DNA of 64,000 bases from a virus: positions 1 through 64,000 of IMG/VR virus record IMGVR_UViG_3300012209_000005; one strand, 5' to 3'. Below, one piece after another: positions 1 to 64,000 of the stretch (positions are counted from its first letter, which is position 1; every line of letters begins with the position of its first letter). The notes beneath the pieces are model-generated. The model was not told where the DNA came from. It searched no databases and saw only the letters and a program-made list of their open reading frames with translations. The position numbers were made by a program, and so were the translations under genes.

Positions 1-263
1 GTGACGAGGGCAAGTGCACCCGGTGCGGGAGCAGGCGCAACCTGCACTACCATCATGTGAAGCCTTTCGCGGCCGGCGGCCGGAACACGAAAGACAACCT
101 GCGGCTGCTGTGCAGGCGCTGTCACAAGAAAGTGCACCAGGGAACAGGCATGAAACAGGATATGCACGTCGCGGGGCAGTGCGGCTGCCCGTGCCCGGAA
201 TGCTCGCGGAAGCAGGTCCACTGCTACCGGCACGCCAGCGACTGCCACAAGGGGTGCCGGTGA
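1..263 (+). CDS. HNH endonuclease, 5' end cut by window
   Basis: The frame open from base 3 encodes CTRCGS...HYHHVKPF, then DNLRLLCRRCHKKVH: the two CxxC zinc pairs and the HH...N...H core of HNH endonucleases. The last 37 residues (from MKQDMHV) carry a C-x-C-x-C-x2-C ... HC-x2-H-x3-CH-x2-C pattern that recurs in three micro-proteins of the tRNA island (29065, 29718, 36398). An internal ATG at 149 has a weak GGGA before it, so this tail may be its own small gene. The start lies outside the window. Confidence 0.7.
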   Translation, partial: DEGKCTRCGSRRNLHYHHVKPFAAGGRNTKDNLRLLCRRCHKKVHQGTGMKQDMHVAGQCGCPCPECSRKQVHCYRHASDCHKGCR

Positions 264-637
264 AGAAGCTGACCTGCTTCTACTGCGGGCGCGAGCGCCC
301 CGCCCGGATGATGACCAGCTCGATGATCTACCGGGGGAAGATGATCTGCTCCTCCGATGTGACCACCTGCCTGAAGCTGCGGGCCGGGACCATCCACGAG
401 CGCAACGCGCCGAAGTTACTGGCGCCAGGTGCGGTAGTCGCTGTCCTTGTACAGGAAGGCGGCCTCCGCTGTCTTCACCGCGCCCAGCCTGCGCGCCCTG
501 CGCCGGCACCTCCGGGTATCGGTGCAGGCGTACGACGCCCTCGTCCTGGTCAGCTTAGAGTCCGGGCGCAGTTCGGAGCACTGGCTGCACTGGTGGTGTT
601 GCTGCTGGCGCACTGGCAGGGGTTCCTGTCGGAGTAG
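260..637 (+). CDS. small zinc-ribbon protein, C-terminus doubtful
   Basis: The GTG start overlaps the stop of the upstream gene (GTGA). Residues 6-45 hold CFYC ... C-x6-C followed by basic residues, matching the small proteins at 416-613 and 24122-24250. After about residue 55 the frame runs antiparallel through the minus-strand gene at 416-613 and becomes Pro/Arg-rich. The real protein may end earlier, with a lost stop or frameshift. Confidence 0.45.
   Translation: MKKLTCFYCGRERPARMMTSSMIYRGKMICSSDVTTCLKLRAGTIHERNAPKLLAPGAVVAVLVQEGGLRCLHRAQPARPAPAPPGIGAGVRRPRPGQLRVRAQFGALAALVVLLLAHWQGFLSE
416..613 (-). CDS. small zinc-ribbon protein
   Basis: A 65-aa product with CSQC, a basic stretch, then C-x5-C (residues 9-30) and a polar tail ending TWRQ. 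The spacing resembles the plus-strand gene at 260 and the one at 24122, so these look like dispersed paralogues. The start overlaps the end of the minus gene at 555-1079 by about 59 nt, so a later start is possible. Function unknown. Confidence 0.5.
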   Translation of the reverse strand: MRQQQHHQCSQCSELRPDSKLTRTRASYACTDTRRCRRRARRLGAVKTAEAAFLYKDSDYRTWRQ

Positions 638-1079
638 GGGCGGGCGTGGTGCTGGCGGGCGCCGGCGTGCTCGTCGCGGGTGACGGTGACACGGCCGGAG
701 CAGGGCTGGTCAGCGGAGCTGCGCTTCCGGCGGACATCGGCGGCTTGCGGGGCTTGCGCGCGTGCTTTCTCCGTACGGGCGGGGCCGTCGTCACCCGGGG
801 CGTGATCGTCACCCGCCGGTGATGGTGACGCGCACGCGGGGAAAGCACCGAGGAGGGGGAAGGGGAGCGCGTCCTGCCCCCGGGCCCCCTCGGGGTGGTG
901 GAGCTGGGCTTGCCCCCCTCCGCGGGCACCGGGTTGAAGACGGGCGCGGGCACGCCCGCGGAGTCCAGGAAGAACTTCACCCCGGCCGCGGACGCGGCGA
1001 AGAAGATGATGAACACCATGATGGAAAAGCAGGTTTTCGTCGCTGCGTTGCGCATGTACTCGCGCCAGATCCACTTCAC
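555..1079 (-). CDS. single-span membrane protein with Pro/Ala/Thr-rich tail
   Basis: GTG start about 15 nt after GGAGGG. A basic N-terminus is followed by one hydrophobic segment (FSIMVFIIFFAASAAGV, about residues 18-35) and then a long low-complexity Pro/Ala/Ser/Thr tail, which would sit outside the membrane if orientation is N-in. The tail contains one copy of the dispersed palindromic repeat (711-730), read as GSAAPL. No domain recognised; a virion or envelope role is only a guess. Confidence 0.6.
   Translation of the reverse strand: MKWIWREYMRNAATKTCFSIMVFIIFFAASAAGVKFFLDSAGVPAPVFNPVPAEGGKPSSTTPRGPGGRTRSPSPSSVLSPRARHHHRRVTITPRVTTAPPVRRKHARKPRKPPMSAGSAAPLTSPAPAVSPSPATSTPAPASTTPAPTPTGTPASAPAATPPVQPVLRTAPGL
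711..730. repeat. dispersed palindromic repeat, copy 1
   Basis: AGCGGAG / CTGCGCT core of the repeat found at ten further places; it lies inside the minus-strand membrane protein gene. See the finding on the repeat family. Confidence 0.55.
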
Positions 1080-1135
1080 TGTGTGATCGTACCTGCCCTC
1101 CGCGGGTAGCATGAACCGGGAAGTGAACGGAGAAC

Positions 1136-1408
1136 ATGATGGCAGATGACCCGCTGAAGCCTCAGCGCGATGATGATCCTTACGTCCGGCAGCAGAAGAG
1201 GGAAGCCCGGGATGAGCTTGACGATATCCTGAGTGATCTGAACACGCTGGGGTTCACCGTGACGGCACGCAGGCGCATCTACTTCCTGCGCTGCCGCCAC
1301 GACGGGAAGTTCACATACGAGCTGGGACGGACGCTGGCAGATCGCGGGAGCTGGAGCCTGTTCGCGATCCGGGCTGCTCACCGGCGGGAGTGCGGGAAAG
1401 AAACCTGA
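1136..1408 (+). CDS. hypothetical protein
   Basis: GGAG lies just upstream of two ATGs (1136 and 1139); the second has the better spacing. 90 aa, strongly charged N-terminal half (DDDPYVRQQKREARDELDD), then TARRRIYFLRC. No family recognised. The end overlaps the convergent gene at 1311-1631. Confidence 0.6.
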   Translation: MMADDPLKPQRDDDPYVRQQKREARDELDDILSDLNTLGFTVTARRRIYFLRCRHDGKFTYELGRTLADRGSWSLFAIRAAHRRECGKET

Positions 1409-1631
1409 GTTCCTCCCTGCAGATATCCTCCAGGATGCTCATCATGCACGTCTGGTGCACGATGAAGTCATGCTTGCCGTGACTTCCGATACGGAACTTC
1501 GCGACCGCGATATCCCCGGAATCATCCGGGATCGGGCTGTTGCATGAATCACAGACGGTCTCGGTCCTCACCTCATGTGGACTAAAGGTGATCTTCCGCT
1601 CGTCACGGATGATGAAAGCGCGCGTGCTCAT
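1311..1631 (-). CDS. hypothetical zinc-ribbon protein
   Basis: From MSTRAF the product contains CDSC (about residue 27) and a later HQTC, consistent with a small zinc site. TATTGT lies 6 nt before the ATG and no Shine-Dalgarno is visible, which suggests a leaderless transcript. The C-terminal third runs through the convergent gene at 1136-1408, so the true stop may be disturbed. Confidence 0.45.
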   Translation of the reverse strand: MSTRAFIIRDERKITFSPHEVRTETVCDSCNSPIPDDSGDIAVAKFRIGSHGKHDFIVHQTCMMSILEDICREELRFLSRTPAGEQPGSRTGSSSRDLPASVPARM

Positions 1632-1990
1632 GGACAAACAATAGCACTTAGCCTGCAGGTGCGTCTTACACAGACCCCACCCCCACATGGGGGCAGGACG
1701 GTGCTTTGCCAGCCGGATCTGTCCCGGAGTGCTGTTCTCGCTGCATGCTAGGGGTCTTATCACCGAGGTGAAACCTGCCTTGGACATTCGCATCCGCGCG
1801 CAGGGGGAGATCCCGTGAGTCTGCCTCACCCCGTACCAGGTCTGCCTTGAATCCGGGCTGAGCATTCAGCTCTGGTTGACGTTGAGTTTACCGTTGTCAC
1901 GGTGCTCTTACGGTGGCGCTGACACCGGGCTTTGATGACGGGGTTTGTCCGGAGCGTGCTCACTCTCCCCGAGGCTGACGAGTTTGCCTG

Positions 1991-2019
1991 TTGATCCCGA
2001 GTCTGTTATCAGGTAGACT
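1991..2019 (+). promoter_or_regulatory. sigma70-like promoter, plus strand
   Basis: TTGATC (1991-1996), a 17-nt spacer and TAGACT (2014-2019). It points toward the hairpin terminator at 2047-2074. No plus-strand gene follows for 11 kb. Confidence 0.5.
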
Positions 2020-2025
2020 GACCCT

Positions 2026-2080
2026 AGGTTGTCGCTGATCTAATTGTAATGGCGCTCTTAGCGGAGCGCCATTACCTTTT
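2026..2080 (+). ncRNA. candidate small RNA of about 55 nt
   Basis: A promoter-to-terminator interval: predicted start near 2026, an 11-bp stem at 2047-2074, then CCTTTT. The only downstream genes are on the other strand, so the transcript would be a short non-coding RNA. Inference only. Confidence 0.35.
2047..2080. terminator. perfect 11-bp hairpin terminator
   Basis: Arms 2047-2057 (TAATGGCGCTC) and 2064-2074 with a 6-nt loop, followed on the plus strand by CCTTTT. It also lies just past the stop of the minus-strand ATPase gene and may end that operon, although the minus side lacks a good T run. Confidence 0.65.
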
Positions 2081-2169
2081 GCGAACTACCGGAGTTTGCT
2101 CGCCCAGGCGGGACCGATCAACTCGTTAAGCTCCCTGACATTTTTTCAGGATCGTTCCTCCTCCATCTC

Positions 2170-3339
2170 TCAAAACGGAACCTCCACCTCTCCCGTCTCC
2201 ATGTCCACGATCCTGGTTCCCTGGTTCGGGTCGGTTCCGGACGGGGGAACCACCAGCCCCCTGCGCACCCTGTTCCTGCGCTCGATGATCGCCGCCTGCA
2301 GCTGGTCGTTGCGCATCCCGCCCACCCCGTTGTCCTTCAGGATGGCGCGGGTGCGGTCCCTGCCGTAGCTGGGCGGGATGCCCAGCCGGTCCAGCTGGGT
2401 GATGATCCCCTGGTACTGGGTGAGGGGGATCTCGATCTGCACGTCCCAGATGTGCCGCAGCGGGTCGTACCTGCGCTCCAGGTTGATGATCTGGCCGAAG
2501 GCGACGTGCCCGTTCCTGCTCTTCTGGCATTCCAGGGAGAAAGAATTGTCCCCGCTGTTGCGGGCCAGCCGCCACACGAAATCCACATCGCTCTCCTTCG
2601 CCGAACTCCCCCGCTGCCCCCGGAAGTCGTCCTTGCCGCTGTGATCCAGGCGCAGGATGGTGATCCCCCGCGCTTTCAGCGGGACCAGGGAGCACCGGTA
2701 CAGCTGCATGAAGGTGTCCGCCTGGTTTTCCTCGCCGGCCACCATCCGGGACACCGTGTCCATGATCACCAGGCGGGGCCCGTCCTGCTCCGCCAGGGCA
2801 GCCAGGTGCACGCCGCCGTCGGCGGTGTCCAGCGGGGGCAGCCCGGCGAACGAGTACATGACCAGGTTGCCCAGCTCGTCAGGCGTGCACCGGTACGCTT
2901 TCAGCCGGTCCACGGTGTCGCTGATCCTGTTCTCGTCGTCGATGTACATCACCACATGGCCGGCGCGGACCACCTCCACCGCGATCTCCAGCGCGATCAG
3001 GCTCTTCCCGATCCCCGGCTTGGAGAACATGGCGGACAGCGTGCCCACCTCCAGGAAGTCCTCCTTCAGCCACTCGATGTCCTCGGGCTGGGTCTTGAAA
3101 GCCTCCTGCCAGTTCACCCTCTTGTACTTGCCGGCAACCGATGATGCATCCGGGTGCGGGCCCGTCCCGTTGTGCGTCGCCTGGTAGTGCTGCAGCGCCT
3201 GACGGTACAGGATGCCCTCGGCCCCGCAGTTCGGGCACACGCCCGCGGGGCCCAGCGGCATGGGCATGTGGTGATTCTTCTCCGGGGAGCAGTCGCACAT
3301 CACCCCGCCGAGGGAGGTGAGGACCTCCGTGTCAGTCAC
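2170..3339 (-). CDS. RecA-like/RepA-type ATPase (putative helicase)
   Basis: 389 aa. Cysteines 15, 17, 35 and 38 form an N-terminal zinc site. A RecA-fold ATPase core follows, with Walker A KPGIGKS (107-113) and Walker B RLVIMDT (about 189-195), then QRGSSAKESDVDFVW, typical of the AAA_25/RepA group that acts as replicative helicase or helicase loader. The GTG start overlaps the RusA stop by 8 nt, so both are read from one message. It is the last gene of the minus operon. Family is clear; the precise role is inferred. Confidence 0.75.
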   Translation of the reverse strand: MTDTEVLTSLGGVMCDCSPEKNHHMPMPLGPAGVCPNCGAEGILYRQALQHYQATHNGTGPHPDASSVAGKYKRVNWQEAFKTQPEDIEWLKEDFLEVGTLSAMFSKPGIGKSLIALEIAVEVVRAGHVVMYIDDENRISDTVDRLKAYRCTPDELGNLVMYSFAGLPPLDTADGGVHLAALAEQDGPRLVIMDTVSRMVAGEENQADTFMQLYRCSLVPLKARGITILRLDHSGKDDFRGQRGSSAKESDVDFVWRLARNSGDNSFSLECQKSRNGHVAFGQIINLERRYDPLRHIWDVQIEIPLTQYQGIITQLDRLGIPPSYGRDRTRAILKDNGVGGMRNDQLQAAIIERRNRVRRGLVVPPSGTDPNQGTRIVDMETGEVEVPF

Positions 3340-3718
3340 ACTCGATCACCTGCAGGACAAGCTGGGGCTTCTTGTCAGTGCGGTTCTCCCCCCGCACCAG
3401 GCACACCTCGGCGACATACCTGTCCGAGTCGTCTTTGAGAACCCCGGCGTCCACGAGACCGTCAATGCACGCCTTATAGCTGATGTACAGGTTGGCCACA
3501 TCACGCCGGCGGTTATCGCAGGCACGGAAAATGCACCGGATGCGCACCCTTCCGAAAGGCAGGAAGGGCTGCGCCTTCGCTGCCTTGCAGGCCTCGCTGC
3601 GCAGCTTCTCCGTCCGCTTCGCCCGCTCCTTGTAATGGATGCGGTCGTTGGCGTTGAGCAGGGGAAGGCCTGGCGGCAGCTCGATCCGCAGGATACGCGG
3701 GTCAGGAAGTCCAGTCAT
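3332..3718 (-). CDS. rusA: RusA-family Holliday junction resolvase
   Basis: 128 aa from the ATG that overlaps the HNH stop by 17 nt. It has the RusA N-terminal pattern P-x-L-N-A-N-x-R-x-H followed by basic residues, then RRRDVANLY and a DxLVDAGVLKDDSDRYV block holding the catalytic aspartates. RusA enzymes resolve four-way junctions as dimers in the cytoplasm, which suits the nearby ERF and exonuclease genes. An in-frame extension to 3886 is less likely because it runs through the HNH gene. Confidence 0.8.
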   Translation of the reverse strand: MTGLPDPRILRIELPPGLPLLNANDRIHYKERAKRTEKLRSEACKAAKAQPFLPFGRVRIRCIFRACDNRRRDVANLYISYKACIDGLVDAGVLKDDSDRYVAEVCLVRGENRTDKKPQLVLQVIECD

Positions 3719-3995
3719 CCGGGTGCCTTCCGATGGGAATCTCCGCCGGGTCCTCCCAGCTATGGACAAGGAAGCCAGACTCGTACCCGTATTCAGGGTT
3801 AGCGTGTATAAAAGTATGACAGCCGGGGCACAGGCACGCCAGGTTCGCGGCGCCGAAAGCGATATCCGGGTCCGAAGTGCCGCCAATGCCTTTCACGACA
3901 CGATGGTGGACCTCATGGCAGGGGCGCAGGCAGCGCCGGCACTGGTAGTTATCCCTTTCCAGGGCCTCGTACCGTGCCGTCTGCCACCGCCCCAC
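3702..3995 (-). CDS. HNH endonuclease
   Basis: 97 aa. CRRC ... EVHHRVVKGIGG ... NLACLCPGCHTFIH gives the two zinc CxxC pairs and the beta-beta-alpha HNH core. The GTG start lies inside the preceding small gene. In phages such stand-alone HNH enzymes nick DNA for packaging or act as homing elements. Its place in a replication operon does not settle which. Confidence 0.75.
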   Translation of the reverse strand: MGRWQTARYEALERDNYQCRRCLRPCHEVHHRVVKGIGGTSDPDIAFGAANLACLCPGCHTFIHANPEYGYESGFLVHSWEDPAEIPIGRHPDDWTS

Positions 3996-4092
3996 ACACC
4001 TCCCTGCCTGCCTCGAAGGCCATTTCCAGGCATTCCTCGTCGATCTCGTGCGGCTCGGCGAAATGCTCGGCCAGCCAGTCCCCGAAGTTCAT
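3949..4092 (-). CDS. small acidic protein
   Basis: 47 aa, starting at an ATG that shares a base with the upstream stop (TGATG) and overlapping the HNH start by 47 nt. Sequence MNFGDWLAEHF...EIDEECLEMAFEAG looks like one or two amphipathic helices. No family recognised; the tight coupling supports translation. Confidence 0.6.
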   Translation of the reverse strand: MNFGDWLAEHFAEPHEIDEECLEMAFEAGREVCGAVADGTVRGPGKG

Positions 4093-4319
4093 CAGCTGCT
4101 CTGCGCCCGCACCTGCTGGACGATGTACTCCGCCACCTTCCGGTGCGCCTCGGTGAGGGTGTCATCGTCGGTGATCATCTGCAGCCATGCGTCAAGCTCG
4201 TGCGCTTTCACCGGCTCGCCCGTATCGGGGAAGGTGGGCATGTACACGTCGTAGTCCTGCTGGACCCAGGGAAGCGGAGCTTCGCTCCCCCAGATCCCTC
4301 CGTTATCTGGATGAGTCAC
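4092..4319 (-). CDS. hypothetical protein carrying a repeat
   Basis: 75 aa, GTG start overlapping the VWA stop by 17 nt. The N-terminus includes GSEAPLP, encoded by the palindromic repeat at 4268-4292. The rest (LDAWLQMITDDDTLTEAHRKVAEYIVQQ) is predicted helical. Function unknown. The repeat seems to have been absorbed in frame. Confidence 0.6.
   Translation of the reverse strand: MTHPDNGGIWGSEAPLPWVQQDYDVYMPTFPDTGEPVKAHELDAWLQMITDDDTLTEAHRKVAEYIVQQVRAQSS
4268..4292. repeat. dispersed palindromic repeat, copy 2
   Basis: GGGAAGCGGAG / CTTCGCTCCCC, an imperfect 22-bp palindrome and close to the family consensus. It lies inside the minus-strand gene at 4092-4319. Confidence 0.7.
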
Positions 4320-4938
4320 GCTGCTCCTGGGTGTAGGCGATCCGGGAGGTGGTGGACGCGGTGCCCGCGGACACCGAGGTGGCAGCCGCCGTCCAGCCGC
4401 CGGCGGTGCCCGTGGTCGTCGCGCCGTAATTCAGGGTGGAATACGCGGGGATCCCGATCGAGCCCGCCTCGGCGAAGCTGTCCTGGTTGGCGCCCAGGTA
4501 GGTGAACTTCCAGTTGTACTTATCGGACTGGTGCCTGATCATGTCCTTCACCCGTGCCCGGGTGTACTCGCGGCTGGCGTTCTCCTGCCCGTCGGTGACG
4601 ATGACCACCATCACCTCGCCGGGGCGCGAGTCCTCGGGCATATCCCGGAGCTTGCCGCCCACCTTGGTGATCGCCGTGCCCACCGCGTCCAGTAGCGCCG
4701 TGCACCCCCGGGGGTGCAGCACATAGGTTTTCGCCGCCTCCAGCGGGGCGAAGTCGTGCACTTCCTCGTGCTCGGTGTCGAACTGGTAGAAGGAGACGGT
4801 ACGCTTGGCGGAGTCCACTCCCTCCAGCTGCTTGTCGATAAAGGTGCTGATCCCCCCGGTCATGTCCGCAGCGATGGTCGCCATGGAGCCGCTGCGGTCG
4901 ATGATGAACAGGTAGTGGACTTTGGTCCGGTCGGTCAT
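4303..4938 (-). CDS. von Willebrand factor A (VWA) domain protein
   Basis: 211 aa from the ATG preceded by AGGAAGG. The MIDAS metal site is visible: D14-x-S16-x-S18 (FIIDRSGSM), a later threonine and VTDGQEN. VWA domains bind partner proteins through a metal ion. Here it is cytosolic (no signal peptide) and sits directly after the RNR and a zinc micro-protein with overlapping ends. Partner unknown. Confidence 0.8.
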   Translation of the reverse strand: MTDRTKVHYLFIIDRSGSMATIAADMTGGISTFIDKQLEGVDSAKRTVSFYQFDTEHEEVHDFAPLEAAKTYVLHPRGCTALLDAVGTAITKVGGKLRDMPEDSRPGEVMVVIVTDGQENASREYTRARVKDMIRHQSDKYNWKFTYLGANQDSFAEAGSIGIPAYSTLNYGATTTGTAGGWTAAATSVSAGTASTTSRIAYTQEQRDSSR

Positions 4939-5033
4939 GCGCTTGCCTTCCTGCATCTCGGGCACCGGAAGTAGTGCCCCTTGTCTCGTCTCGGGCATTC
5001 CAGCGGGCAGCAGCGGCAGCAGAGGACTTTCAC
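4935..5033 (-). CDS. 32-aa zinc-ribbon micro-protein
   Basis: GTG start overlaps the RNR stop (GTGA) and its own TGA overlaps the VWA ATG. Product MKVLCCRCC...CP...RCPRCRKASA has seven cysteines in two clusters, typical of a zinc ribbon. The exact packing between two real genes is the main support. Confidence 0.6.
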   Translation of the reverse strand: MKVLCCRCCPLECPRRDKGHYFRCPRCRKASA

Positions 5034-8002
5034 CGGGGCACCTCGCAGGTGTCATTGCTGCAGCCGCTCTCGCCCTCGGCCTCGGGCAGCCTCCCGTCGC
5101 GGTAGAGGGATTCCCAGTCGACCGGGCGGATGCTCTCCCGCAGCTGCTCCCAGTGCTCGCGGGAGACACGCTGGTAGGGGGCCTGCTCGTAGGTGCCCTC
5201 GGCCATGGGAAGGAAGGAGATCGTCTTGAACTTGCCGTCGAAGGCGCGGAGCACCGCGGGGATCTCCTTCATCTCTTCCGCGCCGAAAGTCACCGTGCAG
5301 CTCACCGCGTTATCGCTCCACCATTCCTGGCAGTGCGCCGCCAGTGCCGCCTTCTCCCAGATGGACACGTCGCGCTCGCTGCGCATCTGCGGGCCCTCCA
5401 CCGGCAGGGTGATCACCACGGTGGTATCCGGGTCGGAGACGCTGGGCTCCACCGGGTAGCCAGCAGCCGCCATCACTGCCGCGAAAGGAGAATCCTTCAT
5501 CTCCCGTACCGTCCGCACGTAGAACCCGGACTCCCTCGGCCAGTGGACCCCCGGGGTCACCCCCCACAGCAGGCTCACCGTGCCGCTCGGCTTCACCGTC
5601 GTCACCCGGATGCTCTCCCGGATCCCCAGCCACTCGCTGTAGATCCCGTCCCACCGGCGCACCTCCGCATAGCCCTTGTCCTGCCAGCGCCGTAGCTCCG
5701 CCCAGCCACGGTCCTCCGCGAACTGCGCCACGCCTGTCATCGACGTGCCGATGCGCCTGTTGCGGATCATCACCTCATTGGTTTCCGGCCACCGGGTCAT
5801 CAGCAGAGTGACCGTCTTCCCGTACAGGTAGGCGAACTTCAGCGTGCGCAGGTAGTCCTGGAGGTCGGTGTGACGGGAGGGGAAGGTTTCCACCAGGCAG
5901 CACATCTCGTTGTCTTCCAGCGGTTGCTCGCTGCAGTTCGAGACGTTCAGGCCACCGGACCAGTAGGTGTGGCTGGTGCCGTCCACGGTGATATCCCAGA
6001 CCTCGTGCTCACCCAGGAATTCCACCTCGGTTACGTTAAATGACCTATCGGGGGTACCCGTGTCGCTGCGCACAGTGTCCTGCAGCTTCTCCGTCTTATA
6101 CTGCTGGATGAAGCCGATGATCTCCGCGAAACGCAGGACATCTCGTGCCCGGCCGATGTTCACGTCGTAGGATTCGCGGGACTCGTAATCCCCGTTCGGC
6201 CACTGGATGCGCGACGGCTTATTCGTCGTGTAATACGAGGCGATGCCAAGAGCGGACAGGGAAAGCTGGACGCCATCGCGTATCGCGGGCGAGGTAGTCT
6301 TGAAGGTCACGCGCCCGCGCACGACCGACCCGTTGGCGGAGTACAATCCGCGCAGCACCGAGGCATCCCCCAGCAGCCCGGCCGGGAGAGCGCGCTCAGG
6401 CAAGCGGGCCAGGTTGCTGCCGTCGATAACCGGCTCGACCCTCCACTGACGGTCAGTACCATGCCGGCCGGAGATCAGGCCGGCGATCTCGCTGCTGAAA
6501 TAGTCCTGGTCATGCTCGCCGATGCACAGGACGTGGTAGGGGTTGCCGTTCGTGACGTGAATGTACCCGTCGCCCAGCAGCAACCCGGCGAGCACCTTCT
6601 TAGGGTCGTGAGGTGTCGCCTGAAGGCCGCCGCGCAGCCGGTCGACGGACTGGGCGTCGCGAAGCTCGACTTTCATGCCGCCGGATACGACGCGGTGGTT
6701 CTCCGTGGCGTCCACGTAGCCCGCCGTCGTCCGGTAGCGGTAGACGGGCTTCACGCCCGTCGCGACCTTGCGCGTGACCTGCACCCAGCCGTCCTGGGAC
6801 CAGATGGTGTCACCCGCCTGGACCTCGCCCATCACGGCGATGCCATCCGGGGTGATCAGGGAAGCCCATGCAGGCTGGCACGGGTTGAGGCCAACCGTGC
6901 GGTACTCCTTGTCATCAGGCGGGTCAGCGAGCCTGCCGCGGCTCGCGGCGACCCCGTTCCAGTACAGTCCGGGCTCCCCGTTGAGCGCGATCCGCGGGAC
7001 CAGGAACGAGTAGTCGAGGCCCACGTGGGCGTAGACGGAGTTGTTGCTCAGGTGACCCCAGCCGTCCCGGCCCATCCGCATGGGGTTCTTGCCCCAGTCC
7101 TTCAGGTCCAGGAAGTCCTCGTCATCCGGCTGGCCCAGGGCGATCTGGGCGCTGCGCCTCACGTTCGCCGACACCACGCACTTCCCGATCATGTTCATGA
7201 TGTCGGTGACATCGGAGCTGGTCAGCGGCTGGCCTTCGCGGTTCCGCAGCAGCCCCACCAGGTGCGCGTGCAGCTTCACCAGCGGCTGCGGCCCCGCCGC
7301 GGTCCCCCCGAAAGTCCTGATGGGCGCCCCGGCGGGGCGCACCTGCGAGTAGTCGAAGATCGGGAAGTCCTGCGACGGCGTAAGGAACGCGCGGAGCAGG
7401 CTGGCGGTCGCCTCGCACCAGCCTTCCCTGCTGTCCGCTACTACGTGCGGGACGAACCGGCGGGCGCCAGGGGACAGCGGGTCATTCAGGGTGATCTTCC
7501 CGGCGCCCAGGGTGTCGAAGCCCACGCCCACCCCGAGCATCGACATATCCATCATCCGGGCGAACGGGCGGGCCGGGTCCTCCAGGTCCGCCATTTCCAG
7601 GGTGGACAGGAACGCGCAGGACTGCAGGGCACTGGAGTCACCCCGTCCGTTGACCAGCTCGGTGCCCATCATCCACAGCCCCCGCCCCGGAGGGGACCAC
7701 TTGCCGGCGAACGCCCGGGTGTAAGCCTCCTCCGCGCTCTCGTGTGCCTGCAGCTCATTCCAGGGCAGGCAGTAGCGGGCCGCGTGGTCCTTCTGGATGG
7801 AGTACATCCCCTCGATGACACGGCGGAGACCCTCCCAGAAGTGCTCGCGGGTACCGTCGGGCTTGCGCCGGGAGTACTTGGTAATCCAGCTGTGCTCGCC
7901 GAGGGTATTGCCTGCGCCCATCGGGAAGCCGAAGTCGGGACGGCGGTTCTCGTAGCCGCGAAAGAAGCTCTCCCGCATCCGGTAGGAAAGGTAGTCAGGC
8001 AT
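5030..8002 (-). CDS. nrdJ: class II (adenosylcobalamin) ribonucleotide reductase with intein
   Basis: 990-aa precursor; about 675 aa after removing an intein at residues 375-689. The extein shows the active-site cysteine in LQSCAFL (129), the GVGVGFD glycine loop (about 157-163), NP-CSEQPLEDNE rebuilt by splicing, PSGTVSLLWGVTPGVHWPRE and a C-terminal redox pair CSNDTC. This matches monomeric B12-dependent RNRs, which reduce ribonucleoside triphosphates and need no partner subunit. ATG overlaps the MazG-like stop by 8 nt. It feeds dNTPs to phage replication together with the MazG-like and deaminase genes. No cobalamin synthesis gene is present, so the cofactor must come from the host. Confidence 0.9.
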   Translation of the reverse strand: MPDYLSYRMRESFFRGYENRRPDFGFPMGAGNTLGEHSWITKYSRRKPDGTREHFWEGLRRVIEGMYSIQKDHAARYCLPWNELQAHESAEEAYTRAFAGKWSPPGRGLWMMGTELVNGRGDSSALQSCAFLSTLEMADLEDPARPFARMMDMSMLGVGVGFDTLGAGKITLNDPLSPGARRFVPHVVADSREGWCEATASLLRAFLTPSQDFPIFDYSQVRPAGAPIRTFGGTAAGPQPLVKLHAHLVGLLRNREGQPLTSSDVTDIMNMIGKCVVSANVRRSAQIALGQPDDEDFLDLKDWGKNPMRMGRDGWGHLSNNSVYAHVGLDYSFLVPRIALNGEPGLYWNGVAASRGRLADPPDDKEYRTVGLNPCQPAWASLITPDGIAVMGEVQAGDTIWSQDGWVQVTRKVATGVKPVYRYRTTAGYVDATENHRVVSGGMKVELRDAQSVDRLRGGLQATPHDPKKVLAGLLLGDGYIHVTNGNPYHVLCIGEHDQDYFSSEIAGLISGRHGTDRQWRVEPVIDGSNLARLPERALPAGLLGDASVLRGLYSANGSVVRGRVTFKTTSPAIRDGVQLSLSALGIASYYTTNKPSRIQWPNGDYESRESYDVNIGRARDVLRFAEIIGFIQQYKTEKLQDTVRSDTGTPDRSFNVTEVEFLGEHEVWDITVDGTSHTYWSGGLNVSNCSEQPLEDNEMCCLVETFPSRHTDLQDYLRTLKFAYLYGKTVTLLMTRWPETNEVMIRNRRIGTSMTGVAQFAEDRGWAELRRWQDKGYAEVRRWDGIYSEWLGIRESIRVTTVKPSGTVSLLWGVTPGVHWPRESGFYVRTVREMKDSPFAAVMAAAGYPVEPSVSDPDTTVVITLPVEGPQMRSERDVSIWEKAALAAHCQEWWSDNAVSCTVTFGAEEMKEIPAVLRAFDGKFKTISFLPMAEGTYEQAPYQRVSREHWEQLRESIRPVDWESLYRDGRLPEAEGESGCSNDTCEVPR
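5936..6880 (-). other. intein with degenerate LAGLIDADG endonuclease
   Basis: 315 aa from Cys (first residue) to Asn, followed by Cys+1 of the extein, inserted exactly before the NPC active-site cysteine. Splicing blocks visible: N-terminal C...GDTIW, TENHRV (block B) and HEVWDITVDGTSHTYWSGGLNVSN at the C-end. The usual penultimate His is Ser. Endonuclease motifs: LAGLLLGDGYI (first) and LRGLYSANGSV (second). In the second the catalytic acidic residue is Asn, so cleavage is probably lost while splicing may persist. Confidence 0.88.
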
Positions 8003-8297
8003 AGTGGTTCCTTATTTCAGCGGCCTTGCTGACCATGAACTCGTCCGCCGCCTGGAGCACGGCATCAGGGGGGAACCCGAGCTTCATCATGGCAACGAAC
8101 AAGTCCCCGACAAGCTGGGCTGCCTCGCCGAGAACATCCTCCGGAGTGCGCTGCTTGATGCTCGTGCCGCCGCGTTCGAGTTTATTGAAAGCCCCGATTG
8201 TCTCGCCGGCTTCTTCGGCGACAGCACGGAACCACCTCTCGGGGTTCCATTCCCCCACGGCTTCGTCGAGTTCTTTGGCATGCACTTCCAGGTTCAT
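7995..8297 (-). CDS. MazG-like NTP pyrophosphohydrolase
   Basis: 100 aa, all-helical. EEAGE (28-32) and E58...D65 match the ExxE/ExxxD metal sites of the MazG/dUTPase-like all-alpha fold. Such proteins hydrolyse (d)NTPs to monophosphates and in phages adjust the nucleotide pool or degrade ppGpp. It overlaps the RNR start and the nuclease stop, supporting a role in nucleotide metabolism. Confidence 0.7.
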   Translation of the reverse strand: MNLEVHAKELDEAVGEWNPERWFRAVAEEAGETIGAFNKLERGGTSIKQRTPEDVLGEAAQLVGDLFVAMMKLGFPPDAVLQAADEFMVSKAAEIRNHYA

Positions 8298-9034
8298 GTC
8301 TCTCCTGCTTTCGCTCCCCCGAACAGTGAGGTCCAGTCGTAGATGACTTTCGCTGCCAGGAACGCGCGCCAGTGGGCCTCGTCGCCGCTGACGGGGATGT
8401 ACTTCCAGCCGCGCGGCCGGATGTGCAGCACCGCCACGCCCTCCACGACGGGCATGGGCTCCTCGGTCCCGTCGCTGCGGATGATGAAGTCCGCGTGCCG
8501 CAGTGCGGCCAGCTGCAAGCCCGTCTCCGGGTAGACGCGCCGGCCCGTCTTGGAGTCCCCGAGTACCACCTGCCCGTCGATTTTCGCGATCCAGTCCGCG
8601 GTCCCGGCATACCCGTGCGCCCGGGACCAGACGGTCACCTCGTTCTCGGTGAACTCAGGCTTGCGGTCCATCACGAAGGACACGAACTGGTCCGCCTGCC
8701 CGCGGACGGTTTTCGGGACGTCCATCGCCTCGCCCTTGTTCCACTTGTCGATCATCTCGTGCACCAGCTCGCCCTTGTCCGCGGCCACCTGGGCAGTGCG
8801 GGCGTGCGCTTCCGAAATCTCCCGCACCCGGTACGCGGGCGCGATCTCCGACAGCGAACTCCAGTTCGACACCGCGTACCGGGCGGCCTCCCGGGCCGCC
8901 CACCCGATGAGCTGGGGCTTGGCGATTGCCGCGTCCATGATCGTCGTGACGCTGGGCACCGTCTCCCCGGTGACCGGGTGGCGGTACCTCCGGGAGCCGT
9001 CGGGCATCTCCCGGGCCAGGGGCGGCGGCTTCAT
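8294..9034 (-). CDS. PD-(D/E)XK exonuclease (Cas4/RecB-like)
   Basis: 246 aa. The nuclease core is visible: D147 in GTADWI, D160-S-K162 in VVLGDSKTGR, and Q174 (GLQLAAL), with H92 upstream. This is the RecB/Cas4-like arrangement used by phage 5'-3' exonucleases. Three genes downstream in sequence lies ERF, a single-strand annealing protein, so the pair probably works as a recombination module. Start ATG overlaps the HAD-like stop. Confidence 0.75.
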   Translation of the reverse strand: MKPPPLAREMPDGSRRYRHPVTGETVPSVTTIMDAAIAKPQLIGWAAREAARYAVSNWSSLSEIAPAYRVREISEAHARTAQVAADKGELVHEMIDKWNKGEAMDVPKTVRGQADQFVSFVMDRKPEFTENEVTVWSRAHGYAGTADWIAKIDGQVVLGDSKTGRRVYPETGLQLAALRHADFIIRSDGTEEPMPVVEGVAVLHIRPRGWKYIPVSGDEAHWRAFLAAKVIYDWTSLFGGAKAGET

Positions 9035-9459
9035 CCCGCGTGCTCCGCGTGCTCCATCCCCGGGAGGGGATCCTGGGCCCCGAAAGGGCCGAAGCCCAGC
9101 GCGGCCAGGTCTGCGAACGCCTCATCCCAGTCCGTGAAGCGCAGCCCCCGGTCATCGATGTAGACAGCCGCCGGGAGCTTGCGGCGGGTGACCAGGAGCA
9201 GGCCCTGCTCGTCCCAGAACTCGGGGAGCGTGTTCTCGTCCTCGTGCCAGCAGGTCTTGATGCCGGCGCGCTCCCCGATCCACCGTGCCACGGGCGCGGG
9301 CACGCGCGTGGTGTGGATGAAAACCGCGTGGCGCTTCATCAGCAGCCGCAGCGCGTCCAGCGCCCCGGGCAGGGGCTCGTCGTAGATGCTCCCGTCCTGC
9401 CAGCCCCGGGAGTAGGCGTGGATCACCCCGTCAAAGTCCACGGCCACCGTTTTCGTCAC
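9031..9459 (-). CDS. HAD-superfamily hydrolase-like protein
   Basis: 142 aa. DFDGV (residues 8-12) is HAD motif I, HTTRV (about 49-53) fits motif II and YIDDRGLRF fits motif IV. Members dephosphorylate nucleotides or sugars, or repair DNA ends. The substrate cannot be told from sequence. Overlaps its neighbours by 4 nt on both sides, so it is part of the ERF-exonuclease operon. Confidence 0.65.
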   Translation of the reverse strand: MTKTVAVDFDGVIHAYSRGWQDGSIYDEPLPGALDALRLLMKRHAVFIHTTRVPAPVARWIGERAGIKTCWHEDENTLPEFWDEQGLLLVTRRKLPAAVYIDDRGLRFTDWDEAFADLAALGFGPFGAQDPLPGMEHAEHAG

Positions 9460-10202
9460 TGATGACCACCGCCCCGAGCACCCGCGCCAGCAGCCGCAGC
9501 GCTTTTCGAATGGGCAAGCTCACCGTTCCTGCGCTGCAGGAAGTCCTCCAGGGCGACGGTCTCCCCGCCGCCGAGGATCTTCTCCTTCAGCAGGCCCGCG
9601 ACGCCCGCCGCCTTGTAGAGGGCGCGCAGCGAGGCCACGTCCGGGGCCCCCTCCGCCGCCTTCAGGAACTCCTGCGGGGTTTTCAGGTCAGCGAAGGCCG
9701 CCTTCTTCGCGGGGGAAGCGGAGTTTCGCTCCCCTGCGGATGCGCGCGGAGCAGGGGCCGCCTCGCGCGCACTGCGCTCGAAGCTGCTCTCATCCGGGTC
9801 CGGGTCGGTGGTCGGCAGGTTGAGCACCTGGAGAAGGGCGATCCGGTAGGCGACGCTCATCCCCTTGGCGATAGCCTTGTCCCCGGAGTCCATCGCCTCG
9901 CTGACCACGGTCGCCGAGACGTGATCCCCGGCCGGGCCGTAAAAGCGGTAGGCCACCGTGAGGACCACGTGCGCCATCGGGGTGCGCTTGCTGCCGATCT
10001 CCACCGTCTCGTACCGGGAGTCCAGCACCTCGGGTACAGTGATCACGCCCTGCGCGTTCAGGTGGGGCGCCGCCGCGTTCACCACCGCGTCCACGCCGCG
10101 GAAGCTGAAATTCTGCATCGTGTTCCGCTGGTCTTTCCCGACCGCGCCGACTTCCCGCTTCACCGCTGCGAGGGCATGGAAAATAGAAGGCAGGTCCGCC
10201 AT
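9456..10202 (-). CDS. erf: ERF-family single-strand annealing protein
   Basis: 248 aa; first gene after the promoter at 10260-10288, with AGGAGG 8 nt before the ATG. The N-terminal 120 residues match the ERF core: QNFSFRGVDAVVNA, a beta-rich stretch and EAMDSGDKAIAKGMSVAYRIAL. ERF proteins anneal complementary single strands for circularisation and recombination. The C-terminal half is Ala/Lys-rich and holds a copy of the palindromic repeat (9713-9734). Confidence 0.85.
   Translation of the reverse strand: MADLPSIFHALAAVKREVGAVGKDQRNTMQNFSFRGVDAVVNAAAPHLNAQGVITVPEVLDSRYETVEIGSKRTPMAHVVLTVAYRFYGPAGDHVSATVVSEAMDSGDKAIAKGMSVAYRIALLQVLNLPTTDPDPDESSFERSAREAAPAPRASAGERNSASPAKKAAFADLKTPQEFLKAAEGAPDVASLRALYKAAGVAGLLKEKILGGGETVALEDFLQRRNGELAHSKSAAAAGAGARGGGHQ
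9713..9734. repeat. dispersed palindromic repeat, copy 3
   Basis: GGGAAGCGGAG / TTTCGCTCCCC. It lies inside the erf gene in a different reading frame (GERNSAS) from most coding copies. Confidence 0.7.
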
Positions 10203-10259
10203 GGAGGCAGCCTCCTGTTAATAGAGGGAGATGCCTCCCGGAAAAAGAGGCACCCTTCT

Positions 10260-10288
10260 AAATTACGCCGGGGCACCGACGAGGGCAA
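10260..10288 (-). promoter_or_regulatory. promoter of the erf operon
   Basis: On the minus strand TTGCCC, a 17-nt spacer, TAATTT; start predicted near 10253. A 6-bp hairpin (about 10231-10251) lies in the leader before AGGAGG. Confidence 0.6.
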
Positions 10289-10340
10289 GCATCACGACCC
10301 CCCCGTGACCTGCGTCTATGTCCTCACCGTGCAATGAGAA

Positions 10341-10372
10341 AGCCCCCGGGAGGCGCGTGCCTCCCGGGGGCT
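10341..10372 (-). terminator. terminator of the parB-like operon
   Basis: 14-bp perfect GC-rich stem (10341-10354 with 10359-10372), 4-nt loop, followed on the minus strand by TTTCTCATT. It lies 20 nt past the stop of the gene at 10393. Confidence 0.75.
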
Positions 10373-10392
10373 CCTGCCTCCCGGTGCGTTAC

Positions 10393-11322
10393 TTACAGGG
10401 GCTGCCTGCGGGGCAGCTCGCCCCGCAGGGCCAGGTAATCCCAGTCCTGTGACAGCTGCTTGACATCGCGCTTGCCGATGGCGCGCATGACATCACGCGC
10501 CGTGGGGACCCTTCCCCCGGACTCGTCGATCATCTGCAGGACGGCCTCCCTCAGGTGCTCCCGGCGGGTGAACGTGCCGGCGATGTGCTCCTTGCAGGTG
10601 ACCCTCCAGTACCACTGGTCCCTCGACCAGTAGAGGGCGAAGAACTCCCGGGTCCTCGGGCGCTCCTCGCCCCCCAGCTTGCAGGTGACATAATGATCCG
10701 GCTCGTCCGGAGGCTGGGCAGGGCGGTCATTATCGACTTTCGTGCCCTCCAGCCTGGCGATCACGTGATCCAGGTGCCTGCCGATCACCTCATCCGCCCG
10801 GCCCAGCCGCTCCAGCTCCGAGCGGAACTTGCGGGTCAGGGTCAGCGCCCTGGCCGTGGTGTCCCGCTCCCTGCGGGTCTGTTCGTCGAAGAGGATCACC
10901 CGGAACGGCCGGGCCTCCGGGTTCTGGGTCGCCTTGCGCACCTCGGCCCTGGTGATCACGTCGTAGTACTTATTCGTCTCCACGTTCTCGCCGAGGAGCC
11001 AGAGCATCCCGGCCATCCAGCTCCCGGCGCCCCGGTCGTCCGGGTCGTGCTCCGGGTGGATGAGCTGGCGGGAAACGAGCTGCTCGGTCACGTCCGCGGC
11101 CAGGGACTCCCAGGAGCCCCAGATGGATATGACCCGCCGCTCCTTGGTGTGCATCTCGTCGGTGATGCGCGTCACCAGCTCGGCGAACGTCACCTTCCCG
11201 TCGTCCAGGAGCAGTTCCATGACCCCCCGGAAGGCGTCCGGGAGGGGAAGGGCCCCCGCCCCGGACAGCTTCCCGTCACCGACGAGGCGGTTGATCCGGT
11301 CCTCGGCGGCGCTCCTGGTCAT
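10393..11322 (-). CDS. hypothetical protein, operon partner of ParB-like
   Basis: 309 aa, soluble, charged; starts 4 nt inside the ParB-like stop. Two possible helix-turn-helix stretches (about 55-75 and 275-295: TARDVMRAIGKRDVKQLSQ) suggest DNA binding, but no family is recognised. Coupled to a ParB-like gene and closed by a strong terminator. Confidence 0.6.
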   Translation of the reverse strand: MTRSAAEDRINRLVGDGKLSGAGALPLPDAFRGVMELLLDDGKVTFAELVTRITDEMHTKERRVISIWGSWESLAADVTEQLVSRQLIHPEHDPDDRGAGSWMAGMLWLLGENVETNKYYDVITRAEVRKATQNPEARPFRVILFDEQTRRERDTTARALTLTRKFRSELERLGRADEVIGRHLDHVIARLEGTKVDNDRPAQPPDEPDHYVTCKLGGEERPRTREFFALYWSRDQWYWRVTCKEHIAGTFTRREHLREAVLQMIDESGGRVPTARDVMRAIGKRDVKQLSQDWDYLALRGELPRRQPL

Positions 11323-12380
11323 CCCTTGCCCGCCCCCGAGTCACGGAAGGCGGGGATGGAGACCGCCTGGCCGTAGCCGTCGCGGACATCAGCGGCGCGC
11401 AGTGCCTCCCGCTGCTCCTTGATGACCTGGTTGAGCTTATCCACGGTCAGGTTGAGCATCCGCAGGTGCTCCTCCACGTACCGGGGGTCCAGCTCGATGG
11501 CCACGCCCGGGTCCTTCTCGACGATCGCGAGGGTGGTGTGCAGCCGCTGGCGCAGCTTGCCGCCGAAGTTGTCGTGCCGGCGGACCGCCTGGCGCAGCCG
11601 GGGGCCGTAGTCCGCGGCTGCCTGCGCCACGCACGCCAGCTTATCCTCATCCGAGGTCAGCTTCGACAGCGCCCGCAGCAGGTCCTCCAGCTCCTTGGTG
11701 GACAGGTTCGAGTCGCGCACCAGCTCCGCGACCGACCGCATCACCGGGTTGTTCAGCTGCTGGGACTTCCAGCCGAGCTTCTGGACGTGGCTGGGCTTCA
11801 GCCCGTCCGTGACCTTGATCCCCAGGTTGGTCAGGCGGGCCATGCCCTTGTCCTCGGCGAGGACGGAGGACACCTGGGACTCGGTGATGTTCAGGTCGCC
11901 GGCGATCTGCTTGACGGACTTACCGTCCTTGTTGAGCTGGCGGACCAGGTGCGCGTTCTGCGTCTTCGGCATGCTCAGCCCGTGCTTGTTGTTCAGCGCG
12001 GCACCCAGCTCAAGCATCTGCCGGCGCTGGGATTCGGTCGCGTCCTCGTGCGCGATCCTGATCCTGAACTGCGGAATGATGGACAGCCCCGCGTCGAGCG
12101 CGCCGCCCACCCGGTTGGCCCCGTCGATGCCCAGCCCGTCGATGGTCACGACGACCGGGGGGACGGGGCGGCTGCGCAGGTACGCGGCCTTGTACTTCTT
12201 GATCTGCATCGGCAGCGCGAACTGCGCGATGTCCCTGACCTGGAGCCAGCGCTCCAGGGAGGGCATGCGCCCGTCGGGAACGAAATCCCAGGGCAGCCCG
12301 TGCATCTTGATCTCGGCCAGCACCTCGCCGGCCTCGGGGTATGATGCCAGGACCCTCTTCTCATCCTGCCAAATCTGCAT
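11319..12380 (-). CDS. ParB-like nuclease/DNA-binding protein
   Basis: 353 aa from MQIWQDEK, with GGGGAAGG 8 nt upstream. Residues around 70-120 (PVVVTIDGLGIDGANRVGGALDAG) match the ParB/Srx-like fold with its GxxR turn. Residues about 150-175 (VRQLNKDGKSVKQIAGDLNITESQVSSVL) form a clear helix-turn-helix. The C-terminal half is a helical dimer-like region. Could be a partition-like protein, a regulator or a nuclease; no ParA gene is near. Confidence 0.7.
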   Translation of the reverse strand: MQIWQDEKRVLASYPEAGEVLAEIKMHGLPWDFVPDGRMPSLERWLQVRDIAQFALPMQIKKYKAAYLRSRPVPPVVVTIDGLGIDGANRVGGALDAGLSIIPQFRIRIAHEDATESQRRQMLELGAALNNKHGLSMPKTQNAHLVRQLNKDGKSVKQIAGDLNITESQVSSVLAEDKGMARLTNLGIKVTDGLKPSHVQKLGWKSQQLNNPVMRSVAELVRDSNLSTKELEDLLRALSKLTSDEDKLACVAQAAADYGPRLRQAVRRHDNFGGKLRQRLHTTLAIVEKDPGVAIELDPRYVEEHLRMLNLTVDKLNQVIKEQREALRAADVRDGYGQAVSIPAFRDSGAGKG

Positions 12381-12439
12381 GGATGAACCTTCCCCTTCAT
12401 ATCCGTGCTCTGCAAACCCATGGCTGGGTTGCTGACTGC

Positions 12440-12467
12440 ACGCTACCATGGATCTGGCCGGCGTCAA
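12440..12467 (-). promoter_or_regulatory. promoter before the parB-like gene
   Basis: Minus strand TTGACG, 16-nt spacer, TAGCGT, about 60 nt upstream of the ATG at 12380. Confidence 0.5.
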
Positions 12468-12484
12468 ATCCAAATGTTGGGATG

Positions 12485-12721
12485 CTACGCGGGACTGGGA
12501 TAGTGACCCGAGCCGTGATCCAGGTAGGGAATCACCCAGTCGCCCGTGACCAGGGCTTTCTCTACCCGCGTACGCGGGGTGTAGGAGTCCCGGTGCCTCA
12601 GTTCCAGCACCCCGCAGTCCTGGCAGATGCGCGTCCTGCTCCCGAAGATCGCAGCCATGAGCTTACCGCAGTTCCAGCAGCCGAACGGGGAGGGGTCCGC
12701 GTCGGCAGGCTCGCGGATCAC
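12485..12721 (-). CDS. zinc-ribbon protein
   Basis: 78 aa; GTG overlaps the upstream stop (GTGA). CWNC ... CQDC spaced for a treble-clef or ribbon zinc site, then a charged C-terminus. No function assignable; co-transcribed with whiB. Confidence 0.6.
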   Translation of the reverse strand: MIREPADADPSPFGCWNCGKLMAAIFGSRTRICQDCGVLELRHRDSYTPRTRVEKALVTGDWVIPYLDHGSGHYPSPA

Positions 12722-12924
12722 GCGACCGTCACCTCCCGCCCCTTCCAGCGGCCGATCCTCTTCCGGCGCATCTCCCGGTGCCACGCGCATATGACGGACC
12801 GCTTGTCGTCCCCGCTTCGCTCGTTCAGGCAGAAGCTCACCCAGTTCTCGTGCACGACGCGCACCTCGCACAGCGGGAACAGGACCGGGAAGTCCACGCC
12901 TGCGTCATCCGTGATCACGGGCAT
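12718..12924 (-). CDS. hypothetical protein
   Basis: 68 aa from MPVITDDAG with AGGAG 6 nt upstream. Mixed strand/helix composition with a basic C-terminus (REMRRKRIGRWKGREV). Sits between whiB and a zinc-ribbon gene with overlaps at both ends. No family recognised. Confidence 0.6.
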   Translation of the reverse strand: MPVITDDAGVDFPVLFPLCEVRVVHENWVSFCLNERSGDDKRSVICAWHREMRRKRIGRWKGREVTVA

Positions 12925-13159
12925 ACCGTCTCCTTTCCCGGACGTCCATGCCCCCCCAGATGCCCGTGCAGTCGTAGGCGATGGCGAACTCCAGGCATTC
13001 CAGCCGCACCGGGCATCCCCTGCAAACATCCCTGGCGGCGCCTGCCCGGTCTTTCTCGCCGGTGACGCCTTTTCCCTCGCGCGGCCCCCCCAGGTTCTCG
13101 CGGGGGAAAAACAGGTCGGTGCTCATGCCGTGGCACGCGGCCAGGTCTTGCCACATCAT
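12905..13159 (-). CDS. whiB: WhiB-family iron-sulfur regulator
   Basis: 84 aa from the ATG at 13159. Four cysteines (9, 46, 49, 55) ligate a [4Fe-4S] cluster; GIWGG and the basic MDVRERRR tail complete the WhiB signature. WhiB proteins bind the primary sigma factor and occur only in actinobacteria and their phages. A -10 box TACAAT lies 7 nt before this ATG, so a leaderless start is likely; an upstream ATG (13183) is the alternative. It heads a small minus-strand operon and may shift expression between early and late genes. Confidence 0.88.
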   Translation of the reverse strand: MMWQDLAACHGMSTDLFFPRENLGGPREGKGVTGEKDRAGAARDVCRGCPVRLECLEFAIAYDCTGIWGGMDVRERRRYARDHG

Positions 13160-13166
13160 ACGGTTA

Positions 13167-13172
13167 ATTGTA
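13167..13172 (-). promoter_or_regulatory. leaderless -10 box for whiB
   Basis: TACAAT on the minus strand, exactly 7 nt before the ATG at 13159. The -35 region is not convincing. Confidence 0.45.
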
Positions 13173-13231
13173 TAAACCCTCATTCTCCGGGGGGGCCGCG
13201 AAACGCGCTCGGAATGGGCCGGGGAAAGGAC

Positions 13232-13435
13232 CTACGCGGGCACCGACAGGACGAGGCGGCTGATCTCGTCGCCGGTCTTGTCCTTCAGCACCAGCAGGGC
13301 GATGATCATGTCCTGGGCATCGTCCGTGCTCAGCCCGGCGAGGAGCGTGACCACGGCCTCGATGTCCCGGCGCGTCCAGTGGGTGATCAGTACTGCAGCG
13401 TGCCTCAGGGCGGGCTCTCCGACAGGAGCTTCCAT
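13232..13435 (-). CDS. small helical hypothetical protein
   Basis: 67 aa from MEAPVGEP. Helical, Leu-rich (VVTLLAGLSTDDAQDMIIALLVLKDK), no membrane segment. A GATGAGG precedes the ATG. Divergent from the gene at 13609. Confidence 0.55.
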   Translation of the reverse strand: MEAPVGEPALRHAAVLITHWTRRDIEAVVTLLAGLSTDDAQDMIIALLVLKDKTGDEISRLVLSVPA

Positions 13436-13608
13436 GTTTGCCTCATCTGTCCGGGGGGTACGGAGCACATCGTAGCCAAGGTTAACTTCCGGGAGCCGCA
13501 GTCGCAAGAGTCGAAAACGATGACGGAAAAAGTCACGGACAGCACCCTTCTCCCTGTGCAGGCGGGTGATCCCGGGTATCCTGTTTCAGGAGAAGAAGGA
13601 GAATTCCC
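13436..13608. promoter_or_regulatory. divergent promoter region
   Basis: The gap between divergent genes must serve both. Plus strand: TATCCT at 13577-13582 before AGAAGGAG and a TTG start. Minus strand: TACGAT near 13470. -35 boxes are weak on both sides. Confidence 0.4.
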
Positions 13609-14244
13609 TTGACTGAAACAGCATTGCCCATCCCCCCGGGGATGAAGCATTATGAATTGCCGGCCGGGGAGCAGACCCTGGATTTCCGGGGCCGCCTTAT
13701 CTACGCGATTGATAATGACCGCGGCGACCGCCCCCGGTGGGCGGAACTGAGGCTGTATAAGATCCTCGCCACCGACCCGGACGACGAAAACACCTACGGG
13801 AAGCAGATGTGGCTGCTGTACACGATCGGGCACACGCTCGTCTACCACGCCCGCAACAGCGCGTGCAATAAGGGCATCGCGGTCGCGGCCGGGGATTTCC
13901 GGGACCGGGCGGAGGACTGGGAGAACCTGGAGGCCTGCGAGTTCTGCCATCCAGCCGACTGGGAGACGGCGGACGGCAGCCGGGAGTTCGAGCTGGAGGT
14001 CACCTGGTACTCTTACACCCCGTGCCGGTCCCCCGCCGAGGTGCTCGACGCGCTGCGCAGGGAGCCCCGGTGCAGGAACTGCAACCACAAGCCCCACGAC
14101 GGGTACCGGTGCAGGGACTGCCGGTGCTCCGAGTACGCGGAGGGCCCGCGCCCGCTGAGCGTCCCGGGACGGCGGCTCATCGAGCACGTGCGGCACCTGG
14201 ACGAGGATATTCGCCGGGCCGTGGACAAGAAGGTACGATTTTGA
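13609..14244 (+). CDS. hypothetical protein with zinc site
   Basis: 211 aa, TTG start with AGAAGGAG upstream. The N-terminal two thirds are a soluble mixed fold with CEFC near residue 105. Residues about 160-180 (CRNCNHKPHDGYRCRDCRC) form a zinc ribbon. Ends 1 nt before the phosphoesterase start, so they are co-translated. Function unknown. Confidence 0.65.
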   Translation: MTETALPIPPGMKHYELPAGEQTLDFRGRLIYAIDNDRGDRPRWAELRLYKILATDPDDENTYGKQMWLLYTIGHTLVYHARNSACNKGIAVAAGDFRDRAEDWENLEACEFCHPADWETADGSREFELEVTWYSYTPCRSPAEVLDALRREPRCRNCNHKPHDGYRCRDCRCSEYAEGPRPLSVPGRRLIEHVRHLDEDIRRAVDKKVRF

Positions 14245-14245
14245 T

Positions 14246-14914
14246 GTGAGCACCATCTGGTACACTTCCGATACGCATTTCAACCACAAGCTGGTGGCGA
14301 AGAAGCGGGGGTTCACCAGGCCCCTGGACGCATGCGGGGAGCCGGACCACTTCAACCCGTGCAACCTGTGCGCCCCCGGGGACCCGGGAGCGCACGATCA
14401 GGTCATCCTGGGCAACTGGAATAAGCTGGTCAAGCCGGGGGACCGCGCCTACATCCTCGGGGACTTCGCCATGAACTGGAAGGGCGCAGACGAGCTGCTC
14501 GCGCAGATGAACGGGGATAAGATCCTCATCTGCGGCAACCACGACATCATGTCCGGGGTCCACGCCGACGGGTGGAAGCACCGCGCCGGCTGGACCGGGG
14601 AGGGCAGGTTCGCCGCCATCATGGACGTGGCCCGCAGGAAGGTGGCGGGTCGCGAGTTCCTGATGTCCCACTACCCGTACACCGGGGATCACACCGAGCG
14701 GGACCGCTACCTGCAGTACCGGCTGCGGGACTACGGGATGTGGCTGCTGCACGGGCACACCCACCTGAAAAACCGGATGTCCGGGAACAGGCAGGTCCAC
14801 GTGGGCATGGACGCCTGGGGCCTGTGCCCGGTCCCGGAGAAGCGCATCCTGGCGCTGGTAGACGGGGAGGAAGAGCGGCAGCGGGCGCTCGACAGCAGGC
14901 GGGTGGCGGTGTAA
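14246..14914 (+). CDS. calcineurin-like metallophosphoesterase
   Basis: 222 aa. All metal motifs are visible: TSDTHFNH (D8, H10), GDFAMN, GNHDIMSG, FLMSHYPY and HGHTHLKN. Members cleave phosphomonoesters or diesters (nucleotides, RNA 2',3'-cyclic ends, DNA). Phage members often act in RNA/DNA end processing, but the substrate is open. GTG start directly after the preceding stop; TAATG overlap with the next gene. Confidence 0.85.
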   Translation: MSTIWYTSDTHFNHKLVAKKRGFTRPLDACGEPDHFNPCNLCAPGDPGAHDQVILGNWNKLVKPGDRAYILGDFAMNWKGADELLAQMNGDKILICGNHDIMSGVHADGWKHRAGWTGEGRFAAIMDVARRKVAGREFLMSHYPYTGDHTERDRYLQYRLRDYGMWLLHGHTHLKNRMSGNRQVHVGMDAWGLCPVPEKRILALVDGEEERQRALDSRRVAV

Positions 14915-15492
14915 TGGCGCTTATCCCGGAATGCCCGGAGGGCAGCGGAGCTGCGCTCCCCATACGGACTTTCGCGGACCTCCAGCGCGCCGTCGCCAGG
15001 GCCCCGTACGACCGCGCCGCCGCTGTCGCGGTCCGGGACTTCATGGCGCAGGCGCACTATCACCGGCAGGTGACCAGGGAGGAGGCGGTCGCCCTCCCTC
15101 CCGGGGTTCACTTCACCTTGCACCAGCGGGTCGGGGACGAGACCAAGGACATCTACCTCAGCCATGTCCGCGAGATGTTCGCCGGCGGGTTCATTGACCC
15201 TGACGAGCGCGACGCCAGGATAGCCGCGCTCATGCTCGCGCGCACGAGGGAGGAGATGGACTTCCTCATCCAGGACCTCCCGGGGATAGCGAAAGAACTG
15301 CCGCCGCCGCCACCAGCGGGACAGGAGTCTCCCCGGCCCCTGCTCGCCTTCCTGGTCACCCTGGCCAGCGGCCTGGGCGCAGCCGCGGTACTTGCCGGCG
15401 GCACAGGCACCGGCAACCTGGCGGGCTTCATCGTCCTGCTCATCATCGCCGTCACCTCCGCGGCCCTGTGGGCCGCGTCCCTCGGGAAGTAA
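14914..15492 (+). CDS. DUF1707-like membrane protein
   Basis: 192 aa. Residues about 95-130 (GFIDPDERDARIAALMLARTREEMDFLIQDLP) resemble the actinobacterial DUF1707/SHOCT-like domain. A proline linker and two hydrophobic segments (about 145-170 and 172-188) follow. Shares one base with the upstream stop (TAATG). The N-terminus contains GSGAALP from a palindromic repeat. Probably a membrane-anchored regulator; role unknown. Confidence 0.65.
   Translation: MALIPECPEGSGAALPIRTFADLQRAVARAPYDRAAAVAVRDFMAQAHYHRQVTREEAVALPPGVHFTLHQRVGDETKDIYLSHVREMFAGGFIDPDERDARIAALMLARTREEMDFLIQDLPGIAKELPPPPPAGQESPRPLLAFLVTLASGLGAAAVLAGGTGTGNLAGFIVLLIIAVTSAALWAASLGK
14941..14961. repeat. dispersed palindromic repeat, copy 4
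   Basis: AGCGGAG / CTGCGCTCCCC, inside the gene at 14914 and read as GSGAALP. Confidence 0.6.
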
Positions 15493-15505
15493 TTCCCGGA
15501 ACCGC

Positions 15506-15534
15506 TTGACGCCATCTCCTGAGGTGGCTAGGTT
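15506..15534 (+). promoter_or_regulatory. promoter of the secreted-protein gene
   Basis: TTGACG, 17-nt spacer, TAGGTT. A 7-bp hairpin (about 15543-15560) follows in the leader, then GGAG before the ATG at 15584. Confidence 0.7.
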
Positions 15535-15583
15535 CAGCAGTGTCCGGGGAAGTTCCCCGGGCGCGAAAAGGAGAACGTCACTG

Positions 15584-16267
15584 ATGCTGACGAAGAACCT
15601 GAAGGCAAGGGTCGCGGCGCTGTCTGTCGCCGTCCTGGGAGCTGGCGGACTCGCATTTGCCGTGGCGGCAACCCCCGCGAGCGCGGCGACCCCCGCCTGC
15701 ACCGCCGTGGCGGGCACCGCCTGCGGCAGCTGGAACGCGGAAGTCCCCGGCCTCCCCGACCTGGATGTCCAGGGTGCCGCCGCGTTCTCCGGGAATGCGC
15801 TCATCATGTACACCCGCAGCGCCACGGACAGGGCCGAGGACTTCCGGGTGCAGCCCGTCGACACGACCCAGCACTCCAAATACGACGTCGCCGGCACTTT
15901 CGGGACGTGGAGCCGGACCCTGGCGAACGCCCTGGTCACCAACGCGGTGCGCATCCAATACGCCCCCTTCGGGGTGGCCTCGGGCCTGTGCCTGTCCAGC
16001 GTGAACCCGAATGGGTTCGCCAGCGTGCAGCTCCGGTACTGCGACAACACGAGCGGTGAGTGGAACCCGTACCAGACCTTCAAGAAGACGGACGCGAATG
16101 GTGACGGCCAGTTCGTCACCTTCACCGAGGTGATCAACGGTCACCTGCTCACCGACCCCGCTAACAACGGGTCGATCGGGGTGAAGGGCGATCGCGTGCA
16201 GGTGAAGTTCGCCGGCGGCACCGGGGTCATTCACACCGGGCAGCTGTGGGGCCTGAACGGCGCGTAA
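15584..16267 (+). CDS. secreted protein
   Basis: 227 aa. Typical Sec signal peptide: basic MLTKNLKARV, hydrophobic core, cleavage after ATPASA. The mature part has C-x6-C near its start and another pair (LCLSSV...LRYCD) that could form disulfides; it is beta-rich. Own promoter and terminator, so it is a one-gene unit. Possibly displayed or released to alter the host surface; no family recognised. Confidence 0.75.
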   Translation: MLTKNLKARVAALSVAVLGAGGLAFAVAATPASAATPACTAVAGTACGSWNAEVPGLPDLDVQGAAAFSGNALIMYTRSATDRAEDFRVQPVDTTQHSKYDVAGTFGTWSRTLANALVTNAVRIQYAPFGVASGLCLSSVNPNGFASVQLRYCDNTSGEWNPYQTFKKTDANGDGQFVTFTEVINGHLLTDPANNGSIGVKGDRVQVKFAGGTGVIHTGQLWGLNGA

Positions 16268-16289
16268 CGTACGATACGGCCAGGAGTAC

Positions 16290-16320
16290 GGCCCCCCGGA
16301 GCGTGAGGCTCCGGGGGGCC
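16290..16320 (+). terminator. terminator after the secreted-protein gene
   Basis: 13-bp stem GGCCCCCCGGAGC with its complement, 5-nt loop, no long T run. Confidence 0.65.
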
Positions 16321-16349
16321 TGGTAGTATCAGCTCAGGTAACATGAGAC

Positions 16350-16976
16350 ATGGGAACGGGCGGCATGAGCGTCATCCACGCCCTGTCGTCCCTCCCGAGG
16401 CAGGCCTGGTGGCTGATCGCCATCCTCGCGGGCCTGTCCCTTCTCGGCGGCGGCGGCAGCAAGAAGAAGCGCGGCAGCAGGAAGAGCAGGGACGAGCCAG
16501 GCAGCTTCGCCATCATCGTCGTCGTCGGGGTTGTCCTGCTGGCTGCGGGAGCCGGCGGCGGGGTCACGAAAGTCATCCACCGTCATCACGGCCCGCCTGA
16601 TGCCTCAGGTCCGTGCTCCGGGGTCGGGTCAGTTCCCGCGAGCCAGATCAACGGGGCAGCGGCGAGCCTTGGCATCTCCTGCAGGATAGTCCGCGCTCAG
16701 ATCAACATGGAATCCGGGGGGGACCCCGGCTCCTACTCCCCGGCGAAGGCGAAAGGGGTGGCGCAATTCCTGCAGGGTACCTGGGATAGCCACCACTGCG
16801 CCGGGTCCCCGTGGAACGCGGGGGACTCCATGAGCTGCTACGTGATCTACATGAGGGAGCTGATCCGCTCCGAGGGCAGCGTGCGCCGTGCGCTCGCCGC
16901 CTATAACGCGGGTCCCGGGAATATCGCAGCGGGCATGGGCTACGCTGACGCGATCCTGTCGGCCGCGGGCGCATGA
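16350..16976 (+). CDS. membrane-anchored lytic transglycosylase
   Basis: 208 aa. Two hydrophobic segments near residues 18-35 and 52-72, then an SLT domain from about residue 95: QINMESGGDPGSYSP (catalytic Glu), KGVAQFLQGTWDSH and ALAAYNAGPGNI. It would cut glycan strands of peptidoglycan outside the membrane. Overlaps the NlpC/P60 gene by 4 nt; the pair looks like a wall-opening module, for lysis or, less likely, a transfer apparatus. Confidence 0.82.
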   Translation: MGTGGMSVIHALSSLPRQAWWLIAILAGLSLLGGGGSKKKRGSRKSRDEPGSFAIIVVVGVVLLAAGAGGGVTKVIHRHHGPPDASGPCSGVGSVPASQINGAAASLGISCRIVRAQINMESGGDPGSYSPAKAKGVAQFLQGTWDSHHCAGSPWNAGDSMSCYVIYMRELIRSEGSVRRALAAYNAGPGNIAAGMGYADAILSAAGA

Positions 16977-17470
16977 GCAGGAAGAGGAAGGAGGGCGGGA
17001 CGGGCGCGCTCGTCGTGCTCATCATCGCCATCCTCATGGCGGGCAGGAACCACCTGCCCGTCGTGCCGCACTCCTTCCACCCGGCCTCTCACTCGGTCAG
17101 GGCGAAGGCGATCGCCTGGGCGAGGCAGCAGGAGGGATGCCCCTACCTGTACGGGGGGACCTCTTGCGGGACAGGATTCGACTGCAGCGGGCTGATCATG
17201 AAAGCCTATGCCCACGCCGGCAGGGCGATCCCCCGGACCTCGGAGGACCAGTGGAAGCACATGCATCACGTGACCGTCCCCAGGCCCGGCGACCTGGTGT
17301 TTTTCGCCGGGTCGCCCATCGACCCCCCGCCGGGCCATGTCGGCCTGGTAATCTCCCGGCATAAGATGATTGAAGCCTACGCATCCGGGTACCCGGTCCG
17401 GGTATCCTCGTTCGGGACGGCGGGCTCCCCCCCGGGCGACAGGATACCCACCGGGTTCGCCGCCCCGTAG
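16973..17470 (+). CDS. NlpC/P60 peptidase with N-terminal anchor
   Basis: 165 aa. A hydrophobic segment near residues 9-24, then the NlpC/P60 core: FDCSGLIMKAY (catalytic Cys), RPGDLVFF and GHVGLVIS (catalytic His). Such enzymes cut peptide stems of peptidoglycan. Coupled to the transglycosylase and followed by three tiny membrane proteins. Confidence 0.85.
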   Translation: MSRKRKEGGTGALVVLIIAILMAGRNHLPVVPHSFHPASHSVRAKAIAWARQQEGCPYLYGGTSCGTGFDCSGLIMKAYAHAGRAIPRTSEDQWKHMHHVTVPRPGDLVFFAGSPIDPPPGHVGLVISRHKMIEAYASGYPVRVSSFGTAGSPPGDRIPTGFAAP

Positions 17471-17483
17471 AAGGGAAGTGAAG

Positions 17484-17738
17484 ATGTACGCTACCGCTGC
17501 AGCAGCAGCAAGTACCTCGTCGTTTGTGTCATTCGGCGAGGTCATGATCCTTGTCGCGCTCGTCCTCGTCGCGCTGGGCACCGTCCTGGGCAAGAGGATC
17601 GAGAACACGCTCCTGTCGATGGTCATCCAGCTGGTGTTCATCCTCGGCGCGGGCATCCTGCTCGCCGCCGCGTACCCGCACAAGCTCCTCGTCCCGCTGT
17701 ACCATGTCAGCGGCGGGAAGCTGGGGATTCCGGGATGA
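17484..17738 (+). CDS. small two-span membrane protein
   Basis: 84 aa; two hydrophobic segments (about 18-36 and 44-65) separated by a short basic loop (GKRIEN). Could be a holin or accessory to the hydrolases. Starts after GAAG, overlaps the next gene by 4 nt. Confidence 0.6.
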   Translation: MYATAAAAASTSSFVSFGEVMILVALVLVALGTVLGKRIENTLLSMVIQLVFILGAGILLAAAYPHKLLVPLYHVSGGKLGIPG

Positions 17739-17992
17739 TGAGCAGGAAGGGCACGACGCTGGAGGTACGCACGAAACGCAGCGGGGTCCTCCCTGCGTTC
17801 GGCGTGCTCATCGGCGGCGGCGTTATCATCGACTACGACGCAGGGCACTGGCACCTGCTTCATCACCTGTTCGGCAGGTTCAGCTTCATCATCGCGCTGG
17901 CGGTGATCATCGCGCTCACTGCCGCCGTGGCGAAAATCTCCCAGCGCCCGGCGGGATACGCAAAGATCAGCAGCAGGAAGGAAGAACAGTAA
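17735..17992 (+). CDS. small membrane protein
   Basis: 85 aa; basic N-terminus, hydrophobic segments near 18-33 and 50-65, charged C-terminus. Coupled by 4-nt and 1-nt overlaps with its neighbours. Function unknown. Confidence 0.6.
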   Translation: MMSRKGTTLEVRTKRSGVLPAFGVLIGGGVIIDYDAGHWHLLHHLFGRFSFIIALAVIIALTAAVAKISQRPAGYAKISSRKEEQ

Positions 17993-18147
17993 TGGGACAT
18001 GTCATCGCAGGCTGCGGGGCCGGAATCAGCCAGGACTGCGCGCGTTACGCAGCCGCAGGCTGGACGGGCGGGGGTATCCTGCTCGGGGTCATCATCCTGG
18101 TCATCATCGTCGTCGCCGTCGCGTTCGCCAGGCACAAGCGCGGTTGA
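17992..18147 (+). CDS. 51-aa single-span membrane protein
   Basis: TAATG start. C8/C16 then GGILLGVIILVIIVVAVAFARHKRG: one span with a basic C-terminal end. Last gene of the hydrolase cluster; its stop overlaps the -35 box of the tRNA-island promoter. Confidence 0.6.
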   Translation: MGHVIAGCGAGISQDCARYAAAGWTGGGILLGVIILVIIVVAVAFARHKRG

Positions 18148-18172
18148 CGCCTCCCGCTGGATGGTGTACCGT
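18144..18172 (+). promoter_or_regulatory. leaderless promoter at the head of the tRNA island
   Basis: TTGACG (18144-18149), 17-nt spacer, TACCGT (18167-18172), then 7 nt to an ATG at 18180. Same -10 and spacing as the promoter before 29924. Confidence 0.7.
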
Positions 18173-18179
18173 AGGTGGC

Positions 18180-18281
18180 ATGACCTCCACGTGCACCATC
18201 CAGCGCCACCACCCCGGGCAGAGCCCGCGGGGGGCATGGTTCGGGCACGCCTTCAGCAAGCCTGAGGGACCGCCTGGGTAA
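18180..18281 (+). CDS. 33-aa leader ORF of the tRNA island
   Basis: Begins at the predicted transcription start, so it would be translated from a leaderless message. MTSTCTIQRHH...PEGPPG; Pro/Gly/His-rich, no family. Stops about 100 nt before the first tRNA. It may be a regulatory leader peptide or simply a chance ORF. Confidence 0.35.
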   Translation: MTSTCTIQRHHPGQSPRGAWFGHAFSKPEGPPG

Positions 18282-18379
18282 GCCGAGAGACAACGGACAC
18301 CCAGGGGCTCCTCCGAGAAAAAGCCGGCGAAACCGGTTGCGGAGGGGCCCTTGCAGTTGATACAAATACATAGGTACAC

Positions 18380-18450
18380 GGGGATGAAGCCAACGGCAGG
18401 CCGGAAGCCTCCAAAACTTCTCTGATCAGGTTCGACTCCTGACATCCCTG
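18380..18450 (+). tRNA. tRNA-Trp(CCA)
   Basis: Acceptor GGGGATG/CATCCCT, T arm TCAGG-TTCGACT-CCTGA. Anticodon loop CTCCAAA on a 5-bp stem with one C-A mismatch. Base 8 is A rather than U. Discriminator G followed by C. Confidence 0.7.
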
Positions 18451-18531
18451 CGGATCACCACCGGGCAACCGGGGAATGTGACTGCGATCCTGGTAACACC
18501 GGGGTCATGTTGAGAACTGCATAAGCTACAG

Positions 18532-18615
18532 GCCGGATGGCTGGCGACTAGGGAATGCACTGTGCATGAGCGGTAGTTGAACGCTGTGCATTGGTGTCCG
18601 AGGCTTCCATCCGGC
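18532..18615 (+). other. nested stem-loop RNA element
   Basis: 9-bp perfect outer stem GCCGGATGG/CCATCCGGC, a 7-bp middle stem (AATGCAC/GTGCATT) and a 4-bp inner stem. No tRNA arms. One of several long hairpins between tRNAs. Confidence 0.5.
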
Positions 18616-18619
18616 TCGT

Positions 18620-18694
18620 GGGGACTTAGCTCAGCCAGGTAGTAGCTCCTGCTTTGCATGCAGACGGTCGCGGGTTCAAATCCCGCAGTCTCCA
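18620..18694 (+). tRNA. tRNA-Ala(UGC)
   Basis: GGGGACT/AGTCTCC acceptor; loop TTTGCAT on CCTGC/GCAG-A stem; T loop TTCAAAT. Canonical cloverleaf. Confidence 0.92.
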
Positions 18695-18707
18695 CTTGTA
18701 AACGCCA

Positions 18708-18780
18708 GGGGATATAGCGCAGCTGGTAGCGCGTCTCGGTCGCATCGAGAAGGCCCGGGGTTCGAGTCCCCGTATCTCCA
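18708..18780 (+). tRNA. tRNA-Ala(CGC)
   Basis: GGGGATA/TATCTCC acceptor; anticodon stem TCTCG/CGAGA with loop GTCGCAT; T loop TTCGAGT. Confidence 0.92.
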
Positions 18781-18863
18781 CGGTTTGACAGATAGAAACG
18801 AAGCTGATAGCTTGTTCTTACTGCATGTGCTGGGTCCGCCAGATTGGCGCAGACCAGCTGTCT

Positions 18864-18909
18864 GGGGGAGCAAAGCTCCGCTTCCCTGGGGGAGCGAAAG
18901 CTCCCCTCC
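18864..18909. repeat. dispersed palindromic repeat, copy 5 (tandem pair)
   Basis: 18864-18886 is a full copy in inverse orientation; 18887-18909 is a second, shorter copy (GGGGGAGCGAAAGCTCCCC). Confidence 0.7.
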
Positions 18910-18910
18910 T

Positions 18911-18982
18911 GCCTCGGTGGTGGAACGGAACACGCTCCCTCGCAAGGGGAGAGATTGGCAGTATCGAGTCTGTCCCGAGGCT
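18911..18982 (+). tRNA. tRNA-Cys(GCA)-like, C at position 33
   Basis: Perfect acceptor GCCTCGG/CCGAGGC, D arm GTG/CAC with GG, anticodon stem CTCCC/GGGAG and loop TCGCAAG. This puts C, not U, at position 33 and gives anticodon GCA. The T loop has 8 nt (TATCGAGT). A canonical tRNA-Cys exists at 35369, so this copy may be altered or decaying. Confidence 0.55.
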
Positions 18983-18985
18983 CAA

Positions 18986-19055
18986 CCCCGGTCGTCTAAA
19001 GAAGATGCCTCCCCAACGGGGGAGAGGATGCCAGTGTCGAATCTGGCGCGGGGGC
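18986..19055 (+). tRNA. tRNA-like sequence, identity unclear
   Basis: Acceptor CCCCGGT/GCGGGGG with one mismatch, short D arm, anticodon stem CTCCC/GGGAG with a 6-nt loop, T stem GCCAG/CTGGC with an 8-nt loop. It resembles the neighbour at 18911 but lacks a normal anticodon loop; probably a relic. Confidence 0.3.
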
Positions 19056-19288
19056 AAAGGCTGGGCCCGCGGCTCAGCCTAGGTGGTGCCGGAATAACCC
19101 TACGCGCAGGCTGGGGGTAACGGCAGTGCACGGCTAGAGCAAGGCAGAGTGCAATCGCATGAGCCGAGGGAGTGAGCACGCTCCCGGCTAGCCAAGGGTA
19201 GCAACCGGTGTACGGGTGTTCGCGTATTGTTATAGGCAACTCTGTGCCGCGAACTTGAGGGTAGCCAAACCCCTCCCACCGACCACAT
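19056..19288 (+). other. 233-nt gap with hairpins only
   Basis: No open frame or tRNA recognised. Several stems (GGCTG...CAGCC at the left, GGGAG...CTCCC near 19170) suggest structured or decayed RNA. Confidence 0.3.
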
Positions 19289-19361
19289 GGGGCTTTAGCT
19301 CAGCTGGTAGAGCACCTGCATGGCATGCAGGGGGTCACGGGTTCGAGTCCCGTACGCTCCA
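19289..19361 (+). tRNA. tRNA-Ala(GGC)
   Basis: Loop ATGGCAT on CCTGC/GCAGG; T arm ACGGG-TTCGAGT-CCCGT. Acceptor GGGGCTT/ACGCTCC has one mismatch. Next gene starts 2 nt after the discriminator. Confidence 0.88.
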
Positions 19362-19362
19362 C

Positions 19363-19521
19363 ATGAAAGGTAAGGCTAACCCGAAAACCCGGTCGGCCCT
19401 GATAAAGCCGCACGGGGAAGCCAGGAAAGACACCTGCCCGACATGCGAGAACGGGAAGCGGCGCAGGGTGGAAGACTGCAGCCTCTGCCAGGGCGGGGGC
19501 TGGGTGTGGGTCAGCGAGTGA
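19363..19521 (+). CDS. zinc-ribbon protein (DnaJ-like CxxC pairs)
   Basis: 52 aa, ATG two bases past tRNA-Ala with no room for a Shine-Dalgarno. CPTC-ENGKRRR-...-CSLC-QGGG resembles one half of a DnaJ zinc-finger domain. Probably translated from a message whose 5' end is made by tRNA processing. Confidence 0.65.
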   Translation: MKGKANPKTRSALIKPHGEARKDTCPTCENGKRRRVEDCSLCQGGGWVWVSE

Positions 19522-19534
19522 AAAGGATGCGGAA

Positions 19535-19717
19535 ATGGCACGGTTCATCGCTATCGCCTGCCTCGCCGGCGGGGGAGCATGCGCAGCCTATGACATAGGC
19601 GTGAGGCACGTGCCCCTCACCGGGTGGCATGTCGACTCGCTGCAGGTCGTCGGATGGGTCCTGGTGGTCACCGGGATCATCGCCGCGGCGACGATCAAGC
19701 CTAAGGGGCTGAAATGA
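19535..19717 (+). CDS. 60-aa two-span membrane protein
   Basis: Hydrophobic segments at about 3-20 and 38-54, basic end TIKPKGLK. Overlaps the next start (ATGA). Confidence 0.6.
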   Translation: MARFIAIACLAGGGACAAYDIGVRHVPLTGWHVDSLQVVGWVLVVTGIIAAATIKPKGLK

Positions 19718-19812
19718 AGCGGTCGGATCTCATCTTCTACACCGTGGCGGCAGCGCTGGCGCTGGCGTTCATCGTCCTGGTGTTCACGGGTCACATCAAT
19801 CCGAGCAGGTAA
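19714..19812 (+). CDS. 32-aa single-span membrane protein
   Basis: MKRSDLIFYTVAAALALAF... one span. Start overlaps the preceding stop by 4 nt. Its stop lies in the first 36-bp repeat. Confidence 0.5.
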   Translation: MKRSDLIFYTVAAALALAFIVLVFTGHINPSR

Positions 19813-19881
19813 CGTCTGGGTGTAGTTCAGCTTGGTAGAACGCCGTAACGTCTGGGTGTAGTTCAGCTTGGTAGAACGCCG
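19810..19881 (+). repeat. two perfect 36-bp tandem repeats of a tRNA 5' half
   Basis: Units 19810-19845 and 19846-19881. Each contains GGGTGTAGTTCAGC...GGTAGAAC, the acceptor/D-arm half of a tRNA-Pro type gene, and the array abuts an intact tRNA-Pro. Confidence 0.85.
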
Positions 19882-19953
19882 CGGGTTCGAGGAAGGCGGA
19901 AATCCGCCTCGTTCGGGACGAGGAGAAGCCGGGTTCAACTCCCGGGAGCCCGA
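19882..19953 (+). tRNA. tRNA-Pro(CGG)
   Basis: Acceptor CGGGTTC/GAGCCCG (C1-G72, as in bacterial tRNA-Pro), short D arm, anticodon stem CCTCG/CGAGG with loop TTCGGGA, T loop TTCAACT. Starts right after the repeated 5' halves. Confidence 0.85.
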
Positions 19954-19954
19954 C

Positions 19955-20350
19955 TTGAGAGATCGTCGCGAGTATATGCGTGTATACCAGCAGGCATGGC
20001 TTGCCGATAGACGCAAGAGAGCTATCGCGATTCTCGGCGGTAAGTGCGCCTGGTGCGATAGCGTCGAGGATCTTGAGGTTGACCATATTATCCCCGCCAG
20101 GTGGATGGGATACGAAAGTCCCGGAGGACAGCTATGGTCATGGTCATGGGCGCGCATAGAAGTCGAACTAGCGAAGTGTTGGCTTCTCTGCCAAGAGTGT
20201 CATCGCGTTAAAACTCGTGATGACATGCCTGACACTCTACATGGCACTCCGGGCATGTACCACAACAAGCGTTGCCGCTGCGATAAGTGCAGGAAGTGGA
20301 TGAGAAATTACAAGCGTGACTACAGGGCACGCAAAGCAAACGGGATGTAG
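19955..20350 (+). CDS. HNH endonuclease inside the tRNA island
   Basis: 131 aa. CAWC ... LEVDHIIPARW ... LLCQECHRVKT is a complete HNH core (H, N/H and the two CxxC pairs). A second Cys/Arg-rich module (NKRCRCDKCRKWMRNYKRDYRARK) may bind DNA. The TTG start lies 2 nt after tRNA-Pro, and the UAG stop is bases 8-10 of the next tRNA. Lower GC than its neighbours suggests transfer. Likely a homing-type nuclease that targets or moves with tRNA genes. Confidence 0.8.
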   Translation: MRDRREYMRVYQQAWLADRRKRAIAILGGKCAWCDSVEDLEVDHIIPARWMGYESPGGQLWSWSWARIEVELAKCWLLCQECHRVKTRDDMPDTLHGTPGMYHNKRCRCDKCRKWMRNYKRDYRARKANGM

Positions 20351-20415
20351 CTCAGCAGGCAGAGCACCGCGTTTAGGCACGCGGAAGGCCGGGCGTTCGA
20401 AGCGCTCCATCCAGA
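20341..20415 (+). tRNA. tRNA with 8-nt anticodon loop (Pro-like, UAGG)
   Basis: Acceptor CGGGATG/CATCCAG (C1-G72, one mismatch), D arm GCTC/GAGC, anticodon stem CCGCG/CGCGG with the 8-nt loop TTTAGGCA, T arm GGGCG-TTCGAAG-CGCTC. The loop can present UAG, AGG or the quadruplet UAGG. The Pro-like first pair and neighbouring Pro tRNAs favour proline. Confidence 0.7.
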
Positions 20416-20486
20416 CGAAGGCTGGCGAAAGGAAACTCACAAGGGGACCCTCCCCGTGCGGGGGAGCGCCAGCCTCACCACCACCC

Positions 20487-20557
20487 CGGGATATAGTGAA
20501 GCGGTATAACACCTGCCCTGGGAGCAGGTGACGGAGGTTCGACTCCTCCTGTCCCGA
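20487..20557 (+). tRNA. tRNA-Pro(UGG), C33
   Basis: CGGGATA/TGTCCCG acceptor, anticodon stem CCTGC/GCAGG with loop CCTGGGA, so base 33 is C instead of U. T loop TTCGACT. Confidence 0.85.
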
Positions 20558-20632
20558 CGGGAGCATTCGCATGCGAGCAGCCCAGGACGCCCGTAAATAA
20601 CCTGGGTTCTCTCAATACAAAAACGGGCACAT

Positions 20633-20705
20633 GGTCGCCTAGCTCAAATGGTAGAGCGGTCGCCTGAAAAGCGACAGGTTGAGGGTTCGACCACCTCGGT
20701 GACCA
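20633..20705 (+). tRNA. tRNA-Phe(GAA)
   Basis: GGTCGCC/GGTGACC acceptor, anticodon stem GTCGC/GCGAC, loop CTGAAAA. Confidence 0.92.
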
Positions 20706-20725
20706 CGCGGCACGGTAGCTGCGCA

Positions 20726-20792
20726 GAGAATGGCGGTTACTTCTTTCACCGGATAAGTGAGTGGTTGCGGGTTCGAGTCCCGTCGCCTTAGC
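20726..20792 (+). tRNA. truncated tRNA-like sequence
   Basis: Good T arm GCGGG-TTCGAGT-CCCGT and a 3' acceptor strand followed by discriminator and C, but only one other arm (TTACTT/AAGTGA with a 12-nt loop containing CTTTCAC). Probably a relic missing an arm. Confidence 0.3.
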
Positions 20793-20864
20793 AGAAACCT
20801 TGCGGAAATGCCAGGGTTCCGCCTGGAAGGAAACTTCCGGGGAAGGGCCCCGAGCGTCGCGAGG

Positions 20865-21304
20865 CGGGGCGTAGTTCAATGGCAGAACGCTAACGATGCC
20901 TCCGGGGTTACACCCGGGGCAGCTCCCCCCGCGGGGGGCAGAAACCGCTCCTCGCCTGGTTCACTACCGTGCCACCATCTCCATGCCGGCTGCGAAGACA
21001 CAAGGGGTTACTTCGCCTGTCTGCGGAACAGGATCGCCCGCGAGGGCATCCGAGTCACCCCGCCGTCACAATGGTCCACCGGCATGGCTCAACCCTCCTG
21101 GCCTCGCCTTCCCCATTGCGGCCAGGGGGCACGCGGTACCGTCGGCAAGGTACCGCCCGGGGGTGAGGTCCAGTATGCCACCGTCGTCTGGAGACCTCCC
21201 CCCAACAGGGAGGGTGCCCGGGGAGCGCACACAGTTACCCCTGGGCACCCTCCCGCCTATAGCGGAGCTTCGCTCCCCCGGGGCAGCCGCAGGCTGCGCC
21301 TCTG
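20865..21304 (+). other. 440-nt region of tRNA fragments and long hairpins
   Basis: Begins with a tRNA 5' half (GGCGGGG...GTTCAATGGCAGAAC). At 20985-21086 a cloverleaf-like block has a D-like arm CGAAG/CTTCG and a perfect anticodon-type arm CCTGT-CTGCGGA-ACAGG (GCG, Arg) but no normal T arm. At 21208-21254 a 12-bp perfect hairpin. No convincing gene. Confidence 0.4.
21259..21284. repeat. dispersed palindromic repeat, copy 6
   Basis: AGCGGAG / CTTCGCTCCCC between hairpins, just before tRNA-Gly. Confidence 0.65.
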
Positions 21305-21375
21305 GCGGATGTAGTTCAACGGCAGAACCTCAGGCTTCCATCCTGATGACGCGGGTTCAATTCCCGTCGTCCGCT
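21305..21375 (+). tRNA. tRNA-Gly(UCC)
   Basis: GCGGATG/CGTCCGC acceptor, anticodon stem TCAGG/CCTGA, loop CTTCCAT, T loop TTCAATT, discriminator U. Confidence 0.92.
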
Positions 21376-21376
21376 C

Positions 21377-21688
21377 GTGACAGATACCGAAAAGATCACC
21401 GGGAAGCTCAGCTACAAGCCCGGGTGGGCGTTCGCCTACGCGAAGGACCAGTTCTATGATGTGCTCATCATCAGCGGGCTGGTGCCCGACTCCCGGGACC
21501 CGTCCCGGATGCTGGCATTCGAGACGCGCAGGCCCGTTCCCGGGTACCTGCGGACCGCGAGCCAGGATGACTTCCTCGACTGGGTGGGGCAGCTGCTCCT
21601 CGAAGCCGAATACCATGAGCTGCGGGAGTACTTCCGCTACGACGGGGAGCTTGTAGACAATCCGCACAAGGTCAGAGGAGCAGTGTAG
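21377..21688 (+). CDS. conserved-looking hypothetical protein
   Basis: 103 aa, GTG two bases after tRNA-Gly. Soluble: KPGWAFAYAKDQFYDVLIISGLVPDSR near the N-terminus and a charged amphipathic end. No family I can name. The leaderless position after the tRNA implies translation after RNA processing. Confidence 0.65.
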   Translation: MTDTEKITGKLSYKPGWAFAYAKDQFYDVLIISGLVPDSRDPSRMLAFETRRPVPGYLRTASQDDFLDWVGQLLLEAEYHELREYFRYDGELVDNPHKVRGAV

Positions 21689-21735
21689 GTGCACACGGAA
21701 GGTCACCCCGCTTCCCGGGCGGCAGAAGGGGGCAC

Positions 21736-21858
21736 ATGATAATCTCATGGCCCTGCAGGTTCCTGATGTGCAGGCGCGGTCATGTGTGCACGCTCCGGGG
21801 ATGCCGGTGCGACTGCCACGCGAAGAGAAAAGAAGATCGCCGTATCAGCGGGATGTAG
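21736..21858 (+). CDS. 40-aa Cys/Arg-rich micro-protein
   Basis: MIISWPCRFLMCRRGHVC...CRCDCHAKRK: six cysteines and two histidines, a probable zinc binder. Its UAG stop is bases 8-10 of tRNA-Pro(GGG). Confidence 0.5.
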   Translation: MIISWPCRFLMCRRGHVCTLRGCRCDCHAKRKEDRRISGM

Positions 21859-21923
21859 TTCAGCGTGGCTAGAACGCCTGCCTGGGGGGCAGGAGGCCGG
21901 GAGTTCGAGTCTCCCCGTCCCGA
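21849..21923 (+). tRNA. tRNA-Pro(GGG)
   Basis: CGGGATG/CGTCCCG acceptor (C1-G72), stem CCTGC/GCAGG, loop CTGGGGG, T loop TTCGAGT. Confidence 0.92.
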
Positions 21924-21924
21924 C

Positions 21925-22041
21925 GTGGTGAGAGAATGGATACGGATGAAGTTCAGGATGCCGCAGCCGGAGTGGCCCGACTACCTGTGCTGGGGTATCA
22001 TCATCGTCTTGCTGGTCATCATCCACATGGCGGCGACGTGA
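21925..22041 (+). CDS. 38-aa single-span membrane protein
   Basis: GTG two bases after tRNA-Pro; an internal ATG at 21946 is the alternative. WPDYLCWGIIIVLLVIIHM is one span. Stop overlaps the next GTG. Confidence 0.5.
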   Translation: MVREWIRMKFRMPQPEWPDYLCWGIIIVLLVIIHMAAT

Positions 22042-22337
22042 AGCTGAAAGACAGCAAGATCTGCTGGAAGGGTCACGTGCCTCACCATGTAGCTGGATAC
22101 GAGGAGCCCCTGCGCACGCCCTGCCGGTTCGGGTACTGCATGATCCTGCGCTGCCCGAACTGCAAGCTGGAGTGGGGCGGCTATGGTCCGATCGACTGTC
22201 CGCATAAGAAGAACGAGAACGGCACCCTGCGGTCGTATAAATACCCCGACATGGACGAAAAGACCCATGTCGCAGTAAAGGAGAATAAAGACATGCGAAA
22301 GCCTAAGCGCTTTAAGCGCACCCGTAAGATCCGGTAG
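22038..22337 (+). CDS. zinc-ribbon protein, basic tail
   Basis: 99 aa; CPNC-x10-C-PH zinc site (about 45-60), C-terminus KPKRFKRTRKIR. GTG overlaps the previous stop. UAG stop is bases 8-10 of tRNA-Lys(CUU). Basic tail suggests RNA or DNA binding. Confidence 0.6.
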   Translation: MKLKDSKICWKGHVPHHVAGYEEPLRTPCRFGYCMILRCPNCKLEWGGYGPIDCPHKKNENGTLRSYKYPDMDEKTHVAVKENKDMRKPKRFKRTRKIR

Positions 22338-22403
22338 CTCAGTCTGGTTAGCAGCGTCCGACTCTTAATCGGCAGGTCGTGGGTTCGAATCCCACCCGGA
22401 TCA
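22328..22403 (+). tRNA. tRNA-Lys(CUU)
   Basis: GATCCGG/CCGGATC acceptor, loop CTCTTAA, T arm GTGGG-TTCGAAT-CCCAC. Confidence 0.95.
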
Positions 22404-22432
22404 CGCACGAGCACACCGAAAGGAAGAGTAAC

Positions 22433-22675
22433 ATGGCATGGGGGCGCAAGTGCTGCAACAGCAACCGCGTCAAAGGCCAGCCTAACACGCGGTTCGCCTG
22501 CCAGTGCGATCTCACCAAGTGCAAGGGCTGCCGATGCAAGGGCTGCGGGCCTTGCAGGCAAAGGAGGCAATATGAAACCGGACTCGCCGAAACGCCAGGC
22601 TCCGGTAGCTTAATGGCAAGCGTCCGACTTTTAATCGGTTGTTATGCGGGTTCGACTCCCGTCCGGAGTACGTGA
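22433..22675 (+). CDS. Cys-rich micro-protein, 3' end runs into a tRNA
   Basis: ATG with GGAAGAG upstream. First 42 residues: KCC...CQCDLTKCKGCRCKGCGPC, ten cysteines, a probable metal binder. No stop occurs before tRNA-Lys(UUU), so the frame reads through that tRNA gene; the true end is uncertain. An AAGGAGG-ATG for a 13-aa peptide lies inside. Confidence 0.45.
   Translation: MAWGRKCCNSNRVKGQPNTRFACQCDLTKCKGCRCKGCGPCRQRRQYETGLAETPGSGSLMASVRLLIGCYAGSTPVRST
22599..22670 (+). tRNA. tRNA-Lys(UUU)
   Basis: GCTCCGG/CCGGAGT acceptor, stem TCCGA/TCGG-T, loop CTTTTAA, T loop TTCGACT. Confidence 0.92.
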
Positions 22676-22821
22676 TCACTCCCCAGGGCATTATCGCTAA
22701 AACCAGGACGACGACAATGGACAAGGTTGAGAAATGCTGCTGGGGCAGGACAAAATGCCACTGCTCTTCAGGATGCCCGTGCATCAAGACGCACGGCTGC
22801 ACGAAATGTGAGTGCACATGA
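22672..22821 (+). CDS. metallothionein-like Cys-rich protein
   Basis: 49 aa from the GTG two bases after tRNA-Lys; ATG at 22717 is the alternative. KCCWGRTKCHCSSGCPC..HGCTKCECT holds ten cysteines in about 30 residues, like bacterial metallothioneins or multi-zinc knuckles. Overlaps the next start (ATGA). Confidence 0.6.
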   Translation: MITPQGIIAKTRTTTMDKVEKCCWGRTKCHCSSGCPCIKTHGCTKCECT

Positions 22822-22997
22822 GGCACATGATGCGGATACACGGCCCCGGGAAAGACGAGGGCAAAAGCAAGCTGTGGAAGTGCCCGCACGGGTGCCTGGC
22901 GGTTCTCCCGGGTGCCACGACCGGGCGCAGGTATGCCGTGCGGCGGCCGAGGTGCGCATCCTGCCACCGTTCCATGACTGAAGTGAAGGACCGCTAG
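22818..22997 (+). CDS. zinc-ribbon protein
   Basis: 59 aa; CPHGC and CASCH clusters about 25 residues apart. UAG stop; its last G is the first base of tRNA-Leu(CAA). Confidence 0.6.
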   Translation: MRHMMRIHGPGKDEGKSKLWKCPHGCLAVLPGATTGRRYAVRRPRCASCHRSMTEVKDR

Positions 22998-23077
22998 GGC
23001 GGCTGGCGGAATGGCAGACGCGCCGGCTTCAAGTCCCGGTGTCGGAAGACGTGAGGGTTCGAATCCCTCGTCGCCTA
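22997..23077 (+). tRNA. tRNA-Leu(CAA)
   Basis: Class II tRNA, acceptor GGGCGGC/GTCGCCT, loop TTCAAGT, variable arm GTCGGAAGAC, T arm GAGGG-TTCGAAT-CCCTC. Confidence 0.88.
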
Positions 23078-23090
23078 CGGTAGTAAATGA

Positions 23091-23164
23091 TCCCCTCTAG
23101 TTCATCTTGGCAGAACGCTCGGCTCTGGACCGGGAGGTACGAGGTTCGAATCCTCGGGGGGGAG
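23091..23164 (+). tRNA. tRNA-Gln(CUG)
   Basis: TCCCCTC/GGGGGGA acceptor, loop CTCTGGA, T arm CGAGG-TTCGAAT-CCTCG. Confidence 0.93.
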
Positions 23165-23220
23165 CCGGGGTCGCGGCAATGATCCTGGAGCCGTGACCTC
23201 ACGGCTGCCGCGAACCCCGC
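23165..23220 (+). other. two-tier hairpin RNA
   Basis: Outer arms CGGGG-T-CGCGGCA and TGCCGCG-AA-CCCCG, inner 7-bp stem AGCCGTG/CACGGCT. May be a terminator or processing signal. Confidence 0.5.
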
Positions 23221-23251
23221 TTGCAGGAGGAAGATATGAAAGAAGAAGGCA

Positions 23252-23416
23252 ATGTCACATCACTCTCTCTCTGATGAGCACACGGTCAGGAAGACGGGCA
23301 GGAAAATCACGGTGACACGCTCCTGTTCGTGCGGGCTCTCCTGGATGGGCACGGGCCGGAGGCTGAGGAGCGCGGAAAGGAACCTGAAGTCGGCCTGGAA
23401 GAAGCATCTCGCATAG
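23252..23416 (+). CDS. 54-aa basic protein with CSC motif
   Basis: MSHHSLSDEHTVRKTGRK...RSCSCGLSWM..., about one quarter Lys/Arg; GAAGG precedes the ATG. Possibly RNA binding; no family. Confidence 0.5.
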   Translation: MSHHSLSDEHTVRKTGRKITVTRSCSCGLSWMGTGRRLRSAERNLKSAWKKHLA

Positions 23417-23420
23417 CCCT

Positions 23421-23495
23421 GCCTCCTTAGCTCATTCGGCGTAGAGCATGGCTCTCGTAAAGCCAAGGCGGCCGGTTCGATCCCGGCAGGAGGCT
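23421..23495 (+). tRNA. tRNA-Thr(CGU)
   Basis: GCCTCCT/AGGAGGC acceptor, stem TGGCT/AGCCA, loop CTCGTAA. Confidence 0.94.
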
Positions 23496-23496
23496 C

Positions 23497-23745
23497 GTGA
23501 ACATACACGACAGGAATCAGATGGTCCTCGGGATCGCCCGCGACCTGGGGGAGAAGTTCGGGCTGGAGCAGACGGTGCAGGACGCTTGCGGCGACCTGGT
23601 TTCCGGGGTTAGGATCAGCGAGGTGGTGATGTCTTTCAGCGAGGGACTGAGAGCCTCGGTGCCGATCTCCGGGAAGGTCGTAGATGATGGCGATATGCCG
23701 GAAGTGCCGGATGTACTCCGCGACGCGGGGGAAGTTGTGCGTTAG
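23497..23745 (+). CDS. hypothetical protein
   Basis: 82 aa; GTG two bases after tRNA-Thr. Soluble and acidic, mixed helix/strand, no cysteine motif of note. Followed directly by the gene at 23746. Confidence 0.6.
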   Translation: MNIHDRNQMVLGIARDLGEKFGLEQTVQDACGDLVSGVRISEVVMSFSEGLRASVPISGKVVDDGDMPEVPDVLRDAGEVVR

Positions 23746-23904
23746 ATGCTTCAAGGCTGGGGGGTAGTCACGCGCCGGTGCCCGCACTGTGACCAGCTGC
23801 AGTACCCCTGCCCGGTTTCCGAGTGCTGCTCGGGGGGCTGGAAGCACTTCGGGACCGGGCACCACGCATGCGCTCGTGGCGGAACGGCATACGCGCCAGC
23901 TTGA
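23746..23904 (+). CDS. zinc-binding micro-protein overlapping tRNA-Leu
   Basis: 52 aa; CPHC ... CPVSECC ... HHAC. The last 12 codons lie inside tRNA-Leu(GAG), stopping at TGA in its anticodon region. Confidence 0.5.
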   Translation: MLQGWGVVTRRCPHCDQLQYPCPVSECCSGGWKHFGTGHHACARGGTAYAPA

Positions 23905-23954
23905 GGTGCTGGTGAGTCGCAAGACTCGTGGGGGTTCAAATCCCCCCGTGCGCA
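23870..23954 (+). tRNA. tRNA-Leu(GAG)
   Basis: Class II, acceptor GCGCTCG/CGTGCGC (one mismatch), stem CCAGC/GCTGG, loop TTGAGGT, variable stem GAGTC/GACTC. Confidence 0.92.
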
Positions 23955-23957
23955 CTG

Positions 23958-24029
23958 GTCCGGGGTCGTCAACCGGATACGGGCAGCTGATCGTCTTACC
24001 CGGGCGAGTGCCACTGCCCGTCCCCGGGC
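23958..24029 (+). other. bulged 16-bp hairpin RNA
   Basis: GTCCGGGG plus ACGGGCAG pair with the contiguous 3' strand CTGCCCGT-CCCCGGGC, leaving a 13-nt bulge and a 27-nt loop. Confidence 0.5.
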
Positions 24030-24033
24030 CTTT

Positions 24034-24107
24034 GCCAGCTTAGCTCAGCTAGGTAGAGCACCCGCTTTGTAAGCGGCAGGTCATCGGTTCGATCCCGTTA
24101 GCTGGCT
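24034..24107 (+). tRNA. tRNA-Thr(UGU)
   Basis: GCCAGCT/AGCTGGC acceptor, loop TTTGTAA, T loop TTCGATC. Confidence 0.93.
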
Positions 24108-24121
24108 CGAAGGGAACAGAA

Positions 24122-24250
24122 ATGAGAAGATGCAAATACTGCAAGACCTTGCGGTTTAAGTCACAGCTGAAGCGCGGCGCAATGTTCGGCAACCGGATCT
24201 GCAAGAACAGGGAAGCCTGCGATAGGCGCAAGGCGGCTAGTGGGCGGTAG
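24122..24250 (+). CDS. zinc-ribbon protein, paralogue of genes at 260 and 416
   Basis: 42 aa. CKYC, about 20 mostly basic residues, then C-x5-C and RRK. Same spacing as the small proteins at 260-637 and 416-613. UAG stop is bases 8-10 of tRNA-Gln(UUG). Confidence 0.6.
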   Translation: MRRCKYCKTLRFKSQLKRGAMFGNRICKNREACDRRKAASGR

Positions 24251-24313
24251 CTCAACCGGCAGAGCGTCCGGCTTTGGTCCGGAAGGTTCGGGGTCCGAAT
24301 CCCTGGCGCCCAG
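24241..24313 (+). tRNA. tRNA-Gln(UUG)
   Basis: TGGGCGG/GCGCCCA acceptor (one mismatch), stem TCCGG/CCGGA, loop CTTTGGT; T loop TCCGAAT with C at its second base. Confidence 0.9.
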
Positions 24314-24328
24314 CAACAGGAGAATGTC

Positions 24329-24595
24329 ATGGAGATCATCGAGCTTGTCCCCGGGGCGCACTTCCCGGGCGCGGTGGAGCTGCCCAACAAGAACGTGCGG
24401 TGGGTGAACGGGACCAACAAGTCGTCCCCTGGAGGCAACTCCGTCCCGAAGAGGAAAGGCCGGATGGTCATCCCGGGCAAGATGCACGCCGATATCCTCA
24501 AGCAGTCGCAGGAGCAGACGAGGCGGCATGCTAAGATCCTGGTGATCTCCGGGGGCAAGAGGCGCTGGGTGCTGGCCAGCGAATGGAAGGACTGA
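24329..24595 (+). CDS. hypothetical basic protein
   Basis: 88 aa; ACAGGAG before the ATG. Beta-rich N-terminus and Lys/Arg-rich loops (PKRKGRMVIPGK), compatible with RNA binding. No family recognised. Confidence 0.6.
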   Translation: MEIIELVPGAHFPGAVELPNKNVRWVNGTNKSSPGGNSVPKRKGRMVIPGKMHADILKQSQEQTRRHAKILVISGGKRRWVLASEWKD

Positions 24596-24598
24596 CAG

Positions 24599-24805
24599 GT
24601 GGGCAGGCAGGAAGAAGAGCACAGCAAGCGGGAGCCGGTACCCGTCAGCTGGCGGGATAAGCACAGCCGCAGCCGCCATCGGACGGCGGTCCCGCTGAAG
24701 TACAGGGACCACCCGCGGCGGAGCTTCTCCACGCGGGCAGCCGGCTGGGTACTTGCGTTCATCGTGCTCTTCTGGTTCTTCCGTTTCGTGCTCCACGCAG
24801 GGTAA
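24599..24805 (+). CDS. single-span membrane protein, charged N-terminus
   Basis: 68 aa; 48 hydrophilic residues then AGWVLAFIVLFWFFRFVLHAG, a C-terminal tail anchor. GTG start just after the previous stop. Confidence 0.6.
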   Translation: MGRQEEEHSKREPVPVSWRDKHSRSRHRTAVPLKYRDHPRRSFSTRAAGWVLAFIVLFWFFRFVLHAG

Positions 24806-24811
24806 GTGCCA

Positions 24812-24884
24812 GCCGGGGTAGCTCAGTGGCGAGAGCGGCTGCATGGTAAGCAGCAGGCCCGGGGTTCGATCCCCCGTCCTGGCT
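24812..24884 (+). tRNA. tRNA-Thr(GGU)
   Basis: GCCGGGG/TCCTGGC acceptor with G-U pairs, stem GCTGC/GCAGC, loop ATGGTAA. Confidence 0.92.
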
Positions 24885-24885
24885 C

Positions 24886-24930
24886 GATGTGGTAATATTC
24901 TCACATCAGGCGACGTGAGGATATCCTCAC
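24886..24930. promoter_or_regulatory. paired palindromes (possible operator)
   Basis: GATGTG/CACATC inverted repeat (24886-24907) followed by the 16-bp perfect palindrome GTGAGGATATCCTCAC (24915-24930), just before tRNA-Gly. May be an operator, terminator or processing site. Confidence 0.35.
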
Positions 24931-24935
24931 ACCGC

Positions 24936-25009
24936 GCGGTTGAAACTCAGCCTGGTTGAGTACTTGCTTGCCAAGCAAGAGGTCGCGGGTTCGAATCCCG
25001 TCAGCCGCT
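24936..25009 (+). tRNA. tRNA-Gly(GCC)
   Basis: GCGGTTG/CAGCCGC acceptor, stem CTTGC/GCAAG, loop TTGCCAA, T arm GCGGG-TTCGAAT-CCCGT. Base 8 is A. Confidence 0.92.
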
Positions 25010-25010
25010 C

Positions 25011-25198
25011 GCAGGAGGACCAGATAGGGATGATACTGGCTAGACACTGGCATCTCGGTCCTCCTGCAGGAACCGCAGAGGTCAAGGCAGACTGGAACGG
25101 ATAGCCCCAGCCTGGGAATTCGGCGGTTTCCTGGTGGGCTGGGGACCGGAGGCGCCCCCCTGATTCACCCTTGATGCCCCCGGTCCCCGCTTGTTGTT
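25011..25198 (+). other. series of strong hairpins, no gene
   Basis: GCAGGAGGACC/GGTCCTCCTGC (25011-25067, 11 bp perfect), CCCCAGCC/GGCTGGGG (25105-25144) and GGGGACCGG/CCGGTCCCC (25141-25188). No tRNA arms or convincing frame. Confidence 0.5.
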
Positions 25199-25269
25199 GC
25201 GAGCGTAATTCAGTGGCAGAATGCCAGCTTCCCAAGCTGGCCACGCGGGTTCGATCCCCGTCGCTCGCT
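25199..25269 (+). tRNA. tRNA-Gly(CCC)
   Basis: GCGAGCG/CGCTCGC acceptor, stem CCAGC/GCTGG, loop TTCCCAA. Confidence 0.93.
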
Positions 25270-25275
25270 CAAGGG

Positions 25276-25413
25276 ATGAGGCTGCCATCCCCTAACCGCG
25301 AGAATCTTAGCCTACTGGGCAAGATGGCTCCGGGTATGCAGCAAGGCGATGCAGGTCCCGGGAGAAGATGCGCCCCCGGTCAAACGCTCCCCGCACCCCC
25401 CCTGAGAGGATAG
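25276..25413 (+). CDS. possible 45-aa protein
   Basis: ATG shortly after tRNA-Gly; MRLPSPNRENLSLLGKMAPG..., no motif. A stem ATCTT...AAGAT lies inside. Low support. Confidence 0.25.
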   Translation: MRLPSPNRENLSLLGKMAPGMQQGDAGPGRRCAPGQTLPAPPLRG

Positions 25414-25438
25414 TGTATGAGCTGCCTGCATCACCTGT

Positions 25439-25523
25439 GGGCGGATGGTGGAATGGCAGACACGCTGGCCTCAGGAGTCAGTGACCCGGAAGGGTCGTGG
25501 GGGTTCAAGTCCCCCTTCGCCTA
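25439..25523 (+). tRNA. tRNA-Leu(CAG)
   Basis: Class II, GGGCGGA/TTCGCCT acceptor, loop CTCAGGA, variable stem ACCC/GGGT, T arm GGGGG-TTCAAGT-CCCCC. Confidence 0.93.
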
Positions 25524-25537
25524 CGGAAGGGAACGCG

Positions 25538-25945
25538 GTGGTGGACGTTAAGCAGGTCATCGTCATCCGCAAGGACCTGGGGATGCGCCGGGGCAAGGAG
25601 ATCGCCCAGGGCTCGCACGCTTCCATCGCGTGGCTGACGAACAGGCTGACGATGCTCGGGTACGTCAACCCGGGGGAGCGGGGCAAGTACGCCAGCTGCC
25701 ACCTGACCGAGGCGGAGTGGCAGTGGACGGACGGCAACTTCCGTAAGATATGCTGTGTCGTGAACAGCGAGGACGAGCTGCTCGAACTGGCAGCGAAGGC
25801 GAAGGCCGCGGGCCTTGTCTGCGAGGTCATCGAGGACACCGGGCTCACCGAGTTCGGGGGCGTGCCCACGCTCACCGCGCTGGCGATCGGGCCCGACTAT
25901 GACGAGAAGATCGACCCGGTGACCGGGAACCTGAAGCTTTACTAG
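25538..25945 (+). CDS. pth2: Pth2-type peptidyl-tRNA hydrolase
   Basis: 135 aa; GTG (25538 or 25541) after GGAAGGGA. Pth2 signatures in order: KQVIVIRKDLGMRRGKEIAQGSHA (N-terminal strand and catalytic Lys/Asp region), CCVVNSEDELLELAAKAKAAGL, VIEDTGLTEF and PTLTALAIGP. Pth2 is the archaeal/eukaryotic-type enzyme that frees tRNA from aborted peptides; bacteria normally use unrelated Pth1. In a tRNA island it would recycle peptidyl-tRNAs during infection. Confidence 0.88.
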   Translation: MVDVKQVIVIRKDLGMRRGKEIAQGSHASIAWLTNRLTMLGYVNPGERGKYASCHLTEAEWQWTDGNFRKICCVVNSEDELLELAAKAKAAGLVCEVIEDTGLTEFGGVPTLTALAIGPDYDEKIDPVTGNLKLY

Positions 25946-25951
25946 GAGACG

Positions 25952-26146
25952 ATGATGCACTACCTGCACATGCTGCGCATGGACCCCGCCTGGTACCTGC
26001 AGAAGCTCTGGTGGGCGGGAGTCCTGCTCGGGCTCATCCTCATCCTGGTCACCGCCGGGAAAAACAGGCGGCGCGCCAGGACGGCGAAAGCCAAGGCTGA
26101 GAAGGCCTCCCCCCCCGAGTCCGGCAGCCCCCGTCTGCGGGGCTAG
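25952..26146 (+). CDS. single-span membrane protein
   Basis: 64 aa; WWAGVLLGLILILVTAG span (about 20-36), then a basic, Ala/Lys-rich cytosolic tail. Six nt after pth2, likely co-translated. Confidence 0.6.
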   Translation: MMHYLHMLRMDPAWYLQKLWWAGVLLGLILILVTAGKNRRRARTAKAKAEKASPPESGSPRLRG

Positions 26147-26153
26147 CATACGG

Positions 26154-26183
26154 AGAGTTCGCCTAGTCTGGTCTATGGCGCGT
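26154..26183 (+). pseudogene. 5' half of a tRNA-Ser (relic)
   Basis: Thirty bases nearly identical to the first 30 of tRNA-Ser(GGA) at 28422 (acceptor, D arm), then an AT-rich 35-nt stretch and an unrelated intact tRNA-Ser. No matching 3' half is seen nearby. Confidence 0.65.
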
Positions 26184-26218
26184 TACTTGTAATGTAATGT
26201 GCTATGCTGATATTACCT

Positions 26219-26301
26219 GGAGGATGAACCAGACAGGCGTGCTGGGCTCCGTTGCTAGCGGATGCGCGGGAAACCGTGGCTTTCGAATAGTCCGTCCTCC
26301 G
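26219..26301 (+). tRNA. tRNA-Ser(GCU)
   Basis: Class II, GGAGGAT/GTCCTCC acceptor, D stem CCAG/CTGG, loop TTGCTAG, T loop TTCGAAT on a weak stem, discriminator G. Confidence 0.85.
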
Positions 26302-26302
26302 C

Positions 26303-26785
26303 ATGGTGCGATCTATCGAGTTGACTCAGGGTCGCGAGGCACTAGTTGATGACGAGGATTACGACCAGGTTTCGCAATTCAAATGGTATGCGGGAAAAAT
26401 CCGCAATACCTATTACGCAATGCGGACTGTCGATCACGCTACTCAGTACATGCATACCCTCATTACCGGATATGTGAAAACTGACCATAAAAACGGCAAC
26501 GGGCTGGACAATCGCAAAGAAAACCTTCGTGAGACAACTGATGTACAGAATCAGCACAACTCTCAACGTTCCCGCAGTAACACCAGCGGATATAAAGGTG
26601 TCAGCTGGGAGGGGCGCAGGAACAGGTGGCTTGTTCTGATAAGAGCAGATGGCAAACAGCGCTTCATAGGACGATACCCTGATGTCATCGAAGCTGCTCA
26701 CGCTTACGACAATGTGGCTCGTCATTATTTCGGGGAGTTCGCGCGAGTTAACTTTCCCGAAGAGGCGTCGGAGGAAATGACATGA
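26303..26785 (+). CDS. HNH homing endonuclease with AP2 DNA-binding domain
   Basis: 160 aa; ATG two bases after tRNA-Ser(GCU). Residues about 50-85 (MHTLITGY...TDHKNGNGLDNRKENLRETTDVQNQHN) are the HNH_3 core. Residues about 97-150 (GYKGVSWEGRRNRWLVLIRA...AAHAYDNVARHYFGEFARVNF) are a complete AP2 domain. This two-domain layout is typical of free-standing phage homing endonucleases. AT-richer than its surroundings, so recently acquired, with a tRNA at its border. Confidence 0.88.
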   Translation: MVRSIELTQGREALVDDEDYDQVSQFKWYAGKIRNTYYAMRTVDHATQYMHTLITGYVKTDHKNGNGLDNRKENLRETTDVQNQHNSQRSRSNTSGYKGVSWEGRRNRWLVLIRADGKQRFIGRYPDVIEAAHAYDNVARHYFGEFARVNFPEEASEEMT

Positions 26786-27258
26786 AACTGGCGGAAGCGC
26801 TCGCCGAGCGCGCCGACATCGACAAGAAGATCGCCCAATTGCGGGAACGCGCCAAGGCCTCCGCCCGGTACCTGGAAGGCGAGGAGCCCGCCGAGTCCGC
26901 GCTCGCGCTCATCGGCGACACGCGCCAGCTGCTCACCCGCAGGATGGACCTGGTGCGCAGGATCAACCTGACGAACTCCGAAACCCGCATGGTCCGGAGC
27001 AGCGGCACCGTCACGATGACCGAGGCCCTGGCGATGCGCGAGTTCATCCTCGCCGAGCGCATGCTGCTCACCGACGTGTGCAACGAGGCGTCCCCCGGGA
27101 AAGACCCGTACGGGATACGCCGACGCAAGACCGAGCTGCCCGAGAAGACGGACCTGCCGGTATCGCACCTGCGCGCCGAGGCTGACAACCTGGGCAGGGT
27201 TTTCCGGGAGCTTGACTCGGACATCCAGCAGGCGAACTGGAACACGGAGCTGATCTGA
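26782..27258 (+). CDS. DIP1984/septicolysin-like family protein
   Basis: 158 aa; ATGA overlap with the HNH stop. MKLAEALAERADIDKKIAQLRERAKASARYLEGE, RRINLTNSETR and RELDSDIQQANWNTEL match the conserved blocks of the actinobacterial DIP1984 family, a helical coiled protein of unknown function. Also a substrate for coupling with the next ORF (TGATG). Confidence 0.8.
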   Translation: MKLAEALAERADIDKKIAQLRERAKASARYLEGEEPAESALALIGDTRQLLTRRMDLVRRINLTNSETRMVRSSGTVTMTEALAMREFILAERMLLTDVCNEASPGKDPYGIRRRKTELPEKTDLPVSHLRAEADNLGRVFRELDSDIQQANWNTELI

Positions 27259-27398
27259 TGAAGGCAGCGAAGAAAGTCCTCGGCACGGAAGACAAGCTTG
27301 AGCGCAGGATCAAGGTCGCGATCGCGGTCCTGAACGCCACTCTCATCGCGAGAGCCCTGAGGAAAGCTTTCAAGAAGAAGAAGGGCACGCGAGGGTAG
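27258..27398 (+). CDS. 46-aa basic protein
   Basis: MKAAKKVLG...AVLNATLIARALRKAFKKKKGTRG: one amphipathic helix flanked by lysine runs. Coupled by TGATG to the DIP1984-like gene. Confidence 0.5.
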   Translation: MKAAKKVLGTEDKLERRIKVAIAVLNATLIARALRKAFKKKKGTRG

Positions 27399-27573
27399 CG
27401 GGAGTCGGTAACCGGGTCAGGGTGAGCACGGCCTTGCTGCTCCGTTGCAGTCCTCTGGAGGCGTCCCGGGCGGCGTCACGGTCACAGGGCAGCCCAGCAC
27501 ATCAGTACACGGTACTGAAGCAGCCGTTCACCATTCACTACCGCGTGCTAACTGACCGGGTGAGGGATGATTC
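27399..27573 (+). other. 175-nt gap with hairpins
   Basis: CCGGG...CCCGG encloses two smaller stems (GAGCA/TGCTC and CTCC/GGAG); CAGTAC-ACG-GTACTG lies further on. No gene recognised. Confidence 0.3.
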
Positions 27574-27942
27574 ATGGGTAAGGGGAATCCCGCTAATAGC
27601 AGGAAAAGGGAACTGGCGTTCACGGTCCCGAAAGAGAAGTTCGTCATCAAGACGTTCACCGCCGGGGGTCCCGGCGGGCAGCACCAGAACCACTCGAATA
27701 CCGCGGTGCGGATCACCCACCCGGACTCCGGGGCCTCCGCCGAATGCCGGATGTTCCGCAGCCAGCACCAGAATAAGATGACGGCTTTCCGGAACCTGGT
27801 GAACTCCGGGAAGTTCCGGACGTGGGTGAACCGGCAGCTGCTGGGAAACCCGCTGCCCCCGGAGGAGCAGGTGAAGCGGGATATGCACCCGGACAACCTG
27901 CTGGTCATGACGATGACGGACGGGAAGTGGAAGATTGATTAA
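27574..27942 (+). CDS. stand-alone GGQ-domain release factor protein
   Basis: 122 aa; GGTGAGG upstream of the ATG. AGGPGGQHQN holds the universal GGQ motif that triggers peptidyl-tRNA hydrolysis. NTAVRITHPDSG and ECRMFRSQHQNK follow as in domain 3 of RF1/RF2. Domains 1, 2 and 4, including stop-codon recognition, are absent and the basic ribosome-rescue tail of ArfB is not evident. It may release peptides from stalled ribosomes independently of a stop codon. Confidence 0.85.
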   Translation: MGKGNPANSRKRELAFTVPKEKFVIKTFTAGGPGGQHQNHSNTAVRITHPDSGASAECRMFRSQHQNKMTAFRNLVNSGKFRTWVNRQLLGNPLPPEEQVKRDMHPDNLLVMTMTDGKWKID

Positions 27943-28273
27943 GTTCATCATCGTCGGCGCGCTCCTCCTGGCGTTCTTCTGGCTGATCTCGCGCCCGGGG
28001 AGGCGGCGGCGCGCCTCAGCGGACCACCAGCGCCGGAAGGCGCACAACTCGTGGCACATCAGGTACGCCGGCTTCGAGACCTCGCAGGACGAGCACGGCG
28101 GGCGCAGGGTGCACGCGAAGCAGCGGGCCGGCCGGGATGCCTGCTCCGACCAGTGCCCGCATTGCGCCGCCGGGGGAGGCTACCAGGCGAGCCTGCGGGT
28201 CTTCGATGACCGCGGTGTCCGGGGGCGCAGGGACCGGAGGGCGATGAGGGAGGACCGTGATGGCAGGGAATAA
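27935..28273 (+). CDS. membrane-anchored Arg-rich protein
   Basis: 112 aa; TTG start overlapping the GGQ gene stop. IIVGALLLAFFWLIS anchor at the N-terminus, then Arg/His-rich region with CSDQCPHC zinc-type motif. Coupled to the next basic ORF. Confidence 0.5.
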   Translation: MIKFIIVGALLLAFFWLISRPGRRRRASADHQRRKAHNSWHIRYAGFETSQDEHGGRRVHAKQRAGRDACSDQCPHCAAGGGYQASLRVFDDRGVRGRRDRRAMREDRDGRE

Positions 28274-28412
28274 GAACGCCAGGGCCCGCAAGCACTTCAA
28301 AGGCGAGGAACGCGCCGAGAGGGCACGCCGCAAGCGGGAGCTGAAACGCCAGCGCAGGAAAGACAGGAAGCAGGTTCCTCCTCCCGGGGAACAGGAGGAG
28401 CAGGGGCAGTAG
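28260..28412 (+). CDS. 50-aa highly basic protein
   Basis: MAGNKNARARKHFKGEERAERARRKRELKRQRRKDRK...: nearly half Arg/Lys, helical. Likely nucleic-acid binding. ATG overlaps the preceding frame. Confidence 0.5.
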   Translation: MAGNKNARARKHFKGEERAERARRKRELKRQRRKDRKQVPPPGEQEEQGQ

Positions 28413-28421
28413 CCCTTTTAC

Positions 28422-28508
28422 GGAGAGTTCGCCTAGTCAGGCCGATGGCGCTGCCTTGGAAAGGCAGTAAGGGTAACACCTTCACGAGTTCGAATCTCGT
28501 ACTCTCCT
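28422..28508 (+). tRNA. tRNA-Ser(GGA)
   Basis: Class II, GGAGAGT/ACTCTCC acceptor, stem CTGCC/GGCAG, loop TTGGAAA, variable stem GGGT/ACC, T arm ACGAG-TTCGAAT-CTCGT. Confidence 0.94.
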
Positions 28509-28509
28509 C

Positions 28510-28592
28510 GGAGCGTAAACCGGACAGGCGTGCCGGGCTCGCCTCGAAAGCGATGCAGCCTGCGGGCAGCGGTTCAAGTCCGCTGCGCTCCT
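28510..28592 (+). tRNA. tRNA-Ser(CGA)
   Basis: Class II, GGAGCGT/GCGCTCC acceptor, D stem CCGG/CCGG, loop CTCGAAA, T arm AGCGG-TTCAAGT-CCGCT. One base after tRNA-Ser(GGA). Confidence 0.92.
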
Positions 28593-28620
28593 CCGTGACC
28601 AGGAAGCCGGTGCTCCAGTG

Positions 28621-28737
28621 ATGTGGTTCTTGATCCTCACCGTCGTCATTATCACGGTCCCGTACCTGATCCTGTTCTTGGCCCACCCGGGAAGCGAAGA
28701 CGAAACCGTGACCGCGCGTAAGGGGAGGAGACGGTGA
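28621..28737 (+). CDS. 38-aa single-span membrane protein
   Basis: MWFLILTVVIITVPYLILFLAHPG then an acidic/basic tail ending RKGRRR. Confidence 0.55.
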   Translation: MWFLILTVVIITVPYLILFLAHPGSEDETVTARKGRRR

Positions 28738-28780
28738 TGCGCCAGGAGGACCCTGCCGCTGGTCGCGTTCGGTACCCCGG

Positions 28781-28864
28781 GGAAGATGCGGCGACGGCTC
28801 GCCAGCCGGCTTTGAACCCCGGCGCAGGTCTCCGGGCCTGGAAGTTCGACACTTCCGTCTTCCG
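28781..28864 (+). tRNA. tRNA-Ser(UGA)
   Basis: Class II: acceptor GGAAGAT/GTCTTCC, D stem GGCG/CGCC, anticodon stem CCGG/CCGG with loop TTTGAAC (one C-C pair at the base), variable stem AGG/CCT, T arm GGAAG-TTCGACA-CTTCC. Easily missed because a 60-aa frame runs across it. Confidence 0.8.
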
Positions 28865-28866
28865 CT

Positions 28867-28889
28867 GGAAGCGCAGCTTCGCTGCCCAT
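28867..28889. repeat. dispersed palindromic repeat, copy 7
   Basis: GGAAGCGCAG / CTTCGCTGCCC, 2 nt after tRNA-Ser(UGA). Confidence 0.7.
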
Positions 28890-28908
28890 GCGATCAGGAA
28901 GGAGAACT

Positions 28909-29052
28909 ATGCCTGACGACTGGACGTGCGCGTACTGCCAGGAGCGTCTTTTCCTGGGCGTAAGCGGGGAGTGGGTCGGGCAGCGTTCCCTAAGGCGCTG
29001 CAGGAAAAGCCCTGACCTGGCGCATCACCTTGAGAAGAAGGGGAACCAGTGA
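28909..29052 (+). CDS. zinc-ribbon-like protein
   Basis: 47 aa, AAGGAG before the ATG. CAYCQERL ... RRCRKS resembles the CxxC/C family at 24122. Confidence 0.5.
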   Translation: MPDDWTCAYCQERLFLGVSGEWVGQRSLRRCRKSPDLAHHLEKKGNQ

Positions 29053-29064
29053 GCGGAAGTGACG

Positions 29065-29208
29065 ATGCCTGACGCGACATGCACCAGGACGTACTGCGGG
29101 TGCACGTGCCCGCCATGCCGGCACGCACGACGGAACAGGGACGACGCCCATGCCGACCATTGCGGCCGGCATGCCAGGGACTGCCACTGGATCCGGTGCG
29201 CAGGGTGA
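29065..29208 (+). CDS. Cys/His micro-protein of the CxCxCxxC family
   Basis: 47 aa. C-G-C-T-C-P-P-C-R, then HC-x2-H-x3-CH-x3-C: eight conserved Cys/His positions shared with the window-start protein and those at 29718 and 36398. Probably binds two zinc ions. Function unknown. Confidence 0.6.
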   Translation: MPDATCTRTYCGCTCPPCRHARRNRDDAHADHCGRHARDCHWIRCAG

Positions 29209-29213
29209 ACCAT

Positions 29214-29287
29214 GGGTGCGTAGCTCAGTCGGTTAGAGCATCTTCCTGATAAGGAGAAGGCCGGAGGTTCAATTCCTCTCGCACCTA
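29214..29287 (+). tRNA. tRNA-Ile(GAU)
   Basis: GGGTGCG/CGCACCT acceptor, loop CTGATAA, T loop TTCAATT. Confidence 0.94.
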
Positions 29288-29309
29288 CGTAAATGAAAGG
29301 TCCAGTCAG

Positions 29310-29513
29310 GTGAACACGGAAGAGCGCACCCCCGAAGGGCGGATTGCCGCGCTTGAGCAGCTGGTGAGCACGCTGCGGCAGGACAACGTGCGGCAGTGGC
29401 AGGCGATCCTGCGGCTGGCGAGGCTGGTGGCGAAGATCACCGGCGTCCCCGAGCAGGACATCGCGGCGGAAGAGGCGCTCATGGATGAGCAGCTCCGTCG
29501 TGCGGGCTCGTAG
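29310..29513 (+). CDS. coiled-coil hypothetical protein
   Basis: 67 aa, GTG start. RIAALEQLVSTLRQDNVRQWQAILRLARLV has heptad-like hydrophobics. UAG stop is bases 8-10 of tRNA-Ile(UAU). Confidence 0.6.
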   Translation: MNTEERTPEGRIAALEQLVSTLRQDNVRQWQAILRLARLVAKITGVPEQDIAAEEALMDEQLRRAGS

Positions 29514-29577
29514 CTCAACAGGTCAGAGCAGCTGTCTTATGAGCAGAGGGTTCCAGGTTCAAATCCTGGCGAGCCTA
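29504..29577 (+). tRNA. tRNA-Ile(UAU)
   Basis: GGGCTCG/CGAGCCT acceptor, loop CTTATGA, T arm CCAGG-TTCAAAT-CCTGG. Reads AUA directly, unlike the usual bacterial tRNA-Ile with lysidine. Confidence 0.9.
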
Positions 29578-29578
29578 C

Positions 29579-29746
29579 GTGAAAGAAACCAGGCACACGC
29601 ATTACACCAGGTACTGGGCGACCATGACCGCCTGCAGGAAGCGGGTCGCGGATGTGGTATACTCCAGTCATTTCACGACGATGGTGACCTGCCCCGCATG
29701 CAAGGCGGCGATGCGAGATGACAAGCCGGTGGCCCGTCGGGGATGA
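29579..29746 (+). CDS. small zinc-type protein
   Basis: 55 aa; GTG two bases after tRNA-Ile(UAU); ATG at 29624 is the alternative. CPAC near the C-terminus and an earlier Cys. Overlaps the next gene. Confidence 0.5.
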   Translation: MKETRHTHYTRYWATMTACRKRVADVVYSSHFTTMVTCPACKAAMRDDKPVARRG

Positions 29747-29891
29747 CGGTGACAACACGGGCATGGAGTGGATGTGCGCCTGCAGCTGCGGGCGGTGCGG
29801 TCCGCTAGACGAGCATGACTGCGGCACTGCAGCCTGCGATCGCGGGCACTACGAAAGATGTTCCGTCGAGAGAATTCCCCGAAGTTCCTGA
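29718..29891 (+). CDS. Cys/His micro-protein of the CxCxCxxC family
   Basis: 57 aa. C-A-C-S-C-G-R-C followed by HDC, AAC, H and RC. Same motif as 29065 and 36398 with small spacing changes. Confidence 0.55.
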   Translation: MTSRWPVGDDGDNTGMEWMCACSCGRCGPLDEHDCGTAACDRGHYERCSVERIPRSS

Positions 29892-29917
29892 CAGGCAGCT
29901 GAGCTGGGCTTACCGTC
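29889..29917 (+). promoter_or_regulatory. leaderless promoter of the secreted NlpC/P60 gene
   Basis: CTGACA, 17-nt spacer, TACCGT, then 7 nt to the ATG at 29924. Twin of the promoter at 18144. Confidence 0.65.
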
Positions 29918-29923
29918 AGATGC

Positions 29924-30445
29924 ATGACATTCACCACCAGCGGAATGCTTTTCAGCAAGGGCCGGCATGTCAGGCAGCGCTCACGAGTTACTGCAGTAGT
30001 CGTGACTGTCCTCACCCTGGTTGCTGCAGCGGTCTGGTCTTTCGTCGGAGCCCAGCAGGCCAGCGCCGCGGTCAGCTGGGGCCCGTCGGGGAGCCTGGGC
30101 AACCAGGCCCTGTCCTGGGCCGAGCGCAATGCCCTCGGGCACTGGTACCTGTGGGGCGGCACCGGGCCGTCCTATGACTGCAGCGGGCTCGTGATGGAAG
30201 CCTACGGGCGCGCCACCGGGGTGTGGCTGCCGCACAGCACGTACTCGATGCTCGCCAGCGGGCACCTGAGGCGCACGTACTACCCGCAGCGCGGGGACCT
30301 TGCCTTCTACGGGTCCGGGCATGTAGAGTTCGTGACAGTCCTTTACCACACCACATTCGGCGCGCACCACACCGGCACCCGTATCGGGTGGATCGGGTAC
30401 GGCGGGTCCTGGGCGCCCACCGCCTACTACCGGGTCGTCAGGTAG
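29924..30445 (+). CDS. secreted NlpC/P60 endopeptidase
   Basis: 173 aa. Signal peptide (SRVTAVVVTVLTLVAAAVW, cleavage after ASA near residue 48), then the NlpC/P60 core: WYLWGGTGPSYDCSGLVMEAY (catalytic Cys), QRGDLAFYGSGHVEFV (catalytic His). No wall-binding domain. A secreted peptidase with its own promoter inside the tRNA island; it could act on the host wall at entry or lysis. Distinct from the anchored enzyme at 16973. Confidence 0.85.
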   Translation: MTFTTSGMLFSKGRHVRQRSRVTAVVVTVLTLVAAAVWSFVGAQQASAAVSWGPSGSLGNQALSWAERNALGHWYLWGGTGPSYDCSGLVMEAYGRATGVWLPHSTYSMLASGHLRRTYYPQRGDLAFYGSGHVEFVTVLYHTTFGAHHTGTRIGWIGYGGSWAPTAYYRVVR

Positions 30446-30471
30446 TGTGCCAGTCCTGTAAGGAAGAGGGT

Positions 30472-30660
30472 ATGACAGCAGCCGTCATCCGCGAGAAGGG
30501 CGTCAGCGCCAAGGGCGTCCTCGTGCAAAGCGATCCTGAGGGGAACCTCACCGTCCAGCTGGGGCTGAACGATGACGGCAGGACGAAGTTCACCGAGGAG
30601 GAGGCCCTCGCCCTGTACGAGAACCTCGGGAACATGATTGAATGGAAGCCGGAAAGCTAG
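30472..30660 (+). CDS. small acidic protein
   Basis: 62 aa; GGAAGAGG before the ATG. Beta-strand-like N-terminus and acidic helix (TKFTEEEALALYENLGN). No family. Confidence 0.6.
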   Translation: MTAAVIREKGVSAKGVLVQSDPEGNLTVQLGLNDDGRTKFTEEEALALYENLGNMIEWKPES

Positions 30661-30667
30661 ACTTCCC

Positions 30668-30741
30668 GCGCCGTTAGCTCAGCAGGACAGAGCAGCGCCC
30701 TTCTATGGCGACGGTCAGGGGTTCGAATCCCTTACGGCGTG
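30668..30741 (+). tRNA. tRNA-Arg(UCU)
   Basis: GCGCCGT/ACGGCGT acceptor, loop CTTCTAT, T arm AGGGG-TTCGAAT-CCCTT. Confidence 0.92.
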
Positions 30742-30794
30742 CTATCATCACTGTAAGTGCTCAGCCCAGACACTTAACGCTGTAGCACTATCAT

Positions 30795-30869
30795 GCCCCT
30801 GCAGAGCAGTCAGGAGTGTTCGCCACCCTCTCAAGGTGGAAACCGCCGGTTCAAATCCGGTCAGGGGTA
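30795..30869 (+). tRNA. tRNA-Glu(CUC)
   Basis: GCCCCTG/CAGGGGT acceptor, stem CCACC/GGTGG, loop CTCTCAA, T arm GCCGG-TTCAAAT-CCGGT. D arm resembles tRNA-Asp at 31809. Confidence 0.92.
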
Positions 30870-30986
30870 CGGTTGCGCTGAACGGCGTGCAGCAAGCTTC
30901 TCAGCCCTGGCGATCCGTTCCGTAGCGGTCACGTGCACAGGACCGTTCCCCTCACCGGGGGAGGGGACTACCATCCCCCCGGTCAG

Positions 30987-31061
30987 GCTCCGGTAGGCAA
31001 AGCGTGTAAAGCCGCCTGCCCTTCAAGCAGGAGTTTCCGGGTTCGAGTCCCGGGCGGAGCA
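30987..31061 (+). tRNA. tRNA-Glu(UUC), C33
   Basis: GCTCCGG/GCGGAGC acceptor (one mismatch), stem CCTGC/GCAGG, loop CCTTCAA with C at 33, T arm CCGGG-TTCGAGT-CCCGG. Confidence 0.85.
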
Positions 31062-31062
31062 C

Positions 31063-31245
31063 ATGAGTAAATACCCGACCGAGCAAGCGCTGATCAACTT
31101 GGTCAACGACCTGGCGGACGACCTGAAGAAGATAGAGCGGGGCAACCCTGCTCACATCCCGGCGACGGCGAGACTCATACAGGCACGCAAAGCGCTGGCG
31201 TTGCACCGCAAGGGCATCAAGGCAGGCGAAGACAAGGCGAGGTAG
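31063..31245 (+). CDS. 60-aa helical protein
   Basis: ATG two bases after tRNA-Glu; INLVNDLADDLKKIERG...RLIQARKALALHRKG is helical and charged. UAG stop is bases 8-10 of tRNA-Met. Both ends are thus set by tRNAs. Confidence 0.6.
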   Translation: MSKYPTEQALINLVNDLADDLKKIERGNPAHIPATARLIQARKALALHRKGIKAGEDKAR

Positions 31246-31310
31246 CTCAGCTGGCAAGAGCGCTCCGCTCATAACGGAGAGGTTCGGGGGTTCGAGCCCC
31301 CCCCTCGCTA
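31236..31310 (+). tRNA. tRNA-Met(CAU), elongator type
   Basis: GGCGAGG/CCTCGCT acceptor, stem CTCCG/CGGAG, loop CTCATAA. No C1-A72 mismatch, so elongator Met or lysidine-type Ile. Confidence 0.9.
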
Positions 31311-31335
31311 CGGTCACCCACCAGGGAGAACCCCC

Positions 31336-31491
31336 GTGTCCAAGAACCCTGAGCAGAAGGAAGCGGCCAGGCTGGCGAAGCTGCGGCGGCGCTGGGAGAA
31401 GGAGAACGGGCGCGGCAGCAAGAAGATGCGCACCATGTACAAGCATGCCAGCGGGCACAACGACGGACTCCCCAGGACGCCGACCAGCTGA
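31336..31491 (+). CDS. 51-aa basic protein
   Basis: GTG start; AARLAKLRRRWEKENGRGSKKMRTMYKHASG: Lys/Arg-rich helix. No family. AGGGAG lies upstream. Confidence 0.5.
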   Translation: MSKNPEQKEAARLAKLRRRWEKENGRGSKKMRTMYKHASGHNDGLPRTPTS

Positions 31492-31492
31492 C

Positions 31493-31521
31493 TTGACATC
31501 GGTACCCGCAGGGCATAAGCT
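31493..31521 (+). promoter_or_regulatory. strong promoter before initiator tRNA
   Basis: TTGACA (31493-31498), 17-nt spacer, TAAGCT (31516-31521); predicted start 6 nt before the tRNA. The best -35/-10 match in the island. Confidence 0.8.
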
Positions 31522-31533
31522 TTAAACACACGA

Positions 31534-31608
31534 CGCGGAGTGGCGCAGTTCGGTAGCGCGCTGGGCTCATAACCCAGAGGTTCGCAGGTTCAAATCCTGC
31601 CTCCGCAA
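31534..31608 (+). tRNA. initiator tRNA-fMet(CAU)
   Basis: CGCGGAG/CTCCGCA acceptor with the C1-A72 mismatch, and anticodon stem CTGGG/CCCAG with three G-C pairs next to the CTCATAA loop: both initiator hallmarks. Confidence 0.92.
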
Positions 31609-31657
31609 CGAGACCCGCTAATGCGGTCCTGGGCATGACCGGAAACTGCCCTTTCAT

Positions 31658-31731
31658 TCCCCTGTAGCTCAACTAGGCAGAGCACTTGGCTGTTAACCAG
31701 GGAGTTATAGGTTCGAATCCTATCGGGGGAG
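31658..31731 (+). tRNA. tRNA-Asn(GUU)
   Basis: TCCCCTG/CGGGGGA acceptor, stem CTTGG/CCAGG, loop CTGTTAA, T arm ATAGG-TTCGAAT-CCTAT. Confidence 0.94.
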
Positions 31732-31746
31732 CGAGGAGAGTTTACA

Positions 31747-31818
31747 ATGTTAACGAGAAGACAATACGTCGGCTTCGTCGTGGCGAAACCTGGCGGTACA
31801 CATTACATGGTCATGTAG
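31747..31818 (+). CDS. 23-aa micro-protein
   Basis: GAGGAGAG before the ATG; MLTRRQYVGFVVAKPGG.... UAG stop is bases 8-10 of tRNA-Asp. Confidence 0.4.
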   Translation: MLTRRQYVGFVVAKPGGTHYMVM

Positions 31819-31883
31819 AGCAGCTTGGAGTGCTCGCCACCCTGTCAAGGTGGAGGTCGCGGGTTCAAGTCCCGTCTTGACCG
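31809..31883 (+). tRNA. tRNA-Asp(GUC)
   Basis: GGTCATG/CTTGACC acceptor (one mismatch), stem CCACC/GGTGG, loop CTGTCAA. Confidence 0.93.
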
Positions 31884-31897
31884 CGTACACTGAAAGT

Positions 31898-32098
31898 ATG
31901 TACGTCTTCGACGACGAAGATGACGAGAAGAAGGATGCTGAAGTGATGCCTGATTACTGGGAGCAGATGGGCTACGTGCCCTGCCCGTTCTACGACCGGG
32001 TGACCTGGGAGGAGCTGGCCGGGGAGAGTCTCACCCATGACACCGGCCATGTCGACCACGTTGATCATGTCCTGCATTCGACTGCAGCGACATCATGA
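31898..32098 (+). CDS. acidic hypothetical protein
   Basis: 66 aa; MYVFDDEDDEKKDAEVMPDYWEQMGY, His/Asp-rich C-terminus (HDTGHVDHVDHVLH) that could bind metal. Overlaps the next gene by 4 nt. Confidence 0.6.
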   Translation: MYVFDDEDDEKKDAEVMPDYWEQMGYVPCPFYDRVTWEELAGESLTHDTGHVDHVDHVLHSTAATS

Positions 32099-32238
32099 TT
32101 GCAGCTTTCGCGATCGCCGGCATCGCCCTGGGCATGGCGACGGTCGTCGCAACCCTCCGGTTCGGGTTTCCCGGGCTGCTGGTCATGCTCGCGGTGATAG
32201 CGGCGGTAACAGCTGCTATCCTTAGCAGTATCCACTAG
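32095..32238 (+). CDS. 47-aa two-span membrane protein
   Basis: Two hydrophobic segments around an Arg-Phe loop (TLRFGFPG). UAG stop whose last G is base 1 of tRNA-Val. Confidence 0.55.
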   Translation: MIAAFAIAGIALGMATVVATLRFGFPGLLVMLAVIAAVTAAILSSIH

Positions 32239-32311
32239 GACGCTTAGCTCAGCCGGGGAGAGCGCCTCCCTGACACGGAGGAGGCCGGGGGTTCAAACCC
32301 CTCAGCGTCTA
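32238..32311 (+). tRNA. tRNA-Val(GAC)
   Basis: GGACGCT/AGCGTCT acceptor, stem CCTCC/GGAGG, loop CTGACAC. Confidence 0.94.
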
Positions 32312-32356
32312 CGACGAGCGTTAAACCACTGCGGAGACAGCGGAACGCTTGCTCAA

Positions 32357-32438
32357 GGGGATGGATAAGGGTTCGACTAACCTGTAAAACCGCATGTCGG
32401 AACAGGTCAGGACAGGCGTTCGATTCGCCTCATCTCCA
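32357..32438 (+). tRNA. tRNA-like cloverleaf, enlarged anticodon arm
   Basis: Acceptor GGGGATG/CATCTCC and T arm AGGCG-TTCGATT-CGCCT are canonical, with discriminator A and the usual C. The middle holds GGTT/AACC and CCTGT/ACAGG arms, the latter with a 16-nt loop containing CCG/CGG. No clear anticodon. Preceded by AGCGTT/AACGCT hairpin and possible 5' half. Confidence 0.4.
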
Positions 32439-32452
32439 CTAGTTGTGACGCG

Positions 32453-32468
32453 AAGCGTCATGACGCTT
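32453..32468. repeat. 16-bp perfect palindrome
   Basis: AAGCGTCATGACGCTT between the tRNA-like element and the next gene; possible operator. Confidence 0.45.
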
Positions 32469-32516
32469 TAGCCCGGGGTACTGAAAGGCGCTCACCCACC
32501 TGATGTCCCCGGTACC

Positions 32517-32717
32517 ATGTACGGGGAGCGTGTGCGCAGGGAACGCAGGATCGACCGCAAGGTTGGCTACGACGAAGCAGCGGTCAAGCGCTTCTTCGAC
32601 GCGCTTGACGAGAAGGACAGGAAGAAGCACGCATCACCACGCCGGGTCGCCTGGCGGCGCAAGCTGCGCCAGGAGGCATTCCCGGTCCCGGAGTGGCTGA
32701 AAGACAAGCCCTCGTAG
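32517..32717 (+). CDS. basic helical protein
   Basis: 66 aa; RRERRIDRKVGYDEAAVKRFFDALDEKDRKKH, strongly charged, one amphipathic helix. No Shine-Dalgarno seen. UAG stop is bases 8-10 of tRNA-Arg(ACG). Confidence 0.6.
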   Translation: MYGERVRRERRIDRKVGYDEAAVKRFFDALDEKDRKKHASPRRVAWRRKLRQEAFPVPEWLKDKPS

Positions 32718-32781
32718 CTCAAAGGACTAGAGCATCGCGCTACGGACGCGGAGGCTGCAGGTTCGAATCCTGTCGAGGGTG
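32708..32781 (+). tRNA. tRNA-Arg(ACG)
   Basis: GCCCTCG/CGAGGGT acceptor, stem TCGCG/CGCGG, loop CTACGGA. Needs A34-to-inosine editing by host TadA for full decoding. Confidence 0.93.
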
Positions 32782-32785
32782 CGCT

Positions 32786-33040
32786 ATGAAAACTGATATC
32801 ATCATCGCCTTGTTCCTGCTCCTGCTGATCATCACCGTCTGCTCTCTTGTCATCAGCAAGCGGGAGAGCGATACGCGCAAGATGATGAAGGAGATGCGCA
32901 GGCAGCACGAGCGCAAGGTGGACCGCAAGGTGATACTGGGCAGGGGCAAGCGCTTCGACTGCCCCGCCTGCGGGTCGACGGAGCCGTGCGGCAGATGCCG
33001 GTTATGGTGCTACCATGAAGCTGATAAGCAAAGGTCTTGA
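32786..33040 (+). CDS. membrane-anchored zinc protein
   Basis: 84 aa; span IIIALFLLLLIITVCSLVI (5-23), coiled charged linker, then CPACGSTEPCGRC zinc ribbon. Membrane-tethered nucleic-acid or protein binder; function unknown. Confidence 0.6.
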   Translation: MKTDIIIALFLLLLIITVCSLVISKRESDTRKMMKEMRRQHERKVDRKVILGRGKRFDCPACGSTEPCGRCRLWCYHEADKQRS

Positions 33041-33046
33041 TATGAC

Positions 33047-33517
33047 ATGTGGTACATCGCCCTAGCCGGCATCTACGTGACGCTCTACCTGCGGAACGAC
33101 CGGGTGATCACGCCGGTTCACAGGTGGCTGCACGAGCCCGTCACGGGCAGTCACGCGGCGAATATGCACGGGGTCTGGCTTGGCGGCATCGTGCTTACCG
33201 CCATCGTTATCACCGCAATCCTTACCCGTAAGACAGGCGAGGCGGTCCCCGGGGTGCCGAGGGACACCAGCTGGGTGATAGGACTGGCGCTCGCGTTCAC
33301 CGGGTTCCTGTGGTACCTGGTCCAGGTCGGCAGGAAGCCGGCTGCCGTCATCACGCGCCCGCAGCCCACGGTGACGGTGACCGCCGGCAGTAGCCACCCG
33401 GTAACCAGCACGGTCATGCACGCGGCGGGCGTCAGCTGGGAAGTGGTCGCGATCTTCGGGGTCATCGGGGTGATCGTGCTCGGGGTGCTCTACTTCATCG
33501 TCCGGTACGTGCTGTGA
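33047..33517 (+). CDS. multi-span membrane protein
   Basis: 156 aa with hydrophobic segments near 2-15, 45-62, 78-92 and 128-152, and a Thr/Val-rich outer loop. No family recognised. Overlaps the next GTG. Confidence 0.65.
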   Translation: MWYIALAGIYVTLYLRNDRVITPVHRWLHEPVTGSHAANMHGVWLGGIVLTAIVITAILTRKTGEAVPGVPRDTSWVIGLALAFTGFLWYLVQVGRKPAAVITRPQPTVTVTAGSSHPVTSTVMHAAGVSWEVVAIFGVIGVIVLGVLYFIVRYVL

Positions 33518-33627
33518 AAACCCGGTGCATATACCCGGGGTGCCGGCGTAGGATAAGAGTTGCGTGGAGTAACCTCGCGGTCCTGTACTGCAGGAAGCAC
33601 CGCAAGGTTGTCAGCAAGGCTGCTTAG
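33514..33627 (+). CDS. 37-aa zinc micro-protein
   Basis: C-x4-C ... YCRKH, basic. GTG overlaps the previous stop. UAG stop is bases 8-10 of tRNA-Val(CAC). Confidence 0.55.
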   Translation: MKTRCIYPGCRRRIRVAWSNLAVLYCRKHRKVVSKAA

Positions 33628-33690
33628 CTCAGCGGAACGAGCGTCCCGTTCACACCGGGAGGGTCGAAGGTTCAACTCCTTCAGCGGCCA
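33618..33690 (+). tRNA. tRNA-Val(CAC)
   Basis: GGCTGCT/AGCGGCC acceptor, stem TCCCG/CGGGA, loop TTCACAC, T arm GAAGG-TTCAACT-CCTTC. Confidence 0.93.
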
Positions 33691-33710
33691 CGCAGTGGTA
33701 TCATGCACAT

Positions 33711-33786
33711 GGTGATGGTAGCTCAGTTAGGTTAGAGCGCTGGCTTGTGGTGCCGGATGTCGCGGGTTCGAATCCCGTCCTTCACC
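33711..33786 (+). tRNA. tRNA-His(GUG)
   Basis: Extra G-1 opposite discriminator C, GTGATGG/CCTTCAC acceptor, stem CTGGC/GCCGG, loop TTGTGGT. Confidence 0.93.
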
Positions 33787-33800
33787 CGAAAGGGAGACAG

Positions 33801-33911
33801 ATGCCCAGGAAGTGCTTCATCTGCAGGAAGCGCAAGCCCGTCACAGGCGGGCACATATGCGCGGTGTGCTACGCCAACCTGAGGATGCCCAGCCCAAAGG
33901 AGGCGGCATGA
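33801..33911 (+). CDS. zinc-finger micro-protein
   Basis: 36 aa; GGGAGA before the ATG. CFICRKRKPVTGGHICAVC is a compact CxxC-x10-CxxC ribbon. Overlaps an 11-aa ORF (33908-33943). Confidence 0.55.
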   Translation: MPRKCFICRKRKPVTGGHICAVCYANLRMPSPKEAA

Positions 33912-33947
33912 GCAAGCGATATACGAGGCTGCCCAGCAGGTAACCTC

Positions 33948-34027
33948 GCCAGGGTCGCATAGTGGCTATCGCAGCGGTCTGTAAAACCGTGGCTTCGGCA
34001 TCGGGGGTTCGAGTCCCTCTCCTGGCA
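33948..34027 (+). tRNA. tRNA-Tyr(GUA)
   Basis: GCCAGGG/TCCTGGC acceptor, stem GCGGT/ACCGT, loop CTGTAAA, short variable arm GGCTTCGGC, T loop TTCGAGT. Confidence 0.9.
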
Positions 34028-34059
34028 CTAAGGTTCGTGTTACTACGAGGTGGATTACA

Positions 34060-34662
34060 GTGCCATCTGGAAAGTCCGGACAGGAAAATCATGGAAACAT
34101 GTCAGGCAAAACCCGAATCCATGTGAAAACCCGGAATGAGATAAAACGTGAGCGTCGTCTTGTGGATACCCGTAACCATAAATGCTGGGGGTGGATGCCC
34201 GGGGGTATCGTTGTCGCGATGCTCTTTCCTCTTCACGGAGCGAACATAGGGACTCTCCTGAGAACCTGCGAGGCTGCGGGAGCATGCCTCGCGGTACCGC
34301 ACTACCCCTGGGTTCCGCAAGCGCTCAGCAAGGGCTACACGATCTCCCAGCGGGCACCTGTCCACTGGGCTAAGCCGACCTCGATGAGATGGCTGGAGCG
34401 AGAGCGTCAGCGGACAGGCGATGAGTATGTTAACATTATCGGCGTCGAGCTTGCCGATGAAGCGATCCGCCTCCCGAACCTGCCCGTGCGGGGGGAGCGC
34501 AGAACGATCATCGTCCTCGGGCATGAGCAAACAGGGATACCTCCGGAGGCCCTGGAAATGCTCGACATGACAGTTGAAATCCCGATGGTCGGCTCCGGAA
34601 GCACGCTAAACGTAGCGGTCGCAGGATCGCTTGTTCTTTACAAGCTAGCAGGGCTAAGTTGA
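34060..34662 (+). CDS. SpoU/TrmH-family RNA 2'-O-methyltransferase
   Basis: 200 aa; GTG after GAGGTGG. All SpoU motifs: GANIGTLLRTCEAAG (motif 1, about 60-74), TIIVLGHEQTGIPPEALEMLDMTVEIPM (motif 2) and GSTLNVAVAGSLVLYKL (motif 3), forming the SPOUT knot that binds S-adenosylmethionine. Targets are tRNA or rRNA riboses; in a tRNA island tRNA is the likelier substrate. Lower GC than its neighbours. Confidence 0.85.
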   Translation: MPSGKSGQENHGNMSGKTRIHVKTRNEIKRERRLVDTRNHKCWGWMPGGIVVAMLFPLHGANIGTLLRTCEAAGACLAVPHYPWVPQALSKGYTISQRAPVHWAKPTSMRWLERERQRTGDEYVNIIGVELADEAIRLPNLPVRGERRTIIVLGHEQTGIPPEALEMLDMTVEIPMVGSGSTLNVAVAGSLVLYKLAGLS

Positions 34663-34697
34663 AAACATTGCATGTTCCCCGGGACCTGAGTCACGTG

Positions 34698-34829
34698 GTG
34701 ATGTACGGCATGATCATGTGCGTGCTCTGCCAGCACGCCTGCTGCAAGGGCATCCTGTGCCCCTGCTGCAGGGAGAAGCACCCCTTGTACCGGGGAAGCG
34801 CAGCGTCACCCCCCCTGGAGGCGGTGTGA
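34698..34829 (+). CDS. Cys-rich micro-protein carrying a repeat
   Basis: About 43 aa; CVLCQHACCKG..CPCCREKH, eight cysteines. The end (YRGSAASPPLE) is encoded by a repeat copy. TTG at 34659, overlapping the SpoU stop, is an alternative start. Confidence 0.5.
   Translation: MMYGMIMCVLCQHACCKGILCPCCREKHPLYRGSAASPPLEAV
34792..34816. repeat. dispersed palindromic repeat, copy 8 (divergent)
   Basis: GGGAAGCGCAG then a diverged right arm, inside the micro-protein gene. Confidence 0.45.
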
Positions 34830-35062
34830 CGACCACCCGGATCGCCACGGTCACCTGCGATCCTTGCGGGAGGCGGGAGCTGTCCCTGGGCGAGCACTGC
34901 GGGGGGCCCTTGCGGTGGGCCCAGGTCACCTGGGAGGAGCCCCCCGAGGACGGAAAGCACTACCGCCAGTACAAGGAGATGGACCTGTGCCCGGATCACC
35001 TGAACGAGTTCCTGAAGTGGGTAGCAGCGGAGCAGGAGAAGCAAACCTTTTCCGCAACCTGA
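34826..35062 (+). CDS. zinc-site hypothetical protein
   Basis: 78 aa; CDPCGRRE, C and CPDHL: a treble-clef-like set. GTG overlaps the previous stop. Resembles host-encoded small zinc proteins; function unknown. Confidence 0.6.
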   Translation: MTTTRIATVTCDPCGRRELSLGEHCGGPLRWAQVTWEEPPEDGKHYRQYKEMDLCPDHLNEFLKWVAAEQEKQTFSAT

Positions 35063-35283
35063 CCCCGGCGGAGATCACGGAGGTCATCAGCAAGCAGCGT
35101 CGTGAGGGGGTGAGCGTCTCGGTGGCCTCCTTCGAGGACTCCCGTAAGCACCGGGTTACCGCGATCCACTGGCGCCCGGGGGACCCGAACGCGCTGGCGG
35201 AGATGATCATCCGCAACGTCGGGGACGAGGAGGTCTCGCTCATCCTCGACGGGAATGCCTACGTGGTCAGGAAGGTATCCTGA
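35017..35283 (+). CDS. hypothetical protein
   Basis: 88 aa from GTG 35017; the recognisably folded part starts at LTPAEITEVISKQRREG and ends in beta-strand-like VSLILDGNAYVVRKVS. Overlaps the previous gene by 46 nt; a later non-ATG start is possible. Confidence 0.5.
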   Translation: MGSSGAGEANLFRNLTPAEITEVISKQRREGVSVSVASFEDSRKHRVTAIHWRPGDPNALAEMIIRNVGDEEVSLILDGNAYVVRKVS

Positions 35284-35289
35284 CCACAT

Positions 35290-35363
35290 GCGCCCGTAGC
35301 TCAGCGGAACAGAGCACTGCCCTCCGGAGGCAGGGGCCGGGAGTTCGAATCTCCCCGGGCGTG
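35290..35363 (+). tRNA. tRNA-Arg(CCG)
   Basis: GCGCCCG/CGGGCGT acceptor, stem CTGCC/GGCAG, loop CTCCGGA. Confidence 0.94.
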
Positions 35364-35368
35364 CGCAT

Positions 35369-35440
35369 GGCGGTATGGCCGAGCGGCCCAGGCACGCGAC
35401 TGCAAATCGCGTCACGCGAGTTCGACTCTCGCTTCCGCCT
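35369..35440 (+). tRNA. tRNA-Cys(GCA)
   Basis: GGCGGTA/TTCCGCC acceptor, stem CGCGA/TCGCG, loop CTGCAAA, T arm GCGAG-TTCGACT-CTCGC. Confidence 0.93.
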
Positions 35441-35457
35441 CTCACGGAATACCATTT

Positions 35458-35533
35458 CGGCCTGTAGCTAAACAGGATAAAGCACCCGCCTCCTAAGCGG
35501 GAGATCATGCCCGTTCGAATCGGGTCAGGCCGG
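35458..35533 (+). tRNA. tRNA-Arg(CCU)
   Basis: CGGCCTG/CAGGCCG acceptor, stem CCCGC/GCGGG, loop CTCCTAA, T loop TTCGAAT. Last tRNA of the island. Confidence 0.92.
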
Positions 35534-35564
35534 CGCACCAGTGAAACGAAAGAAGGTGAGACAC

Positions 35565-35693
35565 GTGCACATCGGACATTACGTGAAGGACATCCTGGAG
35601 ACGGTCGCGCTCGTCGGCGCGCTCGTCGGCTTCGTCATCGGGCTGGTCACCGCCCGCATCGCCGGCAAGATCCGCCGGCGCAAGTCCCGCTGA
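35565..35693 (+). CDS. 42-aa single-span membrane protein
   Basis: AAGGTGAG before GTG. VALVGALVGFVIGLVTA span then basic KIRRRKSR. Confidence 0.55.
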   Translation: MHIGHYVKDILETVALVGALVGFVIGLVTARIAGKIRRRKSR

Positions 35694-35723
35694 CGGGCTG
35701 GCTTTCCGGCTATCATCTGAGAA

Positions 35724-36233
35724 ATGACGCAGCAACCGAGTTCACTCGTCATCCGGCGCTTGAGCGACTCATCCCCGACCCTGCTCGATCAGTCGGGGAT
35801 GAAAGTCGCGGAGGCTGCGGCGATGCTGGCGAAATGCACCCGGCGTCAGTGCGGCGCGGCCATCTTCGGCCCCGACACCCGGATTATTTCCACGGGGCGC
35901 AACGGGGCTCCCGCGGGGTGGCCGCATTGCACGGACGGCGCCTGCCCGAGGGGCAGGCACTACCCGAGGCATAACCCCGAAAGGGCGAAGCTCTGCTTCC
36001 CGCAGCTATGCGCATGCGGGCTGCCCCACCCGTGCCCGGAGTACGTCCAGCCTTACGAGCCCTACGACAAGGGCCCGGGGCTGTGCACCGCCATCCACGC
36101 GGAAGCTAACGCGATCATCTACGCCGGGTACAGCCGGCTGCCCGGGGCCCGCATCTACATCACGGACGCGCCCTGCCACACCTGCACGCTGCTCATCGCG
36201 GCGACGGGGATCGCCGAGGCGGTCATCCCGTGA
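35724..36233 (+). CDS. dCMP/cytidine deaminase-family protein
   Basis: 169 aa. HAEAN (125-129) and PCHTC (150-154) are the zinc and proton-shuttle motifs of cytidine/deoxycytidylate deaminases. An unusual Cys-rich insert lies between residues 38 and 104 (CTRRQC, CTDGAC, CACGLPHPC), likely a second metal site. TATCAT lies 7 nt before the ATG, suggesting leaderless transcription. Would supply dUMP for dTTP, or edit RNA; dCMP is the safer guess. Confidence 0.8.
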   Translation: MTQQPSSLVIRRLSDSSPTLLDQSGMKVAEAAAMLAKCTRRQCGAAIFGPDTRIISTGRNGAPAGWPHCTDGACPRGRHYPRHNPERAKLCFPQLCACGLPHPCPEYVQPYEPYDKGPGLCTAIHAEANAIIYAGYSRLPGARIYITDAPCHTCTLLIAATGIAEAVIP

Positions 36234-36394
36234 GCAGCAACGTGGGCGAGGGCTACGCCTTCTGGAAATGCGAGAAGTGCGACGTGACGGGGAAAGACGA
36301 TATCGTCAACGGCAGGATCACATGCTGGAGCTGCGGCAGCAGCAAGCACGTGACCTTCACCCGGTCGGTGACCTACCGGCGGGGGGGGTGGTAG
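36230..36394 (+). CDS. zinc-ribbon protein
   Basis: 54 aa; CEKC-x18-CWSC classic ribbon. GTG overlaps the deaminase stop. Confidence 0.65.
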   Translation: MSSNVGEGYAFWKCEKCDVTGKDDIVNGRITCWSCGSSKHVTFTRSVTYRRGGW

Positions 36395-36397
36395 CTG

Positions 36398-36535
36398 ATG
36401 GCGGTCAGCACCTGCAACCAGGTGGGCAGCTGCAGCTGCACATGCGAGGAATGCCGCCCGGCGGGAGGGCGACGGGCCACTCACTGCTGGCAGCATAAGG
36501 GGACCGCGGGCTGCCATTTCGGCTGCCGCAGTTAG
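36398..36535 (+). CDS. Cys/His micro-protein of the CxCxCxxC family
   Basis: 45 aa. C-S-C-T-C-E-E-C-R, HC-x2-H, CHFGC: same motif as 29065 and 29718 and the protein at the window start. Convergent stop overlap (TTAG) with the minus-strand block. Confidence 0.6.
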   Translation: MAVSTCNQVGSCSCTCEECRPAGGRRATHCWQHKGTAGCHFGCRS

Positions 36536-36693
36536 CGCGCCATCCAGAGCACGATCATCGCCGCGAGCGACAGGGAGATCACGCCGAAGTATGCTGTCAC
36601 CGTGCGGTCCTGCGTGATCATCCACCAGGCGAACTGCAGGTGAGTCAGGTGGCTGCCAGCTTGCCCGTGGCGCCCTCGTCCCGAGGTCCTCAC
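36532..36693 (-). CDS. single-span membrane protein
   Basis: 53 aa; GTG overlaps the exonuclease stop. TAYFGVISLSLAAMIVLWMAR C-terminal span. Last gene of the structural operon. Confidence 0.55.
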   Translation of the reverse strand: MRTSGRGRHGQAGSHLTHLQFAWWMITQDRTVTAYFGVISLSLAAMIVLWMAR

Positions 36694-37460
36694 GAGACTG
36701 CCCTCAGGTCCGCTCCCGCGAGCCTGTGCGTCCCTCTCAGCCATGTCTGGCAGTCCGGGCATATGTACCTGGGGTACGCGCTCAAAGCGGTGTAAGCGCA
36801 TCCTGAGCGCTCCACGGAGGTACCCCCGCACTGGGGACAGCGCAGGTCCCCGTCCTCTCCCCCGTGGGCGGCGGAGCCGCGCCCCCCGTCGATGACCGCG
36901 TAGCTGGGGTGGGCGGGAATCCACGGGAGGATGCGCCGGTACAGGTCCTCGTTGGCGAACACGTCCCCGCAGTTGTACTCCTCCATCTTCCGCTGCGCCC
37001 GGGTGTCCCCGTCCATGACCTTCGTCCACAGGGAGAAGCCCTCGTGCTCCAGCTTGTGCGCGGTGCCCAGCGCCTGCGACACCGATTTCAGCGAGCTGGA
37101 CATGAAACTGAACTGCCTGCGGACAGCCTTGTACAGGTCAATCTGGGCGTACGGGGACGGCGGCGGCAGCCCTGCCTGCGCGAACTCCGTGTTGATATGC
37201 GGGATGTCGAAGCGCTTCCCGTTATAGTGCAACACCGCGTCGGCCTGGTCAAGCAAGTCCCAGATCTGGCGGAGCATCGCCTCGGTGCCGTCGTCCCACT
37301 CGCTGAAAAAGAAAATGTCGTCCTCCCCCACCCACTTGCCTGCGAAGCAGAGCATATGGCGGGGTCGGACGATTTTCTCCGGGGTGACATACCGGGTTCT
37401 CAGGTCCCACACGTAGACAAGCGCCGGAGCCGACTCGATGTCCAAATTCAAAATACGCAT
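36690..37460 (-). CDS. DnaQ-like 3'-5' exonuclease with zinc ribbon
   Basis: 256 aa. RNase H-fold DEDD exonuclease: LDIESAP (D7, E9), HYNGKRFDIPHINTEF (second Asp) and YNCGDVFANEDLYRRI (third Asp with Tyr). C-terminal zinc ribbon CPQCGG...CPDC (about 208-240). Could proofread, repair or degrade DNA. Separate from the replication block at the left. Confidence 0.82.
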   Translation of the reverse strand: MRILNLDIESAPALVYVWDLRTRYVTPEKIVRPRHMLCFAGKWVGEDDIFFFSEWDDGTEAMLRQIWDLLDQADAVLHYNGKRFDIPHINTEFAQAGLPPPSPYAQIDLYKAVRRQFSFMSSSLKSVSQALGTAHKLEHEGFSLWTKVMDGDTRAQRKMEEYNCGDVFANEDLYRRILPWIPAHPSYAVIDGGRGSAAHGGEDGDLRCPQCGGTSVERSGCAYTALSAYPRYICPDCQTWLRGTHRLAGADLRAVS

Positions 37461-37466
37461 GCGCGT

Positions 37467-37637
37467 CTACTTGGCAGCGGGCGGATCGGTCTTGTTGGGT
37501 ACCGCGTAAACGCCTGCCGCCATTGCTATCGCGACCGCGGCGGCAACATAGTGATTGCCCCCGTAGTACATCTGGGCGAAGGTGAGCGCCTGCCCGAGGA
37601 AGGCGGCGATCGCCTTGGCGTATTTACCGAGCTTCAT
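37467..37637 (-). CDS. holin-like small membrane protein
   Basis: 56 aa; MKLGKYAKAIAAFLGQALTFAQMYYGG...AAAVAIAMAAGVYAVPNKT. The KYAK start, two hydrophobic segments and VYAVPNK end resemble the short holin-like proteins that flank endolysin genes in actinobacterial prophages. Next to the GH25 lysin, which supports a holin role. Confidence 0.6.
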   Translation of the reverse strand: MKLGKYAKAIAAFLGQALTFAQMYYGGNHYVAAAVAIAMAAGVYAVPNKTDPPAAK

Positions 37638-37647
37638 CGTGCTCCGT

Positions 37648-37773
37648 TCAGACGGCGACGATCCTGGTGATCATCCGGCAGTTGACGCACCTGATCCAGT
37701 CGCACTGGGAGTTGCTGCAGTGCTCCTCGGTCCGGGTGCTCAGGCAATGCGGGCAGTCGGGAGTGGCGGTCAT
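37648..37773 (-). CDS. zinc-finger micro-protein
   Basis: 41 aa; CPHC...HCSNSQC...CVNC, two zinc pairs. ATG overlaps the lysin stop. Confidence 0.55.
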   Translation of the reverse strand: MTATPDCPHCLSTRTEEHCSNSQCDWIRCVNCRMITRIVAV

Positions 37774-38642
37774 GCGGTCACCTGGAGGGTGGCATGCGGC
37801 GGCGCCGACGGCCCCCCGTTCGCCCACACCAGGATGTTGTACGTCCACCCGCGGGTGAGCCCGCTGACAAGCGCCGAGTTCACCGGGGTGACCAGGTTGG
37901 CCTCCGTCTTGCCGTTCAGCTGGATCACGCGCACCGTGTAGCCGGCCGCGGGCTTGCCCGCGAGAGTCACCGGGTCCCAGTTGAGGGTGATAGCCACCCC
38001 GCCGACGTGCAGGTTCTTCGGCGCGGGGAACGTGTCGGGGACAGGGGGGGGCGTATTGGTGACCAGCGCCCTGAACTGGGCGATGGAACCCTTGTAGGCG
38101 TTCATGTCCACCGGGGCGTGCCCGTTGAAGGTGGCGCTGGACGTGTACTGCCACACCGCCGGGGTCATCCCGCCGTAAGCCGTCCAGCCAGGGCCGGCGT
38201 CGGAGTACGCGGTGTAGTTGCTGGACACCAGGTGCATCGTGCGGCTGGCGAAACCCGCCAGCGACGGGGAGCCAAGCTCCTGCCAGTACCAGTGCGGGAA
38301 GTACAGAAGGTGGACGGTGCCGCCGAGCTTGCGGTACTCATCGGTGAAAGCCTCCGCGTCCGCCACCGAAGGCTTTGTGGTAGACGGCTCGAAGTCCACC
38401 ATGAGGGGAATGCCCTTGCCTGTCACGGCGAAGGCATGCTGTGCCTGCCCGGGGCCGTTGCCGTGCTCCAGGAAATGGTAGGCGCAGAAAAATGCCCCCG
38501 CGCTGGCTGCCCTGGCTTTCGCGGGAGAGTAATCGGGGTTGACGTACGCGGTGCCCTGGGTGGCTTTCACCATGGCAACGGGAGCCCCGTGGAAGGAAAT
38601 CCCCGCCTGCCGCGAGGAGACATCCGGGAAGAAGATTGTCAC
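37770..38642 (-). CDS. GH25 muramidase endolysin with fibronectin III domain
   Basis: 290 aa. FFPDVSSRQAG at the start (GH25 DVS motif), MVKATQG, FFCAYHFLEHG, PLMVDFEPS (catalytic Asp/Glu) and AVWQYTSS complete the GH25 barrel. Residues about 205-288 form a fibronectin type III module, a likely wall-binding or spacer domain. Promoter with TACCCT exactly 7 nt before the GTG, so this gene may be expressed alone as a leaderless message. Confidence 0.88.
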   Translation of the reverse strand: MTIFFPDVSSRQAGISFHGAPVAMVKATQGTAYVNPDYSPAKARAASAGAFFCAYHFLEHGNGPGQAQHAFAVTGKGIPLMVDFEPSTTKPSVADAEAFTDEYRKLGGTVHLLYFPHWYWQELGSPSLAGFASRTMHLVSSNYTAYSDAGPGWTAYGGMTPAVWQYTSSATFNGHAPVDMNAYKGSIAQFRALVTNTPPPVPDTFPAPKNLHVGGVAITLNWDPVTLAGKPAAGYTVRVIQLNGKTEANLVTPVNSALVSGLTRGWTYNILVWANGGPSAPPHATLQVTA

Positions 38643-38649
38643 AATTCGG

Positions 38650-38680
38650 AGGGTACAGGGTAATGGCCGTCCCTGTCATC
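38650..38680 (-). promoter_or_regulatory. leaderless promoter of the lysin
   Basis: Minus strand ATGACA, about 18 nt, TACCCT (38655-38650), 7 nt, GTG at 38642. Confidence 0.5.
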
Positions 38681-38840
38681 AACTCTTGGCCTTCTGGGCC
38701 TTAACCACTGTGGCGCGCTCGTCCAGCAGCCTGTCCATGTATCCCCAGGCCGTCTTCCACCCGGCGGTGCCCCGCACCGAATCCTGGATGCGGGCGCGGA
38801 CCTGCCTGATATCCGCGTCAATCTGCTTCAGGGTGCGCAC
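38679..38840 (-). CDS. 53-aa helical protein
   Basis: GTG start inside the previous gene's end. LKQIDADIRQVRARIQDSV...WGYMDRLLDERATVVKAQ: two charged helices, possibly coiled coil. Confidence 0.6.
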   Translation of the reverse strand: MRTLKQIDADIRQVRARIQDSVRGTAGWKTAWGYMDRLLDERATVVKAQKAKS

Positions 38841-39258
38841 TTTTCATCGCCTCCAGCAATGCGAGGATTCTCTCCGTGTCCTCGAAAGCCTTAGCCGCAC
38901 GGGCATCCGATGCCCGTGCCGTCACATCCTGGCCGACGAGTATCACCGACAGGAGGACCAGCTGGATGTACGTCTGGGCGGTCCACGCGACGAGCGCGAT
39001 CAGCCCCGTCGCGATCAGCCACGAGGGGAAGACATGCAAGTGGAATGCCTGGGTGATGACCGCCGGGAAGGAGAGCAGCGCCAGCAGGCTGAAGGCGTAC
39101 GCGCAGGTGATCGTGCCCACCCGGGCGGTGACCGCTATAGCCAGCCGCTTGTTGAAGCGCTGGTAGGGGGAATCCGCTTTATGGTAGTCGGATGTCCTCA
39201 GGTGCACCGGGTGGTGCCCGTGGCGCGTGAATCCGAAGTGCGGTGACACATGATCCAT
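38818..39258 (-). CDS. two-span membrane protein of a common actinobacterial type
   Basis: 146 aa from the ATG after GGAG. RFNKRLAIAVTARVGTITCAYAFSLLALLSFP, then a second span with TAQTYIQLVLLSVILVGQ and an acidic coiled tail. The FNKR...LVGQ pattern is a widespread small membrane protein of phages and actinobacteria, function unknown; may belong to the lysis group. Confidence 0.65.
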   Translation of the reverse strand: MDHVSPHFGFTRHGHHPVHLRTSDYHKADSPYQRFNKRLAIAVTARVGTITCAYAFSLLALLSFPAVITQAFHLHVFPSWLIATGLIALVAWTAQTYIQLVLLSVILVGQDVTARASDARAAKAFEDTERILALLEAMKSAHPEAD

Positions 39259-39338
39259 TTCTCCGTGCACGTTGCGCACCACTTGGTGTCCGTGAAAACC
39301 GGGCACCAGCTTCCGCAGCGCCAGCAGTAGTTAACCAT
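39198..39338 (-). CDS. Cys-rich zinc protein
   Basis: 46 aa; YCWRCGSWC...WCATCTEKWIMCH: two CxxC pairs. Its end overlaps the membrane-protein start. Confidence 0.55.
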   Translation of the reverse strand: MVNYCWRCGSWCPVFTDTKWCATCTEKWIMCHRTSDSRATGTTRCT

Positions 39339-39432
39339 CACACAGGCCTTCGGGGATACTATGATCACACCCGCAGGGACGCCTGCAGCTGCGATGCCAG
39401 GATGCGGACAGCACCAGGATACCGTGGGCGAA

Positions 39433-39465
39433 CCCCGGGGGGAGCGCAGCTTCGCTGCCCGGGGG
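39433..39465. repeat. dispersed palindromic repeat, copy 9 (extended arms)
   Basis: GGGGAGCGCAG / CTTCGCTGCCC flanked by CCCCGG/CCGGGG, giving the longest copy; it lies in the non-coding gap 39339-39521. Confidence 0.7.
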
Positions 39466-39521
39466 AGGATCAACAGGGATCTCGTCGAGGAGCATCACCG
39501 CGACCTGGCAGTAGCGACAGG

Positions 39522-39704
39522 TTACACCGCCCTGTCCCACCTTCCTGAAATGCACCACAGGAGCAATCCTATGACCGTGAACAGGGTCCACGACCACGCG
39601 CCGTGGTGGATGTTCCAGGCGTTGAAGATGACGGCCAGGGCGAACGAGATGATGGCGAGCAGGTGAACCACATGCCTCCTAAGGGTAGAGCTTCCGGCAG
39701 TCAA
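39522..39704 (-). CDS. 60-aa two-span membrane protein
   Basis: VVHLLAIISFALAVIFNAW and SWTLFTVIGLLLWCIS spans. Start overlaps the previous gene by 26 nt. Confidence 0.6.
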   Translation of the reverse strand: MTAGSSTLRRHVVHLLAIISFALAVIFNAWNIHHGAWSWTLFTVIGLLLWCISGRWDRAV

Positions 39705-40098
39705 CCGGGCGGAAAACGCCGTCCACGTACGCGAAAAGCTTCCGGATGATCTCCTGCTGGCCCGCGGTCTGCGGCTTGCCCGCGGTGGCGATGGCGACGA
39801 ACTTATGCCATACCTGGTCGCTGCTCACCCGGAAGGTATTCCCGATGGTTTCGCAGGAGTTCAGCTGCGCCGCGTGAATCCGCTGGGCGGCGGCATGGTT
39901 GCTCCACCAGCTCAGCCCGATGGCGAGGGCCGCGATGACCACGGTGGCTACCGCCGCCTGGAAGACGCGCTGCTTCCACTTGATGATCGATGTCATCGCG
40001 GCGGTCAGCTTGTCCAGTGAGTCTTCCAGGGCCTGCGCGGTGGACAGGGCCTCCCGCTCGTCGTCGTCCCTGCCGTCACCCGGCGGCGGTGCTGTCAT
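39679..40098 (-). CDS. single-span membrane protein
   Basis: 139 aa; GGAGGAGGGGGAG before the ATG. Acidic helical N-terminus, span FQAAVATVVIAALAIGLSW, extracytoplasmic C-domain with two cysteines (possible disulfide). Part of the lysis/tail-end membrane set. Confidence 0.65.
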   Translation of the reverse strand: MTAPPPGDGRDDDEREALSTAQALEDSLDKLTAAMTSIIKWKQRVFQAAVATVVIAALAIGLSWWSNHAAAQRIHAAQLNSCETIGNTFRVSSDQVWHKFVAIATAGKPQTAGQQEIIRKLFAYVDGVFRPVDCRKLYP

Positions 40099-40282
40099 CT
40101 CCCCCTCCTCCGTTCCTGCGCAGGGTCTCGGCGAGCCTGGCGACAGTCTCCTGCAGCACCTCGGTAAGCTCACCCGCCTGCCTGACCAGCCGGTCGATTT
40201 CCATGTCTTTCGCCTTCACCCGCAGGGGAAGCGGACTCGGGCCGGGAGCTGGTGGCCGTGCCCTGAATCTGAAGAACCTCAT
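40076..40282 (-). CDS. coiled-coil protein
   Basis: 68 aa; basic, Pro-rich start MRFFRFRARPP then a heptad helix DMEIDRLVRQAGELTEVLQETVARLAETL. Start and stop overlap neighbours. Confidence 0.6.
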   Translation of the reverse strand: MRFFRFRARPPAPGPSPLPLRVKAKDMEIDRLVRQAGELTEVLQETVARLAETLRRNGGGGDDSTAAG

Positions 40283-40634
40283 CGCGCCCGAGCCTTTCTC
40301 CGATAGCGACAATAGCCATCTCCAGTTCCTTCAGGGTGGTCACCATTCCCGCGATCATCGGCAGGATGCTGCCCGCCTGGCTGTCAATCAGCCTGTCCCG
40401 CTGCTCGGTGGTTTTCGTCAGCTGGGCGAGCAGGGAGTCGCGCATCTGCGCGGACTGCTGCCACAAGATGTCGGCGTCGGAGGTCCCGATCCGCCCGCTG
40501 GTCTTGCGGCGCACCCCGTACCAGGTGGCGATGCCCCCGGCGGCGGAGCCGATGATCGCGGCGATGACGGCGATCACCTCGGCGAAAAAGCTGGAATGGC
40601 TGACGGCCTCGGCTGCCAGCAGGGCGAGGCTCAT
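40170..40634 (-). CDS. membrane protein with coiled tail
   Basis: 154 aa; span FFAEVIAVIAAIIGSAAGGIATWYG, then a long helical region (MRDSLLAQLTKTTEQRDRL). No family recognised. Confidence 0.6.
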   Translation of the reverse strand: MSLALLAAEAVSHSSFFAEVIAVIAAIIGSAAGGIATWYGVRRKTSGRIGTSDADILWQQSAQMRDSLLAQLTKTTEQRDRLIDSQAGSILPMIAGMVTTLKELEMAIVAIGERLGRDEVLQIQGTATSSRPESASPAGEGERHGNRPAGQAGG

Positions 40635-40663
40635 CGCCGTGCCTTTCCTTTACCCGGGGAGCA

Positions 40664-40975
40664 TTACCTCGGGCCGATGATCGCCCGCATCGATGTAGCG
40701 TAGATGTACGCGCTGCCCGGCTGCGGGTACGTCCCGGGGGGCAGCCCGGTCAGGTAAATCTGCGCCAGGGCATTCGCGTCGGCGAGAGCCGAGCGGATCA
40801 TCGGCAGGTCGCCGGCGGTGAAGCCGATAGCCTCCATGTCGGCATCGGTCTGCGCGGACACCCACTTGTACATATCCACGATCTCCGTGAAAGTGTCGCG
40901 CATATTCACCAGGAACTGGGTGGTACGGTTGACGACAGTACCGACATTGGCGTCGCCGGCGGTGAAAATGGTCAC
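40664..40975 (-). CDS. hypothetical virion-associated protein
   Basis: 103 aa, soluble, helical; 3 nt after the Gly-rich tail protein, so in the tail operon. No family recognised. Confidence 0.6.
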   Translation of the reverse strand: MTIFTAGDANVGTVVNRTTQFLVNMRDTFTEIVDMYKWVSAQTDADMEAIGFTAGDLPMIRSALADANALAQIYLTGLPPGTYPQPGSAYIYATSMRAIIGPR

Positions 40976-40978
40976 ACG

Positions 40979-43351
40979 TTAAGGTCCTCTCCTGGTGAAC
41001 AGGCTGCTCTGCCCGGTAAGGGTCTGCCCGGCCGGGCTGGTGCTCCACCTCGCGGCGACGGATACCGTGTTCGCGATAGTCGTGTTAATCGCCTTGCTCA
41101 GCGTCATCCCGTCGGTGTTCCACGAGGTGGTGGCGAGGCGGTTCTGCGAGGAGTCATTCATCGTCCCCTCCGCCCAGCCGTTGAAACTCCCCCCCGAGCC
41201 TGTCCCCGTGCACAGGATATGAATATTCACGTGCCCGACGACATTGTTCCCGACCGCGACATTCTGGATAGGGACCAGGTTCTGGAATGTCCCGTTCAGG
41301 ATGTAGCCGATGTTAAGGATGGAGCCGTTTTCGAAAGTGCCCGTATAGGGAACCTCGATCTTGTACTCGGTCCCGTTCTGGGCGTCATTCGCGTTGATCA
41401 CCCAGCCTTTCGTGATGCTCGTCGCCACCGTCGAGTTGCCCAGGGTGTTCGTGCCCGTGTCCGTCTGGGAGCTGTTGATCGCCCCGGTCAGCCCGCTGGT
41501 GTTGACGACATTCAGCGTGGCGTTAGTATCCGCGGCGATGATCCCGCCGATCGATGACGGCCCCGGCAGCGAGCCCTGGGTGATGAACGTGTGCTGGACG
41601 GTCGTCGACCCCGGGTTGTAGGCGTTCCCGTAGACGTCGGTGCCGCCGCCCGGGGCGAAAGCCCCCACCAGGGTGTTCCCCGCGTTATAGGAGACGGTCA
41701 CCTTGCCGTCCGCGCCGTTGCCCGCAAGCTCCGTGGTGCTGCCCGCGGGGGTGTAATTCACCGTCAGGTACGGGGTGTTGCTGTTGTTGCTGGAGCTGTA
41801 CCCGTAGAAAACCCCGTAGGCGGCCAGGTTGCCCGGGGTGGTGAAACTCCCCGCCGGCCCGATGACGATCGCGGTGAAGTCGCTGGTGAGATGCGCGGGC
41901 AGCCAGCTGGTGAGGTTGTAGGTGGTGGAGCTGTTCTGGGCGACGTGGAACGTGGACTGCGCCTCGTGCGTCCCCGCGCCCGGGATGAACGTCGTGCCGA
42001 AAGTCCCGGTGAACGTCGTGTACCCGATGGCCACGGTCATCCCGCTGCTCTGCCCGGTGCCCAGGTTGTCCAGGTGCAGGTAGATGCTGTTGATGGTGGC
42101 GCCCGCCAGGTCCGAGCGCATCTGGCGGTAGTTGTACAGCAGGAACCCGTACTGGTCGCCGGTGGCGCCCTGCCCGTTGGACCCCTGGTAGACGGAGCTT
42201 TCCACGCTGCGGAAGTAGTTGGGGGGGTTATGCTGGGACCCGAAGTAGCTGACCGACCCGGTGGGGTAGTACTTCTTCGTCTGGGACCCCAGCCCGGCCC
42301 CGGCCCCCGCGCCGCCGCCGGCGCCCCCCGGAGCAGACCCGTTCACGCCGTTGGCGGCGTTATTCCCCCCGGCCCCGCCCGCGCCGCCGTCCGTCGGGGC
42401 GCCCCCGCCTGCGGCCCCGGTGCTGCTGTTGGACACGCTGCCCGCGTTGCCCCCGGCGGCGCTGCCCCCCGACGAGCCGCCGCCGTTGCCCCCGAGGAAG
42501 CCGTTGGAGGTACCCCCGGTGCCCCCGGGCTCCTCGGTGGTGTCGCTGGAGCCGACGCCCCCCGTCCCGCCGGCGAAGTTCAGCCCCGCCTGCCCCGGGT
42601 TGGCGTACACCAGGTTGGTGCCCCCGGCGTCGGTGAACAGGGAGGCGCCGCCACTGGACCCGGGCGTGTTCGTCGCCCCCCCGGAGCCGCCGCCGCCGAC
42701 GATCACCTGGTACACCTGCCCGGGGACGACGGCAAGCGTGGGCTCCGCCGCGTACTCCCCGCCGCCACCGCCCTCGCCGCCCTGGGTCGCGCTGCCCCCG
42801 CCGCCGCCGGCGCCGCCGCCGATGCATACCACGTTCGCCTGGGTGATATTCGTCGGGCACGTCCAGGAGTACGTGCCGGCGGTGGAGTAGGTGGCCACCG
42901 ACGACCCGTTCGTGTACGACAGGACCGCGCCGCCGGAGCTGTTGAGCACGTGAAGGACGGAGGTGGTGGTGCCGCCGCTGATCGACGGGGATGTCAGCTG
43001 CCCGCTGGCGATCAGCGAGCCCAGCAGGGTGGACGTGGAATCCAGCGACACCCCGGTCTGGGTGACCCCGCTGAGCTGCCCGGAGTTGATCACCACCCCC
43101 GCCGGGTAGGTGTTCCCGAACTGGTCGGTGCCCGGGGCCGCCGCGATCGACAGGCTCAGGCTGTCCGTCGCGGGGATGCCCTCGTAGACGAACACGCCGC
43201 TGTCGGCGATCGAGGACACGTTGAGCACCGTGGTGTTCAGCGTCATCTGCGACGCCCCCAGGGCGCTCCCCGGGATGATGGAGGCGGCGGAGCCGGTGGA
43301 GGCGACAGCGGTGGCCGCGGAGTAGGGGTCCGGCGGGATGGGAGTGGTCAC
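40979..43351 (-). CDS. glycine-rich tail fibre or minor tail protein
   Basis: 790 aa. Beta-rich N-terminal third, then a Gly-rich stretch (about 175-350, GGGGGS-type collagen/polyGly-II-like). A DNRLRE-like domain follows (YFGSQHNPPNYFRS...AYGVFYGYSSSNN) and a C-terminal beta domain with SFNGWAEGT. Such Gly-rich proteins form bundles in phage fibres and bind host glycans. Position downstream of the tail-tip genes fits a receptor-binding role. Confidence 0.7.
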   Translation of the reverse strand: MTTPIPPDPYSAATAVASTGSAASIIPGSALGASQMTLNTTVLNVSSIADSGVFVYEGIPATDSLSLSIAAAPGTDQFGNTYPAGVVINSGQLSGVTQTGVSLDSTSTLLGSLIASGQLTSPSISGGTTTSVLHVLNSSGGAVLSYTNGSSVATYSTAGTYSWTCPTNITQANVVCIGGGAGGGGGSATQGGEGGGGGEYAAEPTLAVVPGQVYQVIVGGGGSGGATNTPGSSGGASLFTDAGGTNLVYANPGQAGLNFAGGTGGVGSSDTTEEPGGTGGTSNGFLGGNGGGSSGGSAAGGNAGSVSNSSTGAAGGGAPTDGGAGGAGGNNAANGVNGSAPGGAGGGAGAGAGLGSQTKKYYPTGSVSYFGSQHNPPNYFRSVESSVYQGSNGQGATGDQYGFLLYNYRQMRSDLAGATINSIYLHLDNLGTGQSSGMTVAIGYTTFTGTFGTTFIPGAGTHEAQSTFHVAQNSSTTYNLTSWLPAHLTSDFTAIVIGPAGSFTTPGNLAAYGVFYGYSSSNNSNTPYLTVNYTPAGSTTELAGNGADGKVTVSYNAGNTLVGAFAPGGGTDVYGNAYNPGSTTVQHTFITQGSLPGPSSIGGIIAADTNATLNVVNTSGLTGAINSSQTDTGTNTLGNSTVATSITKGWVINANDAQNGTEYKIEVPYTGTFENGSILNIGYILNGTFQNLVPIQNVAVGNNVVGHVNIHILCTGTGSGGSFNGWAEGTMNDSSQNRLATTSWNTDGMTLSKAINTTIANTVSVAARWSTSPAGQTLTGQSSLFTRRGP

Positions 43352-43357
43352 ACGCTC

Positions 43358-45196
43358 CTAGTTGCACAGCCAGAGCACGGCGAACGAGCTGTTGAAGTTG
43401 CTCACCGAGGTGGCGAACGTCCCCGACGCGTTCAGCCACTGGACCTGGGGGGTGATCGTCTCCCCGGCGTTCAGGTAGTAGCATCCGAGCGCGGTCGCCG
43501 CCGAAGGCCCCCCGGTGGTGACCGGGACCAGCTGCTGGTACCAGTCAGGCGGCCCCTGGCTGCCCGAGGGGGCGGTGAGCCCCCCGGAGACGGGCACGCT
43601 CAGCGCGGCTGCGAGAGTCCCGGCGGTGGAGGCGTTGGGGACCATCGAGAACTCCCCGATAGCCATGTACCACCCGGGAACCGGGGCCTTGTAGCGGTGG
43701 TTGGCGGCATCCCAGCCGCCGTAGTTGTCCCCCACCGAGGCGTGGACGGGCCCGCTGACCGTATCCATGAAGATCGTCTGCCAGGTGGTGTTCGCCAGCG
43801 AGGTCTGCGCGGTCGCCTGCCGGGACAGCAAGTAGGGCTTGTTCAGCAGGAAGTTCAGGTCATTGGCGAACTTGGCGTTGAACGTGGGCACCAGCTGCCC
43901 CGGGCCCGTCCCCGGGGCCATGCCCGCCTGCAGCAGGTACCCGGTGACGTCCGGGGGGGTCCAGGCCAGGTTCGACGCCGTGCTTATCGCGTTGAACCAG
44001 ACCATGATCAGCCGCGAGTAGTACACGTTCGACAAGCTGGCGCCCGCGGCCTGGGTGTTGAGGGCGAACGCCGAGACGGTATCGCCCGCGTTCAGGTCGA
44101 GCATCCGGGTGATCCCCACCGCCGTCTGCATCTTGCCGTTGGTCATCGCCGGGGGGTAGTTGGGCCCGAAGTAGTTGACCCCGTTGACGGTGATCCCCGC
44201 CTGGTACTGCCCGGAGGTCGAGGTGATCCCGAAGATGATGTTGGCGTGGACGAAGTAAACCCCGGGCAGGGGCACCGTGTACTGGTGGTTGGCGGTGCTC
44301 CACCCGTGGTAGGTGTCGATCAGCTGCCCGGCCCCCAGCTGGGCTTTCGTCACCGCGCCGGTGGGGATCGTCTGGGAGATCGCGGAGCTGACGTTGAGCA
44401 CCGGGGGGTAGTTGAGCAGCGCCAGCGTCTGGTTGACCGTGTTATTCAGCAGCGTGTGCGTGATCGGGGTGCTGGAGGTGAAGACGGTCGCCGGGGAGGG
44501 GATCGTCGCCACCGTCTGCCCGTTGTTCTGGTCGCAGGCGCACCAGATCTGGGTGAAACGCGGGGTCTGCCCCACCGAGTTGGGCGCCGTGTTAGACACG
44601 ACGGTGAAAGCGGTCGAATTCGGGTCCGCGACCAGGGCGCTGGGGGAGAACGGCCCGGTGACGCCCGTCACCGGGAACAGGTCGATCGCGTACGCGCAGC
44701 TGTGGTGGCCGGTGTTCCCCGCCTGGATGATCCCGCAGTTCTGCTTGATCGTCGTGGTCGTCCCGGCGAACTGCGCCCAGCCCGCGCCCAGCGCGCACGG
44801 GGTCCCGGTGAACGTGTCGTGGGTCATCGTGTGGAACATCAGCGTCCAGCCGCCGCGCCGCCCGGGGAGCCCCGAGGACCCGGGGGCGGTCACCCCCAGG
44901 GTGCGGTAGGTCGCCTGGGTCCCCGGGGTGTCCGCGCCCACCCCGAAAAGGGCCGAGGTGTCCACGATGGAAATCCCGTTGCCGAGCGCCCCGCCGTAGG
45001 TGAGCCACGTCCCGGTGGGGCTGGACTTCGGCAGGATGTTATGGGACACGAATGCCTCGTGCGCCACCGGGCGGTTCGAGTGGAAGAAGGTCCCCTGCGC
45101 GGCGAAATAGGAGCCGTCATAGGAGAACATGTCCTGGTTCAGCTGGCCCGCGGTTACCGGGATGTTCCCCTGGTACAGGGAAGGGGTTACGGGCAT
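43358..45196 (-). CDS. minor tail protein (beta-rich, C1q-like repeats)
   Basis: 612 aa from MPVTPSLYQGN. Two similar blocks read H-A-(S/N)-x-x-x-x-Y-x-x-W-D/S-x-A-N-H-x-Y-(K/T)-x-P-(V/L)-P-G-(W/V)-Y, separated by about 170 residues, as in C1q/TNF-like jelly rolls of phage fibres. Probably a baseplate or side fibre. Confidence 0.65.
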   Translation of the reverse strand: MPVTPSLYQGNIPVTAGQLNQDMFSYDGSYFAAQGTFFHSNRPVAHEAFVSHNILPKSSPTGTWLTYGGALGNGISIVDTSALFGVGADTPGTQATYRTLGVTAPGSSGLPGRRGGWTLMFHTMTHDTFTGTPCALGAGWAQFAGTTTTIKQNCGIIQAGNTGHHSCAYAIDLFPVTGVTGPFSPSALVADPNSTAFTVVSNTAPNSVGQTPRFTQIWCACDQNNGQTVATIPSPATVFTSSTPITHTLLNNTVNQTLALLNYPPVLNVSSAISQTIPTGAVTKAQLGAGQLIDTYHGWSTANHQYTVPLPGVYFVHANIIFGITSTSGQYQAGITVNGVNYFGPNYPPAMTNGKMQTAVGITRMLDLNAGDTVSAFALNTQAAGASLSNVYYSRLIMVWFNAISTASNLAWTPPDVTGYLLQAGMAPGTGPGQLVPTFNAKFANDLNFLLNKPYLLSRQATAQTSLANTTWQTIFMDTVSGPVHASVGDNYGGWDAANHRYKAPVPGWYMAIGEFSMVPNASTAGTLAAALSVPVSGGLTAPSGSQGPPDWYQQLVPVTTGGPSAATALGCYYLNAGETITPQVQWLNASGTFATSVSNFNSSFAVLWLCN

Positions 45197-45206
45197 GTCA
45201 GGTCCT

Positions 45207-48200
45207 TTACCACGCCAGGTACGAGTTCCCGAGCGTGTTATTGGCAGCGGAATCGGCGACGAGGACGGAGCTGTCCGGGAACCGCGGGGTGATCTGGTAG
45301 GTGACATCCCACTGGTTGGGGCCGATCGCGTGCTGGATCCGCTGGACCGGGCCCGTCACCGACAGGACCGCCCCCCCCAGCGGCCGGCGGTTCACCGTGA
45401 TCACGTCCTGGAGGTCCAGGTGGAGCAGCTGGGCGAAGGAGGTGGTGACCGCCGACTGGGTTTTCGCCGGGGACACGGTGATCTGGGCGACCCGCTGCAC
45501 CGGGTTGTTGAATTTCGCGGAATTCCAGTTGACCGCCCCGTAAGTGTCATACGGGTTCATCGCGTACGACTGGATGGACAGCCCGGAGCGGTTGAAGAAG
45601 TTCAGCTGGGAGGCGAAGTTCGTCTGCTGGTAGTAGATCGTGGTGTTCGGCCCCCGGTTCTGGGTGGCGTCGATCTGGTTGTAGATGAACGTGTTGTCCA
45701 GGCTGAACGCGGTGTCCTGGCTGAAAGGGATCTCCGTCGTGCCGTTGTCGCCGAGGACGGTGTGCACCGGGGCGTTATACAGGGCCCAGCGGGGGATGTA
45801 AATGATCGACCCGTTGGCGGTCGTGTAACAGCGCCCGCCCTCCGTCTGGGTGAGCTGGGTGAGGATATCCCCGCCGGTGCTGCCCGCGTAGGAGAAGGCC
45901 TCGGACATGGCGGTGTTCTCGCTGGTGCCGTGATTGCTGATCCATATCTGCCCGCCGCGCTTCAGCCCGAGCAGGCCCCAGGTGAGCACCTGCGCGAACC
46001 TTTCCGGGGCGGTCACCCCGATGAACCCGTTCGCCCCGGAGACGTAGTGGTTCTGCACCATCGTCGGGGTGAGTTCCTGCTTGTAGATCGCCAGGTGCCC
46101 GGCGACGAAGTTGTACCCCTGGTAGCTGACGATCGTGCTGTTGTCGTAGCTGTACCGCCCCGAGCCGAGGATCACCGCTTTCACCTGGCCGAACGCGGGG
46201 ATAGCCGGGGTCCCCCCGGTGGTCCTCACCCCGTTCAGGTAGATGTTCACCCCCGACGGGGACACGTTGATCACCAGGTGCTGGGGGTTCGGGTTCGTCC
46301 CGTTGAACGACGGGACCGTGTTACTGTTCGCGATATTCGTCCCGTTGACGTAAAGTCCCGCCAGTGCCCCGGTATTCACCGACACGGTGATCACCGCGCC
46401 GTACTTGTCGCTCGGGCTGTAGTAGGCACTCGGGCCCGCGTACGCGGTGAACAGGGTGCACGCGAAGTTGGACGCCTGCCACCCGGTCAGGAACCAGAAC
46501 TCGTAGCAGACCCCGGCGTTCGCCCCGTTCACCGGGATATTCGGGTCCGAGTAGAACATCGCCGGCCCGCCGATCGCGGGGATCTGCCCGGGGTAGTCGG
46601 CGGTGCCGAAGGCGCTGCCCGAGTCCCCCATCAGGTTGAGCGCCTGCCCGGTGGTCGCGGGCAGGCCGTCGCCGCCGTCCCGGTACGCACCGCTGCGGCT
46701 ATTCCCGAAAGCCCTGTTGATGGCCATCAGGCCGTTAGCGTCGATGGGGATTTTCGTGCCGCCGAACAGGAAGAACCCGCCGACCGTGATATTCGTCAGG
46801 GAGTTGGTGGTGAAGCTGTACTGCTCGTCGGTGGGGAAGTAGGCGTACGGGTAGTCCTTGCGGATATCGCCTTCGACGGCGCTGGGCATGGTGGTGGACG
46901 CCAGCGGGCCGTAGGCGTCGGTGGCGGTGATCTCGGTGAACCCGTACTGCGGCAAGTCCGGCCAGTCCTGCGGCCAGCGTTCCACGTACCCGAAGCCCAC
47001 CGGGTACTGGGTGGGGTTGCCCGCGGTCTGCGTCCACCACGCGGTCACCCGGACGGGCACCCCCGGCGCGATATTCGGGTAGTAGGGCGACGCCGTGTTG
47101 CCGAAGGTGAACGCGCCGTCATGGTTGTCCAGGGAGATGGTCATCTCCCCGGTTTCCTCCTGGGTCAGCTCGTACTGCCGGCCCCGGGAGATGTCGATGA
47201 CCGGGGACCCCTCCTTGCCGATGCACCGGGCGGTGATATCGGTCCACACCGGGCCCTCGACCGTCCAGGTGTAGTCCACCGATTGCGTCCAGTCGCCCGG
47301 GTCGGCCCCGAAAGCCGCTTCCACGACTATCCGGGGGAAAGCCGGGTTCGGCTGGGCGGGGGCGGTCGCGGTCGCTTTCAGGCCGACGATGATCGCGGCG
47401 GCGGGCGCTGCGGTCGTCCAGCTGGGGCCGAAGCTGACCGTGCCCGCGGACTGGCTGTTGATGAAGTAGGCGTTGACGGTGGCGTCGTAAGCGGAGGCGC
47501 CCCCCGCCGTGCCGATGTTCGTCCACCCGGCGGGGGCACTCGGGCCGGTGGTGTTCGTCCCGGTGCACAAGACGGCGAAGCACTGGTCGGTGACGGTGGC
47601 GGTACCCGGGGGGACGGTCAGCGTGCTGACCGCGGAATTCGTGTTCGCGGTCTGCGCGAAGTCGACGGAAACCATCTGCATCGCGGTCGGGGTGTCCACT
47701 TCCGCGATCACGTAACTCGTCGAGTACGCCCACCCGGTGACCGCGACGGAAATCCAGCTGACCTGCCGGGCGTTCAGCGCGATCCAGATGGCGGCGCGAG
47801 CTCCGGACTGCTGGGCGGTGATCCCCACCTGCCGCCACAGGTTGCCCTCGCTGTCCGTCACATTGACGGCGGGGGCCTTCCCGGTGGACTGGTAGCCGAA
47901 GAAGGCGACGTCCCACCCGATGAACGCGACCAGGGCGTTGCCCGGGGTTGCCGAAGCGGGGTTATTCGGGTTGATCATCGTGAACGGGATGTTGTCCAGC
48001 CCGTAGTCGTTGATCACCCCGGCGGTGACCACCTGGGCGATGCCCGTCGGCCCGGCGGGGGCGCCGCTGGCGGAGGAGGAGAAGGTGATGCCCCTGGACA
48101 CCGCGCCGATGCCCGCGGCACCGAGCACCGAGGAGGAGAAGGCGATCCCCCCGGAGACCGCGCCCGTGGTCGTCGCCGGGACGATTTCCAGCGCCGCCCA

Positions 48201-48827
48201 GGCGTACGGGTTGCCCGGGGATCCCGTCCAGCCCAGGGTGGTCGCGCCCGGGGTCCCGGTCGCGGCGGTCGCCTTCCCCAGCAGGTTGACCTCGCCGACG
48301 TCGCCGTTCGCGACGTCGGTGATCGTGGTGGTGGCGCCGTTCGGCGAGATCGAGGGCGTGTTCGCGACGGTGGCAGCCAGCAGCACCCACGAGCCGGTGA
48401 CCGTGGTGGTGATGCTCCCCGTCCAGCTGGTCGGGGTGCCGGTGGACGAGGCGGTGTTCGACGCCCCCACCGTGGCCGATGCCCCGTCGAGCACGTACGG
48501 GAAAATCGACCACAGGGCCTGCGCGCTGTTGCCCCTGGTCGCGGTGAGAGTCACCGACCCGGGGGCGCTGCTGTAGTAGAAGGTGAACAGGACCGCGTAG
48601 TCGTACAGGGTGTCGAAGACGTGCGGGCCCCGGGTGTAATTGTTCCCGTTCGAGTCCTGCACGGTCATATTCGGGTCGGACGAGGTGGGCCCGTAGCCGA
48701 GCGAGGCCATGACGACGACCATGGAGGACGCGGGCGGGGAGAACGAGCCTGTTACCAGCGTGGTCGAGGTGCTGGGCGACGCCGTGGTCGCGGCAGCCGG
48801 CGTGGAGGCGTCGAGGCTGATGGCCAT
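45207..48827 (-). CDS. large minor tail protein (tail tip / LamG-like)
   Basis: 1206 aa. N-terminal half: Ser/Thr-rich beta repeats with paired VLGAAGIG/ITFSSS units. Near residue 520 the tail-tip-like module VVEAAFGADPGDW...ISRGRQYELTQEETGEMTISLDNHDGAF begins, as in actinophage minor tail proteins. A LamG/concanavalin-like region follows (CYEFWFLTGWQ...HLVINVSPSGVNIYLNG) and an end domain. Likely the adhesin-bearing tail tip. Confidence 0.72.
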   Translation of the reverse strand: MAISLDASTPAAATTASPSTSTTLVTGSFSPPASSMVVVMASLGYGPTSSDPNMTVQDSNGNNYTRGPHVFDTLYDYAVLFTFYYSSAPGSVTLTATRGNSAQALWSIFPYVLDGASATVGASNTASSTGTPTSWTGSITTTVTGSWVLLAATVANTPSISPNGATTTITDVANGDVGEVNLLGKATAATGTPGATTLGWTGSPGNPYAWAALEIVPATTTGAVSGGIAFSSSVLGAAGIGAVSRGITFSSSASGAPAGPTGIAQVVTAGVINDYGLDNIPFTMINPNNPASATPGNALVAFIGWDVAFFGYQSTGKAPAVNVTDSEGNLWRQVGITAQQSGARAAIWIALNARQVSWISVAVTGWAYSTSYVIAEVDTPTAMQMVSVDFAQTANTNSAVSTLTVPPGTATVTDQCFAVLCTGTNTTGPSAPAGWTNIGTAGGASAYDATVNAYFINSQSAGTVSFGPSWTTAAPAAAIIVGLKATATAPAQPNPAFPRIVVEAAFGADPGDWTQSVDYTWTVEGPVWTDITARCIGKEGSPVIDISRGRQYELTQEETGEMTISLDNHDGAFTFGNTASPYYPNIAPGVPVRVTAWWTQTAGNPTQYPVGFGYVERWPQDWPDLPQYGFTEITATDAYGPLASTTMPSAVEGDIRKDYPYAYFPTDEQYSFTTNSLTNITVGGFFLFGGTKIPIDANGLMAINRAFGNSRSGAYRDGGDGLPATTGQALNLMGDSGSAFGTADYPGQIPAIGGPAMFYSDPNIPVNGANAGVCYEFWFLTGWQASNFACTLFTAYAGPSAYYSPSDKYGAVITVSVNTGALAGLYVNGTNIANSNTVPSFNGTNPNPQHLVINVSPSGVNIYLNGVRTTGGTPAIPAFGQVKAVILGSGRYSYDNSTIVSYQGYNFVAGHLAIYKQELTPTMVQNHYVSGANGFIGVTAPERFAQVLTWGLLGLKRGGQIWISNHGTSENTAMSEAFSYAGSTGGDILTQLTQTEGGRCYTTANGSIIYIPRWALYNAPVHTVLGDNGTTEIPFSQDTAFSLDNTFIYNQIDATQNRGPNTTIYYQQTNFASQLNFFNRSGLSIQSYAMNPYDTYGAVNWNSAKFNNPVQRVAQITVSPAKTQSAVTTSFAQLLHLDLQDVITVNRRPLGGAVLSVTGPVQRIQHAIGPNQWDVTYQITPRFPDSSVLVADSAANNTLGNSYLAW

Positions 48828-48831
48828 GGCG

Positions 48832-49200
48832 TCAGCTCGCGGTGAGGGTGACCGTGATCAGGTACGTGCCGGCGCTGGAGTACAGGACGTTGGTGGGAAG
48901 CTGGCCTCCGTCAACGTAAAGACCGCCCGAGGAGAGGGTCCACAGCCCCCAGCTGGTGATCGTGGTGCCCGCGGGCACGTTAATCGTCACCTGACTCCCG
49001 GTGACCGAGCCGGCGGCAATCGCGCCCCAGGTGGTCGATACGCGGACGTAGGAGCCGCCCACGACCTCGTTCGCGCCGGTTGCCCCCGGGTTCCCGGTGT
49101 GCAGGCTGATGAAGTGAGCGTTCACCTCGTTGGTGCCACTGCCAGTGATCATCAGCAGGGCATTGTTCAGCTCGTTGACAACACTGGAGTTAGCGGACAT
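48832..49200 (-). CDS. small beta-rich tail protein
   Basis: 122 aa; NELNNALLMITG...HFISLHTGNPGATGANEV, a pattern common in small phage tail-tip proteins. Beta sandwich; no signal peptide. Confidence 0.65.
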   Translation of the reverse strand: MSANSSVVNELNNALLMITGSGTNEVNAHFISLHTGNPGATGANEVVGGSYVRVSTTWGAIAAGSVTGSQVTINVPAGTTITSWGLWTLSSGGLYVDGGQLPTNVLYSSAGTYLITVTLTAS

Positions 49201-49215
49201 GGATAATCACGCCTT

Positions 49216-49293
49216 TCAGCTATCGATCCACGCTTTAAGAAATGTACCACCCGCACAATTCACGGTTGTGAATGTAGTCTGAGTGAAAGCCAT
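49216..49293 (-). CDS. 25-aa micro-protein
   Basis: MAFTQTTFTTVNCAGGTFLKAWIDS with AGGGG upstream; sits between the tape measure and a tail gene. AT-richer than neighbours. Confidence 0.4.
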   Translation of the reverse strand: MAFTQTTFTTVNCAGGTFLKAWIDS

Positions 49294-49309
49294 TATTTTC
49301 CCCTAGTGA

Positions 49310-52300
49310 TCACTTGTTCGTGTTCGACCAGCCGCCGGTGACCTGGCCCCGGTTGCGCATGTTGTAGGTCAGGACCCTCTGCTGCATGTTCTGCCAGATT
49401 TTCTGCCCGTCAAGCTCGACCACCAGGGCTCCCGGGGACAGGACGAGGGTCCCGCCTTCCCCCGTCCCCCCGGGCGGGCTGACCCTTTCCGGGCGCCCGG
49501 TGGTGTTGAGGGCGAGGCTCAGCCCCGGGGGCAGGAAACCGCCGTTGTCATACCAGTTGTGCGCGACCTCGTGCGCCCACGCGGCAGCCGGGGACCCGTA
49601 CCCCGGGCGCTGCTTGATGTAATTCAGCCCCCAGATAATCTGGCTCTTGTAGTCGCCCAGATTGTACGGATGCCCGTGACCGAGGCTCTGGGGGATGCCA
49701 TAGGCGCCAGAACTCGGGTTGACGGCCCAGGCATTCCAGCCGCTCTCCTGGTTCCAGAGCCTGATCAGCGGGGCCATCTGGTCCGGTCCCCAGTGATACA
49801 GGGGCAGCAGCGACCTGGCGTATGCCTGCGCGACCGCCGCCGAATGGGTGCGTGCCCCCGAATCCCCCATTCCCCCCTTGCCGCTCCCGACGAGAGCCGC
49901 CTGCGCTGCCGCTATGGCCTTTTGCATCGCGGCATTCATCCGGGATTCGATGACCGCCGCCATCTGGTTGGCGTTCGCGTTGATATTATGGTCCCCCCAC
50001 GGGCCCAGCCCGGGGATGGCCCCGGAGTAATTCGGGATGACCCCCCCGGCGGCGAAACCCGGCACCTTGTGGGCGGCGAGGAAAGGCTCGATGGCTTTCA
50101 CCAGGTGCTTGGGGACGACCGCCTCCCCGGGCTCCAGCAGCGCGTGGAAGATGTCGCCGCCGCCGTACCCCCCGGGGACTTTCATCCCGTGCTGGAACCC
50201 CCCGGGGGCCGCCCCGATGTTCTGGGGTCCGTGGGCGGCGCCCGTCCGCGAGGTGGGCCCGGACACCGACCACTTGCCCAGCCCGGTCTCGTGGATGACC
50301 ACATTCGTCCTCGGGGGGAGCCGGTGCAGGGCATTCCACAAGTCATCCGCGTGCTGCTTGGAGACATGGAGCTGGGCAGCCAGTTCCTCAAACTTTTTCT
50401 TGGACAGGTCGGTGTGGCTGCGCAGGATGTTGAAGGTGTTGATGCCCTTGCCCGCGAAGTCGTTCCACAGCTGGTCGGCCTTGGACTTGTTGATCCCCAG
50501 CTGGGCGGAGAACCTCTCGAAGGCGCCCCGGGTCTTGACGGTCTGGCCTTCCAGGGTGTTCGACGCCGCCTGGTTCCTCCCGTAGGTGTTGCTGAGGATC
50601 TGCTCGATCTGGTTAACGTCGGACGCCTTGAACTTGTACTGTTCCAGCGCCTTCGTCAGCGCGTCCTGCGCAGCCTTCGTCGCCGGGGACTGCGTGCCGT
50701 TTTGCAACAGCGCCGCCGTGTACGCCTGGGTGAGCGTGGTGATCTTCTTGGTGTCCGCGCCGGCCGCCGCCATCGCGTCGAGCACGTCGCTTTGCAGGGT
50801 GCCCGCGAAATTCGCCGCCACCTTGGAGACGTTGGTGATCTTCGCGGTCAGGTCGGTAAGCAGCCCGGCGAACTTGCCGGAGGACACCGCGTTCTTATCC
50901 GTCCACTCTTTCAGGGCCTGGTAGTTCTGGGTGAGGCTTTTCGTGCTGTCGTACGCGGGCCCGGATGCCTCCTGGCTGATCATCATCAGCTCAGCCAGCG
51001 CCGCCTTGGACTTGGAGGCGTAAGGCTCCAGCTGCTGGACGACGGAGGCTATCCCCTGCCCGTACTGCTTCTGGGTGACCACCCCGGCGGCGGCGGCGAC
51101 CCGCAGGGCATCGGTGAAGCTGTTCGCCTGGGTGATCGACTGGTTGTAGGACTGCCACACCTGCGCCGAGGACCCGGAGAAGGAGGTGAGTTCCTTGGCG
51201 ATGTCCTTCACCGACGACCCGACCTGCCCGGAGAAAGCCCGGATCTTCCCGCCGACCGCCGGGGCCAGGTTGCCCATCTGCTGCAGGTCCAGGTTCAGCT
51301 GGGTGAACGTCCCGGTCAGCGAGGTGCCCATCGCGATGAACTGGTCCCACGCCTGATTCGTCTGCTGGACCTTCGTCGTCTGCAACCCGGCCTGGATGTT
51401 CACCGCGGCCATCGTGTTGGCGAGAATCCCCCCGGTCTGGTCCATCTTCTGGTAGCCGAGGACCAGGCTCGCGACCTGGATGGCGGCCTGGGCGTTCAGC
51501 TGGCCGTTCTTCCCCATCGAGGTGGAAAGCTTGATCCCGGCCATGTCCGCGAGCCCCAGGGCGGTCACGAAGTCCACCTTGTAAGCCTTGGAAATATCGG
51601 TCGCGCCCTGGATGACATTCTTGGAAGTGTCGAAAAGCTTCTTCTGCTCGGCGGTCAGCTCCATGATGTTCTGGGCCGACCCGGAGATCGCCCCGCTGCT
51701 CAGCGCCAGGTAACCCGCGCCCGCCTTCACCAGGGCGTTAAACGAGGCCCACTGCTGGTTCTGCTGCTGGACGACCTGCGCGTTCTTCTGCGCGATGACA
51801 TTCAGCGCACTCATGTTCGACGCGGCGCCGACCGCCTTGTTGATGCCGTCGATGAACTCCTGGGTGGCCGTCTTCTCCCGACCCAGCCAGAAGCCCAGCC
51901 CGGCGAGCGCGAGGGCCCCGACGGCGAGCGCCGCCCCCCACGGCCCGAGCAGGAACTTGCTGACGGCCCCCAGCTTCCCCACCACCCCGGAGGCCGCCAT
52001 CCCTATCCCGTCGGCGGCCTTCGTGAAGCCCATCCCGGAGGCCATCTTCGCGGCGACCCCGCCCAGGTTGGCGATCATCCCGGCGAGCCCGCTGACGACG
52101 TTCGCGACCATCGCCGCCACGTTCGCCCCGATCTTCGCGAAAACCGGGATGCCCAGCGTGCCGAGCAGGGCGATCGCCCGTCCCAGCAGCCCGAAGCCCC
52201 CGACGAGGATGCCGCTCCAGCGGTACATCTCCTCGAAGATGAAAACGGCGTAGAGCAGCGGCGCGGGCAGCTGGGAGATCCACTTGATGACCTCGCTGAT

Positions 52301-53806
52301 CGCGGTCGCTATGTGCAGCGCCAGTTCCGCGGCCCCGGGCATGGCGGCGGCGAACATCAGGAGCGCGTGCCCGACGTTGCCGAGGATCTGCCCGAACTCC
52401 CGCAGGTCCTGGACCGCCTGCCCGACGAGCTTCTGCAAGGTCGCCCCCATCGGCCCCTGCAGGTCGGCGACCACTTTCGCGCCGAAGGCATCGAGCATGT
52501 GGGTGACTTCCAGCCCGACGCGGGCGAAATTGGACAGCCCGTCAGCGCCGGCGTGGGACTGGGTGCCGATAGCTTTCAGCGCTTCCCCGAAAAGCTCGTA
52601 GACCCCGGGGTTCGCCCTGTCCTGCGCGACCTGCATGGAATGGCCGAGCCCGAGCATATCCCCGGCGGTCTTGCCGACCATCGGGCCGAGGGTCTCGCTG
52701 GCGGTGTAAAGCCCGGTGACCATGTGCGTGACCTGCTGCATGCCCTGGGCCATCGCGTACGCCCCGGCCACGGCGGCGTACATGGCGGGCAGGAACACGG
52801 CCAGGAATTCCACGACGGCCATGATCACCAGGTGGATCGCCGTGCCCCACCCGGTGATCCCGAATGCCGCCAGCCCGAGGGGTATCCGCGCCGCCGCCGC
52901 GGCTGCCGCCAGGGCCGCCATCCCCCCGCCGGCGTTGTCGGCAGCCGCGCGGAAGGGGAGCAGGACCGCGTTCGCCCGCGCCAGCGCCGCCGCCGCGCCC
53001 GCCATGACGGTGCTGAACTGCGCCACGTCGGGGGTGTTCGCCTTGATCGCGGCGTCAAGCTCGCCGGCGGTCATCGCGCTCTCTTGCTGGGCGCGGGACA
53101 GTTTCTGCACCTCGGCGGCACCCGCGGCGTCCACCGCGAACATCCGCTGCTGCGCCCCGCTGGTCGCGTTCACCTCGGAGATCAACTGGATCATCGAGGC
53201 GCTCATGTCACGCCCGGAGCCCCCCACCCGCCGCCAGGATGCCGCCAGGGTGTCCGCTTCGGCCGCCGCCTCCGCTAGCGGGGCGGCCTGCTCTTTCACG
53301 GCATTGGCAGTCCTGGCGGCCATGTTCGCCTCCATGAACTGCGCGGCGACCACCTCGCGGGTGGCGGCGGCGTACTCCCGGGCGGTGATCGCGCCCTCGG
53401 CGAGCTGGCTGTCAAGCTCGCGCAGGGCGGCGGACTGCGCGTCGATGTGGGACATCTGCGCCCCGAGGTCACCGAAGCTCTCGGTGACGTTCTCGCGGAT
53501 ATTCTGGGTGACCGGGGGGAGGTTCTCCGGCGCCATTCCGGCCGTGCCGATGTTGATATCCCTGACCGTGCGGGTGACCGTCTCGTTGGTCAGGACATCG
53601 GGGCGGCCGATCTCCTCGTAGCTGATCCGGATGGTGACGTCGCGGGGCAGGGCCTCCAGCGCGGCTTCCAGCTCGGCGACTTTTTCGAGCATCGTGTCGA
53701 TGCTGTCGATGAAATCCCGGTTGGCGGCAACCATCGCCTCGATGCCGGCAAGGTACGGGGCGACATCTGCGTCGAATTCCTGGCTGACTCTCGGAAGCTC
53801 CGGCAG
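49310..53806 (-). CDS. tape measure protein with C-terminal transglycosylase
   Basis: About 1,498 aa if a CTG start at 53806 is used (AGGAGGT 6 nt upstream); the first ATG in frame is 53734. The added segment PRVSQEFDADVAPYLAGIEAM reads smoothly into the body. Coiled regions, several long hydrophobic helices (about 285-340, 520-620) and Gln/Asn-rich repeats set tail length and enter the membrane. The C-terminus carries an SLT lysozyme domain: LWNQESGWNAWAVNPSSGAYGIPQS and a later AHEVAHNWY. Length predicts a tail well over 200 nm. Confidence 0.9.
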   Translation of the reverse strand: MPELPRVSQEFDADVAPYLAGIEAMVAANRDFIDSIDTMLEKVAELEAALEALPRDVTIRISYEEIGRPDVLTNETVTRTVRDINIGTAGMAPENLPPVTQNIRENVTESFGDLGAQMSHIDAQSAALRELDSQLAEGAITAREYAAATREVVAAQFMEANMAARTANAVKEQAAPLAEAAAEADTLAASWRRVGGSGRDMSASMIQLISEVNATSGAQQRMFAVDAAGAAEVQKLSRAQQESAMTAGELDAAIKANTPDVAQFSTVMAGAAAALARANAVLLPFRAAADNAGGGMAALAAAAAAARIPLGLAAFGITGWGTAIHLVIMAVVEFLAVFLPAMYAAVAGAYAMAQGMQQVTHMVTGLYTASETLGPMVGKTAGDMLGLGHSMQVAQDRANPGVYELFGEALKAIGTQSHAGADGLSNFARVGLEVTHMLDAFGAKVVADLQGPMGATLQKLVGQAVQDLREFGQILGNVGHALLMFAAAMPGAAELALHIATAISEVIKWISQLPAPLLYAVFIFEEMYRWSGILVGGFGLLGRAIALLGTLGIPVFAKIGANVAAMVANVVSGLAGMIANLGGVAAKMASGMGFTKAADGIGMAASGVVGKLGAVSKFLLGPWGAALAVGALALAGLGFWLGREKTATQEFIDGINKAVGAASNMSALNVIAQKNAQVVQQQNQQWASFNALVKAGAGYLALSSGAISGSAQNIMELTAEQKKLFDTSKNVIQGATDISKAYKVDFVTALGLADMAGIKLSTSMGKNGQLNAQAAIQVASLVLGYQKMDQTGGILANTMAAVNIQAGLQTTKVQQTNQAWDQFIAMGTSLTGTFTQLNLDLQQMGNLAPAVGGKIRAFSGQVGSSVKDIAKELTSFSGSSAQVWQSYNQSITQANSFTDALRVAAAAGVVTQKQYGQGIASVVQQLEPYASKSKAALAELMMISQEASGPAYDSTKSLTQNYQALKEWTDKNAVSSGKFAGLLTDLTAKITNVSKVAANFAGTLQSDVLDAMAAAGADTKKITTLTQAYTAALLQNGTQSPATKAAQDALTKALEQYKFKASDVNQIEQILSNTYGRNQAASNTLEGQTVKTRGAFERFSAQLGINKSKADQLWNDFAGKGINTFNILRSHTDLSKKKFEELAAQLHVSKQHADDLWNALHRLPPRTNVVIHETGLGKWSVSGPTSRTGAAHGPQNIGAAPGGFQHGMKVPGGYGGGDIFHALLEPGEAVVPKHLVKAIEPFLAAHKVPGFAAGGVIPNYSGAIPGLGPWGDHNINANANQMAAVIESRMNAAMQKAIAAAQAALVGSGKGGMGDSGARTHSAAVAQAYARSLLPLYHWGPDQMAPLIRLWNQESGWNAWAVNPSSGAYGIPQSLGHGHPYNLGDYKSQIIWGLNYIKQRPGYGSPAAAWAHEVAHNWYDNGGFLPPGLSLALNTTGRPERVSPPGGTGEGGTLVLSPGALVVELDGQKIWQNMQQRVLTYNMRNRGQVTGGWSNTNK

Positions 53807-53822
53807 ACAGTCACCTCCTCAC

Positions 53823-54311
53823 TTACCGGACATAAGGGCTCATGCGGGCCATGAAAGCAGAAACGGCCGAACGCTGGAGGGAGCCGTTAGAAATAACAGC
53901 TTCCAGCGCCGGCCGGAAATACGGGTGCTCGGGGACATGGACCCGGCGGAAATACCAGGACCCGCCGGTGTTCACCCAGTGCATCATGCCCTTGTTGCCC
54001 CAGGTATCGCCGCCGAACTCCTGGATAGCCGCGTACCGGGCGTAAGCCCCGACGCTGGCTTCCGCCTGCGTTCCCTTCGAAATCGTCCTGCCCCTTTTCA
54101 CGCTGCGCGCCAGGGCGCCGGAGGCATACGCGGGCGGGTGCCCCACTGCCTGCCGCCAGAACATGCGCGGCGGGTGGAACTGCTGCTTCAGCTCCACCGT
54201 CGTCACCCGGCGCTGGAAGGTGTCCGCCATTGCCGTGGCAACGGGACCCGCGGCGCTCGCGACATTCCCGGCCAGCCCCGCCAGGAAAGCAGTGTTCCCC
54301 TCCGGGGTCAT
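53823..54311 (-). CDS. HK97-gp10-like minor tail/completion protein
   Basis: 162 aa. PPRMFWRQAVGHPPAYASGALARSVKRG...EASVGAYARYAAIQEFGG...HPYFRPALEAV is the typical gp10-like pattern (Y-x-x-x-x-E-F-G, P-F-x-P-A). Normally encoded between head-tail connectors and major tail; here it lies between the tape measure and a glycosyltransferase, an unusual place. Confidence 0.75.
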   Translation of the reverse strand: MTPEGNTAFLAGLAGNVASAAGPVATAMADTFQRRVTTVELKQQFHPPRMFWRQAVGHPPAYASGALARSVKRGRTISKGTQAEASVGAYARYAAIQEFGGDTWGNKGMMHWVNTGGSWYFRRVHVPEHPYFRPALEAVISNGSLQRSAVSAFMARMSPYVR

Positions 54312-54314
54312 CGG

Positions 54315-55451
54315 TCACCCTTTCTTCTTCACCCGCTCCGCAAGCTCGGTGACCGCGGGCCCCATGTACTTCTCGGCCACCCGGTCCAGGGCGTAATCCA
54401 GGGCGAAGTCGCGCAGCTTATCCCGGTCGACCGCATCACGGCTCTCGTGCGCCTGCTGAAGGGCGGCGTGAATCTGCCCGATGTAGGGCTTCGTCCACCA
54501 GCCCTTGTGCACCCCGTTCCAGAAAGGCTCGCCGCCCACGTGGAACCCGAGCGGGTTCAGCTCCGTCATCGAGGAGGCATCCGTGGTGATCACCGGGGTA
54601 CCGCACGCCTGGGCCTCGACGATCGGCAGGCCGAAGCCCTCGCCGTAGCTGGTGGCCACCAGCACGTCGCATACCCCGTACCAGTCGGCGATATCCTGCG
54701 GAGACACCAGCCCGCAGGAGTACCGGTACTGGTCGACGACGCGGACCTTATCGACGATGCCGAGGTTCTCGGCGACAGCCTCCAGGTCCTGCCCGCCCTC
54801 GGTGTGGACCCCGGTGTGCAGGGACAGGATGGCTTCCGGGTGGTCCTCGCAGAAGCGGGCGAACGCCAGCATGATCTCGGGGATAGCCTTGCGGATCGCG
54901 TCATTATTCGCCATGTTCGCGCCGATGACGAAGTTGCCGTCGACCCCCAGCGACTCGCGAAGTGCCTTGCGGTCCCCTGGCGGGGAAAACAAGTCGGTGT
55001 CAATCCCGTGCGGGACGTACACCGGGTCGAACCCGGCGTCCCTCATCCGGTCGCGGCCCCACATGCTCATCGCCATCAGCTGCGCCCCGGTGGCATGCAG
55101 GACGCTGCGGTCCGCGAGGGACTGGGGCCGGCAGTCCACCGGGAGCCAGTGGGCTATCGGCAGCTCGCGGATCAGGTTCGGGTCCATTACCCAGATGTCG
55201 CCGAGGGTGATGATCAGGTCCGGCTGGACCATCTGGGCGTGCTGCGACAGCGACGGGGAGCAGTAATTCTGCCCGTACCCGGGCAGGATGGTGATGCCAT
55301 TCCACAGCGTCGGCGCGCCTTGCAGCCCCCAGTAGGTGCTGATCGTTACCTCGTGCCCCATGTCCGCGAGCTTCTGCACCCAATTTGCGGTCTGCATGCC
55401 GTAGCCGGAGGGGGCCCAGGGAACGCACGAATGCCATAGCAATTTGCTCAC
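54315..55451 (-). CDS. GT-B glycosyltransferase (GT1/GT4 type)
   Basis: 378 aa. Rossmann N-domain (APSGYGMQTANWVQKLADMGHEV), VPHGIDTDLFSP linker and the EGFGLPIVEAQACGTPVI E-x7-E signature of retaining GT4 enzymes. GTG start coupled to an 8-codon leader. Located between tail genes, so it may decorate virion proteins; phage DNA or host wall are other targets. Confidence 0.85.
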   Translation of the reverse strand: MSKLLWHSCVPWAPSGYGMQTANWVQKLADMGHEVTISTYWGLQGAPTLWNGITILPGYGQNYCSPSLSQHAQMVQPDLIITLGDIWVMDPNLIRELPIAHWLPVDCRPQSLADRSVLHATGAQLMAMSMWGRDRMRDAGFDPVYVPHGIDTDLFSPPGDRKALRESLGVDGNFVIGANMANNDAIRKAIPEIMLAFARFCEDHPEAILSLHTGVHTEGGQDLEAVAENLGIVDKVRVVDQYRYSCGLVSPQDIADWYGVCDVLVATSYGEGFGLPIVEAQACGTPVITTDASSMTELNPLGFHVGGEPFWNGVHKGWWTKPYIGQIHAALQQAHESRDAVDRDKLRDFALDYALDRVAEKYMGPAVTELAERVKKKG

Positions 55452-55475
55452 GCTAGAATTCCGTTCATTCTCATG
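55449..55475 (-). CDS. 8-codon leader peptide before the glycosyltransferase
   Basis: AGGAG then ATG; MRMNGILA, stop overlapping the GTG start (GTGA). Looks like translational coupling because the gene itself lacks a ribosome site. Confidence 0.4.
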
Positions 55476-55577
55476 ATTACTCTCCTCATGGACAAGCTCT
55501 GTGAGTGCGGCTGCGGTATGCCATTGGCACCCGTAAAGTACGATCTCGCCGCGGAAAACCGCCGTCGTGCGCAGTGA
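55473..55577 (+). CDS. possible 34-aa Cys-rich micro-protein, opposite strand
   Basis: MITLLMDKLCECGCGMPLAPVKYD...NRRRAQ on the plus strand inside a minus operon gap. The CECGCG start resembles phage zinc knuckles. No ribosome site; could be a relic. Confidence 0.3.
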   Translation: MITLLMDKLCECGCGMPLAPVKYDLAAENRRRAQ

Positions 55578-55820
55578 TCACTTATCCTGGAGCTGCTCGA
55601 TAGCCGCGTTCCTCGCCTGGTCCAGGACGGGCAGCCAGAACACGTGGTCCAGGCTCAGCTCGTCCACCTGGGCAGGCGTCCAGTGATAGGCCTTGGCGAA
55701 ATAGTCGTAGACGAGCATCTGCGTCCCGAAACCCTCCGGGTAATCCGGCTGGAATTCAGCGCGGAACCCATTGAACCGGTAGATGAAAATCTGGGTCAGG
55801 CGGTAGCCGGCTTTTTTGGG
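55578..55820 (-). CDS. tail assembly chaperone, -1 frameshift extension
   Basis: Reached by -1 slippage on the heptamer C-CCA-AAA (55820-55814) near the end of the upstream chaperone frame. It encodes AGYRLTQIFIYRFNGFR...AYHWTPAQVDELSLDHVFWLPVL. No start codon of its own, as expected for the gpGT type product of siphoviruses. Fused product about 190 aa. Confidence 0.82.
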   Translation of the reverse strand, partial: PKKAGYRLTQIFIYRFNGFRAEFQPDYPEGFGTQMLVYDYFAKAYHWTPAQVDELSLDHVFWLPVLDQARNAAIEQLQDK

Positions 55821-56155
55821 TCCGGCAGGTTCCGCCCGGATATAAGCTCCATCAGGGGCTCGACTTCCTTCTCCAGGGCCGCGTAATCCTCCAGGTCCAT
55901 CGCGTCCCCGATCACCATGTCGGCGGCCCGGAAGGAATCGTTGGCTGGAATGGGCACCGGGTAGGACCAGTCGGTGATCACCCGGCCCAGCAGGGCATTG
56001 CGCATATCGTTCTGCATTTCCAGGAACGCGGCCCTGTTCCTGTTCCCGTCGCCGAGTTCCACCGACACCACCGCCTGGACGGCGAAACGGTCACTGGCCT
56101 TCAGCTTGTCGCGGTATTCCACCCAGCCTCCGCTGGGCAGTGATGCTCGTGCCAT
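55796..56155 (-). CDS. tail assembly chaperone (gpG-like)
   Basis: 119 aa from MARASLPSGGWV. AVVSVELGDG...FLEMQNDMRNALLGRVITDW is typical of the first chaperone upstream of a tape measure. Ends DPKKPATA, with the slippery CCCAAAAAA inside the PKK codons. Lies downstream of the major tail gene in transcription order, the classical position. Confidence 0.82.
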   Translation of the reverse strand: MARASLPSGGWVEYRDKLKASDRFAVQAVVSVELGDGNRNRAAFLEMQNDMRNALLGRVITDWSYPVPIPANDSFRAADMVIGDAMDLEDYAALEKEVEPLMELISGRNLPDPKKPATA

Positions 56156-56207
56156 GTGCTTCTTCCTTGTCTTTCGCTTATTCGACACAAGTTAGTATCC
56201 CTGGAGT

Positions 56208-56828
56208 ATGATTGACCCCATGGAGTCCTGGTTGCCCGTAGTCGGATTCGAGTCCTACTACGAAGTTTCTGACATCGGTCATGTCCGCAGCCTGCGCACG
56301 GGAAAGATAATGAGCCCGAGCACGAGCAATAGCGGCGGCTATCCCCAGTACATATTCACCGTCGACGGCAAGCGCATCCCGAAATACGCACATCACCTGG
56401 TGCTTGAGGCATTCGACAGTCCCCGCCCTGGAGGGCAGGAGGCACGTCACCTTGACGGCGATGCCGCTAATCCCGCCCTGACGGACCCGGCGGGAAAGCG
56501 GCGGCTCACCTGGGGAACGAGCAGCGAGAACAAGTTCGATGAGGTCCGTCACGGCACGCATTACGAAGCCAGTCGCACGCACTGCGACAACGGGCATGAA
56601 TGGAGCGAGGAAAACACCCGCATCCGGCGTTACCCGGACGGGACGTTCAAGACCCGCTGGTGCATAGAATGTGCCCGCATTCGCTCAGCCGCCGTCCGTG
56701 CGGCACGCATCGAAGACGAACGCCGCTGCACGGAGGACGACTGCGGTAAGCCCTACTTCGGCCGGGGGATGTGCTCTATGCACTACGCACGGTGGCAGAA
56801 GTCACAGAAGATGCAGGGTCTTCAGTGA
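56208..56828 (+). CDS. NUMOD4-HNH homing endonuclease, opposite strand
   Basis: 206 aa (ATG 56208 or 56220). ESWLPVVGFESYYEVSDIGHVRSLRTGK is NUMOD4; YAHHLVLEAFDSPRPGGQEARHLDGD...LTWGTSSENKFDEVRHGTHYE is the HNH core; a Cys4 module follows (CDNGHEW...CIECAR, CTEDDCGKPYF). Inserted between major tail and chaperone genes against their direction, overlapping the major-tail stop by 27 nt. A mobile element. Confidence 0.87.
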   Translation: MIDPMESWLPVVGFESYYEVSDIGHVRSLRTGKIMSPSTSNSGGYPQYIFTVDGKRIPKYAHHLVLEAFDSPRPGGQEARHLDGDAANPALTDPAGKRRLTWGTSSENKFDEVRHGTHYEASRTHCDNGHEWSEENTRIRRYPDGTFKTRWCIECARIRSAAVRAARIEDERRCTEDDCGKPYFGRGMCSMHYARWQKSQKMQGLQ

Positions 56829-58226
56829 CGGAAGGTCATCGTCAGACCACACGGTGTACGTGGGGATGTTATTCACCAGGGTGATGACCCCCGGGCCGAG
56901 CCCCCCGGACCCGCCGTAGTCGATGTTGTTGGCGATCCCCTCGAAGGTGTTCCCGTACCCGATGAGCGCCTTGCTCCGCATGATCTTGCTCTTGATGTTC
57001 GCCACCTGGCTCGCGGTGAAAGTCAGGGTGAACGGGGTGCCGGCGTTCGGGATGCCGGCGTTCGTCAGCGAGATCGACATCGGGGTCTGCGCGTTGAGCA
57101 GCATCAGGTCCAGCGGGGTCTCGGAGTTCGTCGGGTCCCACTGGATGGTCCCGTCCATGCCCAGCGGCCCCCGGGCGATCACGTACGGGACCTGGGTGCC
57201 GGCGACGATCCAGTAGACCTGGGTCTGGCGCTTGAAAGACACGGAGAACTCGCCGATGCCGGCGTAGTTGCCGGTGGACGCCACCGTGTTGCCCGCGAGG
57301 GTCACCGTCGCCGCCCAGTTGGGGATCGGGCGGCTGTTCGTGGTGATATTCGTCACCGCCGTGCCCGCGACCTGCGACAGCCACGAGTCCCCGGCCATCT
57401 TCAGGTTGAGCAGCTGCTCCGCGTTCCCGGAGAAGTCGATGCTCTTCAGCACCGAGCTGGGGTACATGCGGGCGCCGAAAGTGTTCGTGGGCGCGGTGCC
57501 GAAGGTGGCGTTGGTGAACACGTTGACGATGTTCGTCACGTCGGTGAACGTGTGCGTGGGAGGCTGCGCCCCGTAGGCGCCGCCGTACCCGAGCGGGGAG
57601 TTGAGCGCCGCGAACCGGTGCGTGAACACCGTGCCCGTGGGGGCGACCGTCGACGCGACCGTGGACCCGGCGGCGACCACGCCGTTGATGGACGTCGGGT
57701 GCTGGAAGCGCACCGGGGTGGTGATGAAGTTGACCACGTTGGAGACCGCGGTCGAGGAGACGAGCAGCACCTCATTCGCGTAGCTCGCCGGGGTGTTGCT
57801 GGTGGTCGCCGTCCCCAGCTGGATGTAGCTGCCCGCGCTGAAGCCGGTGGGAGCGGAGGCGAGCGTGAACTGGGTCGCCCCCACCTGGACGGTCCCGCTG
57901 ACCGTCTGCGCACCGCCGATGGCGTTGCAGGTGGTGGACATATCCCCGAAAACATTGTCGAAAAAGTACCCGTGGCTGTCCAGGAAGTTGGGACCCCCGA
58001 ACGAGAACGTGGCGCTTTCCACGCCGAGCGTCTCGTAGAACAGGTCCGTCATCGCGCCCCTGATCGCGTTGTCCTTCAGGAACTTAGGCGTGTCCTCAGG
58101 CTCGAAGGAGCCCTGCTCCAGGGGGTGCGTGATGACAGGGACAAGGGGGGTCCCCACCGTCAGCTCGCGCGAAAGCCCCAGCCAGCTGAGTACGCCCGGG
58201 TAAATGGAAGGTCCGCCGAGAGCCAC
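56802..58226 (-). CDS. major tail protein (tail tube)
   Basis: 474 aa. NAIRGAMTDLFYETLGVESATFSFGGPNFLDSHGYFFDNVFGD near the start and GIGEFSVSFKRQTQVYWIVAGTQVPYVIARGPLGMDGTIQW in the C-terminal half are typical of long actinophage tail-tube proteins; Ser/Thr-rich Ig-like segments lie between. First tail gene after the terminator protein and before the chaperones. Confidence 0.75.
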   Translation of the reverse strand: MALGGPSIYPGVLSWLGLSRELTVGTPLVPVITHPLEQGSFEPEDTPKFLKDNAIRGAMTDLFYETLGVESATFSFGGPNFLDSHGYFFDNVFGDMSTTCNAIGGAQTVSGTVQVGATQFTLASAPTGFSAGSYIQLGTATTSNTPASYANEVLLVSSTAVSNVVNFITTPVRFQHPTSINGVVAAGSTVASTVAPTGTVFTHRFAALNSPLGYGGAYGAQPPTHTFTDVTNIVNVFTNATFGTAPTNTFGARMYPSSVLKSIDFSGNAEQLLNLKMAGDSWLSQVAGTAVTNITTNSRPIPNWAATVTLAGNTVASTGNYAGIGEFSVSFKRQTQVYWIVAGTQVPYVIARGPLGMDGTIQWDPTNSETPLDLMLLNAQTPMSISLTNAGIPNAGTPFTLTFTASQVANIKSKIMRSKALIGYGNTFEGIANNIDYGGSGGLGPGVITLVNNIPTYTVWSDDDLPSLKTLHLL

Positions 58227-58235
58227 ATGCTCCTT

Positions 58236-58751
58236 TTACGCTCTGAAGATTTCCCAGCAACTGACTTTGATAAGGCAGTCGTAACGCTTTTCCCGCTCAT
58301 CCGCGGTTGACTTGAGCCCCGTCACGTAGTGCATATTCTCGCCCACGTTGTAAATCTCGGAGACAAGCCCGGAGTTGGGGTCCGTGATCGTGACCGGGTT
58401 CGGGTGCGAGAACCGCAGCGCGTACATCGCCGCGTCCACCATCCCGGGGAAGATGGGGTCCTGCTGGGTCCCGCTCCCGGTGGAAAACCAGGTCAGGTAC
58501 ACGTCCATGAAGTGCATCATGCCCTTGGTGCCGGAACTCGTATTCGGCCCGGTGTTCCTCGGGATGGTCCCGCCCAGGTCGCCGGAGCGGTTTTCCTCGC
58601 CGTCCGCCGGCCAGATGTAAATATGCGGGACTTTAGCCTGGATGTTAGGGTCGGGCGGCGTGATATACGCCCTCGCGTTCGCCTTGCCGTAGGGCATCGG
58701 CAGCTGGTCCAGGATGCTGAGCAGGAAAGCCTGCGCCGTCACCAGGGGCAC
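58236..58751 (-). CDS. tail terminator-like protein
   Basis: 171 aa; PHIYIWPADGEENRSGDLGG...MHFMDVYLTWFSTGSG...MYALRFSHPNP, the alternating strands and helix of neck/terminator proteins that cap the tail. Directly upstream of the major tail gene. Confidence 0.6.
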   Translation of the reverse strand: MPLVTAQAFLLSILDQLPMPYGKANARAYITPPDPNIQAKVPHIYIWPADGEENRSGDLGGTIPRNTGPNTSSGTKGMMHFMDVYLTWFSTGSGTQQDPIFPGMVDAAMYALRFSHPNPVTITDPNSGLVSEIYNVGENMHYVTGLKSTADEREKRYDCLIKVSCWEIFRA

Positions 58752-58796
58752 GGCAGACTCCTCCCTATGCCCATTTTACTGGCTTTGAATTCAAAA

Positions 58797-59321
58797 TCAA
58801 GGCCCGTACGAGCGGATGCGGGCCTGCTGGGCAGCCAGCTCGCGCAATGCCTGCGCGACCCGCTGGGCCCGCGACGCCCGCTGCGCGGTCAGCGTCACCG
58901 CCGATGTGGAGAAGGTGCTCTTCGGCTGCGTGGAGATGGTGCCGCGCTTATGCAGCTGGCAGGCCCGCCGGTGGGCCGCCGCCGTCCGCCGGGCCGTGGC
59001 CCTCGCGGTCGCCGAGGCATGCGCCCTGGCGGTGGCTTTCGCGTGCGCGCTGGCGGTCGCCCTGGCGTGCGCGCGGGCCGTCGCCCTGGCGTGCGCGCTG
59101 GCGGTCGCCCGCGCCTTCAGGCTCGCCGCGCTGCGGTGCTTCTTCACGGTCCTGGCCACCGGGCGCCGCTTAGGTGCGTGCTTGACGCGGTGGGCGGCCC
59201 TGCGGGCTTTCTTCGCCTTCCGCGCCGTCGTGCGGGTGACCGCCCGCGCCCGCCTGGCATGAGAGGCGACCCGGGTCGCGGTTTTCGCCTGCCGCCGGGT
59301 CGTCGTGGTACCGCAGGACAT
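58797..59321 (-). CDS. highly basic Ala/Arg/His repeat protein
   Basis: 174 aa; GGAGG before the ATG. About one third Arg/Lys. Residues 65-110 are five near-perfect 8-residue repeats of the form (R/K/S)-A-T-A-(S/R)-A-H-A. No acidic stretch. Resembles histone-H1-like tails; may condense or guide DNA at the head-tail gate, or bind nucleic acid otherwise. Placed between head-tail adaptor and tail terminator, where such a protein is unusual. Confidence 0.65.
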   Translation of the reverse strand: MSCGTTTTRRQAKTATRVASHARRARAVTRTTARKAKKARRAAHRVKHAPKRRPVARTVKKHRSAASLKARATASAHARATARAHARATASAHAKATARAHASATARATARRTAAAHRRACQLHKRGTISTQPKSTFSTSAVTLTAQRASRAQRVAQALRELAAQQARIRSYGP

Positions 59322-59346
59322 GCGACCTCCGGTATAGTTGAGTCAA

Positions 59347-59428
59347 GCCCGCCTGCCTGGCGTGAGGACAGGTCACTTTTCACCACGGGATCTCGGAGTT
59401 GAACCTTGATCCCCGCCGGCGCAGGCGG
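59347..59428. other. tRNA-sized inverted-repeat element
   Basis: GCCCGCCTGC and GCAGGCGGGC enclose 62 nt. Plus strand also has CCTG/CAGG as a D-like arm; minus strand has a GGTTCAACTCC T-loop-like hairpin closed by GGGATC/GATCCC. No normal anticodon arm. Confidence 0.35.
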
Positions 59429-59430
59429 GC

Positions 59431-60414
59431 CTAGACTGTCCGCCGGAACGGGTGCAGCAGAAGCTCCGCCTCGGAGTTCAGGGATTCCACGTCGCCCCCG
59501 GTGTGCTGGGAGTGCCCGCTGATGTCGTGGATGGTCGTCGTGGTCGCGCCCCGGACGAGGGCTTCGGCGGTGCAGAAAAGGATGCACGCCTGCTCGATGG
59601 TCCCGGGCATGGTGGTGAAAATGGTGCCCTGCTCATGCGGGTAGACCAGCGGCGAGGACAGGGACACCGTTCCCGGGCCGGCGGTCGTCGTGCTCGCGGT
59701 CACGTGCACCGTCTCCTGCAAACCCGAGTCTTTCACCACCCCGGTGGCCCCCAGCTGCCCGGAGTAGCTGGTTGAGGCCCAGCCGGTGGTATCATCCAGG
59801 ACGAGGGTCACGGAGCCCGCCGTGGCATTCTGGGCGATCTCCGCGTGCGGCCAGCCGTTCGTGTAGGTGATCTGCACCGCGAAGCCGTTGCGCCCGTTCC
59901 CGCGGGTGACCCACCCGGGGGCGATGATCACCGCCTGCCCGCCGAAGGCGCTCCCCGAGGGGACGTTGGAGCCGTAAATCCCGATCGGGGGAACCTCGGG
60001 CTCGTAATTGCCGGCGGGAACCGTCTGCCACTGGCGCGGCCAGGCCGCGTTCGGGGACACCTGCACTTGCGAGATGCTCAGGACCGGCCACCGTGCCATA
60101 ATCGCGCGGGCATTGTAGACGCCCTGCCCCCAGTAGGGCCCCGCCACCCCGCCGCCGGCGCCAGGGCCCACAGTCAGCCGGTAGTCGGGCCCGTGCAGAA
60201 GCTCGGTGTCGGTGGTGGCGCGGAGGACCTGGTTGCAGTAGGCATCCGCTTTCGCCGTCGCCCGCTGGCACATGTTCCACCACTCGGCGGCATTCTGCGC
60301 GGGGGTCACGTCGTCCCCGGGGGGGATGCTCGCCCAGTCGATGCCCGTGGGCGCGGTGATCAGCGTGACGGGGGAAATGTACGGCGCGCCGATGACGGGC
60401 ATCGGGGTCGTCAC
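59431..60414 (-). CDS. head-tail connector-like protein
   Basis: 327 aa. N-terminal helices (NAAEWWNMCQRATAKADAYCNQVLRATTDTELLHGP) resemble head-tail adaptors (gp6/gp15 type), extended by a beta domain and ending with an acceptor helix (EQACILFCTAEALVRGATTT). Position between head and tail genes agrees. Confidence 0.6.
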   Translation of the reverse strand: MTTPMPVIGAPYISPVTLITAPTGIDWASIPPGDDVTPAQNAAEWWNMCQRATAKADAYCNQVLRATTDTELLHGPDYRLTVGPGAGGGVAGPYWGQGVYNARAIMARWPVLSISQVQVSPNAAWPRQWQTVPAGNYEPEVPPIGIYGSNVPSGSAFGGQAVIIAPGWVTRGNGRNGFAVQITYTNGWPHAEIAQNATAGSVTLVLDDTTGWASTSYSGQLGATGVVKDSGLQETVHVTASTTTAGPGTVSLSSPLVYPHEQGTIFTTMPGTIEQACILFCTAEALVRGATTTTIHDISGHSQHTGGDVESLNSEAELLLHPFRRTV

Positions 60415-60420
60415 CGGGCA

Positions 60421-60633
60421 TCACCTCCCCTCGGGAGCATTCTGGCGGCGGATGCAGCGGTGGCACAGGTAGCCCCCGCGCCCTTCGTCTTCCTCGGCAA
60501 TCCAGTCGCTGTGCTTTGGATAGCACACGTCATCACCGCAGCGCACGCACTGCCCGGCGGGAGCTGCCGTCCTGGCAGCGCGTCCCCTGCGGGGTCCGCC
60601 GCAACTCCTGCACAGTCCGGGCGCTCTGCTCAC
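60421..60633 (-). CDS. zinc-ribbon protein
   Basis: 70 aa; CRSCGG...CVRCGDDVC...CHRC, three Cys pairs, Arg-rich. Six nt before the connector-like gene. Confidence 0.6.
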   Translation of the reverse strand: MSRAPGLCRSCGGPRRGRAARTAAPAGQCVRCGDDVCYPKHSDWIAEEDEGRGGYLCHRCIRRQNAPEGR

Positions 60634-60643
60634 GGGGGGGCTC

Positions 60644-61378
60644 CTACATGGTGGTGAGCCTCTCGATGACCTGCGCCTTCGTGCCCTTGTCGGAGACGCC
60701 GCGGGTGCGGGCCATCTTCTTCAGGGTGGCGATGTGCAGGGTGCCGAGGGGCAGGGGGGGAAGCGCAGCTTCGCTACCCGGGGTCTCGATGACGCCACCC
60801 TCGTTTTCAGGAAGGGGCAGGGACAGGTCTTCGGCAGCGCCGATCGCGGCAGCCGTATCCCGCTGCATCATGGGCATCCCGCATTCGCCGCAGAACTTGA
60901 CGCCCCCCGGGTTGTCGTGCCCGTTCGCGCAGATGGTGGTGCCCTTGATGATGCGCTGGTCGAAGTTCTGGCTGAGCAGCCAGAAAGCCTCGTCGGGGAT
61001 TTTCAGCCCCGCGGACTGCAGTGCCGCCAGCGCGGAAAGCTGCTGCAGCTGCTGGGAACCGCGCTCGGCGCGGACCTTGTTGACATGCTGCTCGTCCGGG
61101 GTCGCCGGGATGCCCTCGGGGGTACTCGACCAGTGCGGGTCGGAGTCCGCGACATGCTCCATGCGCGAGGGGATGCCCTGGTCCTTGTCCCCGGGGATCA
61201 CCTTGATGATCCGGGGCTTCCCGTCACCGCGCAGGTACGATTCGCAGGGGTCGCAATCCAGTTTCCAGACTTTCGCCGGGGCTCCCCGGGTCACGGGTCG
61301 GGAGTGGACATTGCCACACCCTCCGCTCCCCCCGGGAATGGAAACGCTCATCAGGTCTGAGCGTGCGTACAGGGACAT
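60644..61378 (-). CDS. zinc and SAP-like domain protein
   Basis: 244 aa. Cysteines in LDCDPCESYLRG and CANGHDNPGGVKFCGECGMP; C-terminal LHIATLKKMARTRGVSDKGTKAQVIERL fits a SAP/HeH-like DNA-binding motif. GSEAALP before that motif comes from a repeat copy. Similar SAP-end proteins occur near actinophage head genes; role unclear. Confidence 0.65.
   Translation of the reverse strand: MSLYARSDLMSVSIPGGSGGCGNVHSRPVTRGAPAKVWKLDCDPCESYLRGDGKPRIIKVIPGDKDQGIPSRMEHVADSDPHWSSTPEGIPATPDEQHVNKVRAERGSQQLQQLSALAALQSAGLKIPDEAFWLLSQNFDQRIIKGTTICANGHDNPGGVKFCGECGMPMMQRDTAAAIGAAEDLSLPLPENEGGVIETPGSEAALPPLPLGTLHIATLKKMARTRGVSDKGTKAQVIERLTTM
60756..60783. repeat. dispersed palindromic repeat, copy 10
   Basis: GGGAAGCGCAG / CTTCGCTACCC, read on the minus strand as GSEAALP in the gene at 60644. 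Confidence 0.7.
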
Positions 61379-61493
61379 GCGCTTCTCCTTGCTGATTTGC
61401 CCCCGGCGACCGCCGGGAGGTAGACTGGGGAATCCGCTGGTTACTCACACTCGCTGGCGGAAAGCCCGGGGTGATCGTTCCGCCACTTTCCGG
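61379..61493 (-). other. gap with hairpin, possible leader
   Basis: CCCGGCG/CGCCGGG stem (61402-61417), then AAGGAG before the gene at 61378. No gene of its own. Confidence 0.35.
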
Positions 61494-61844
61494 TCACTCC
61501 GGGCTGCTCATCACGGTGGCGAACTCCGGGAACATGTCCTCCATGGTGACCTGGCGGGATTCCATCTCGGACTCCAGCACGGTCTGCGCTCCGCAGCACT
61601 CGCGCTTCCACGGGTGCCACAGCTTGTTGCAGGTCACGCACCAGCGACCCTGCTTTTTAGGATCGCGGATGAACTGCTTCTCCGGGCCGGCGTCCACAAG
61701 CCCCGCGGACGCGTACTGCTGTGCCCGCAGCGCGGGAATGTGGCGCTCGTCCACGTCCACGTGCGTTCCCGGCTTCGCCATGTACCGGGTCCCGTCCTGC
61801 GCTTTGAAGCCGAGGCACCCGGGCGGCAGGTTCACTCTGGTCAT
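61494..61844 (-). CDS. zinc-binding hypothetical protein
   Basis: 116 aa; beta-rich start, then CVTCNKLWHPWKRECCGA, a zinc knuckle. Ends acidic. In the head/neck operon; function unknown. Confidence 0.6.
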   Translation of the reverse strand: MTRVNLPPGCLGFKAQDGTRYMAKPGTHVDVDERHIPALRAQQYASAGLVDAGPEKQFIRDPKKQGRWCVTCNKLWHPWKRECCGAQTVLESEMESRQVTMEDMFPEFATVMSSPE

Positions 61845-61857
61845 CTGTCCCCTATCC

Positions 61858-62139
61858 TCAGTTCGTCGAGCTGACGAAGTAGCAGAAGGTGGCGGCGGTG
61901 GCGTTGCCGGTGGTGGCGTAGTAGGTGACCCCCCCGCTGCCTACCGCTGTTTCAGTGAACACCGGGGTAGCGGTGACAGGCAGCCCGCTGGTCGCGGTCA
62001 CCCGGGCATTGGTCCCCACGAACACGGGCTGGGCCTGGCTCGGCTGGTAGAGGGTCACGTTGCAGTAGCCCGGGGGGACAGTGAACCCGGGAACCGTGCT
62101 ATTGCCCGGGACCGTCACCGTGCCCATGATGTAGGACAC
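61858..62139 (-). CDS. small virion-like protein, paralogue A
   Basis: 93 aa; MSYIMGTVTVPGNSTV...FTVPPGYCNVTLY...VFVGTNARVTATSG: a beta sandwich. Matches the next gene over its whole length. Possibly a capsid decoration or spike protein. Confidence 0.65.
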   Translation of the reverse strand: MSYIMGTVTVPGNSTVPGFTVPPGYCNVTLYQPSQAQPVFVGTNARVTATSGLPVTATPVFTETAVGSGGVTYYATTGNATAATFCYFVSSTN

Positions 62140-62140
62140 A

Positions 62141-62422
62141 TCAGGCCTGGGCGGTGACGATGATGAAGTTGACGGACGCGGGCGTCGCCGCCGTGTTAGC
62201 CCCCCAGAAAGTCCCGCCCGAGCTGGACACGTAATTGACGAAGCTCGTCGGGATCGAATGGCACTGCAGCCCAGAAACCGCGCTCACCTTGTTGCTGGTC
62301 CCGACGAAGACGGTCGGCACGGACAAGCTGTAAAAGGTCACGTTGCACAGCCCCGACGGGACGGTGAACAGCGGCACCGTGCTCGTAGTAGGCACAGTCG
62401 CCTGCCCCATCACATAAGTCAC
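62141..62422 (-). CDS. small virion-like protein, paralogue B
   Basis: 93 aa; same length and frame of conserved residues (M-x-Y-x-M-G, STVP-x-FTVP-x-G-x-CNVT, VFVGT-x-x-x-V) as the gene at 61858. Tandem duplication with 1 nt between genes. Confidence 0.65.
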   Translation of the reverse strand: MTYVMGQATVPTTSTVPLFTVPSGLCNVTFYSLSVPTVFVGTSNKVSAVSGLQCHSIPTSFVNYVSSSGGTFWGANTAATPASVNFIIVTAQA

Positions 62423-62431
62423 ACGCCTCCG

Positions 62432-63145
62432 TTAAAACTGCTCGCGGACCCACCGGGCATCCGCATTGAACTCCCGGCGCAGCCGGGACACCTGCATGGG
62501 CATGATCACCTTGTGCCAGTACTGCCAGGCCTGGTAGTCGGACTGGCCCCAGGTGCTCTCCGCGTACCGGTACGTCTGGTCCCGCTCCACGTTCTTGTTC
62601 ACCTGGTAGTGCAGGTGCTCGAAAACCACGTCATCGTAGAAGCGGAAAAGCCCGGGGATGGCGCGCCTGCCCAGCTCCGCCCACACGTTGTCCACGTAAT
62701 AGTGGTCCATGGTGGGCTCCATGAAATGCCCGAGCGCGGTGACGATATCGGAGGATATGATGATGCTCTCCGGGATGTCCGTGCGGCGCTTATCGTCCCC
62801 GTAGATCATTCCCGTGCCGCCCATGGCCTCCAGCCGGGAGAGCATGATCGTATCCCAGTGCGGGGTGGTGAACAGGTGGTCGTCCCCGATGTACATGAGC
62901 GCGTCGTAAGCCCCGGCCATCGCCGCCGCCAGGTGGTTGACTTTCTCGCGCACGCACCCCGGGGGGTCGAGCACCGGGTGCAGCGCATCCCCCCAGTCCA
63001 TGCCCGCGTACGTGTCCTCGTCATCGGAGTCGAGGATGAAAGCGTGATCCGCCGAGTCCGTGTTCTCGCGGAAAGACTTGGCCATCCGCTCGCAGTTCTC
63101 GCGCCGCCACCTCGTCGGGGTCATGACCAGCAGGGAAAGAGTCAT
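62432..63145 (-). CDS. GT-A-type glycosyltransferase
   Basis: 237 aa; ATGA overlap with the epimerase. SLLVMTPTRWRRENCERMAKSF, AFILDSDDEDTY, DALMYIGDDHLF (DxD-like metal site) and later YVDNVWAELGRR support a GT2/GT-A fold. Forms a sugar-modification unit with the epimerase. Confidence 0.75.
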   Translation of the reverse strand: MTLSLLVMTPTRWRRENCERMAKSFRENTDSADHAFILDSDDEDTYAGMDWGDALHPVLDPPGCVREKVNHLAAAMAGAYDALMYIGDDHLFTTPHWDTIMLSRLEAMGGTGMIYGDDKRRTDIPESIIISSDIVTALGHFMEPTMDHYYVDNVWAELGRRAIPGLFRFYDDVVFEHLHYQVNKNVERDQTYRYAESTWGQSDYQAWQYWHKVIMPMQVSRLRREFNADARWVREQF

Positions 63146-63981
63146 TGCAGTTGCAGTCCTTTCCTGATTCCCTCTTCGAGCGTGATCGCGGGAGAGTAGA
63201 ACTCCCGCAGCCTTCCCGGGTTCCCCACCCGCCAGGCGAGCCCCTCGGGCCTGCCTTGCAGGCATTCGGTTCCCGGGGAGTAGCCTGCTTCCGCCGCCAT
63301 CATCGTGATAAGCTCCCGCAGGCTCACCGGGCGCCCGGTGCACATGTTGACGGGGCCGTCCACGCCCGCGCCTGCCATCGCGAGAATCGCGGCAGCCACG
63401 TCATCGACATGGATGAAGTCGCGCACCTGGCTCCCGGACCCCCAGATGGTCACCGGGTCCCTGCGCTGGCGGACTTGCATCGCGATGTTGGCGAACGGGA
63501 ACACCAGCTTCTGCCCCTCCCCGTACACGGTGAAAGGACGGGGAACCGACACCGGGACAGACGACCGTGAGGCCAGCATTTCCCCGGTGAGCTTAGCCCA
63601 CCCGTAAAGCTCGTCCGGAGCCCAGGTATCCGTCAGGTCTATATCGTTCTCGCAAAGGGCATACGGGGCTCTCTGGAGCCCTACGGGGTATGCTGCGACC
63701 GAGGAGACGTAGACGATCCTGCCCGGACGGGTGCGCTCCGCCCAGCCGAAGAGCGCCGCGTCGATTTCCAGGTTCTCCGCGTGAGCCATCGGGGACTCGA
63801 TGAGGACGCGCCCCCCGACCACGGCGGCGCAGTGAATCACCAGGTCGAAGCGGGTCCTGTCCTGGCGGAAGAAATCCCGGGCGTCACGGGCATGGTCAAC
63901 CCCGGTGACGTCGCAGTCAGCCAGCCGCCCGAGTACCCGGGTGGCGATGAAACCGGCGCTGCCGGTGACGAGGACCCTCAT
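63142..63981 (-). CDS. NAD-dependent sugar-nucleotide epimerase/dehydratase
   Basis: 279 aa, short-chain (extended) family. VTGSAGFIATRVLG (GxxGxxG, residues 5-15), VIHCAAVVGG, VYVSSVAAYP and YGWAKLTGE (catalytic Y-x3-K), RPFTVYG and FIHVDDVA. Makes an altered NDP-sugar, presumably the donor for the adjacent glycosyltransferase. Start at the window's right edge looks complete. Confidence 0.87.
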   Translation of the reverse strand: MRVLVTGSAGFIATRVLGRLADCDVTGVDHARDARDFFRQDRTRFDLVIHCAAVVGGRVLIESPMAHAENLEIDAALFGWAERTRPGRIVYVSSVAAYPVGLQRAPYALCENDIDLTDTWAPDELYGWAKLTGEMLASRSSVPVSVPRPFTVYGEGQKLVFPFANIAMQVRQRRDPVTIWGSGSQVRDFIHVDDVAAAILAMAGAGVDGPVNMCTGRPVSLRELITMMAAEAGYSPGTECLQGRPEGLAWRVGNPGRLREFYSPAITLEEGIRKGLQLQ

Positions 63982-63982
63982 G

Positions 63983-64000
63983 CCCGAAGCGCAGCTTCAG
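63983..64000. repeat. dispersed palindromic repeat, copy 11 (cut by window)
   Basis: CGAAGCGCAG / CTTC, running off the window end. Confidence 0.5.

What the first reader, a model, noticed from the sequence alone, without database searches (positions are those of the whole stretch)
20341..33690. UAG stop codons supplied by tRNA nucleotides 8-10
Nine coding regions end with TAG at exactly positions 8-10 of the next tRNA: tRNA starts 20341, 21849, 22328, 24241, 29504, 31236, 31809, 32708, 33618. Two more genes share the final G of their stop with tRNA base 1 (22997, 32238). Every overlap is in frame and uses the invariant U8-A9-G10. The last ribosomes would end inside a tRNA precursor, linking translation to RNase P processing. 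This is a regular design rather than chance packing.
Basis: seen in the sequence. Interest (0 to 1): 0.78.

Follow-up and report, generated by a model that had tools for sequence, protein, structure and literature searches.

The report
tRNAs lend stop codons to genes
In this virus of bacteria, and in many unrelated ones, small genes packed against the front of a tRNA gene use the tRNA's own conserved letters U-A-G as their stop signal; this looks like an opportunistic result of tight packing, not a built-in control device.

Summary
All nine TAGs at tRNA positions 8-10 are in the sequence, as are the two stops sharing tRNA base 1. About eight of the nine frames are plausible genes. The ninth (31809) is an out-of-frame reading of an HNH relic, and the tRNA at 20341 is doubtful.

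Across 1,676 tRNAs in this and other tRNA-bearing phage contigs, I called 179 genes ending near a tRNA start. Position 8 is the commonest stop (27 genes, 19 contigs). Yet genes approach tRNAs equally in all three frames (frame 0: 60/179, p = 1.0). Use of an in-tRNA stop falls with depth: 65% at <=8, 36% at 9-16, about 8% beyond. This fits a ready-made stop used when packing and frame allow, not a selected RNase P-translation device.

By-products: ORFs starting exactly at tRNA base 75; HNH endonucleases enriched among overlapping genes; and a conserved, unannotated 79-83 nt tmRNA without a tag frame (32357-32439), like a form known from phage DS6A.

The parts
19955..20350 (+). HNH endonuclease ORF: TTG at base 75 of tRNA-Pro(cgg), TAG 20348-20350 at bases 8-10 of the tRNA-like 20341-20416
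   Evidence: PHROG 4234 HNH E 1.2e-37; stop position; the tRNA is not reported by Rfam
21736..21858 (+). 40-aa Cys-rich ORF ending at bases 8-10 of tRNA-Pro(ggg) 21849-21924
   Evidence: weak codon score, SD-like GAAGGGGG upstream
22038..22337 (+). 99-aa ORF (GTG start) ending at bases 8-10 of tRNA-Lys(ctt) 22328-22404
   Evidence: codon score +26, all other frames negative
24122..24250 (+). 42-aa zinc-ribbon-like ORF ending at bases 8-10 of tRNA-Gln(ttg) 24241-24314
   Evidence: homologue in relative L018 at E 0.003, which ends at its own stop before a tRNA
29310..29513 (+). 67-aa ORF ending at bases 8-10 of tRNA-Ile(tat) 29504-29578
   Evidence: codon score +25
31063..31245 (+). 60-aa ORF filling the spacer: ATG is the first base after C74 of tRNA-Glu(ttc) 30987-31062, TAG is bases 8-10 of tRNA-Met(cat) 31236-31311
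   Evidence: codon score +20; start position
31747..31818 (+). 23-codon ORF ending at bases 8-10 of tRNA-Asp(gtc) 31809-31884; judged not a gene
   Evidence: overlaps, in another frame, an HNH relic at 31731-31793
32517..32717 (+). 66-aa ORF ending at bases 8-10 of tRNA-Arg(acg) 32708-32782
   Evidence: codon score +17
33514..33627 (+). 37-aa Cys-rich ORF ending at bases 8-10 of tRNA-Val(cac) 33618-33691
   Evidence: weak codon score
22812..22997 (+). ORF whose TAG shares its G with base 1 of tRNA-Leu(caa) 22997-23078
32095..32238 (+). 47-aa membrane-like ORF whose TAG shares its G with base 1 of tRNA-Val(gac) 32238-32312
22433..22675 (+). counter-example: Cys-rich ORF with good SD reading through the whole of tRNA-Lys(ttt) 22599-22671 in another frame
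23746..23904 (+). counter-example: ORF ending TGA at bases 33-35 of tRNA-Leu(gag) 23870-23955
21377..21688 (+). 103-aa ORF with GTG as the first base after C74 of tRNA-Gly(tcc), no SD
   Evidence: coding score 32
23497..23745 (+). 82-aa ORF with GTG as the first base after C74 of tRNA-Thr(cgt); AGGAGG lies inside the tRNA acceptor stem
   Evidence: coding score 12
32357..32439 (+). tmRNA tRNA-like domain without tag-coding domain (83 nt), G3-U70 acceptor pair, not annotated by ARAGORN
   Evidence: Rfam RF00023 57.3 bits, cut-off 47; counterparts in L021, L003, L024 and three Streptomyces phages
25538..25945 (+). peptidyl-tRNA hydrolase PTH2
   Evidence: Pfam PF01981 E 1.1e-29
27574..27942 (+). 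small RF-1-domain (GGQ) protein without codon-recognition domains
   Evidence: Pfam PF00472 E 7.5e-17; PDB relatives RF1/RF2, C12orf65, ArfB

Best explanation
These are shallow gene-tRNA overlaps that arise by packing. About half of phage tRNAs carry T8-A9-G10, a ready-made amber stop 8 bases inside the gene. When deletions, or insertions such as HNH endonuclease genes, bring a coding frame up against a tRNA, the frame is random. In the one third of cases where it reads into positions 8-10, the gene needs no stop of its own and keeps the tRNA's. Genes in the other two frames mostly keep their own stops, because their first in-tRNA stop usually lies too deep. Shown here: the stop positions, the equal frames, the fall of overlap with depth, the HNH enrichment. 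Inferred: on the unprocessed transcript ribosomes end normally at U8-A9-G10; once RNase P cuts before base 1 the upstream mRNA has no stop, so only uncut precursor yields normal product. A ribosome sitting there also competes with tRNA folding, which is probably why deep overlaps are rare.
For: Two contig sets were used, one picked by PTH2/RF-1 relatives plus the window and two reference phages, one by tandem tRNAs only: 1,676 tRNAs and 179 genes ending between -15 and +200 of a tRNA start. Frames 0/1/2 = 60/51/68 (frame 0 p = 1.0), yet +8 is the largest single position (27 genes in 19 contigs). Genes ending inside the tRNA, by first available in-tRNA stop: 30/46 at <=8, 12/33 at 9-16, 2/31 at 17-40, 6/69 beyond 40 (on a slightly smaller set, shallow versus deep Fisher p = 5e-10). 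Spacer shuffles: 10 against 4.9 at +8, and 6 against 16 in other frames. HNH motif in 8/45 genes ending inside tRNAs against 3/148 ending just before (p = 5e-4; PHROG counts agree). Recognisable proteins end at +8: thioredoxin (L026, L028), PTH2 (L080), HNH (L081, L140).
Against: In the window alone, by my manual count, about 11 of 19 gene ends near tRNAs are in frame 0, somewhat above one third (roughly p 0.02), so a local preference is not fully excluded. The gene caller is home-made and uses codon usage plus SD; short genes are missed and some calls will be wrong. Most contigs are metagenomic, so hosts and expression are unknown.
Confidence: 0.74

Rival explanations
1. Selected coupling device: the stop is placed inside the tRNA so that terminating ribosomes and RNase P exclude each other, timing tRNA release or limiting protein output.
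For: Excess at +8 over shuffles; geometry places the terminating ribosome over the RNase P site and the acceptor strand (inference).
Against: No excess of frame 0 among 179 genes; overlaps also at position 13; no annotated overlap in the Streptomyces phages; the L003 counterpart gene has its own stop; C1 phage Gizmo, with 26 tRNAs by ARAGORN, shows no annotated overlap.
Confidence: 0.07
2. Homing insertion: HNH endonuclease genes inserted flush with tRNA 5' ends, and their decayed remains, generate most overlaps.
For: HNH motif 8/45 against 3/148; HNH gene at 19955-20350 and HNH relic before tRNA-Asp in the window; intact HNH in L003 ending at base 13 of the same tRNA-Asp.
Against: 24 of 27 +8 genes lack the HNH motif; most window cases are not HNH. 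It is one route to packing rather than the whole cause.
Confidence: 0.12
3. Mostly not genes: GC-rich spacers leave long frames open and T8-A9-G10 always closes one of them.
For: Shuffled spacers already give 4.9 such ORFs; 31809 is spurious; 21849 and 33618 have weak codon support.
Against: Strong in-frame codon signal for 22328, 29504, 31236 and 32708; protein families at +8 elsewhere.
Confidence: 0.07

Closest known systems
Mitochondrial tRNA punctuation (human mtDNA; PMC9674279)
   Same: Protein genes abut tRNAs. RNase P cleavage can leave the mRNA without a stop, and in unprocessed MT-ND1 transcripts the flanking tRNA-Ile sequence supplies an in-frame stop.
   Different: Mitochondria complete stops by polyadenylation; here a full UAG lies inside the tRNA at a fixed conserved site. 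Processing was not shown here.
Overlapping genes of compact phage genomes (short stop/start overlaps; general knowledge)
   Same: Short overlaps created by packing and tolerated by selection.
   Different: The partner is a tRNA whose conserved U8-A9-G10 fixes the stop position.
Leaderless mRNAs of Actinobacteria and tRNA cleavage after C74 in P. acnes (PMC3848588)
   Same: All window tRNAs checked have C74 without CCA, and several ORFs start at base 75, where that kind of cleavage would give a leaderless mRNA.
   Different: Host and cleavage site of this phage are unknown.
Tag-less tmRNA of mycobacteriophage DS6A (cited in PMC11915505 from Mao 2009)
   Same: tmRNA tRNA-like domain without tag frame in a phage; the DS6A form was reported to inhibit host tmRNA in E. 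coli.
   Different: New sequences of 79-83 nt inside tRNA arrays; function not tested; the DS6A record was not available here for comparison.

Membership tests
tRNA punctuation (mitochondrial type) | Protein genes directly flanked by tRNAs with no or almost no spacer | tested here: met
   31063-31245 spans exactly from base 75 of one tRNA to bases 8-10 of the next; others abut on one side
tRNA punctuation (mitochondrial type) | mRNAs released by RNase P and 3' tRNA processing | not testable with these tools
   no RNA data for this virus
tRNA punctuation (mitochondrial type) | Stop codons completed by polyadenylation | tested here: not met
   each gene has a full encoded stop, nine of the listed ones UAG inside the tRNA
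tmRNA (RF00023) | tRNA-like domain with G3-U70 pair and conserved UUCGAC and T-arm | tested here: met
   57.3 bits against cut-off 47; GC,GC,GU pairs and full acceptor and T stems in 4 of 4 relatives
tmRNA (RF00023) | mRNA-like domain with tag reading frame and pseudoknots | tested here: not met
   290 model positions absent; only a 15-17 nt loop remains. Filed as a tmRNA-derived, tag-less form
Codon-independent ribosome-rescue GGQ proteins (ArfB, C12orf65) | GGQ domain without stop-codon recognition domain | tested here: met
   122 aa, GGQ conserved in 3 relatives, matches RF-1 domain only
Codon-independent ribosome-rescue GGQ proteins (ArfB, C12orf65) | Basic C-terminal tail for the empty mRNA channel | tested here: inconclusive
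   C-terminus ends ...NLLVMTMTDGKWKID by inspection; no strongly basic tail; closest PDB matches are RF1/RF2 domains

The most novel reading that the evidence does not exclude
Spacer ORFs such as 31063-31245 are true tRNA-punctuated minigenes: 3' tRNA cleavage after C74 releases a leaderless AUG/GUG mRNA, and RNase P cleavage removes its UAG, so each processed mRNA is both leaderless and stopless. The phage copes with the stalled ribosomes using its own kit in the same array: a tag-less tmRNA that blocks host tagging, a GGQ protein that releases the chains, and PTH2 that recycles peptidyl-tRNA.
Probability: 0.1. Interest if true: 0.85.

Novelty: new variant of a known kind. Interest (0 to 1): 0.45.

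Why it matters
It gives a simple, measured rule for how protein genes and tRNA genes share DNA in tRNA-rich phages: the tRNA's conserved U8-A9-G10 is a free stop, and overlaps are tolerated to about 15 bases. Gene callers that forbid CDS-tRNA overlap will cut or drop such genes. It also makes a question testable: whether RNase P cleavage turns these messages into stopless mRNAs, and why such arrays carry rescue-type genes and a tag-less tmRNA.

Tried and rejected
Conservation of the overlaps in syntenic relatives: L003 has the same tRNA order but not the overlaps. Named C1 and C2 mycobacteriophages and Streptomyces phages as positive controls: no annotated overlaps. A frame-0 excess as a mark of design: absent. 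A link between the RF-1/PTH2 neighbourhood and use of the in-tRNA stop: where a stop at <=8 was available, 20/28 genes used it in set A and 10/18 in set B, not clearly different. C74 as an ARAGORN artefact: a count anchored on the T-loop still gives C74 in 39/39 window tRNAs, while other phages show T74. The +75 start peak as a general rule: present in set A (10/30) but absent in set B (0/11), so it is limited to some phage groups. Near DNA matches among named phages: none. A full tmRNA in the rest of the 115-kb record: none found by ARAGORN. DS6A record under the accession I remembered: not found. Literature searches for prior reports of stops at tRNA 8-10 in phages found none in the open-access library, which is not proof of absence.
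Full report
What was checked. The window lies in a 115,415-base virus record with no near DNA match among 50,697 named phage records. ARAGORN finds 41 tRNAs, all on the + strand, between 18620 and 35534. But 28 of the 41 tRNAs carry TAG at positions 8-10, so one of three frames entering such a tRNA must end there. The question is which of those frames are genes.

Which frames are genes. With a codon model trained on the record's own long genes, the frames ending at 22328, 29504, 31236 and 32708 score +26, +25, +20 and +17, against negative scores in all other frames. The frame ending at 20341 is an HNH endonuclease (PHROG 4234, E 1.2e-37), although the downstream tRNA (four-base anticodon, eight-base loop) is not reported by Rfam at its cut-off. 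The 24241 frame has a homologue in a relative (E 0.003). 21849 and 33618 are short Cys-rich frames with weak support. 31809 is judged not a gene: in another frame the same DNA encodes the tail of an HNH gene that is intact before the same tRNA-Asp in the relative L003/L018.

Chance in the window. ORFs with at least 30 codons ahead of the tRNA and ending at +8 number 10 against 4.9 +/- 1.9 expected (P 0.01). ORFs entering tRNAs in the other two frames number 6 against 16. So there is about a twofold excess at +8 and a deficit of deep overlaps.

Related sequences. Relatives of the array's PTH2 and RF-1-domain proteins and of a neighbouring NlpC/P60 protein were fetched from IMG/VR. Those with tRNAs, together with the window and two reference mycobacteriophages, form set A: 32 contigs, 562 tRNAs. 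An independent set B was picked only for two tandem tRNAs: 120 loci, 1,114 tRNAs. A simple gene caller (codon log-odds plus Shine-Dalgarno, scored only on DNA upstream of the tRNA) was applied to both. Of 179 genes ending between -15 and +200 of a tRNA start, 60, 51 and 68 are in frames 0, 1 and 2 (frame 0: p = 1.0). The commonest single stop position is nevertheless +8, with 27 genes in 19 contigs. The share of genes ending inside the tRNA falls with the depth of the first in-tRNA stop in their frame: 30/46 at <=8, 12/33 at 9-16, 2/31 at 17-40, 6/69 beyond 40. On a slightly smaller set, shallow against deep gives Fisher p = 5e-10. Genes ending at +8 include thioredoxins, PTH2 and HNH endonucleases.

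Reading of these numbers. If the stop at 8-10 were a selected device, genes should arrive in frame 0 more often than one third. They do not. If it were meaningless, +8 should not stand out and deep overlaps should be as common. What fits is that the conserved U8-A9-G10 is a stop available for free: a gene pressed against a tRNA in that frame can lose its own stop at little cost, because the overlap is only ten bases. Position 13 (a stop in many D-arms) is used in the same way by genes in another frame. HNH endonuclease genes are one source of such junctions: the HNH motif occurs in 8 of 45 genes ending inside tRNAs and 3 of 148 ending just before them (p = 5e-4; PHROG counts agree).

Conservation. 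L003 keeps the same tRNA order as the window but not the overlaps, and the counterpart of the 24241 gene there has its own stop before the next tRNA. Annotated Streptomyces phages LuckySocke and pSt2308 and mycobacteriophages Gizmo and Myrna show no annotated overlap, though annotation practice may hide some. One overlap is shared by two related contigs (thioredoxin before tRNA-Met in L026 and L028).

The start side. In set A, start codons ATG/GTG lie exactly at the first base after the tRNA end in 10 of 30 in-frame downstream coding frames, against 2 of 255 frame positions in the eleven or so bases just upstream (classes summed). Most lack a Shine-Dalgarno sequence. They include window ORFs at 21377, 23497 and 31063 and the PTH2 of L003. 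In set B the peak is absent (0 of 11). All 39 window tRNAs that could be anchored on their T-loop have C74 and none encodes CCA. In the actinobacterium P. acnes, cleavage between C74 and C75 has been mapped, and leaderless AUG and GUG messages are common (PMC3848588). Cleavage after C74 would therefore release these ORFs as leaderless mRNAs. That is inference; the host of this virus is not known.

A tag-less tmRNA. Rfam reports a tmRNA at 32357-32441 with 57.3 bits (cut-off 47) but with 290 model positions missing. The 83-nt element keeps the acceptor stem with the G3-U70 alanine signal, the UUCGAC motif, helix 2 and the T-arm, and has no tag frame. Counterparts of 79-83 nt lie in L021, L003 and L024, with acceptor and T stems fully paired in all four and different sequences in helix 2, which pairs only in part in some of them. 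Matches over the full length occur in Streptomyces phages LuckySocke, GiJojo and pSt2308, where no RNA is annotated at the site in the two records read. A tag-less tmRNA in mycobacteriophage DS6A is on record and reportedly inhibits host tmRNA in E. coli (PMC11915505, citing Mao 2009), so this is a new member of that kind.

Mechanism. Most likely the genes end normally at U8-A9-G10 on transcripts not yet cut by RNase P. After the cut the upstream message has no stop. Whether that matters during infection is open. The array also carries a small GGQ protein (27574-27942) and PTH2, but such genes also occur in a tRNA-rich phage without annotated overlaps, and use of the in-tRNA stop was not clearly higher near them. 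A dedicated rescue link is therefore kept only as the novel case.

Limits. The gene caller is home-made; hosts are unknown; no expression data were available; some contigs may be related to each other; ARAGORN misses or misplaces some tRNAs.

Noticed in passing
window 32357-32439; L021 14163-14245; L003 14942-15020; L024 4263-4342; L272 12001-12079; L273 12001-12079: Conserved 79-83 nt tmRNA without tag-coding domain inside tRNA arrays, with G3-U70; also in Streptomyces phages LuckySocke, GiJojo and pSt2308, not annotated there as RNA. Known precedent: phage DS6A.
   Followed up: partly
window 19363, 21377, 21925, 23497, 29579, 31063: ORFs whose ATG/GTG is the first base after C74 of the preceding tRNA; three have good coding scores. 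A candidate for leaderless mRNAs made by tRNA 3' processing.
   Followed up: partly
window, all tRNAs 18620-35534: C74 present in 39 of 39 T-loop-anchored tRNAs with no CCA encoded, and G at 75 in 28 of 39; the same C74-without-CCA pattern in several other phage contigs.
   Followed up: partly
window 20341-20416: tRNA-Pro-like gene with an 8-nt anticodon loop and four-base anticodon TAGG, next to an HNH gene; below Rfam's cut-off, so degenerate or a candidate frameshift-suppressor tRNA.
   Followed up: no
window 19813-19954: A direct repeat (about 36 bp) of a tRNA 5' half just before tRNA-Pro(cgg), whose D-arm is aberrant; looks like a rearranged tRNA beside the HNH insertion.
   Followed up: no
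window 31731-31793: Relic of an HNH endonuclease gene before tRNA-Asp; the intact gene is present before the same tRNA in L003, where it ends at base 13 of the tRNA.
   Followed up: yes
L080 11047; L206 11986: Genes ending with UAG at bases 8-10 of a tRNA with anticodon CUA, that is, a possible amber-suppressor tRNA; readthrough of the gene by its own neighbour is conceivable.
   Followed up: no
L002 73-4459: Many tRNAs in this contig are preceded by an AT-rich leader such as AATTTAT directly before base 1; possible promoter or processing signal.
   Followed up: no
L085 5226-5654; L088 7218-7661: GOLLD RNAs inside tRNA arrays of phage or prophage contigs that also carry full-length tmRNAs.
   Followed up: no
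window 5030-8002: Ribonucleotide reductase-like ORF that appears to contain an intein.
   Followed up: no
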